Virus record (IMG/VR): IMGVR_UViG_3300017783_002359
Location: 1 to 24,787 of that record
Direction: 5' to 3' (one strand)
Length of the DNA: 24,787 nucleotides
Source: a virus
Position 1 is the first letter of the stretch, and every line of letters starts with the position of its first letter. A model generated the notes under the pieces. The model made no database searches. It was not told where the DNA came from and saw only the letters and a list, made by a program, of their open reading frames with translations. The translations under genes and the position numbers were made by a program. Of the stretch, positions 1 through 24,787 are shown in pieces.

Positions 1-194
1 CAGAAATAACATTGACTGATAGTCACAATGTAGATGTAACACAAGACGGAAGTGGTGACCACAATGCCACAATTAATTTAAGTGGTAATACATCAACGAT
101 AGATTTGACACAGGATAGTAGTACCTCACAAAATTATTATCTTTATCAAAATTGTTCGCAAACTTCTTGCTCAGCCACTGTCACACAGAACTAA
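1..194 (+). CDS. Curlin-repeat-like protein, C-terminal fragment
   Basis: The reading frame is already open at the window edge (codons in phase with position 3), so only the last ~64 residues are visible and the start lies upstream. They form short alternating strands of the kind V-x-Q-x-G-x-x-x-N-x-A-x-I, for example DVTQDGSGDHNATI, followed by a variant repeat and a C-terminal NCSQTSC that could form a disulfide. The spacing of Q, G and N resembles the curlin repeats of CsgA/CsgB amyloid subunits, which are secreted and polymerise outside the cell. From memory, curli-related genes have been reported in pelagimyophages; I cannot verify a match here. It ends 10 bases before the adenylate cyclase gene, so the two are probably co-transcribed. 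It could instead be another repetitive beta-solenoid adhesin or a tail-fibre tip. Confidence 0.5.
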   Translation, partial: EITLTDSHNVDVTQDGSGDHNATINLSGNTSTIDLTQDSSTSQNYYLYQNCSQTSCSATVTQN

Positions 195-204
195 ATAGTA
201 ATAG

Positions 205-2070
205 ATGAAGAAATTATTTACACACTGGACTTTCGCTTTTGTTACCTTGTTCGCTCTCACATGGGTTGGACTACAAGACCCACAAATAAAAGAAATTCTT
301 AGGTTAAAATCATTTGACCTACAATTCCAAGCACAAGAAAAGGTAGTCTCACAAGACATTGCTATAGTTGAAATAGACGAGAAGTCTATGGAAATATATG
401 GTCAATGGCCTTGGAAGAGAGATATACTAGCAGGTCTTATAGAAGAATTAAGAATGGCAGAGGTTGGTGTCATTGTATTACCGATATTATTTGCAGAAGA
501 AGATAGATTAGGTGGTGATGAAGTTTTTGCCAATGCATTGAATGGTAATTTTGTAGTCATATCACAAACAGGTTCACATCAAACTACACAAAACGGATAT
601 CCTAGAGGTGTTGCCAAGATTGGTGACCCATTAAGTTGGTTATTTGAATGGCCTGGTATGGTAGGACCAATACCATTAATAGGTGAAAATGCAGCTGGTG
701 TAGGTACAACAAACACAGCACCTGAAATAGATGGTGTTGTTAGAAGAATGCCTTTACTTATGAAAATAGGTAATGATGTTTATCCAAATATTGCAATAGA
801 GGTAATTAGAGTTGCAGTTGGTGACCCTAGTTATCAGGTGAAAGCTAGTGACGCAGGTATTATTGCTATGCGTGTACCAGGTTTTGCAACAATCAATACC
901 GACCAACATGCAAGAATATGGTTAACATGGAATAAAGAATATAAAACAGTATCTTTAGCAGAAGCAGGACCAGGTGGGTTTTCAGAATTAAAAGGTAAAA
1001 CTATTATCATTGCACCCACAGCAGAGGGAATAGGTGGTGTGATTGCAACACCGACAGGTCAACAATATGATTATGTTGCCCTTGCCTCTACTTTACAAAC
1101 AGTTATAGATGGTGTCAATATAGAAAGAGTTGATATCTCATGGTTGATAGAATTGGCTGTTGCCTTTTTAGTAGGTGCCTGTATAATAGTCCTTACAAGA
1201 TTTACACCGTACTATGCAGTTGGAATGATGATGTTCTTCTTTGCAATTGCTTCAATATACGGTACAATATATTTCTTTGAAAGAAACATGTTAGTAGATG
1301 TCACTTGGATTTTAGTGACAATATTGTTTGTTGGTTTACATAGTATATTCAACAGATTTATTTTAGAATTTAGATTAAAACAACAGATAAGAAAACAATT
1401 TGAATCATACCTTGACCCACGACAAGTTGCCATATTACAAAAAGACCCTAGTAAATTGAAACTTGGTGGCGAAAGAAGAGAAATGTCTTTCTTATTCATG
1501 GACATTGTAGGTTTCACACCAATAAGTGAACATTATAAGAACAAAGATGACCCCGAAGGCCTTGTAGGTGTAATAAATGATTACTTAAATAGAATGAGTA
1601 AGATAGTAATGGATAATGGTGGTACTATTGATAAGTACATGGGCGATTGCATAATGGCATTCTGGAACGCACCCCTTGACTGTCCTAATCATGCGGAGAT
1701 GGCTGTTAAGACAAGTATAGAATGTGCTAAAGAAACACAGGCAATTAAAAAAGAGTTTAAAGAAAAAGGGTTACCAGAGATTAACATTGGTTCAGGTGTC
1801 AATACAGGTACTTGTATCGTTGGTAATATGGGTAGTGATATGAGGTTTGACTACTCAGTAATAGGTGACGCAGTTAATCTAGCTGCTAGGTTAGAGGCTG
1901 CGACAAGAAATTACAAAGACAAAAAAGGTAATGTTCTTGCTACATTATATTCTTCTTACACCATGGAACAATTGAAAGATGTTGACTCAATAGAAGTTGA
2001 CAAAATCAAAGTCAAAGGTAAAGAAGAGTTAATTACAATCTATAAACCTAAAATAAAGGAGGCTGATTAA
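205..2070 (+). CDS. CHASE2-domain class III adenylate cyclase, membrane bound
   Basis: This 621-aa protein has the complete architecture of bacterial CHASE2 adenylate/guanylate cyclases. There is an N-terminal helix (~8-24), an extracytoplasmic CHASE2 sensor (~27-310, with the SFDLQF start and the PEIDGVVRRMPLL core), three membrane helices (~312-331, 336-357, 362-380) and a cytoplasmic cyclase domain (~425-600). Metal-binding Asp are D433 (FMDIVGF) and D481 (KYMGDCIMAFW). The purine-selecting pair is K477 and D555, which predicts ATP rather than GTP. Transition-state residues N558 and R562 lie in AVNLAARLE. Nothing catalytic is missing, so an active cAMP-producing enzyme is predicted. The ATG at 205 starts directly at the first membrane helix; its ribosome site is weak. 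The curlin-like gene lies just upstream. Family assignment is firm; the sensed ligand and the role in infection are unknown. Confidence 0.93.
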   Translation: MKKLFTHWTFAFVTLFALTWVGLQDPQIKEILRLKSFDLQFQAQEKVVSQDIAIVEIDEKSMEIYGQWPWKRDILAGLIEELRMAEVGVIVLPILFAEEDRLGGDEVFANALNGNFVVISQTGSHQTTQNGYPRGVAKIGDPLSWLFEWPGMVGPIPLIGENAAGVGTTNTAPEIDGVVRRMPLLMKIGNDVYPNIAIEVIRVAVGDPSYQVKASDAGIIAMRVPGFATINTDQHARIWLTWNKEYKTVSLAEAGPGGFSELKGKTIIIAPTAEGIGGVIATPTGQQYDYVALASTLQTVIDGVNIERVDISWLIELAVAFLVGACIIVLTRFTPYYAVGMMMFFFAIASIYGTIYFFERNMLVDVTWILVTILFVGLHSIFNRFILEFRLKQQIRKQFESYLDPRQVAILQKDPSKLKLGGERREMSFLFMDIVGFTPISEHYKNKDDPEGLVGVINDYLNRMSKIVMDNGGTIDKYMGDCIMAFWNAPLDCPNHAEMAVKTSIECAKETQAIKKEFKEKGLPEINIGSGVNTGTCIVGNMGSDMRFDYSVIGDAVNLAARLEAATRNYKDKKGNVLATLYSSYTMEQLKDVDSIEVDKIKVKGKEELITIYKPKIKEAD

Positions 2071-2102
2071 TTATCTAACTAAAACTATTTTTAACTTTTA
2101 AA

Positions 2103-2110
2103 AAGGAGGT
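2103..2110 (+). promoter_or_regulatory. Strong Shine-Dalgarno serving a CTG start
   Basis: AAGGAGGT is a near-perfect anti-16S match, yet no ATG, GTG or TTG follows at a usable distance. The only codon at standard spacing (about 5 nt after GAGG) that opens a long frame is CTG at 2115. This site is the reason the short gene downstream is called. Confidence 0.6.
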
Positions 2111-2114
2111 CATT

Positions 2115-2312
2115 CTGACACGATTACAACAACGAAAATTGTATAAAGTAATTAAAAGAAAAAGAAGAGCAGACCATAGGACACGTTTATATTTGTTATT
2201 CAACCAGTGGGTCCTTATTAGAAAACAAAAAGATAGAAGAAGGAGGAAAACACAAAAAAAATTATATATGTTGCAAAGAAGTCGTGATTTAGGTCACCGT
2301 ATAGCAGCGTAA
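2115..2312 (+). CDS. Small very basic protein, apparent CTG start
   Basis: The frame encodes 65 residues from CTG at 2115, beginning (M/L)TRLQQRKLYKVIKRKRR and ending RSRDLGHRIAA. It is extremely rich in Lys/Arg, with basic clusters near residues 13-18 and 43-49 and hydrophobic/aromatic residues between (LYLLFNQW). That composition would suit a nucleic-acid-binding protein, but I recognise no family. Evidence that it is real is an ideal Shine-Dalgarno (2103-2110), an uninterrupted frame filling most of the gap between the cyclase and the next gene, and no competing frame. ATT at 2112 is also in frame but too close to the ribosome site. The first in-frame TTG (2139) has no ribosome site. A base error that destroyed an ATG is a possible alternative explanation. 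Confidence 0.5.
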   Translation: MTRLQQRKLYKVIKRKRRADHRTRLYLLFNQWVLIRKQKDRRRRKTQKKLYMLQRSRDLGHRIAA

Positions 2313-2437
2313 TTAACTAAATAATAATAGGACAATATAGTCAAGAGGTAAGATAAAACACTTATCATTAAGTAATAAACATGAGTCCTACTATTCCGTC
2401 CTTGCAAGGATAGTTATTAATCAGAGAGAGAAAACGA
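2313..2437 (+). other. Intergenic stretch with a perfect palindrome
   Basis: These 125 bases contain no gene above ten codons. They hold TCCTTGCAAGGA (2399-2410), a perfect 12-bp palindrome, and an overlapping alternative stem CTATTCC/GGATAG (bulged T) with a 10-base loop. A D-arm-like stretch lies at ~2336-2355, but no complete tRNA cloverleaf can be drawn. The element could be an untranslated structured leader of the next gene or a protein-binding site. Confidence 0.35.
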
Positions 2438-2866
2438 ATGTCAGATAATCAAATAACTGACCTCAAAGTAGAATTTGAAGGTCTTAAAAAAGACGTTAAT
2501 AATGTTATGAATCTGAACAGTCGTTTAGACACAGCTATTGAGAAGTTAACAGATGTATCATCACAAATCAAATCAATGTTGGCAGTACACGAAGAGAAGA
2601 TTGGTCGTCAAGAACAGATAGACGAAATCATCTTTGAAAAATTAAAAGACCGTGCTGATTCTATTGATAAGGTTCACAAAGAGTTATCAAAAGAAATGTA
2701 TCACGTAGAAAAGAGATTATTAATAGAAATTAAGTCTCTTAAGCTTGACATTTCAGGAAGAATCGGTATACTAGAGAGATACAAATGGTTAATTATGGGT
2801 GGCGCCATAGTCGTTGGTTGGTTCATAGCACTTAATGGTGGTGAACTCATAGACTTAATGAAGTAA
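2438..2866 (+). CDS. Coiled-coil protein with one C-terminal membrane helix
   Basis: This 142-aa protein begins with ~105 residues of heptad-like helix (IEKLTDVSSQIKSML, KLKDRADSIDKVHKEL, VEKRLLIEIKSLKLDI). One hydrophobic segment follows at ~117-133 (LIMGGAIVVGWFIAL), then a short acidic tail. Coiled coil plus C-terminal helix recalls XhlA-type phage membrane proteins, which assist holins, but the resemblance is one of layout, not of recognisable motifs. A purine-rich ribosome site (GAGAGAG) precedes the ATG at 2438. The gene is followed directly by a terminator, so it ends the cyclase-side transcription unit. It might equally be a membrane anchor for a phage complex. Confidence 0.75.
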   Translation: MSDNQITDLKVEFEGLKKDVNNVMNLNSRLDTAIEKLTDVSSQIKSMLAVHEEKIGRQEQIDEIIFEKLKDRADSIDKVHKELSKEMYHVEKRLLIEIKSLKLDISGRIGILERYKWLIMGGAIVVGWFIALNGGELIDLMK

Positions 2867-2885
2867 CCAGACTGGAATAGCTTTT

Positions 2886-2923
2886 TAAAAAAATAAGCGC
2901 TGGAAACCTCGGTGCTATTTTTC
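2886..2923 (+). terminator. Rho-independent terminator after the coiled-coil gene
   Basis: The stem AAAAATA(A)GC / GCTATTTTT (2889-2898 with 2914-2922, one bulged A) closes on a 15-base GC-richer loop, and the right arm supplies the U-tract. It sits 20 bases past the stop codon and just before a strong promoter. The loop contains AACCTC (2905-2910), which can alternatively pair with GAGGTT at 2930-2935. Confidence 0.6.
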
Positions 2924-2945
2924 TCGCTGGAGGTTCGCCACAGCA

Positions 2946-2974
2946 TTGACAAGGTGACTATATTATGTTATTAT
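2946..2974 (+). promoter_or_regulatory. Sigma70-like promoter for the primase-nrd operon
   Basis: TTGACA (2946-2951), a 17-base spacer and TATTAT (2969-2974) form a near-consensus host-type promoter. The -10 box ends 27 bases before the primase ATG. It follows the terminator at 2886-2923, marking a clean boundary between transcription units. Confidence 0.75.
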
Positions 2975-3001
2975 GTGTATCTTATCTTATGAAAGTATAT
3001 T

Positions 3002-4000
3002 ATGTCAAGTTACATTGATTTAAAGTTTATTAATGAAATATCTGCCAGATTGTCGCAGTTTAAAAAGAAGACGGATTATCTGTATAATTTCAGATGTCCC
3101 TATTGTGGCGATTCGCAGAAGTCTAAAACCAAAGCAAGAGCATATCTCTACAGAGTAAAGAATGATATGTTTTTCAAATGCCACAATTGTGGTGAAGGAC
3201 ACAACTTATCAAATTTTTTAAAATATTTGGATCCAAAGAAGTATGAAGAATACTTACTAGAAAGATACAAAGGTTCAGCACCCTCCACGTCTAAACCTAA
3301 ATTTGAGAATTTTGTACCTAAATTTGAAGAAAAAGATTTCTTAGCAAATCTTGTTTGTGTTAAAGACCTAGCAGAAGACCATCCGGTCACTGCTTACATT
3401 AATAACAGAAAAATACCTAATGAGTATAAGAGTAAACTTTATCTTTGTGATAAGTTTATGTCATTTGTAAATGAGGTAAAACCGAATACTTTTCCTCATA
3501 CAAAAGGCGAGCATCCTAGGTTGATTATACCTTTCTATGATGTTGACGGCAAAGCATTTGCTTTTCAAGGCCGTGCATTTGGAAAAGAACAACCAAAGTA
3601 TCTTACAATTAAGTTAGACGAAAATAAACAAAAAGTTTATGGTTTAGATACGATAAATTTGCATGAGCAGATTTACATTGTAGAAGGACCTATAGATAGT
3701 ATGTTTATTGATAATTGTTTGGCAGCTGGTGGTGCTGATTTAACATTGACAGTACCAGTAGAACAAGTCACATATATATTTGATAACGAACCACGTAACA
3801 AAGAAATTATCAAACGTATGTATGACTTAATTGACGCAGGCTATAATGTTGTTGTATGGCCTGAAGACCTACAACTGAAAGATGTAAATGATTTAATTAT
3901 TTCAGGAATGTCAAAGTTAGAGGTAAAAAATCTTATAAGTAAACATACGTATTCAGGACTAGAAGCATTAACCAATATGACCAAATTTAGAAAGTGTTAG
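3002..4000 (+). CDS. DNA primase, T4 gp61 type
   Basis: This 332-aa primase would synthesise RNA primers for lagging-strand replication with a DnaB-type helicase. The N-terminal zinc ribbon is C32-x2-C35 and C60-x2-C63. A TOPRIM-like catalytic core follows: VEGPIDSMF with E228, then FDNEPRNKEII (D261, N262, E263), a motif characteristic of the T4 gp61 group, and a Lys/Asp-rich stretch near 288-297 (EDLQLKDVND). Length is close to T4 gp61. The ATG at 3002 has only a weak ribosome site but follows the promoter at 2946 at the usual distance. It is the first gene of the operon and stops 13 bases before nrdA. Confidence 0.92.
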   Translation: MSSYIDLKFINEISARLSQFKKKTDYLYNFRCPYCGDSQKSKTKARAYLYRVKNDMFFKCHNCGEGHNLSNFLKYLDPKKYEEYLLERYKGSAPSTSKPKFENFVPKFEEKDFLANLVCVKDLAEDHPVTAYINNRKIPNEYKSKLYLCDKFMSFVNEVKPNTFPHTKGEHPRLIIPFYDVDGKAFAFQGRAFGKEQPKYLTIKLDENKQKVYGLDTINLHEQIYIVEGPIDSMFIDNCLAAGGADLTLTVPVEQVTYIFDNEPRNKEIIKRMYDLIDAGYNVVVWPEDLQLKDVNDLIISGMSKLEVKNLISKHTYSGLEALTNMTKFRKC

Positions 4001-4013
4001 GAGAAGGAGAAAC

Positions 4014-6341
4014 ATGACAGGAACAGAAAATATAAACGTACAAAAAAGAAACGGCCGAGGTACTGAACCTCTTAACATTGACAAGATACATGAAATGGTT
4101 GAATATGCTTGTGACGATATTACAGGCGTCTCATCATCACAAATTGAAATGTCCTCTGGTCTACAATTTTATGATGGTATTACTACAGATGATATACAAC
4201 AGATTTTAATTAAGTCAGCTTCAGACCTAATCACACTAGAAACTCCTAATTATCAATACGCAGCTGCTAGACTATTATTGTTTAGTCTTAGAAAACAGAT
4301 TTTCCATAGAATGTGGGACCACCCACATATCTATACTCACACTAAAAAAGGTGTTGAGTTAGGTGTTTACGATAAAACTATTTTAGAACATTATGATGAA
4401 AAAGATTTCAATAGAATGGAATCTTGGATTTCACATCAAAGAGATTATGATTTTACATATGCTGGGCTAAGACAAGTTATTGACAAATACCTTGTACAAG
4501 ATAGAAGTAATGGACAAGTATTTGAAACACCACAATTCATGTACATGTTAATTGCAGCTACTATCTTTGCAAATTATCCTAAAGACAAGAGAATGAGTTA
4601 TGTTAAAAAATATTATGACGCTACATCAAAATTTAAAATCAATATTCCTACTCCGGTTATGGCCGGTGTTAGAACTCCTATTCGCCAGTATGCTTCTTGT
4701 GTGTTGGTTGATGTGGATGATTCTTTGCCATCTATTTTCAGTAGTGATATGGCTATTGGCAATTACGTTGCACAAAGGGCTGGTATCGGTATTAACGCTG
4801 GGAGGATTAGAGGAATCAATTCCAGAATTAGAGGCGGTGAAGTCCAGCACACAGGAGTTATACCATTCCTCAAAAAGTTTGAGGCAACGGTTAAGTGTTG
4901 TACACAAAACGGTGTACGTGGCGGTTCTGCTACAGTGCATTTCCCTATTTGGCATAAAGAAATTGAAGATATTATCGTTCTCAAAAACAATAAAGGAACA
5001 GAGGACAATCGTGTTAGAAAACTTGACTACTCTATACAGATATCTAAAATCTTCTATGAAAGATTTATTAATGACGAAGAAATAACTTTGTTCTCGCCAC
5101 ATGAAGTACCTGAATTATATGAGTCATGGGGTTTACCAGAATTTGATGAACTGTATGAAAAGGCAGAAAGAAAAACTAGTGTAGAAAAAAGAAAAGTATC
5201 AGCACAGACATTGTTTATGGACATGTTGAAAGAAAGAGCAGAAACAGGTCGTATCTATATTATGAATATTGACCATTGTAATACTCACTCTAGTTTCAAA
5301 GACAGAATTTATATGTCTAACTTATGCCAAGAAATTACATTACCAACTACACCTATCACTCACATTGATGGTGAAGGAGAGATTGCATTATGTATTTTAA
5401 GTGCTATCAATGTTGGTAAATTAAATTACCTAGAAGATTTAGAAAGTCTTTGTGACCTTGCTGTTAGAGCATTAGATGAAATTATTGACCACCAAGAATA
5501 TCCTGTTAAGGCTGCCGAAGTATCTACAAAGGCAAGACGTTCTTTAGGTATTGGTTATATTGGTCTTGCACATTATCTAGCAAAACAGAAATTAAATTAT
5601 GCAGATAAAGAAGCATGGAAAGAAGTTGACGAATTAACTGAACACTTCCAATATTACCTATTACAAGCGTCAAACAACTTGGCAAAAGAAAAAGGTCAAT
5701 GTGATTATTTCCATAGAACAAAGTATGCAGACGGCATTTTACCTATTGATACTTACAAGAAAGAAGTTGATGATATTGTAAATCGTAAACTATCTATGAA
5801 ATGGGAACAGTTAAGAAAAGATATTAAAGAACATGGGCTGCGACACAGTACCTTATCAGCACAAATGCCAAGTGAGTCATCTAGTGTTGTTTCAAATGCG
5901 ACAAATGGTATTGAGCCACCAAGAGACTATCTATCAGTTAAAAAGTCTAAAAAAGGTACATTAAAACAAGTTGTACCAGATTATCATAGACTAAAGAACG
6001 CATATACTCTTTTATGGGACATGAAAGGGAATGAAGGATATATAAATATCGTTGCAGTAATGCAGAAGTATTTTGACCAAGCAATTAGTGGTAATTGGTC
6101 ATACAATCCTGAACAATATGAAGGTGGTCAAGTGTCTATTGCTCAAATGGCACAAGATTTATTGACAACTTATAAATTAGGTTGGAAGACTTCTTATTAT
6201 CAAAATACATATGATAGTAAGAAAGATGAAGACGAACCAGTCCATCCATTAGGTTGGAAAGACGAAGTAGAAGAAACTATACCCAGCACACTAGCAGCCT
6301 CACCAGAAGATGATGAGAACTGTGATAGTTGCACAATATAA
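4014..6341 (+). CDS. nrdA: Ribonucleoside-diphosphate reductase, alpha (class Ia)
   Basis: The large subunit reduces ribonucleotides to deoxyribonucleotides for phage DNA synthesis. The 775-aa protein begins with an ATP-cone-like region (~9-95, VQKRNGRGTEPLNIDKIHEM). The redox pair is C229 (ASCVLVD) and C460 (IALC). The active site is N436-L-C438-Q-E440, equivalent to NLCLE in E. coli. The radical-relay tyrosines are Y728-Y729 (TSYYQNT), and the C-terminal reductant pair is C770-x2-C773 in CDSC, tighter than the CxxxxC of E. coli. Ribosome site AAGGAG precedes ATG 4014. nrdB follows after 14 bases, and a phage glutaredoxin lies at 20634. No intron or intein interrupts it. Confidence 0.97.
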   Translation: MTGTENINVQKRNGRGTEPLNIDKIHEMVEYACDDITGVSSSQIEMSSGLQFYDGITTDDIQQILIKSASDLITLETPNYQYAAARLLLFSLRKQIFHRMWDHPHIYTHTKKGVELGVYDKTILEHYDEKDFNRMESWISHQRDYDFTYAGLRQVIDKYLVQDRSNGQVFETPQFMYMLIAATIFANYPKDKRMSYVKKYYDATSKFKINIPTPVMAGVRTPIRQYASCVLVDVDDSLPSIFSSDMAIGNYVAQRAGIGINAGRIRGINSRIRGGEVQHTGVIPFLKKFEATVKCCTQNGVRGGSATVHFPIWHKEIEDIIVLKNNKGTEDNRVRKLDYSIQISKIFYERFINDEEITLFSPHEVPELYESWGLPEFDELYEKAERKTSVEKRKVSAQTLFMDMLKERAETGRIYIMNIDHCNTHSSFKDRIYMSNLCQEITLPTTPITHIDGEGEIALCILSAINVGKLNYLEDLESLCDLAVRALDEIIDHQEYPVKAAEVSTKARRSLGIGYIGLAHYLAKQKLNYADKEAWKEVDELTEHFQYYLLQASNNLAKEKGQCDYFHRTKYADGILPIDTYKKEVDDIVNRKLSMKWEQLRKDIKEHGLRHSTLSAQMPSESSSVVSNATNGIEPPRDYLSVKKSKKGTLKQVVPDYHRLKNAYTLLWDMKGNEGYINIVAVMQKYFDQAISGNWSYNPEQYEGGQVSIAQMAQDLLTTYKLGWKTSYYQNTYDSKKDEDEPVHPLGWKDEVEETIPSTLAASPEDDENCDSCTI

Positions 6342-6355
6342 AGAGAGAGAGAAAA

Positions 6356-7459
6356 ATGGCTAGAAGTGTACTAAACACAAACGATAATATTGACTTTACA
6401 AAGCAACCAATGTTCTTTGGTGAAGACTTGCAAGTGCAAAGATATGATGATATGAAATATCCAATCTTTGACAAGTTGAATCAACAACAATTAGGTTACT
6501 TTTGGAGACCAGAAGAAGTATCTCTACAGAAAGATAGAAATGACTATGCTCAATTGTCAGAGCAACAAAAGTTTATCTTTACTGCTAATTTAAAATATCA
6601 GACTATGTTAGATAGTGTACAAGGTAGAGGTCCATGTTTGGCATTTTTACCTTTCGTATCATTACCTGAAATAGAGGGTTGTATTGTAACATGGGATTTT
6701 ATTGAGACTATTCATTCACGTTCATATACATACATCATTAAAAACTTATACTCACAACCAGGTGAAGTATTTGATACTATTATTGGTGATGAGAAAATTC
6801 AGAAAAGAGCACAAACTATTACAGAAACTTATGATGACCTAATTGCGTCAGGTTATAAGTGGCATTTAGATAATAAGTCAGTGACAGAATATGAACTTAA
6901 AAAGAAATTATGGAAAGCATTGGTCACTGTAAACATTTTAGAGGGTTTACGTTTCTATGTATCATTTGCTTGTTCATTTGCATTTGGTGAATTAAAACTA
7001 CTTGAAGGTAGTGCTAAGATTATTTCTTTTATTGCAAGAGACGAATCACAACACTTAGCAATGTCACAAAGAATTATTAATAACTACAGAGAAGTAGAAA
7101 ACGATAAAGTCATGCTAAAGGTCATTAAAGACACAGCAAAAGAAGTTGAGACAATGTATGACGAAGCAGTAGAGGAAGAGAAACGTTGGGCAACATATCT
7201 ATTTTCCAAAGGAAGTATGATTGGTTTATCAGAAAAACTGTTACACCAGTTTGTAGAATATATGGCAAATCGCAGAATGAAAGCAATCGGCCTGACACCA
7301 AAATACGACCAAAAAACAAATCCACTACCATGGGTAGACCACTGGCTGAATTCAAAGGGTACACAAAATGCACCACAAGAAACAGAGATTGAGTCTTATG
7401 TAATTGGTGGTATTAAACAAGATGTAGAAAAAGACCAATTTAAGAAATTTAAATTATAA
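6356..7459 (+). CDS. nrdB: Ribonucleoside-diphosphate reductase, beta (class Ia)
   Basis: The radical-generating subunit that partners NrdA, 367 aa from the ATG at 6356. I chose this start over an in-frame ATG at 6329 because that one lies inside nrdA, while 6356 has a GAGAGAGA ribosome site. All di-iron ligands of the E. coli type are visible: Asp in QTMLDSVQGR, Glu and His in ETIHSRSY, Glu in LEGLRFYVSF, and Glu/His in RDESQHL. The tyrosyl-radical Tyr is the last residue of ETIHSRSY. The C-terminal tail (DQFKKFKL) would dock on NrdA. The stop overlaps the next start as TAATG. Confidence 0.97.
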   Translation: MARSVLNTNDNIDFTKQPMFFGEDLQVQRYDDMKYPIFDKLNQQQLGYFWRPEEVSLQKDRNDYAQLSEQQKFIFTANLKYQTMLDSVQGRGPCLAFLPFVSLPEIEGCIVTWDFIETIHSRSYTYIIKNLYSQPGEVFDTIIGDEKIQKRAQTITETYDDLIASGYKWHLDNKSVTEYELKKKLWKALVTVNILEGLRFYVSFACSFAFGELKLLEGSAKIISFIARDESQHLAMSQRIINNYREVENDKVMLKVIKDTAKEVETMYDEAVEEEKRWATYLFSKGSMIGLSEKLLHQFVEYMANRRMKAIGLTPKYDQKTNPLPWVDHWLNSKGTQNAPQETEIESYVIGGIKQDVEKDQFKKFKL

Positions 7460-7650
7460 TGGAAAAAGCAACAAAACATTGTACGAATTGTGATACAAAA
7501 TACACCGTGACGTGGGATTTAGATGAACAAGATTTAGAACCAATGACGTGTCCTTTTTGTGGTTGGGAAGTTGAAGAACAAGAAGAGATTATTGAGGAAA
7601 TACCGAATGACGCAGACGGACACGACAGAGAAGACGATAATTGGGATTGA
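7459..7650 (+). CDS. Small acidic zinc-ribbon protein
   Basis: This 63-aa protein has two CxxC knuckles, C8-TN-C11 and C31-PF-C34, in a spacing typical of a zinc ribbon. An extremely acidic tail follows (EEQEEIIEEIPNDADGHDRE). The knuckles suggest binding to nucleic acid or to another protein. The acidic tail could mimic DNA or contact RNA polymerase, which is speculation. The ATG overlaps the nrdB stop (TAATG), implying translational coupling, and the last 44 bases overlap the RuvC-like gene in another frame. I do not recognise a named family beyond zinc ribbons common in T4-type phages. Confidence 0.8.
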   Translation: MEKATKHCTNCDTKYTVTWDLDEQDLEPMTCPFCGWEVEEQEEIIEEIPNDADGHDREDDNWD

Positions 7651-8164
7651 TTACAGTTTAACAAGTCCTGCTATTAGTATTGATAATGGAGCATTGATGT
7701 TCTTTTACCTCACAGGTAAAAAGAAATGGGCAATGACAATGAACGATACAATTGTTGGTGAGTTACATAAAGAATATAAAACTGATATAGAAAGATTCAA
7801 AAATATATCAGATTTCGCAATCAAAGTAATCCAGTCAACTTATAATCCTCATGTTTACATTGAGGGTTATTCTTTTGGTTCAAAAGGCCGAGGTGTATTT
7901 CAAATTGCCGAGAATTGTGGCATTTTAAAGTACAGATTAGAAGAACTAAATATACCATACAGTGTTATTGTTCCTAGTGTTGTAAAGAAATTTGCAACAG
8001 GAAAAGGTAATGCTGATAAAGACAAAATGTATGAGGCATTTGTGAAAGATTTGAAAATTGACTTGAAGAAAATATTTGATACCGAAAAGGTGGGCAATCC
8101 ACTATCAGATATTGTTGACAGTTATTACATAGCGAAATGTGGAGAAGATAATGAACGTAATTAA
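7607..8164 (+). CDS. RuvC-like Holliday-junction resolvase / RNase H-fold nuclease
   Basis: This 185-aa protein has the acidic signature of RuvC-type resolvases: D15 at the end of strand 1 (IIGIDYSLTSPA), E86 in VYIEGYSFGSKG, and D168/D171 in LSDIVDSYYIAK. PSVVKKFATGKGNADKD (~123-139) resembles the lysine-containing region of RuvC. It would cut branched replication or recombination intermediates before packaging. I start it at ATG 7607 (TTGAGGAAAT upstream) rather than at the in-frame GTG 7559, whose extension would be basic and lie wholly inside the zinc-ribbon gene. It overlaps the FkbM methyltransferase start at 8151 by 14 bases. Confidence 0.82.
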   Translation: MTQTDTTEKTIIGIDYSLTSPAISIDNGALMFFYLTGKKKWAMTMNDTIVGELHKEYKTDIERFKNISDFAIKVIQSTYNPHVYIEGYSFGSKGRGVFQIAENCGILKYRLEELNIPYSVIVPSVVKKFATGKGNADKDKMYEAFVKDLKIDLKKIFDTEKVGNPLSDIVDSYYIAKCGEDNERN

Positions 8165-8852
8165 AGGTTGGCATTTGCCAGATTGGGATAGACATTATGA
8201 AGCAATGTTGAAAGAATATGATGGTAAATGGGAATATCAAAAAGATACAAGAGATTTTAGTTTAGCATATGTAAAAGACTTTACTAAAGAATGTATTGAT
8301 GTTGGTGGTAATATTGGTTTCTGGTCAAGAGACCTTGCAAATAAATTTAAATTCGTTCATGCATTTGAACCACATCCAGATAACATATTAGCATTTAAGA
8401 CTAATATGAAAGAAACAAATTACACACTATATTCAGTTGCAGTATCAGATAAGAGAGCTGGTAGAGTAGATTTATTTTCATCACCAGACGAGTGTGGTAA
8501 TGTAAGTCTTAATGAATGGGGTGTACAAACAGGTAATAGTTTAAGAAAATTAGAACAAGAACAACTTTCTAAAATAACAGTTGATGTAGTTGCAATTGAC
8601 GACTATAACTTTACAAATATTGGTTTTATGAAAGTAGATGTACAAGGTAACGAAAGAAACGTTGTATTAGGTGCTGAACAGATGTTACGTAACAATGATG
8701 TTACATTAGTATTAGAACTACCTATGAGTCCTGGTAGAAAAACTTACGAAGCAGAAAAGAAAGAACATGATACTATCGTAGATATTCTAAAAGAATATGG
8801 ATACGAAAAGAAAGGTCAACTACGGAAGGAGGCCGTATTCCAGAAATGTTAA
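8151..8852 (+). CDS. FkbM-family SAM-dependent methyltransferase
   Basis: The predicted 233-aa enzyme has the SAM-binding glycine motif IDVGGNIGFW (~49-58), the acidic motif AFEPHPDN (~71-78) and the family motif MKVDVQGNE (~160-168), as in FkbM methyltransferases that O-methylate sugars and other hydroxyls. GGAG six bases upstream supports ATG 8151 rather than the in-frame start at 8139. It opens a run of glycan genes, so a methyl cap on a surface or virion sugar is the likely job. It overlaps the next gene by 7 bases. Confidence 0.88.
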   Translation: MNVIKGWHLPDWDRHYEAMLKEYDGKWEYQKDTRDFSLAYVKDFTKECIDVGGNIGFWSRDLANKFKFVHAFEPHPDNILAFKTNMKETNYTLYSVAVSDKRAGRVDLFSSPDECGNVSLNEWGVQTGNSLRKLEQEQLSKITVDVVAIDDYNFTNIGFMKVDVQGNERNVVLGAEQMLRNNDVTLVLELPMSPGRKTYEAEKKEHDTIVDILKEYGYEKKGQLRKEAVFQKC

Positions 8853-9574
8853 GAATAGGTGTAGTTACAACATTAAGTAAAAAATTATATAAAGAATACG
8901 GACATAAGTTTTTTGAGACTTATAATTGGCCTTTTGATTTGATTGTTTACAGTGAAGACATGTTAGATATACCAAACATGAAAGGTCTAGTAGTACGTTC
9001 ATCATTTGATGAGATACCAGAGTTAAAAGAATTCGTTGAACGAAACAAAGATAGACCAGTTTCAGATACACCACAAGGTTATCTACATGACGCAGTTAGA
9101 TTTAGTTACAAAGTATATGCATATTGCAATGAAATTATTACAAGTGAAGACTATGATGGTTTAATCTGTATTGACGCAGATAGTATCTTTAACAAGAGGA
9201 TAGACGAAGAATGGATTGAAAAACATATACACAGAAAAGAAAGTTTTATGACTTATCTTGGTAGAGGTAATCTTTACAGTGAATGTGGTTTCCTATACTT
9301 CAACAGAAACCATGAAAATACTTTTGAGTTTGCTGTTCGTATGAAAGAAATGTACAACACAGATACAGTTTATAAACTAAAAGAGTGCCATGATAGTTTC
9401 GTATGGGATTATGTACGAAAACAAACAGAAGAGATACATGGTTGTAAAAATTATAGTATTGGCGATGGTAAACCAGGTCACGTACAAGCAAGGTCTATAT
9501 TAGGACCTGTTTATGACCACATTAAAGGTCCTAAACGTAAGAAATTATTGAGAAGTCCAGAAAGGCGATTTTAA
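8846..9574 (+). CDS. Putative GT-A glycosyltransferase
   Basis: This 242-aa protein begins with a beta-alpha pattern (MLRIGVVTTLSKKLY). It carries LICIDADSIF with D110-A-D112 as the metal and nucleotide-sugar binding DxD after a hydrophobic strand, then LYSECGFLYFNR (~155-166), resembling acceptor-site strands of GT-A enzymes, and a late HDSFVWDYV. The AAGGAGG ribosome site (8825-8831) is rather far from ATG 8846, so translation may depend on coupling to FkbM. The stop overlaps the next ATG (TAATG). The donor sugar cannot be predicted. I am confident of the fold class, less so of activity. Confidence 0.72.
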   Translation: MLRIGVVTTLSKKLYKEYGHKFFETYNWPFDLIVYSEDMLDIPNMKGLVVRSSFDEIPELKEFVERNKDRPVSDTPQGYLHDAVRFSYKVYAYCNEIITSEDYDGLICIDADSIFNKRIDEEWIEKHIHRKESFMTYLGRGNLYSECGFLYFNRNHENTFEFAVRMKEMYNTDTVYKLKECHDSFVWDYVRKQTEEIHGCKNYSIGDGKPGHVQARSILGPVYDHIKGPKRKKLLRSPERRF

Positions 9575-10251
9575 TGATAAACATTTTTATTGGTTATGAT
9601 AGTAAAGAAAAGGCAGCCTTTTCTACACTAACGTATAGTATTTTACAGAATAGTACAAAACCAGTTGCAATTACACCAATTGCTTTAAACAATATTAAAG
9701 ATGACTTTGTAAGAGAACGTAATAGTTTATCTTCTACAGAGTTTAGTTTCAGTAGATTTATTATACCACATTTGATGAATTACCAAGGTTGGGCAGTATT
9801 CATGGATTGTGATATGTTAATGAGAACGGATATTAACGAACTATGGCGACAGAGAGACGACAAGTATGCCGTACAAGTAGTCAAACATAATTACGTACCA
9901 AAACATAACAAAAAGTTTTTAGGTCAAACACAAACAGCATACGATAAAAAGAATTGGTCTAGTGTCATGTTGATGAACTGTAAGAAGTGTACACAACTAA
10001 CACCAGACTATGTAAACAAAGCAAGTGGTTTAGAGTTACATCAATTCAAATGGTTAGAGAGTGATGACTTAATTGGTTCTATAGATAAAACTTGGAACTG
10101 GTTAGTAGGCGAATATGAATATAATCCTGAAGCAAAGAATATACACTTTACAGAGGGTGGTCCTTGGTTTAAAGATTATGAAAATGTTGATTATGCAAAA
10201 GAGTGGTTTGAATATTATTTTGAATCAGGAACGGTACAGATTAAAAAATGA
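9574..10251 (+). CDS. Putative glycosyltransferase, GT8-like
   Basis: The 225-aa protein starts INIFIGYDSKEKAAF, typical of GT8-like GT-A folds. STEFSFSRFIIPHLM follows, then AVFMDCDMLMR with D78-C-D80 as the DxD metal site, and near the end a histidine in HFTEGGPWF, matching the third metal ligand of the family. It starts within the stop of the previous gene (TAATG) and its own stop overlaps the next start (ATGA). It probably adds a hexose to an LPS-like or virion glycan. Sugar and acceptor are unknown. Confidence 0.8.
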   Translation: MINIFIGYDSKEKAAFSTLTYSILQNSTKPVAITPIALNNIKDDFVRERNSLSSTEFSFSRFIIPHLMNYQGWAVFMDCDMLMRTDINELWRQRDDKYAVQVVKHNYVPKHNKKFLGQTQTAYDKKNWSSVMLMNCKKCTQLTPDYVNKASGLELHQFKWLESDDLIGSIDKTWNWLVGEYEYNPEAKNIHFTEGGPWFKDYENVDYAKEWFEYYFESGTVQIKK

Positions 10252-11111
10252 GTATTGAGTGTTTTTTAACAGGTGTAGGTAAAGATAAATTCTTATTGAA
10301 CTTGGCTACTAGTCAGAATGGTATCATACATCAACCAGAATTAGGTAGAAACGAAAAGATTAAACCATTTGATAATGCATTTTGGCCTACGTTTAATAAA
10401 CGTGAGTGGACTAAAAATCCTATTGCAGTTATAGGTACATTAAGAGGTACACATGAATTAATACAACTTGCAATGCAAAGAAAACATACATTTTATTATT
10501 TGGACCATGCATACTTTCACGCTACAAGAAATTATGTACCTGGTCCACATGGTAGATTGTATAGAATGATACGAAGTCAATTACAACTTAATTATAATGT
10601 GATGTTAGAAGATGAAGATTGGAAAAGAATTAAGAAGTATGGTGAGCCAAAAAGACCCAAAGAATTTGTTAAACAAGGTAGTGAAATATTAATTATACCA
10701 CCTACAGAGGCCATTGCCAGAGTGTATGGTTTTGATGTACCATATTGGTTAGAAAAAACACAAAGAGATATTAGAGCATTTACAGATAAAGTAATTAGAA
10801 TTAGATATAAAGATACAGACATACCTTTACAAGAAAGTTTAAAGAACGCATATTGTGTTGTTGCTTTCCAATCTACAGTTGCTATAGAGGCAATTTTATC
10901 TGGTATACCTTGTATTGTGGATCCTATTTCACAAGCAAAACCAGTTTCAAGTACCACTATTGCAGATATAGAAGAATTATATTATCCTACAGAAGATGAG
11001 ATTATGTTATGGCAGTATAGTTTACTAGCATGTCAATTTACAGAAAACGAATTTAAAACAGGCGAGGCTTATGAAGCCACAAACAGGTTACAACATGATA
11101 ATTGGATTTAA
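10248..11111 (+). CDS. GT-B-like glycan protein, tandem paralog 1
   Basis: First of three adjacent related genes (287 aa). The C-terminal half holds VVAFQSTVAIEAILSGIPCI (~203-222), the pattern seen at the nucleotide-binding site of capsule-type GT-B transferases, then AKPVSS, W-x5-AC-Q and a terminal GEAYE. The N-terminal half has FYYLDHAYFHATRN and YRMIRSQLQL, which align by eye with WYVDVGYL and FRIVRGGIH in the paralog at 12063. A polymerase or Kdo-transferase-like role in polysaccharide assembly is plausible, but the assignment rests on fold-level pattern. ATGA overlap with the previous gene. Confidence 0.65.
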   Translation: MSIECFLTGVGKDKFLLNLATSQNGIIHQPELGRNEKIKPFDNAFWPTFNKREWTKNPIAVIGTLRGTHELIQLAMQRKHTFYYLDHAYFHATRNYVPGPHGRLYRMIRSQLQLNYNVMLEDEDWKRIKKYGEPKRPKEFVKQGSEILIIPPTEAIARVYGFDVPYWLEKTQRDIRAFTDKVIRIRYKDTDIPLQESLKNAYCVVAFQSTVAIEAILSGIPCIVDPISQAKPVSSTTIADIEELYYPTEDEIMLWQYSLLACQFTENEFKTGEAYEATNRLQHDNWI

Positions 11112-12072
11112 CGGTTCATTCAGAGATAGTTTCTTCAAGTTTCCTAAACATGAGGATTTTAAACTATGTGATTTTGAAAATCCACTACCACCTACAGCAG
11201 ACGCCTACATAACAACAGGTGTTCAAGGTGTATATAAAGATTGGTCAGACCAGTATGAGTATATAAAAAGTACAGGTAAACCACAACTAGTAGTAGAGGG
11301 TGCCACATTTAGAAAAAATCTAATTATGGATAGTGACACATATTATTATAGAGTTAGTCTTGGTTGTTATACACATGACAAAGGTATATTTAAAAACAAA
11401 GGTGTAGGTCCTGATAGATGGAATATGATACAACAAGAACAAGATATTGAGATTAAACCTTGGCGAAAGAAAGGTCATTATATTCTATTGTGTTTACAAA
11501 ATCCTAGTGATACAAGTTTAAACGATTTATATACAGAAGAAGTTTACAAAGACCTAGTTAGATTCACAAAAGGCGATGGTATAGAATATAATTATTTAAA
11601 CTACCTATATAAAATAATACAACAGATTGGTCAAGTTACACATGAACCTATAGTTGTTAGATTTCATCCTAGATTTTTAGATAAGTATGGTGATAGAAAA
11701 AGAGGTTTCTTTGCAAGATTTAAACAACTTGGTGTAAAGAATGAAATTAGATATAGTGAGAACTACCAAGACTGGAATGAAACAAATGGTGGTTTTGGTT
11801 TTCAAAAAGATTTAGATGGTGCAAGAGCAGTAGTCTCATATTCAAGTAACGCATTAGTTGAAAGTGCGTGTGAGGGAATACCAACAATTGCATTGTCGCC
11901 GACTTCTCATGCTAGACCAGTTTCATACCATGATGTAAGTATTCTTAAAGAGAAACATATTGATTGTAAGTTTGATAGACAACAATGGTTAAATGAGTGT
12001 GCTTACACTCAATGGAAAGTAAGCGAAATTAATTCAGGCGAAGTACATAAGAGGTTATTAGAATGGCAATAA
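11095..12072 (+). CDS. GT-B-like glycan protein, tandem paralog 2
   Basis: Second paralog, 325 aa from ATG 11095. That start was preferred over in-frame ATG 11071 because MIIGFNGSF matches the N-termini of its relatives and AGG lies 7 bases upstream; the earlier ATG would add 8 residues. Shared blocks are GVGPDRWN (paralog 3 has SPDRWN), PIVVRFHPRF, then AVVSYSSNALVESACEGIPT, HARPVSYHD and W-LNECAYTQW-x4-EI. The HP and GIP segments resemble capsular polysaccharide GT-B enzymes. It overlaps both neighbours. Function is probably glycosyl transfer to a surface polymer; the substrate is unknown. Confidence 0.65.
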   Translation: MIIGFNGSFRDSFFKFPKHEDFKLCDFENPLPPTADAYITTGVQGVYKDWSDQYEYIKSTGKPQLVVEGATFRKNLIMDSDTYYYRVSLGCYTHDKGIFKNKGVGPDRWNMIQQEQDIEIKPWRKKGHYILLCLQNPSDTSLNDLYTEEVYKDLVRFTKGDGIEYNYLNYLYKIIQQIGQVTHEPIVVRFHPRFLDKYGDRKRGFFARFKQLGVKNEIRYSENYQDWNETNGGFGFQKDLDGARAVVSYSSNALVESACEGIPTIALSPTSHARPVSYHDVSILKEKHIDCKFDRQQWLNECAYTQWKVSEINSGEVHKRLLEWQ

Positions 12073-12914
12073 TTACACATAAAATGGCGTGGGACAAGTG
12101 TTTATCACATGAAATCTGGCCAGCGATTGAAAAGGGTTGGAAAGACGCAGACCACGAAATTCATTTCTTTTGGGGTTTAGCAGGTAATAATATAAGAAAT
12201 ATCAAAGAGTGTGAGGAACAAGGTAAAGAATGGTGGTACGTTGATGTAGGTTATTTAACTGACCAAATTGTAAGATATCCTGAACCGAAGATAGTTTCCC
12301 GAATAAATACTTATTTTAGAATTGTACGTGGTGGTATTCACACAACACAATTTAGAGTAATAAGTCCAGACAGATGGAATATATTAGGAAAGAAAGCAAA
12401 AGCTAAAGGCAATCCTAATACTCCGTTTACTGGTAGTATAGAATTTAAAGGTTGGAGAAGTACAAGAGGCAACCATGTATTGGTAGCGCCATCTAGTCCA
12501 ACAGTTACTTATCATGTTAATGGTATTACACAACAAGAGTGGATTGACCAAGTCACAACAGAGATTAAGAAACACACAGACTTACCGATAAGGATAAGAA
12601 ACAAACCAAGACCTGGAAATCAGTGGTGGAATACTCACATCCATGATGACTTAAACGAAGCACAATGTTTGGTCACCAACATGAGTTTATCCGCTATAGA
12701 CGCTATATTACACTATACTCCTGTGTTTTGTCATAATAGAAATGTGGCATGGCCTGTTGCAAGTAGAGATTTGAAGTTTATTGAAAAACCATTTAAGCCT
12801 GGGGCGAAAACAGTTAACGAGTGGTTGCAGATGATGTGTTACAATCAGTTTAATTTGGATGAAATTGAAGATGGCACGGCTTATGCAACGTTGCAGGAGC
12901 AGATACGAGTATGA
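12063..12914 (+). CDS. GT-B-like glycan protein, tandem paralog 3
   Basis: Third paralog, 283 aa. It keeps WWYVDVGYL, YFRIVRGGIH, SPDRWN, LPIRIRNKPRPG and a C-terminal block CLVTNMSLSAIDAILHYTPV, then AWPVASRD, EWLQMMCYNQF and EIEDGTAY. The GIP of the other two copies is replaced by YTP, and HP by KP, so the donor site has drifted. It may have a different specificity or be non-catalytic. It starts 10 bases before the end of paralog 2 and ends in an ATGA overlap with a 44-aa gene. Confidence 0.65.
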   Translation: MAIITHKMAWDKCLSHEIWPAIEKGWKDADHEIHFFWGLAGNNIRNIKECEEQGKEWWYVDVGYLTDQIVRYPEPKIVSRINTYFRIVRGGIHTTQFRVISPDRWNILGKKAKAKGNPNTPFTGSIEFKGWRSTRGNHVLVAPSSPTVTYHVNGITQQEWIDQVTTEIKKHTDLPIRIRNKPRPGNQWWNTHIHDDLNEAQCLVTNMSLSAIDAILHYTPVFCHNRNVAWPVASRDLKFIEKPFKPGAKTVNEWLQMMCYNQFNLDEIEDGTAYATLQEQIRV

Positions 12915-13045
12915 AGAAGCCAAGACATGAATTTGATTTCTTTGTAAGACTTAGAATGTGGTACGCAGCCTTTAGAGGACATAAAGGCAAAAGATGGAAT
13001 TATGAGCCATCAGAGTGGTACATGGGTCGTCACAAAGGAAAATAG
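12911..13045 (+). CDS. 44-aa basic aromatic protein
   Basis: The frame from ATG 12911 overlaps the stop of paralog 3 as ATGA and ends directly before the next ATG, filling the gap exactly. It encodes 44 residues rich in aromatic and basic amino acids (HEFDFFVRLRMWYAAFRG, then RWNYEPSEWYMGRHKGK). No signal peptide or clean membrane helix is visible. I do not recognise it. Its tight packing in the glycan operon suggests it serves one of the neighbouring enzymes, perhaps as a small accessory subunit. Confidence 0.7.
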   Translation: MKKPRHEFDFFVRLRMWYAAFRGHKGKRWNYEPSEWYMGRHKGK

Positions 13046-13819
13046 ATGAAACAAGATTTGATTATTATTGGTTATGGTCACGTAGGCAAAGCAGTTGATA
13101 AGATTTTAAATCCTATACACAGAATTGTCGCAATTGATATTGAGGGTTACCAAAAAAATACAATCACAAAGCACGAAGGATATTCAGCAAAGGGTATCAT
13201 TGTTTGTGTGCCTACACCAGAGGCACCAGATGGTAGTTGTGATATTTCTATAGTAGAAAAAGTATTACAAGAAAGTAATAAATTAAATCTTCCAGTATTA
13301 ATTAAGAGTACCATTTCAATAGATGGTTACGCTGAACTAGCACATAAATATAGTATTACATATAGTCCAGAGTTTTTAAGACAAAAACATGCTGTTGACG
13401 ATATGAAGAATGTTAAAGACATTTTTATTGGTGGTGCAGACGTACCATTTTGGGTAGATGTATTACGAGAGGTGTATCCTATGACAGTTAAGATACATGA
13501 ATGTAGTGTACCTGAAATGATAATGACGAAGTATATAAGAAATTCTTTCCTTGCAACAAAGGTAGTTTTCTTTAATGAGATATTTCAACTTTGTAAGAAA
13601 CTTGACATAAGTTACGACAAGGTGGTTTCAATGGTAGAGAAAGATGACAGGATTGGATCCAGTCATATGAAAGTACCAGGTGACCACGGTAAAGGATATG
13701 CCGGTGCATGTTTTCCAAAAGACGTGAAAGCATTTTTAAGAACGGCAGAAAAATCAGCAACTAGACTATCTGTTTTACGAACAGTAGATAAAACAAATAG
13801 GCAACTGAAAGGTGACTAA
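13046..13819 (+). CDS. Truncated UDP-glucose/GDP-mannose dehydrogenase-like protein
   Basis: The 257-aa protein carries the NAD-binding Rossmann motif GYGHVG (9-14), the family strands VCVPTPEAPDG (~53-63) and KSTI (87-90), YSPEFLR (106-112), the central-domain K162 and N166 (KYIRNSFLATK), and the catalytic cysteine C222 in GACFPKD. Known family members oxidise the C6 hydroxyl of a UDP- or GDP-hexose to a uronic acid. Those enzymes are typically about 390-450 aa. Here the C-terminal nucleotide-sugar-binding domain is absent, the protein stopping ~35 residues after the cysteine. It abuts both neighbours, so the short form looks genuine rather than a frameshift. It could bind substrate differently or partner another protein. 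Confidence 0.82.
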   Translation: MKQDLIIIGYGHVGKAVDKILNPIHRIVAIDIEGYQKNTITKHEGYSAKGIIVCVPTPEAPDGSCDISIVEKVLQESNKLNLPVLIKSTISIDGYAELAHKYSITYSPEFLRQKHAVDDMKNVKDIFIGGADVPFWVDVLREVYPMTVKIHECSVPEMIMTKYIRNSFLATKVVFFNEIFQLCKKLDISYDKVVSMVEKDDRIGSSHMKVPGDHGKGYAGACFPKDVKAFLRTAEKSATRLSVLRTVDKTNRQLKGD

Positions 13820-14056
13820 ATGTCCAAGATTAAAAACAAAACCAGATGGTTGGGTTTTGCAATTGCTGTTCTTAGCGTTTACATTTTATCTAGTGCAAAT
13901 ATCAGCACACAATGGATTGGATGGTCGTTAAGTGTAGTAGCATGTGTTATGTGGGTATGGTTCGGATACAAAGATAAAGATTGGCCGAGAATGCTTATGG
14001 AAACCATGTATATGTTATTAAGTTTGAGGGCAGTTTTTAATTGGTTAGGTCTATGA
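13820..14056 (+). CDS. Small membrane protein, two to three helices
   Basis: The 78-aa protein has hydrophobic segments at ~11-25 (LGFAIAVLSVYILSS), ~32-48 (WIGWSLSVVACVMWVWF) and a weaker one at ~60-77. There is a charged loop KDKDWPR between the last two. It starts immediately after the dehydrogenase stop and its own stop overlaps the next ATG (ATGA). No family is recognised. Its position among glycan genes suggests a membrane anchor or carrier-lipid-related helper, which is inference. Confidence 0.75.
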   Translation: MSKIKNKTRWLGFAIAVLSVYILSSANISTQWIGWSLSVVACVMWVWFGYKDKDWPRMLMETMYMLLSLRAVFNWLGL

Positions 14057-14733
14057 ATTTTGTATGTGTATATTATGGTAAAAAATATCAGGTTGAGTAT
14101 GTACAACACCTGTATAATATGGTTGAAAGACATACAAGAGTACCGTACAATTTTATCTGTTTCAACAACCACGAAGATTTAGCATTAAAAGTAAAAGGCG
14201 ACATAGAGTATCGTAGATTTCATTACACCGATTTTGATGGTTGGTGGAATAAACTACAACTATTCAGTCCAGAGGCAGGTCTAGTAGGACCTAATCTTTA
14301 CATGGACCTTGACGTAGTTATATTAGATGATATTGATGACCTTTTTACCTTTGGTGATGACCAAACGTTTGGTGTAATCAGAGACTTCAACCCTTCCACA
14401 AAACAGTACAACTCTTCTATAATGAAATGGAATAATACCGTTGGTACACCATGTATATGGGAACCATATCTATTAGAACGTGATAAGTGGAACAGAGAAC
14501 AAGGCGACCAAAATGTCATGTCTCTATTAATGCAAAAACATGGTCAACGGTGGTTACGTACTATGCCAGATGAGTGGACTTTTAGTTACAAATGGAATAA
14601 TAGAATAGAACCAAGATATCATAAGAACGACTGGACTTTTGAAAAGGTCAGCGAATCGAAGGTGGCCGTGTTCCACGGTAAACCAAATCCTCACGAATCA
14701 GAGCAGGAATGGGTCAAATCCAACTGGTGTTGA
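14053..14733 (+). CDS. Putative GT-A glycosyltransferase
   Basis: This 226-aa protein begins MNFVCVYYGKKY and has WWNKLQLFSPEAGL then LYMDLDVVILDD, with D85-L-D87 as the DxD site. GDQNVMSLLM and a terminal HGKPNPHE give further metal and acceptor-site residues. The arrangement matches small GT-A enzymes found in phage and bacterial glycan loci. Start 14053 overlaps the previous stop (ATGA); an upstream in-frame GTG at 14041 lies inside that gene. It is the last gene of the operon that starts at 2946. Confidence 0.78.
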   Translation: MNFVCVYYGKKYQVEYVQHLYNMVERHTRVPYNFICFNNHEDLALKVKGDIEYRRFHYTDFDGWWNKLQLFSPEAGLVGPNLYMDLDVVILDDIDDLFTFGDDQTFGVIRDFNPSTKQYNSSIMKWNNTVGTPCIWEPYLLERDKWNREQGDQNVMSLLMQKHGQRWLRTMPDEWTFSYKWNNRIEPRYHKNDWTFEKVSESKVAVFHGKPNPHESEQEWVKSNWC

Positions 14734-14761
14734 CAACTTGTCGCACATAAAAAACCAAAAA

Positions 14762-14776
14762 TGAGACCAGGTCTCA
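14762..14776 (+). repeat. Perfect inverted repeat with A-tracts
   Basis: TGAGACC-A-GGTCTCA is a perfect hairpin 28 bases past the last glycan gene. It is flanked by A-runs on the plus strand, so plus-strand RNA lacks a U-tract. Read on the minus strand it is a hairpin followed by ATTTTTGG, which fits an antisense terminator. It may also simply protect the 3' end of the long operon transcript. Confidence 0.5.
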
Positions 14777-14807
14777 AAAAAAATAGCTAAAAAAAGCAAA
14801 AAAACGC

Positions 14808-14835
14808 TTGCTTTCTAGGCTGGTTCATGTATAAT
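14808..14835 (+). promoter_or_regulatory. Sigma70-like promoter for the small-gene cluster
   Basis: TTGCTT (14808-14813), 16-base spacer, TATAAT (14830-14835, preceded by TG). The -35 box is also the right arm of an inverted repeat AAAGCAA (14793-14799) / TTGCTTT (14808-14814), which could be a repressor site. Upstream AGCTAAA-rich sequence resembles that before the promoter at 22517. Confidence 0.7.
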
Positions 14836-14871
14836 GGACACATAATGATTAAAGAATATAACAAAAAGAAA

Positions 14872-15009
14872 ATGCAAGTACAATTAAAAAGACTTGAAAA
14901 AAGAGTTGCCTTTGCTAAAAAAGTGTTGTATAGTAATCCATATAAATCACTTTTTGAAGTAATGCAAATTATTAATAACACTAAACAAGGAGAAAAACAC
15001 TATGTCTAA
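14872..15009 (+). CDS. Small basic helical protein
   Basis: A 45-aa protein, MQVQLKRLEKRVAFAKKVLY and onward, basic and probably one helical hairpin. Two earlier in-frame ATGs exist. The one at 14827 overlaps the -10 box, and the one at 14845 would make the message leaderless. ATG 14872 gives a leader like that of the other promoter units, although its ribosome site (AAAAAGAAA) is weak. The stop lies 8 bases into the next gene. No family recognised. Confidence 0.6.
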   Translation: MQVQLKRLEKRVAFAKKVLYSNPYKSLFEVMQIINNTKQGEKHYV

Positions 15010-15196
15010 AACTAAAAACTACTATTGGGACGAAGCAGAAAAAGCAGTAGATAAGATTATTGCAAATGTCAAAAACAATCTTATTACTAAATCAACTGCT
15101 GAAAAAGAAATCATGGACGTTGAAGCAGTATCACTATTAGGTATTGATGAGTACAACGTTGATGAGTTTATTGACAGTGAGTTAGAGAACGCTTAA
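15002..15196 (+). CDS. Small acidic hypothetical protein
   Basis: The 64-aa product (MSKTKNYYWDEAEKAVDKII at its start) is acidic, mostly helical in character, and ends NVDEFIDSELENA. It has a strong ribosome site (AAGGAG) ahead of ATG 15002. The stop overlaps the next small gene as TAATG. No family is recognised. Such short acidic early proteins in T4-type phages often bind host proteins, but nothing here identifies a target. Confidence 0.72.
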   Translation: MSKTKNYYWDEAEKAVDKIIANVKNNLITKSTAEKEIMDVEAVSLLGIDEYNVDEFIDSELENA

Positions 15197-15270
15197 TGAT
15201 AACATCATTTTTTATATTAATGGTTTCAATGATGACAGTAATAATACTGTTAAGAAAGGTACTATCTTAA
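15196..15270 (+). CDS. 24-aa single-helix membrane peptide
   Basis: The frame MITSFFILMVSMMTVIILLR and four more residues is one continuous membrane helix with a basic C-terminus. It is joined at both ends by TAATG: its ATG uses the last A of the previous stop, and its own stop gives the A of the following ATG. That double coupling makes chance unlikely despite the length. Possible roles are inhibition of a membrane enzyme or a small membrane modulator; neither is shown. Confidence 0.6.
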   Translation: MITSFFILMVSMMTVIILLRKVLS

Positions 15271-15731
15271 TGAATAAATCTTCTAGTTTAAATTTAGTAT
15301 ATGGTATTGAATACTTTGATGATGAAGATTGTGACTACTTCTACATCTATCATACCATATTCAGAAATGTACCTTTAAATCATCTTAATAGAATGAATGA
15401 TAAGAATATGCACAAGAGAGTGAAATCATATTGTGATAAAAATTTTAATGAGACGGCTACAAATGCCACAGGTCATACTAAAGTACAAATGATACATGGT
15501 GACCACTATTACAAAACTTATGATGATGTATTTGGTAAAGATGTAGTTGGCGTTGATAACTCTCTATACAAAGATTATGGTCAGTTATGGAATACTAGAC
15601 AATTCTTTAAAAAAGATTGGAATCCAAAACTAACTGAAAAATATACATATCAAAACTTAAATGCCGTAGATAAGGCAATTGGTATTATGGAAAAAAATGA
15701 ACTAACAAAAGGACACACTTATGATAATTAA
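15270..15731 (+). CDS. Hypothetical protein, 153 aa
   Basis: A soluble protein rich in Tyr, Asp and Asn (YGIEYFDDEDCDYFYIYH near the N-terminus, then KTYDDVFGKDVVGVDN). No membrane segment, signal or recognisable catalytic motif. It starts in a TAATG overlap and ends 11 bases into the next gene. I do not recognise it. Confidence 0.72.
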   Translation: MNKSSSLNLVYGIEYFDDEDCDYFYIYHTIFRNVPLNHLNRMNDKNMHKRVKSYCDKNFNETATNATGHTKVQMIHGDHYYKTYDDVFGKDVVGVDNSLYKDYGQLWNTRQFFKKDWNPKLTEKYTYQNLNAVDKAIGIMEKNELTKGHTYDN

Positions 15732-15981
15732 TGTAGGCGATACAATACAAGACATGAAAGGTAGAGAAGGAGTTATAACTAATATCGGTATTGCAACCGA
15801 ACCAACTGATATAGCTGCCGAGTTACCAACAAGTCTAAATGCAAAGACATATGATACTTCACTAAATTATACTGGTGCAGTTACATTCGGTTCAAACTGG
15901 TGTTACTTCGTACAGATAGAGAAAGTATTAAAGAAAAATGACTTTGAAGAATCAGCAACGGACTGGATTGATGGCGACTAA
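15721..15981 (+). CDS. 'YDTSLNY' family small protein, copy 1
   Basis: An 86-aa beta-rich protein: INVGDTIQDMKGREGVITNI then AKTYDTSLNYTGAVTFG. The VGD and GxITNI pattern resembles KOW/SH3-like small barrels. The same two blocks occur in the gene at 16742 (VGDKVEI, GYITNIRIHT, KEYDTSLNYKGVIDY), so these are diverged duplicates about 1 kb apart. Copy 1 carries a longer insertion between the blocks and an acidic tail (DWIDGD). Function unknown. Confidence 0.75.
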   Translation: MIINVGDTIQDMKGREGVITNIGIATEPTDIAAELPTSLNAKTYDTSLNYTGAVTFGSNWCYFVQIEKVLKKNDFEESATDWIDGD

Positions 15982-16255
15982 ACAACCATGGTACCATGGT
16001 GTTACGTTACCATGGGAACAAAATATTATAGACAATGCAATAAACTATTCAATAGTTGAGTGGCGTTCATTAGGTAAGACCACCAAGACCATTGTCAAAA
16101 CTTATAAAGAAGCAAAAGAATTGTATGACTTAACCAAAAAAGAACATAGTGCCACATTGGTATATGCAATAAACGAACAAGGTAGTCATGCTAATATGAA
16201 TCATTTATCAGACTTTAACACAAAGGATACACATGTCAAATCAAAGAAAAGGTAA
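15971..16255 (+). CDS. Hypothetical protein, 94 aa
   Basis: MATKQPWYHGVTLPWEQNII and onward, with a helical lysine-rich middle (KTIVKTYKEAKELYDLTKKE) and a basic C-terminus. ATG 15971 overlaps the end of the preceding gene by 11 bases. An earlier in-frame ATG (15938) would lie deep inside that gene, so I reject it. The central segment SATLVYAINEQGSHAN has no motif I can name. Confidence 0.68.
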   Translation: MATKQPWYHGVTLPWEQNIIDNAINYSIVEWRSLGKTTKTIVKTYKEAKELYDLTKKEHSATLVYAINEQGSHANMNHLSDFNTKDTHVKSKKR

Positions 16256-16448
16256 CTATCAGAAGAAAGAGACAGGTATGACCAGTGAAATGGGTGTACT
16301 AAAGTTTTTTAAAACAGCTGCATGGGAACTAGAAAAATCAGGTAAATCAGACGAGGCATTTTATTTTGAACAGGTTGTAGATTGGTTACAAAAAGGATAT
16401 AGGTTGCCAACTGACCAAAAAAATGTTATAAGGTGTCTAGGAATATAA
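16233..16448 (+). CDS. Hypothetical protein, 71 aa
   Basis: Basic N-terminus (MSNQRKGNYQKKETG), then an amphipathic helical region (LKFFKTAAWELEKSGKSDE, FYFEQVVDWLQKGYRLPTDQ). An AAAGGA ribosome site precedes ATG 16233, which lies inside the previous gene (23-base overlap). The helical pair with aromatic faces looks like a small interaction module. No family recognised. Confidence 0.72.
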   Translation: MSNQRKGNYQKKETGMTSEMGVLKFFKTAAWELEKSGKSDEAFYFEQVVDWLQKGYRLPTDQKNVIRCLGI

Positions 16449-16457
16449 AGGAGATAA

Positions 16458-16733
16458 ATGTTGAAATATAATGAAGATAAAATACTAAAAGAAATCGGTG
16501 ACTATATTAAGTCAACCTATGGTCAACACTACGCTCAAGTTAAAGAGGGTGTACAAGTACAAGACTTATTGAGGTCTATTGGTGTTGATAAAGACTTTTG
16601 CCAAGCTAATGCAATTAAATATCTTGCAAGATTTGGTAAGAAATCAGGTCGTAATAGAGCAGACCTGTTAAAAGCAGTACATTATATTGTACTATTAATG
16701 TCCAGCGAGGACGCAACAAACAAAAAAGGTTAA
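16458..16733 (+). CDS. DUF3310-like phage protein
   Basis: The 91-aa protein contains FCQANAIKYLARFGKK-SGRNRADLLKAVHYIVLLM, the hallmark N-AIKYL-R-GKK-x-ADL-KA-YI pattern of DUF3310 proteins, common in phages and of unsettled function (sometimes annotated as nucleotide kinase, without good support). The N-terminal half (ILKEIGDYIKSTYGQHYAQ) is helical. It has the best ribosome site in the cluster, AAGGAGAT, before ATG 16458. Confidence 0.78.
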   Translation: MLKYNEDKILKEIGDYIKSTYGQHYAQVKEGVQVQDLLRSIGVDKDFCQANAIKYLARFGKKSGRNRADLLKAVHYIVLLMSSEDATNKKG

Positions 16734-16741
16734 GGAGACCA

Positions 16742-16972
16742 ATGATGTTGATTCAAGTAGGCGATAAGGTAGAGATTGCTACTGAATGGGGTAAAGGTAA
16801 GAGTGTAGAAGGATACATTACCAATATCCGAATCCATACGAATAAACAACAAGGTGTACATACAAAAGAGTATGACACTTCATTGAATTATAAGGGTGTA
16901 ATTGATTACCAAACTAGAGGTGGTAAATTACACAGTGCAGGTTTAAATCAACTAAGGAAAGTTAACAAATGA
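16742..16972 (+). CDS. 'YDTSLNY' family small protein, copy 2
   Basis: A 76-aa beta-rich protein with LIQVGDKVEIATEWGKG, GYITNIRIHT and TKEYDTSLNYKGVIDY, paralogous to the gene at 15721. Here the linker between blocks is shorter and the C-terminus is basic (GLNQLRKVNK) instead of acidic, so the two copies may bind different partners. AAGGAGACC precedes the start; two adjacent ATGs (16742, 16745) are both usable. The stop overlaps the next start. Confidence 0.75.
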   Translation: MMLIQVGDKVEIATEWGKGKSVEGYITNIRIHTNKQQGVHTKEYDTSLNYKGVIDYQTRGGKLHSAGLNQLRKVNK

Positions 16973-17196
16973 TGAATGATAAGTTAGAATTAATTAGTAA
17001 GATAGATGACGCCATTGCTAAACTAAATTTTGGCGATGCTCAAGGTTGTCTTGATGTACTATCAGGTATTAAGTCTTCCGCTCAAACGGAAGTAAATGAA
17101 TTTGAGAAATGGGCAGAAGAAGAATCAAAGAAAGAGCCAGTTATGGTAGATGACCAGATTGACATGTTTGATTCGCTTTCTGATAAAATGCAGTGA
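16969..17196 (+). CDS. Small acidic protein with clamp-binding-like motif
   Basis: A 75-aa protein with an N-terminal helical half (LELISKIDDAIAKLNFGDAQ), an acidic linker (EKWAEEESKKEP) and a C-terminal Q63-I-D-M-F67 (DDQIDMFDSL). That pentapeptide fits the QL[SD]LF-type motif used by bacterial proteins to bind the beta sliding clamp. It overlaps the preceding stop (ATGA) and is the last gene before a structured intergenic region. No family name; the clamp idea is inference. Confidence 0.72.
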   Translation: MMNDKLELISKIDDAIAKLNFGDAQGCLDVLSGIKSSAQTEVNEFEKWAEEESKKEPVMVDDQIDMFDSLSDKMQ

Positions 17197-17208
17197 TTTT
17201 AGGGGGTA

Positions 17209-17243
17209 CTGGAGTACGTAAGACACGTCTTAAACCACTCCAG
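17209..17243 (+). other. Stem-loop RNA element
   Basis: CTGGAGT (17209-17215) pairs perfectly with ACTCCAG (17237-17243). Inside lies a second perfect inverted repeat, TAAGAC (17219-17224) / GTCTTA (17227-17232). The nested stem sits 13 bases past the stop codon. It may stabilise the message 3' end, form the upstream half of a compound terminator, or be a small RNA. Confidence 0.5.
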
Positions 17244-17258
17244 CGCCATCCTAGAGAG

Positions 17259-17276
17259 ACTTTTTCCTCAAAAAGT
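17259..17276 (+). terminator. Hairpin, possible terminator
   Basis: ACTTTTT (17259-17265), loop CCTC, AAAAAGT (17270-17276) is a perfect 7-bp stem. The T-run is in the left arm, so classical U-tract release is imperfect on the plus strand. In combination with the preceding stem-loop and the promoter 27 bases later, it likely marks the end of the small-gene unit. Confidence 0.4.
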
Positions 17277-17302
17277 GAGTAAAAACGTGCTTTTTATTAT
17301 GG

Positions 17303-17331
17303 TTGCCATTTGAAACGTTTTATGATAGTAT
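17303..17331 (+). promoter_or_regulatory. Sigma70-like promoter
   Basis: TTGCCA (17303-17308), 17-base spacer, TAGTAT (17326-17331). The -10 box ends 30 bases before ATG 17362, the same distance as at 22544/22575 and close to 2974/3002. Weaker than the others in sequence, but its position between hairpins and a new gene run supports it. Confidence 0.55.
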
Positions 17332-17361
17332 TATTAACAAATAAACAAAAGGACATATATT

Positions 17362-17679
17362 ATGACATTTAAATACGATAAAGAAAACTTATTTAAAGAA
17401 TTTGAGGCAGTTAAACAGAAAGATATTGCTCTTTCTAAACTATCAACACTAGAGGCAAAAGAAAACGATTACTATACCAATAGAATTATTTGGTGTGACG
17501 AACATGCCAAACTAAAAGTTGAGCATCCAGAATACTACGACCTAGTAGATGTTAATTTTGACAAATTAAAGTCAACATATCAAACAACCAATCCTAGAGA
17601 TACATTTTATCAGATAGGTTTTGGTAAATCATTCCAAGAAGTACAATCAGAAAGTATTCCAGAAACGGTAAACGACTAA
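17362..17679 (+). CDS. Hypothetical protein, 105 aa
   Basis: First gene of its unit, with AAAGGA upstream of ATG 17362. The protein is soluble and charged: MTFKYDKENLFKEFEAVKQK at the start, a central RIIWCDEHAKLKVEHPEYYD, and an acidic C-terminus. No motif recognised. The stop overlaps the next ATG as TAATG. Confidence 0.7.
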   Translation: MTFKYDKENLFKEFEAVKQKDIALSKLSTLEAKENDYYTNRIIWCDEHAKLKVEHPEYYDLVDVNFDKLKSTYQTTNPRDTFYQIGFGKSFQEVQSESIPETVND

Positions 17680-17891
17680 TGGCTCAATCAGACTATTCTT
17701 CACACGATTGGACAAAATATACAGATGACGCTATTGTAGTGGCTTCTGATATTGGTATACAATTAGAAGTGAATAAGAGTAAAGTGATTTTTACTAACCC
17801 TAAAACTCTAAAGAAACAAGAGGTAGATGTATCTAGGTTGGTAAGAGTATTCGTAAACAATATTGTAGGACAAAGAAAGAGTATTAAGTAA
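17679..17891 (+). CDS. Hypothetical protein, 70 aa
   Basis: Starts in a TAATG overlap and ends in one. The 70-residue product has an acidic N-terminus (SSHDWTKYTDDAIVVASDIG), two probable strands (IQLEVNKSKVIFTNPKT) and a basic C-terminus (NNIVGQRKSIK). No family recognised. Confidence 0.7.
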   Translation: MAQSDYSSHDWTKYTDDAIVVASDIGIQLEVNKSKVIFTNPKTLKKQEVDVSRLVRVFVNNIVGQRKSIK

Positions 17892-18286
17892 TGGCTATTA
17901 TCTATACAAACAATTCAAGTGGCGCTATTCGTAGGTTGAGAAACAGAAAGCCACCAAAAGCATACCTTGAGGCATTGGAAAAGCATAGAAAGTATCTTGC
18001 TAAAATGGGTTTTGATACAGATGAAAAAGGTAGAATCAAATTGACAAAAGATGGTAGACATGCCATTAATATTGTAAGTAGAATGATTAAAGAAGATGAC
18101 AATGTTATCAAACAACCTACTAATGCAGTACCATTGTCAAACAAAATTGGTTCAGGTGGTACAAAACCTGACAATCGTTGGAAGATTGAGGCGAGTAAGA
18201 ACTTTACAATTGCTCCAGCGTACAATAAAGGTCCTTACATGGTAGTCGCTAAAGAGGACATCAAAACAGCAGGAAGGAAAGTATAA
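17891..18286 (+). CDS. Hypothetical basic protein, 131 aa
   Basis: Starts and stops in TAATG overlaps. The protein is basic (RRLRNRKPPKAYLEALEKHR, ~14-33). A helical middle follows, with KLTKDGRHAINIVSRMI, and then a Gly/Pro/Asn-rich C-terminal half, with the phrase GGTKPDNRWKIEASKNFTIA. The pattern looks familiar from other T4-type marine phages, where it is uncharacterised. Nucleic-acid binding is possible from charge alone. Confidence 0.72.
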   Translation: MAIIYTNNSSGAIRRLRNRKPPKAYLEALEKHRKYLAKMGFDTDEKGRIKLTKDGRHAINIVSRMIKEDDNVIKQPTNAVPLSNKIGSGGTKPDNRWKIEASKNFTIAPAYNKGPYMVVAKEDIKTAGRKV

Positions 18287-18564
18287 TGACATTTTTAGAA
18301 AAGTGTTTCGGCGTATTAGCAATACTGGCGTTTTTATTAATAACAGGCGTTGCGAAATCAGATGAGCCTAAAACTATTACACCACAAGAGTTTGTTCAAA
18401 CTGTAGTGGAAGTACCAGGTAAAGTAGGTACATGGTTTAGTGGCGAGGTAACAAAAACTAAAGAGTATCAAAAAGAGAGTTGGGCAAAAACTAAAGAAGA
18501 TTTTGCTAGTCTTGTAAAGAAATTTGGTCTATTAGGGAACAAAGAAGATGTTACACAAAATTAG
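18286..18564 (+). CDS. Exported small protein, 92 aa
   Basis: The N-terminus (KCFGVLAILAFLLITGVAKS) is a signal peptide, likely cut near residue 25. The ~65-residue mature part is amphipathic and charged (FVQTVVEVPGKVGTWFSGEV, TKEYQKESWAKTKEDFASLV). It should end up in the periplasm or on the membrane. It opens a stretch of envelope-directed genes reaching to 20644. TAATG overlap upstream; the next gene starts 17 bases before its end. No family recognised. Confidence 0.75.
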   Translation: MTFLEKCFGVLAILAFLLITGVAKSDEPKTITPQEFVQTVVEVPGKVGTWFSGEVTKTKEYQKESWAKTKEDFASLVKKFGLLGNKEDVTQN

Positions 18565-18814
18565 TCAATTTTGCGATAAGATAAAATCTATCCAGAGAAT
18601 GGCAGAAGATTTAAGGGTCTTGAAATATCAGACCCCTAAATCAACAGAAAGAGATTTTAAGATTCAAAATATGATTGAGACAATCCAATATGATTGTCAA
18701 TTAATAGCAAATGATAAATCAGATTATGGTAAAGAACAAGATGAAAAAGGGAATTATGGCGATTATAGTGGTGTTAACCATGACGGCATGTTCAACAAAC
18801 AAGGGAAACAATGA
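18548..18814 (+). CDS. Hypothetical protein, 88 aa
   Basis: Cytoplasmic in appearance: an N-terminal helical region (ISQFCDKIKSIQRMAEDLRV) and a hydrophilic Gly/Asp/Asn-rich tail (GNYGDYSGVNHDGMFNKQGK). No signal peptide. It overlaps genes on both sides (17 and 4 bases). No family recognised. Confidence 0.65.
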   Translation: MLHKISQFCDKIKSIQRMAEDLRVLKYQTPKSTERDFKIQNMIETIQYDCQLIANDKSDYGKEQDEKGNYGDYSGVNHDGMFNKQGKQ

Positions 18815-19308
18815 CAACAACTGGAATCCAGCGTTTAGTATTATTAGGACTATTATCACTGGCTCTAAGTAATTGTACGAGTATGAATAGAAGTCATGTT
18901 GGTGCATTTGCTGGTGGTGCCTCTGGTACGGCAGCTTGCAGTGCTTTAGGTGTAACAGACGCATATGCTATAGGTGCATGTGCTGTTATAGGTGCGTTTA
19001 AAGGTGCAGATATGCTATATTCAAGTGATAAAGATGTACACAACGCAGTATTTGTAGACCACCTTAACACAAGTCCAAGTCATGGTCAATCATATACAAA
19101 TTGGTATAACAGAAAAACAGGAAACAGTGGTATAATTAAGATTACTAGAACTTACACACAAGGACCTATTAAGTGTAAGGCGTACAATCACACTGTTGAC
19201 ATAACAAACTCTTGGCCTTTGGTTGGTATCGGTGGTGTCAATCGTAAAGTAGAATTTGGTACTGCTTGTCAAATGCCAGACGGACAATGGATAGAAAAAC
19301 CAAGATGA
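18811..19308 (+). CDS. Lipoprotein, 17-kDa surface antigen-like
   Basis: A 165-aa predicted lipoprotein: signal segment 8-21 and lipobox LSNC with C22 as the lipidated residue (Asn at -1 is unusual). A glycine-zipper-like stretch follows (GAFAGGASGTAACSALG, ~31-47). The C-terminal domain contains NWYNRKTGNSGIIKITRTY, C-K-AY and FGTACQMPDGQWIE, the pattern of the alphaproteobacterial 17-kDa outer-membrane antigen family. A phage could use it to alter the host outer membrane or block superinfection; that is inference. The gene at 19450 repeats the C-terminal pattern. Confidence 0.75.
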   Translation: MTTTGIQRLVLLGLLSLALSNCTSMNRSHVGAFAGGASGTAACSALGVTDAYAIGACAVIGAFKGADMLYSSDKDVHNAVFVDHLNTSPSHGQSYTNWYNRKTGNSGIIKITRTYTQGPIKCKAYNHTVDITNSWPLVGIGGVNRKVEFGTACQMPDGQWIEKPR

Positions 19309-19463
19309 GTAGAATAGAACATATAAAAAGACTAGAAAAAGAAGTCAAAGAAAAAGAAGAATTGATGGAGTTTGAGAATAACCCATCCACGCTTGCCTTA
19401 TATGAGGAAGAAGTGTATAATACTAAACAATCAATAGAGAGTTTAAAAAATGCAAGACCCTAG
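19305..19463 (+). CDS. 52-aa coiled-coil protein
   Basis: Starts at ATG 19305 in an ATGA overlap with the lipoprotein stop; an in-frame ATG at 19266 lies inside that gene and is rejected. The product is almost entirely charged helix (RIEHIKRLEKEVKEKEELME, then LYEEEVYNTKQSIESLKN) with heptad spacing, so a short dimeric coiled coil is likely. It ends 14 bases into the next gene. Too short for the usual cutoff; its operon position supports it. Confidence 0.65.
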   Translation: MSRIEHIKRLEKEVKEKEELMEFENNPSTLALYEEEVYNTKQSIESLKNARP

Positions 19464-19839
19464 AAAATCTATGAAAGTGTATATGTTTTACACAGCTTTA
19501 ATTATATCAATACTTTTATTATGTAAAATGGCAATTGCAGAGGAAGTTGTACATAGCAAGATTAAAACTATTAAACCAGAAGATACTGGTGGTCAATATT
19601 GTTACATCACTGTTGAAATAACACAAGTTGGTGATACAATATACAAAAAAGAAATTCTGAACTGTGCTGATGGTAGAAAGAATCCAGCAAGTCCTGGTTA
19701 TTGGGATTTGTTTGCACAATTTTATTACCATGATACAACACAACCAGAATATTGTCGTAAGTATGCACGACCAGGCCATGCCTTTAAATCATTCGGAGAG
19801 GTCTGCCTGAACGCTAACGGCGAATGGGAGGTACAATAA
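19450..19839 (+). CDS. Exported protein with 17-kDa antigen-like C-terminus
   Basis: The 129-aa product has a hydrophobic signal (VYMFYTALIISILLLCKMAI, ~10-29) followed by AEEV, so it is probably cleaved and periplasmic. ATG 19471 is an alternative start that would shorten the N-region. The C-terminal part reads PEYCRKYARPGHAFKSFGEV, C-LNANGEWEV, matching the C-R-x-Y ... G-x-x-C ... GxW pattern of the lipoprotein at 18811. Cysteines at GGQYCYI and ILNCADG probably pair. Stop overlaps the next ATG (TAATG). Confidence 0.72.
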   Translation: MQDPRKSMKVYMFYTALIISILLLCKMAIAEEVVHSKIKTIKPEDTGGQYCYITVEITQVGDTIYKKEILNCADGRKNPASPGYWDLFAQFYYHDTTQPEYCRKYARPGHAFKSFGEVCLNANGEWEVQ

Positions 19840-19982
19840 TGATAAAAAATATCATTATCATTGCGTTATTGGTAATATTATACAACAGTGGAATCGTTGA
19901 TAAACAACAGATTTTGGGAATTGTTCAATCCAGCATTGACTTTATCCAAGAACTAGTGTATGATGTATCTGAAAATGTATAA
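19839..19982 (+). CDS. 47-aa single-helix membrane protein
   Basis: ATG 19839 overlaps the preceding stop as TAATG. The product has an N-terminal hydrophobic helix (IKNIIIIALLVILYNSG, 2-18) and an amphipathic tail (QILGIVQSSIDFIQELVYDV). The layout resembles small phage inner-membrane proteins. A good internal promoter (19936-19964) lies inside its coding region. Confidence 0.6.
   Translation: MIKNIIIIALLVILYNSGIVDKQQILGIVQSSIDFIQELVYDVSENV
19936..19964 (+). promoter_or_regulatory. Internal sigma70-like promoter before the LPP20-like gene
   Basis: TTGACT (19936-19941), 17-base spacer, TATGAT (19959-19964), 41 bases upstream of ATG 20006. It lies within the coding sequence of the 47-aa protein and would give the lipoprotein-glutaredoxin part of the operon extra transcription. 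Confidence 0.5.
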
Positions 19983-20005
19983 AAAAGAAAGAGTAGTAAT
20001 ATAAA

Positions 20006-20644
20006 ATGATGAAAAATGTGAAAGTAATTGGTTTAGTATCGGCTCTGGCATTAATGTCGGCGTGTTCTACTAACAGTTACAAGATTGTCCAAGAGGACAA
20101 AGAGAAGTTGACTAAAGTACCAAAGTGGTACATGGCTGACTTCAACGAGAAGAAGGCTTGTGACATGTCATTTATGGCAGACAACGGTCTTATTAAAACA
20201 GATGATGACGGTAAAGTATGTATCTTTGGCGTAGGAACTGCTGTTTCGCCTGACCTTAATCTTGCAATAGAAAAAGGTAAAATGATAGCAAAGGCTGAGT
20301 TAGCTGATATTATCAAAGGTGAAATGAATAAACAATCTAAACAATTTATTACCGAACTTGGTAAGAATCAAACTAAAACTGTAGTATCAGATGTAGAATC
20401 TACTTTGGTAAATATTATCAAAGAAACTAAAGTTAGAGGTTATGAAATCTTTGAACAAGATGTTACAATGACTAGTAATGGTTATTATAGAGCATGGATA
20501 GGATTAAGATTACCAATGGGCGAGTTTAATAAAATGTTCCACTACACGATTGAAGAAGCAACAGACTCTTATAATTTAAAAGAGGCGTCTTCTGAAGCGT
20601 TTAAGAAAGTGGTTGAAAACAATGAGAAGAAAGATGTCCAGTAA
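20006..20644 (+). CDS. LPP20-like lipoprotein
   Basis: A 212-aa predicted lipoprotein with signal region VKVIGLVSALALMSAC, C20 being the lipidated cysteine. The mature part includes GVGTAVSPDLNLAIEKGKMI and AKAELADIIKGEMNKQSKQF (~75-114). This is the G-x-G-x-A-S-x-D-x-x-x-A-x-x-x-A helix-strand pattern of LPP20-type lipoproteins, followed by VRGYEIFEQDVTM and a strand-rich YYRAWIGLRLP. Such domains sit at the outer membrane of Gram-negatives. Two consecutive ATGs (20006, 20009) are possible starts. The last 11 bases overlap the glutaredoxin gene. Function in a phage is unknown. Confidence 0.72.
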   Translation: MMKNVKVIGLVSALALMSACSTNSYKIVQEDKEKLTKVPKWYMADFNEKKACDMSFMADNGLIKTDDDGKVCIFGVGTAVSPDLNLAIEKGKMIAKAELADIIKGEMNKQSKQFITELGKNQTKTVVSDVESTLVNIIKETKVRGYEIFEQDVTMTSNGYYRAWIGLRLPMGEFNKMFHYTIEEATDSYNLKEASSEAFKKVVENNEKKDVQ

Positions 20645-20906
20645 TATAATCATATACTCAAAGTCTAACTGTGTGTATTGTAATAAAGCAAAGGCGTTAG
20701 TTAAAAACCTTGGTTTAGAATACACAGAGAAGGCTTTAGAATCCTTTGATTCACCTCAAGCAATGCTTGAAGACATTGGTAAGAATGTTAGACAAATGCC
20801 TCAAATTAAAATTGATGGCGAACTGATTGGTGGTTATAATCAATTAGTAGAACATTTTGCCAAACAAGGTAAAGTGAATTTCAAGGGAGAAAAAATAAGT
20901 GAGTGA
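20634..20906 (+). CDS. Glutaredoxin
   Basis: The 90-aa thioredoxin-fold protein has the redox motif C13-V-Y-C16 directly after a beta strand (IIIYSKSNC), the cis-proline in RQMPQIKI (P56) and the GGY (66-68) glutathione-binding turn. It reduces the C-terminal cysteines of ribonucleotide reductase, so it is the natural partner of the NrdA/NrdB encoded at 4014-7459, like NrdC in T4. ATG 20634 is preceded by GAGAAG. An in-frame upstream ATG (20613) would add seven basic residues inside the previous gene. Confidence 0.93.
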   Translation: MSSNIIIYSKSNCVYCNKAKALVKNLGLEYTEKALESFDSPQAMLEDIGKNVRQMPQIKIDGELIGGYNQLVEHFAKQGKVNFKGEKISE

Positions 20907-21372
20907 TAACGATAATCTAATATTTTTTCCAACAGATAAAATAGTACGTGAAGTCAAAACTAAAAGACAAGAAACAGAGTATGCTAAACAAATTAAGAAA
21001 CAACAGACTAAAGAATTTGTTGAACACTCCGTTGATGACATTGCTTTTGACCTTTTACGTAAATTTGTTGACATTGGTATTCGCACAAAGAATGATAACT
21101 TTACAAAAGACCTTGCGATAGTGATAGACAGTATTAGAGGTTTAGTGTACAGAGATTTTGATATGGCTCATCCGGCTCAATTGTTATCTACCAAAATGGT
21201 ACAATTAAAAACAATGAGAGACGGTACACATAAGAGTGCCAAAATAGATTATAGTAGTTTGATGGATGAAACAAGACCAAAAACTACAAGACCTTTGTCA
21301 AAGGATATAAAAGATGAATTGAACCACCTACAAGATGGTGGTGACATGTTCACTCCTGATGATGAATTATAG
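20899..21372 (+). CDS. Conserved T4-type phage hypothetical, GTG start
   Basis: Begins at GTG 20899 behind AGGGAG, 8 bases before the end of the glutaredoxin gene; the product is 157 aa. Features are an N-terminal NLIFFPTDKIVREVKTKRQ, a helical core (FVEHSVDDIAFDLLRKFVDI, then FTKDLAIVIDSIRGLVYRDF), MAHPAQLLSTKMV, and a disordered acidic tail (HLQDGGDMFTPDDEL). The order 'FPT ... helix ... AIVIDSIR-x-x-x-YR-x-x-x-x-HP' resembles small uncharacterised proteins of T4-type cyanophages. I considered a gp33-like late-transcription factor but see no convincing match. Confidence 0.75.
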   Translation: MSDNDNLIFFPTDKIVREVKTKRQETEYAKQIKKQQTKEFVEHSVDDIAFDLLRKFVDIGIRTKNDNFTKDLAIVIDSIRGLVYRDFDMAHPAQLLSTKMVQLKTMRDGTHKSAKIDYSSLMDETRPKTTRPLSKDIKDELNHLQDGGDMFTPDDEL

Positions 21373-21502
21373 AATTCAGACGAGCATACTACAAATGTAC
21401 GATATGTCTTGTTGAATAGTGGCGACTAAACGCAATTGAGGAGCAATTATGCTAAAATACATTATGAATAAGTTAAACGCTAAAAAACAAGGAGATGTTA
21501 AA

Positions 21503-21769
21503 ATGGCTAGAACTAAAATGTCAAAAACGACAAAAGTGAGAAATCTTTTCTCAAAAGGTAATTCTGTTACTTGGAAGACTCTAAGAAACACATTTGACCT
21601 TAAATCACCAGCTGCAATGGTTGGTAAATTAAGAAACGAAGGTATGATGATTTATGAAAATAGAACATCTGCTGGAGTATCTTACAGAGTAGGAACACCA
21701 TCAAAAGCTGTTATCGCAGCTGGTCAAACTGCTTTGTTTGGTTCACAAGGTTACGCTGTATCAGCATAA
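21503..21769 (+). CDS. Small helix-turn-helix-like protein, two possible starts
   Basis: The 88-aa form starts MARTKMSKTTKVRNLFSKGN behind AAGGAGAT. TWKTLRNTFDLKSPAAMVGK, LRNEGMMIYENR is a winged-helix-like DNA-binding pattern, then a strand GVSYRVGTPSKA. I recall similar MART-x-K proteins in T4-type cyanophages. An in-frame ATG at 21449 has its own good site (TGAGGAG, 5-base spacing) and would add MLKYIMNKLNAKKQGDVK, giving 106 aa. Both forms may be made. A terminator (21791-21828) follows. Role as a transcription regulator is inference. Confidence 0.75.
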   Translation: MARTKMSKTTKVRNLFSKGNSVTWKTLRNTFDLKSPAAMVGKLRNEGMMIYENRTSAGVSYRVGTPSKAVIAAGQTALFGSQGYAVSA

Positions 21770-21780
21770 CCCTTTAATTT

Positions 21781-21857
21781 TGAGGCGGACACCGATGGTT
21801 TTATTAGTTTATCCCATCAAGGTTTTTTCATATCTACCTTTCTTTCTGTCCGCCTCA
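21781..21857 (+). repeat. 11-bp inverted repeat enclosing a terminator
   Basis: TGAGGCGGACA (21781-21791) and TGTCCGCCTCA (21847-21857) are perfect complements and stand out as the most GC-rich stretch of the intergenic region. They enclose 55 bases that contain the terminator hairpin. The whole 77-base unit ends 12 bases before a T4-like late promoter. Confidence 0.7.
21791..21828 (+). terminator. Rho-independent terminator after the HTH-like gene
   Basis: ACCGATGG (21791-21798) pairs with CCATC-(AA)-GGT (21814-21823), eight pairs with a bulged AA, followed by TTTTTT (21823-21828). Loop of 15 bases. It lies 22 bases after the stop codon. Confidence 0.68.
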
Positions 21858-21869
21858 TTATCCTCCATG

Positions 21870-21877
21870 TATAAATA
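21870..21877 (+). promoter_or_regulatory. T4-type late promoter
   Basis: TATAAATA is the T4 late-promoter -10 sequence recognised by gp55 sigma; no -35 box is needed. It lies 39 bases before ATG 21917 and outside any gene. The same octamer inside nrdA (near 6041) is coding and not counted. Confidence 0.65.
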
Positions 21878-21916
21878 TACTAGTATGAAATTATTAAACA
21901 AATTGGAGAATTAATC

Positions 21917-22447
21917 ATGGTACAACAAAACCCAAATCTAATAAGCAAAGCTGCAATGACAGCCATGCAATCAACCTCTGGTTCAAGTGAACCATTGTTG
22001 TCAGAAATTTTAACAAAAGTAAACAACGCAAAAGATAAACCTAAAAAGATTGCCGTTTTAAAAGAAAACGATAGTCCACATTTAAGAATGATTTTAAAAG
22101 GTGCATTTGACCCTAACATTGTATGGGATTTACCAAAAGGCACACCACCATTTATACCAAATGAAGTACCAGCAGGTACCGAACATAGTTGGTTGAGAAC
22201 AGAATCAAAAAAACTATGGCATTTTGTCAAAGGTGCAGATGATGGAACTAAAAAAGTATCTAAAGAAACTATGTTCTTACAAATCCTAGAAGGATTACAT
22301 GTTGACGAGGCAAACGTACTCTTAAATATGAAAGACAAGGTTCTTAATAAGAAGTATAAAGGTTTAACTGAAGCAGTGGTTAAGGAAGCGTTCAATTGGG
22401 ACGATAATTTTGTTAAAATTGAAAAAGGACCGTCTTATCCTGTCTAA
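21917..22447 (+). CDS. DUF6433-type T4-like phage protein
   Basis: This 176-aa protein matches, from memory, a family widespread in T4-type cyanophages and marine phages. Its blocks are KKIAVLKENDSPHLRMILKG, AFDPNIVWDLPKGTPPF, NEVPAGTEHSWL, LWHFVKGADDGT, ETMFLQILEGLHVDEANVLL and LTEAVVKEAFNWDDNF. Function is unknown. GGAGA precedes ATG 21917. It stands alone between a late promoter and a separate sigma70-like promoter, so it is probably a late gene, for example a morphogenesis or virion component; that is inferred from the promoter only. Confidence 0.8.
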   Translation: MVQQNPNLISKAAMTAMQSTSGSSEPLLSEILTKVNNAKDKPKKIAVLKENDSPHLRMILKGAFDPNIVWDLPKGTPPFIPNEVPAGTEHSWLRTESKKLWHFVKGADDGTKKVSKETMFLQILEGLHVDEANVLLNMKDKVLNKKYKGLTEAVVKEAFNWDDNFVKIEKGPSYPV

Positions 22448-22516
22448 TTTAGAACAAAAATAGAACAAATCACTACAAAACACAGTAAAATAAGTCTTTT
22501 TAGCTAAAGAAAGTGC

Positions 22517-22544
22517 TTGACTTTGTTGTCGGAACCTGTATAAT
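22517..22544 (+). promoter_or_regulatory. Strong sigma70-like promoter
   Basis: TTGACT (22517-22522), 16-base spacer, TATAAT (22539-22544) with TG extension. Upstream are a palindrome TTTAGCTAAA (22499-22508) and an AAAGT/ACTTT repeat around the -35 box. The -10 box ends 30 bases before ATG 22575. Confidence 0.75.
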
Positions 22545-22574
22545 GGTACCATAAATAATAACAAAGGATATATA

Positions 22575-22901
22575 ATGAAAAAATTAGTATTAATCTTCTT
22601 CGCAATTTACTTGGCCTCTTGGTCAGTGGTGAGTTGTGCTAAAGCAGATGATTATAATACTGCCGTAGTTGGTCACGTTATCACACAAAAAGTACAAGGT
22701 AATAATGTTGACATGTCAGTGTTTGAAGCTGAACTACAAAAAATGTTTGCTATCTTTGCTTTGCAAGTTGCAGACCATATGGAAAAGAATTTACCTATGA
22801 TTATGGAAACCATCACTGCTCAGTTAAGACAAGAGATTGACAGTAAACATAAGTGTTTGCTATTGAAAGATAGTAAAATCACTGATAAGGAATGTTCATA
22901 A
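22575..22901 (+). CDS. Exported small protein, 108 aa
   Basis: N-terminal signal peptide (KKLVLIFFAIYLASWSVVSC, then AKA-DD), probably cleaved after residue 24. The cysteine at 21 is not in a good lipobox. The mature ~84 residues are helical (FEAELQKMFAIFALQVADHM, then METITAQLRQEID) with two late cysteines (HKCLLLKDSKITDKECS) that may pair. It should be periplasmic. AAAGGAT ribosome site. It leads a unit that later encodes a cell-wall hydrolase, so an envelope or lysis-related role is possible but unproven. Confidence 0.75.
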   Translation: MKKLVLIFFAIYLASWSVVSCAKADDYNTAVVGHVITQKVQGNNVDMSVFEAELQKMFAIFALQVADHMEKNLPMIMETITAQLRQEIDSKHKCLLLKDSKITDKECS

Positions 22902-22904
22902 TAT

Positions 22905-23213
22905 ATGGCAAAGAAACCAACTAGCAAAAAACTAAAGTACGATATACCAGAGATACCATTTACATATGATTTCTATTTGGTGTATTGGGAGGATATTCAA
23001 TCCGACGCTGGTTGGAAAACAATGAAAGAAATTCAAAACATGAAACCTGCTATCTGTGTATCAACTGGTTGGTTGGTAAAAGAAGATAGACAAGTACATG
23101 TATTGATGAGTGACTACAATTATGAAGAGAATGGTGACTTGGCAGATGGTGGTAACACAACAGTTATACCTACAAAGAACGTTATCAGAAAATTCAAAAT
23201 TGCAGATTTATAA
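22905..23213 (+). CDS. Hypothetical protein, 102 aa
   Basis: Starts three bases after the previous stop. A basic N-terminus (MAKKPTSKKLKYDIPEIPFT) precedes a strand-rich domain: YDFYLVYWEDIQSDAGWKTM, then KPAICVSTGWLVKEDRQ and VHVLMSDYNYEENGD. The final strand is NVIRKFKIADL. The GW-LVKE-Y pattern recalls small phage proteins with an SH3-like fold, but I recognise no named family. Confidence 0.72.
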   Translation: MAKKPTSKKLKYDIPEIPFTYDFYLVYWEDIQSDAGWKTMKEIQNMKPAICVSTGWLVKEDRQVHVLMSDYNYEENGDLADGGNTTVIPTKNVIRKFKIADL

Positions 23214-23239
23214 TATAACAATCCTGGGAGGATTACATA

Positions 23240-23572
23240 ATGAGTAAGCGAAAGACTAAAGAACTAGACCACCACCTCAAAAACATTATTGGCAAAGTGC
23301 CAGACATGTTAAAAAACTTCATAAAATCAGACGAGCAACAACTATTATACTATTCTGGCGAATGGGCAAAAGATGTATATGATAACTTCACTGAAAAACA
23401 GGCTGAAAAAATATTTGGTAAGATTAAGAAATTACAACCTGACCTAATGTTCTTTCAAAAAAAACTACCTGAATTTACAGATGAAGAGGGTCATGTGTAT
23501 GGTGGTTACGATTACATTGCTCGTAAAAAACATATAAGTAGAAACAAATTCATAGTACGTAGAGGTAGATAA
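23240..23572 (+). CDS. Hypothetical basic protein, 110 aa
   Basis: A strong ribosome site (GGGAGG) precedes ATG 23240. The protein is basic with a helical N-terminal half (LDHHLKNIIGKVPDMLKNFI) and a YYSGEWAKDVYDNF segment. It ends in a lysine/arginine-rich tail (ARKKHISRNKFIVRRGR). No catalytic motif seen. Its stop overlaps the glucosaminidase start (TAATG), so the two proteins are likely made together. Confidence 0.72.
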   Translation: MSKRKTKELDHHLKNIIGKVPDMLKNFIKSDEQQLLYYSGEWAKDVYDNFTEKQAEKIFGKIKKLQPDLMFFQKKLPEFTDEEGHVYGGYDYIARKKHISRNKFIVRRGR

Positions 23573-24243
23573 TGAGAAAATCATTAATCCGAATCAAAGA
23601 GGCTTTTGAAAAGTTTTTTACCATTGCAGGCGTTCTTGCTGTTATAGCTTTAATAGCGTGGTTAACCTATGGTACACCACCAGAAGCAAATGAACTACCA
23701 GAAGACCTTACAACAGAAGACGTAAACGAGATAGTTGAAACAGAAGAGAAGTTTGATGTAGAACAAATATTGGTTGAAAAACCAGACTTTGAACATAATA
23801 GTAATCAAACTTTTTTAATCAGTGTACGTGGGTGTATTCATTATATTGAGAACACCACTACAGATATATTACCAGTAAACCACGAACTATTACTAGCACA
23901 GGCGGCTTTAGAGAGTGGTTGGGGTACATCTAGGTTTGCCAAAGAGGGTAAGAATTTATTTGGCATACGTACATATGATTTGAGAGAACCACATATGTTA
24001 CCGTCAAACAATCCTAAAAAGTGGGGTGTAAAAGTTTATTCGCATGAATGTGATTCTGTTTTACACTATATGAATATCTTAAACAATGGTAGTGCCTTTG
24101 GTGATTATCAAAATTTAAGAGACACTATAGGTATTGATGACCCATTTCCATTAGTTGAAACATTGGATGCTTATGCCTCTGATAAAAACTATTTTGGCAA
24201 AGTTAGGTCTATTATCAGGAAGATACAAAAAGAATACAACTAA
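23572..24243 (+). CDS. Membrane-anchored glucosaminidase-type muralytic enzyme
   Basis: The 223-aa protein has a basic N-terminus, one membrane helix (~17-33, TIAGVLAVIALIAWLTY) and an acidic linker (~36-70). A C-terminal glucosaminidase/Bax-type domain follows (LLLAQAALESGWGTSRF, ~107-122, with E114 as the probable catalytic Glu, then GKNLFGIRTYD and a YHECDS-like segment, and ASDKNYFGKVRSII). Enzymes of this fold cleave peptidoglycan glycan strands. The anchor, instead of a cleavable signal, suggests a signal-arrest type endolysin or a lytic enzyme tethered in the periplasm. It could also help tail-associated entry. Confidence 0.85.
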   Translation: MRKSLIRIKEAFEKFFTIAGVLAVIALIAWLTYGTPPEANELPEDLTTEDVNEIVETEEKFDVEQILVEKPDFEHNSNQTFLISVRGCIHYIENTTTDILPVNHELLLAQAALESGWGTSRFAKEGKNLFGIRTYDLREPHMLPSNNPKKWGVKVYSHECDSVLHYMNILNNGSAFGDYQNLRDTIGIDDPFPLVETLDAYASDKNYFGKVRSIIRKIQKEYN

Positions 24244-24251
24244 ATATAACC

Positions 24252-24787
24252 ATGTTAACAATATTCATAACTTTCATTAGTGCGATTTCTATATCTATAA
24301 TAGCCGCTGGTTATTCTATTATGGGACTTGCCACATTATTCGCAGGAGCAGTGCTTCCCATTATTGCTATGGGTAGTGCATTAGAGGTTGGTAAACTTGT
24401 AGCCGCCTCTTGGTTGTATAATAACTGGAACAATAAACTTGTACCACAAACTATAAAGGCCTATCTTACATTTGCCGTTATAGTATTAGTCTTTATCACA
24501 TCTATGGGTATCTTTGGTTTCTTATCAAAGGCACACCTTGACCAAGTACAACCACAATCAAGTAACAATATTAAAATAGAGTTGTTAGATAATCAAATCA
24601 AACAACAGAATATAATTATATACAGGTCTCAAAAGACTTTAACTCTATTAGACAAGGCATTAGAGAAATATGTTGACATGGAATATGTCACAAGAGGTCT
24701 TAAAGAAAGAGAAAAACAAAAACCTGAAAGAGACGCCTTAACACTTGCAATTAATAATGCTAGTGATAAGATAACAGAATTATCAGA
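24252..24787 (+). CDS. Membrane and coiled-coil phage protein, 3' end cut by window
   Basis: Open from ATG 24252 to the window edge (178 codons plus two bases). Three membrane segments are visible: ~4-22, ~24-42 and ~70-92 (FAVIVLVFITSMGIFGFL). Between them lies LEVGKLVAASWLYNNWNN (~44-61). After residue ~105 a charged coiled coil begins (LLDNQIKQQNIIIYRSQ and on). From memory, proteins with the 'GKLVAASWLYNNWN' block occur widely in marine T4-type phages with no known function. It starts 8 bases after the glucosaminidase stop. Confidence 0.8.
   Translation, partial: MLTIFITFISAISISIIAAGYSIMGLATLFAGAVLPIIAMGSALEVGKLVAASWLYNNWNNKLVPQTIKAYLTFAVIVLVFITSMGIFGFLSKAHLDQVQPQSSNNIKIELLDNQIKQQNIIIYRSQKTLTLLDKALEKYVDMEYVTRGLKEREKQKPERDALTLAINNASDKITELS

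Follow-up and report, generated by a model that had tools for sequence, protein, structure and literature searches.

Near-binary purging of GATC from pelagimyophage genomes, with GGATCC spared, points to restriction-site avoidance in phages of SAR11

Restriction-site avoidance is a known phenomenon in phages, with GATC under-represented in all 46 of the phages studied whose hosts encode a matching enzyme (PMC6286503). In SAR11 bacteria, restriction-modification (R-M) genes are described as nearly absent in two reports (PMC9516812; PMC7029224); the motif methylated in the host cell cycle is GANTC. Melnitz, a T4-like phage of OM43, is related to the pelagimyophages (PMC9004378), and in the cluster B3 mycobacteriophages both GATC and GGATCC are over-represented (PMC4841201).

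The DNA analysed here, referred to as the window, is the whole 24,787-nucleotide stretch at positions 1-24,787 of IMG/VR virus record IMGVR_UViG_3300017783_002359, a record of 24,787 bases and an incomplete genome. By sequence relationship the window is assigned to a pelagimyophage, that is a T4-like phage of SAR11, with an NrdA 88% identical to that of Pelagibacter phage Mosig and 78% identical to that of HTVC008M, both T4-like myophages with Candidatus Pelagibacter ubique HTCC1062 as recorded host. The nrdA gene (ribonucleotide reductase large subunit; 4014-6341, + strand), which served as the anchor for finding relatives and as the basis of the tree, lies in a gene order similar to that of Mosig, and Pfam matches elsewhere in the window include CHASE2/cyclase, RuvC-like, FkbM-methyltransferase and glycosyltransferase genes.

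In keeping with the phages of PMC6286503, a palindromic recognition word is strongly depleted genome-wide. In contrast to those phages, the count here is zero outside one flanking context and the depletion is close to binary among near relatives, while several tetramers are purged, in combinations that vary with the phage, and a cognate enzyme is not known from the host group. Likewise, the presence of purged and unpurged SAR11 phage groups for a short word resembles the GANTC depletion of pelagiphages, although the purges of GATC, TCGA, ACGT and CATG and the exemption of GGATCC are not described in the available portions of that report (PMC9516812). Melnitz shares the GATC purge (23 copies vs 498 expected) with GGATC contexts relatively better kept, but unlike the window it is depleted for GGATCC also (3 vs 12.9), and it encodes a C5 (HhaI-like) methyltransferase. 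The prominence of GGATCC among GATC contexts is shared with the cluster B3 mycobacteriophages, in which GATC is enriched overall, whereas here all but GGATC(C) has been removed. These genomes show restriction-site avoidance whose unusual features are an exemption set by the flanks and a switching that is close to binary.

An exact recount of the window agreed with an earlier note on this DNA in placing GATC only at 3230, 10920 and 13656, each copy within GGATCC. The several tens of copies which that note expected were also borne out, with 60.1 predicted by a second-order Markov model, 54.9 by a first-order model and 74 from base composition, while synonymous-codon shuffling of the coding sequence gave ~48.5 ± 5.8, never fewer than 36 in 60 shuffles; these model-based expectations agree between two different kinds of null. 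None of 200 codon shuffles gave three or fewer copies, and no other of the 256 tetramers is as strongly depleted as GATC. The purge extends over the entire stretch (1-24787; 3 copies vs ~60 expected), the 15 other NGATCN contexts together having 0 vs 59 expected with GGATCC not depleted at all (3 vs 1.1). As GGATCC makes up less than 2% of Markov-expected GATC (1.1/60), the location of all three copies in this context is not due to chance. The first site (3229-3234) reads TTG GAT CCA (Leu-Asp-Pro) in a primase-like gene (3002-4000), the second (10919-10924) reads GTG GAT CCT (Val-Asp-Pro) in an ORF at 10248-11111, and the third (13655-13660) reads GGA TCC (Gly-Ser) in an ORF at 13046-13819 encoding, by similarity, a putative nucleotide-sugar dehydrogenase.

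Codon choice shows the same avoidance. The use of GAC for Asp ahead of codons starting with C, also remarked on earlier, amounts to 54 GAC and 2 GAT, both exceptions being two of the three GGATCC sites, compared to 146 GAC and 303 GAT elsewhere in the window (Fisher p about 1e-21). The Ile codon ATC follows other codons 78 times and a G-ending codon never. Neither composition nor codon use nor protein sequence accounts for so low a count of GATC in the window, which is what is meant by avoidance, and the observation is confirmed as real and stronger than originally claimed.

The same pattern is found in relatives. In Mosig (141 kb) GATC occurs 19 times vs 366 expected, with 19/19 in GGATCC (5.4 expected), and ACGT is absent (0 vs 166 expected). 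HTVC008M (147 kb) has 83 copies vs 379 expected, 83/83 with GGATC on at least one strand, comprising 28 GGATCC (6.3 expected), 55 one-sided sites (86 expected) and none in other contexts (287 expected). A 177-kb IMG/VR contig has a GATC pattern like that of HTVC008M and lacks CATG also (0 vs 445 expected). Across 281 phage units assembled from four viral scans, in which the hosts of metagenomic phages were inferred from isolates, the observed/expected ratio for GATC outside GGATC was exactly zero in 94 units, 0.1-0.3 in 13 and above 0.3 in 171, so the purge is nearly all-or-none between phages. Other words have zero peaks too (ACGT 50 units at zero, CATG 77); both are entirely absent in some phages, with the combination differing phage by phage. 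The distribution of purged phages over the NrdA tree requires at least eight changes of state, six of which are made unavoidable by branches with good support.

Three classes of pelagimyophage were set by zero counts in other contexts, the GGATCC numbers standing outside the class definition. In class A, including the window and Mosig, GGATCC is present at 51 vs 31.7 expected and everything else at 0 vs ~1857, with GGATCA at zero while GGATCC is fully tolerated. Class B, including HTVC008M, tolerates GGATC on one strand with HGATCD at 0 vs ~1273 expected, the observed/expected counts being 208/206 for GGATCA, 35/40 for CGATCC and 53/228 for AGATCC. Class C, represented by partial contigs only, has no general GATC purge and only the palindromes AGATCT, CGATCG and TGATCA are low (0.11-0.25), a depletion that is not GATC-specific as many other palindromic hexamers are low there too. 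No wider motif was detected around GGATCC, its flanks being no more than AT-rich background, and the residual copies of ACGT, CATG and TCGA revealed no sharp exempting context.

The purge is shared with podophages of SAR11. GATC is absent from HTVC011P (0/81 observed/expected) and HTVC019P (0/95), and the same purge extends through two SAR11 podophage groups unrelated to the myophages, with few exceptions among 158 related contigs. HTVC121P and Bylgja, whose isolation was on different SAR11 strains, have no GATC either, while HTVC010P and HTVC200P are unpurged. In 153 GATC-purged podophage contigs GGATCC was itself purged (0 vs 50.9 expected) along with one-sided GGATC (0 vs ~690), indicating that the exemption is no general feature of how GATC is cut around SAR11 but goes with myophages, or with the particular enzymes met. 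As unrelated SAR11 podophages share the purge of GATC, the cutter would appear to be host-encoded, and a common host-side pressure is simpler than a separate nuclease in each phage group.

How the sites were lost points to selection by DNA cutting. In codon-aligned orthologues only 2.5% (20/811) of class C GATC sites survive in class A, compared to roughly 20-50% for control tetramers. Class A replacements at HGATCD sites were GACC (136), GATT (58), GGTC (32) and AATC (18), and over classes A and B together 58% of replacements left the amino acid unchanged. SAR11 DNA is itself not depleted of GATC (339 vs 332 expected in 109 kb), so the depletion in host genomes that would have spoken against restriction is not seen. 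The clean purge, the replacements that are mostly GACC or GATT and more than half amino-acid-silent, and the undepleted SAR11 DNA argue for selection by cutting rather than composition or deamination, in keeping with the proposal in the earlier note that the depletion is the footprint of a GATC-cutting system. That note's hint that GGATCC marks an exemption is likewise upheld by GGATCC being undepleted with the other contexts at zero.

That restriction has selected against GATC in these phages is considered very probable; its combination with graded cutting of half-sites, the preferred account of why GGATC(C) is tolerated, is a weaker proposition, about as apt to be right as wrong. According to this account, some of the host population would carry an endonuclease directed at GATC that destroys site-bearing DNA, and purifying selection through host cutting would clear GATC from this SAR11-phage lineage. 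A strand reading G-GATC would hardly be cut, such that GGATCC could survive in class A (window, Mosig), while in class B (HTVC008M) only double cuts would matter and one G-flanked strand would suffice. The myophages would be exposed less severely than the podophages, or to a different enzyme. Counting for graded cutting are the rarity of AGATCC relative to GGATCA in class B (0.23 vs 1.0, with p about 1e-8 even when class C serves as the baseline), the nesting of tolerance from podophages through class A and class B to class C, and the better retention of GGATC contexts than of other contexts in Melnitz (0.087 vs 0.029, p 0.01). Against it, the step between GGATCC and GGATCA in class A is sharper than a smooth preference would give, and an enzyme with such a flank preference needs a difference in exposure, or a second enzyme, to account for podophages that purge GGATCC and one-sided GGATC. 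Two further findings count against the explanation as a whole: the laboratory host HTCC1062 propagates purged and unpurged phages alike, and known families of GATC cutters are found in 0/297 genomes of the host order.

An alternative that is rather unlikely is that ordinary GATC restriction meets a protected context, with GGATC modified by a methyltransferase of that specificity from phage or host; modification of both strands, at GGATCC, would give protection in class A, and half-modified sites would be enough in class B. The class A/B split is as expected from full versus half modification, and the confinement of the exemption to myophages, missing in GATC-purged podophages, is consistent with it. 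AlwI recognises GGATC, and the AlwI-family restriction genes adjoining adenine methyltransferases in two or three Pelagibacterales genomes would suit such a modification. HTVC008M, however, has no recognisable DNA methyltransferase (PF02086 was negative, the MT-A70, N6_N4, D12 and C5 profiles were without match and no convincing DPPY-type motif was found), so that not every exempt phage carries a recognisable one, although the modification could be host-encoded. A sharp GGATC motif also leaves unexplained the fourfold lower frequency, in class B, of AGATCC (= GGATCT) compared to GGATCA. Given the lack of a recognisable methyltransferase in HTVC008M and the graded series of tolerated sites, graded cutting is preferred over GGATC modification, as the reading about twice as probable.

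The DpnII/MboI/Sau3AI-type enzyme or MutH envisaged for the host by the earlier note was not encountered: in profile searches, which enzymes of unfamiliar families would escape, of 297 Pelagibacterales genomes that may be incomplete, neither DpnII (PF04556) nor MutH/Sau3AI (PF02976) gave a match above the family cut-off. R-M genes are nevertheless present in the order, not absent, with a C5 methyltransferase above cut-off in 56/297 genomes and a strong D12 methyltransferase match in nine. At some D12 loci there is an adjoining nuclease related to a cyanophage one annotated GIY-YIG, a label taken from the annotation of the cyanophage relatives, Pfam giving no match. Between DpnM and the SAR11 D12 methyltransferase the relationship is only distant, and as cyanophages carrying the pair have normal GATC, a specificity of the pair for GATC is not demonstrated.

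It is improbable that a phage-encoded sequence-specific nuclease degrades host DNA, the phage having purged the site from its own genome. Counts of exactly zero would fit a self-purging nuclease, as though each infection tests the sites, and one GATC-purged pelagimyophage contig does encode, at L422:12815-13375, a relative of the SAR11 restriction GIY-YIG nuclease without its methyltransferase. This gene was present in that contig only, being absent from Mosig, HTVC008M and the 177-kb contig, and gene-poor, unrelated podophages are purged likewise. In addition, a gene association of ~4400 clustered ORFs from 287 units, tested against the purge of GATC, ACGT, CATG, TCGA and CCGG, yielded only weak, lineage-confounded matches and no clean nuclease or methyltransferase, a weakness attributable to the unpurged class C genomes being incomplete partial contigs. 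A C5 methyltransferase beside MT-A70 occurred only in unpurged phages (24/24), all from one clade and amounting to one independent pair, and with a single clade no claim is made. The MT-A70 methyltransferase of Mosig was considered as a protector and rejected, as many unpurged phages have MT-A70 and HTVC008M yielded no relative. The remaining alternative, in which mutational bias (methyl-C deamination in GATC) or MutH/Dam mismatch-repair processing removed the sites without restriction, is highly implausible, since despite the deamination products GATT and AATC among the replacements the chief one in class A is GACC (136 vs 58 GATT and 18 AATC), which is not a deamination spectrum, the counts are exactly zero across thousands of expected sites and MutH is found in 0 of 297 host-order genomes.

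Restriction together with its exemption allows a joint reading, offered tentatively: either SAR11 populations would restrict GATC and other tetramers strongly and for the most part unrecognised, with the enzymes including a GATC endonuclease from a family not yet described, for which half-sites flanked by G are no substrate, or the pelagimyophages would carry an undescribed GGATC modification. If true, either alternative would add a new activity of restriction or counter-restriction to what is among the most abundant phage-host systems. The purge in many relatives suggests heavy DNA-cutting pressure in bacteria thought to be nearly enzyme-free, some of the footprints being very clean, with zero over thousands of expected sites, despite the description of SAR11 as nearly free of R-M. 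The cutting of phage DNA in SAR11 becomes testable, as the specificities can be read from the words that are missing, and GGATC(C), being exempt, separates cutting preference from DNA modification, and repeated gain and loss of the purged state could help to infer the host range of uncultured phages.

Other short words in the window differ in their fate. ACGT, CATG, CTAG and GTAC are not depleted there, and GANTC is near normal (42 vs 54 expected). CGCG (0 vs 5) and AGCT (22 vs 55) are low, and several 6-bp palindromes have a count of zero (TCATGA, AGTACT, TCTAGA, ATCGAT and TTCGAA). TCGA, the second purged tetramer, was overlooked by the earlier note; it is purged nearly as strongly as GATC, with one copy, at 14656-14659, vs ~39 expected by codon shuffling.

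Besides GATC, the set of tetramers purged from the myophages differs from phage to phage (window, 1-24787; phage DNA pieces L001-L006 and L408-L437). TCGA is additionally purged in the window (1-24787), with ACGT lost from the Pelagibacter myophage Mosig (0/166, observed/expected) and both CATG (0/445) and CCGG (1/61) from the 177-kb contig, a pelagimyophage relative, and the CGCG count is close to zero in all of these. The unrelated SAR11 podophages HTVC011P and HTVC019P (L468, L469) have zero copies of GATC, GGCC and GCGC, with GANTC being almost absent.

A gene for a Dam-like adenine methyltransferase of the D12 type adjoins groEL in genomes of Pelagibacterales (L438, L440, L444). Part of the genomes pair this methyltransferase with a divergent nuclease, and others (L443) carry it without a nuclease partner. 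Cyanophage relatives of this nuclease are annotated as GIY-YIG and likewise adjoin an adenine methyltransferase. The pair looks like a restriction system common to SAR11 and cyanophages. A further relative of the nuclease is encoded in a GATC-purged pelagimyophage contig (L422:12815-13375), where a search for a neighbouring methyltransferase found none. Genes for AlwI-family restriction enzymes adjoin adenine methyltransferases in two Pelagibacterales genomes (L639:1276-3006 and L446:2469-2954). Restriction systems are described as nearly absent from SAR11 in two published papers (PMC9516812, PMC7029224).

The end of the Mosig record interrupts an MT-A70 methyltransferase gene (L001:1-232 and L003:41033-41461). 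As the MT-A70 reading frame is broken at the junction of the two record ends rather than running across it, the deposited sequence is probably short of some bases there.
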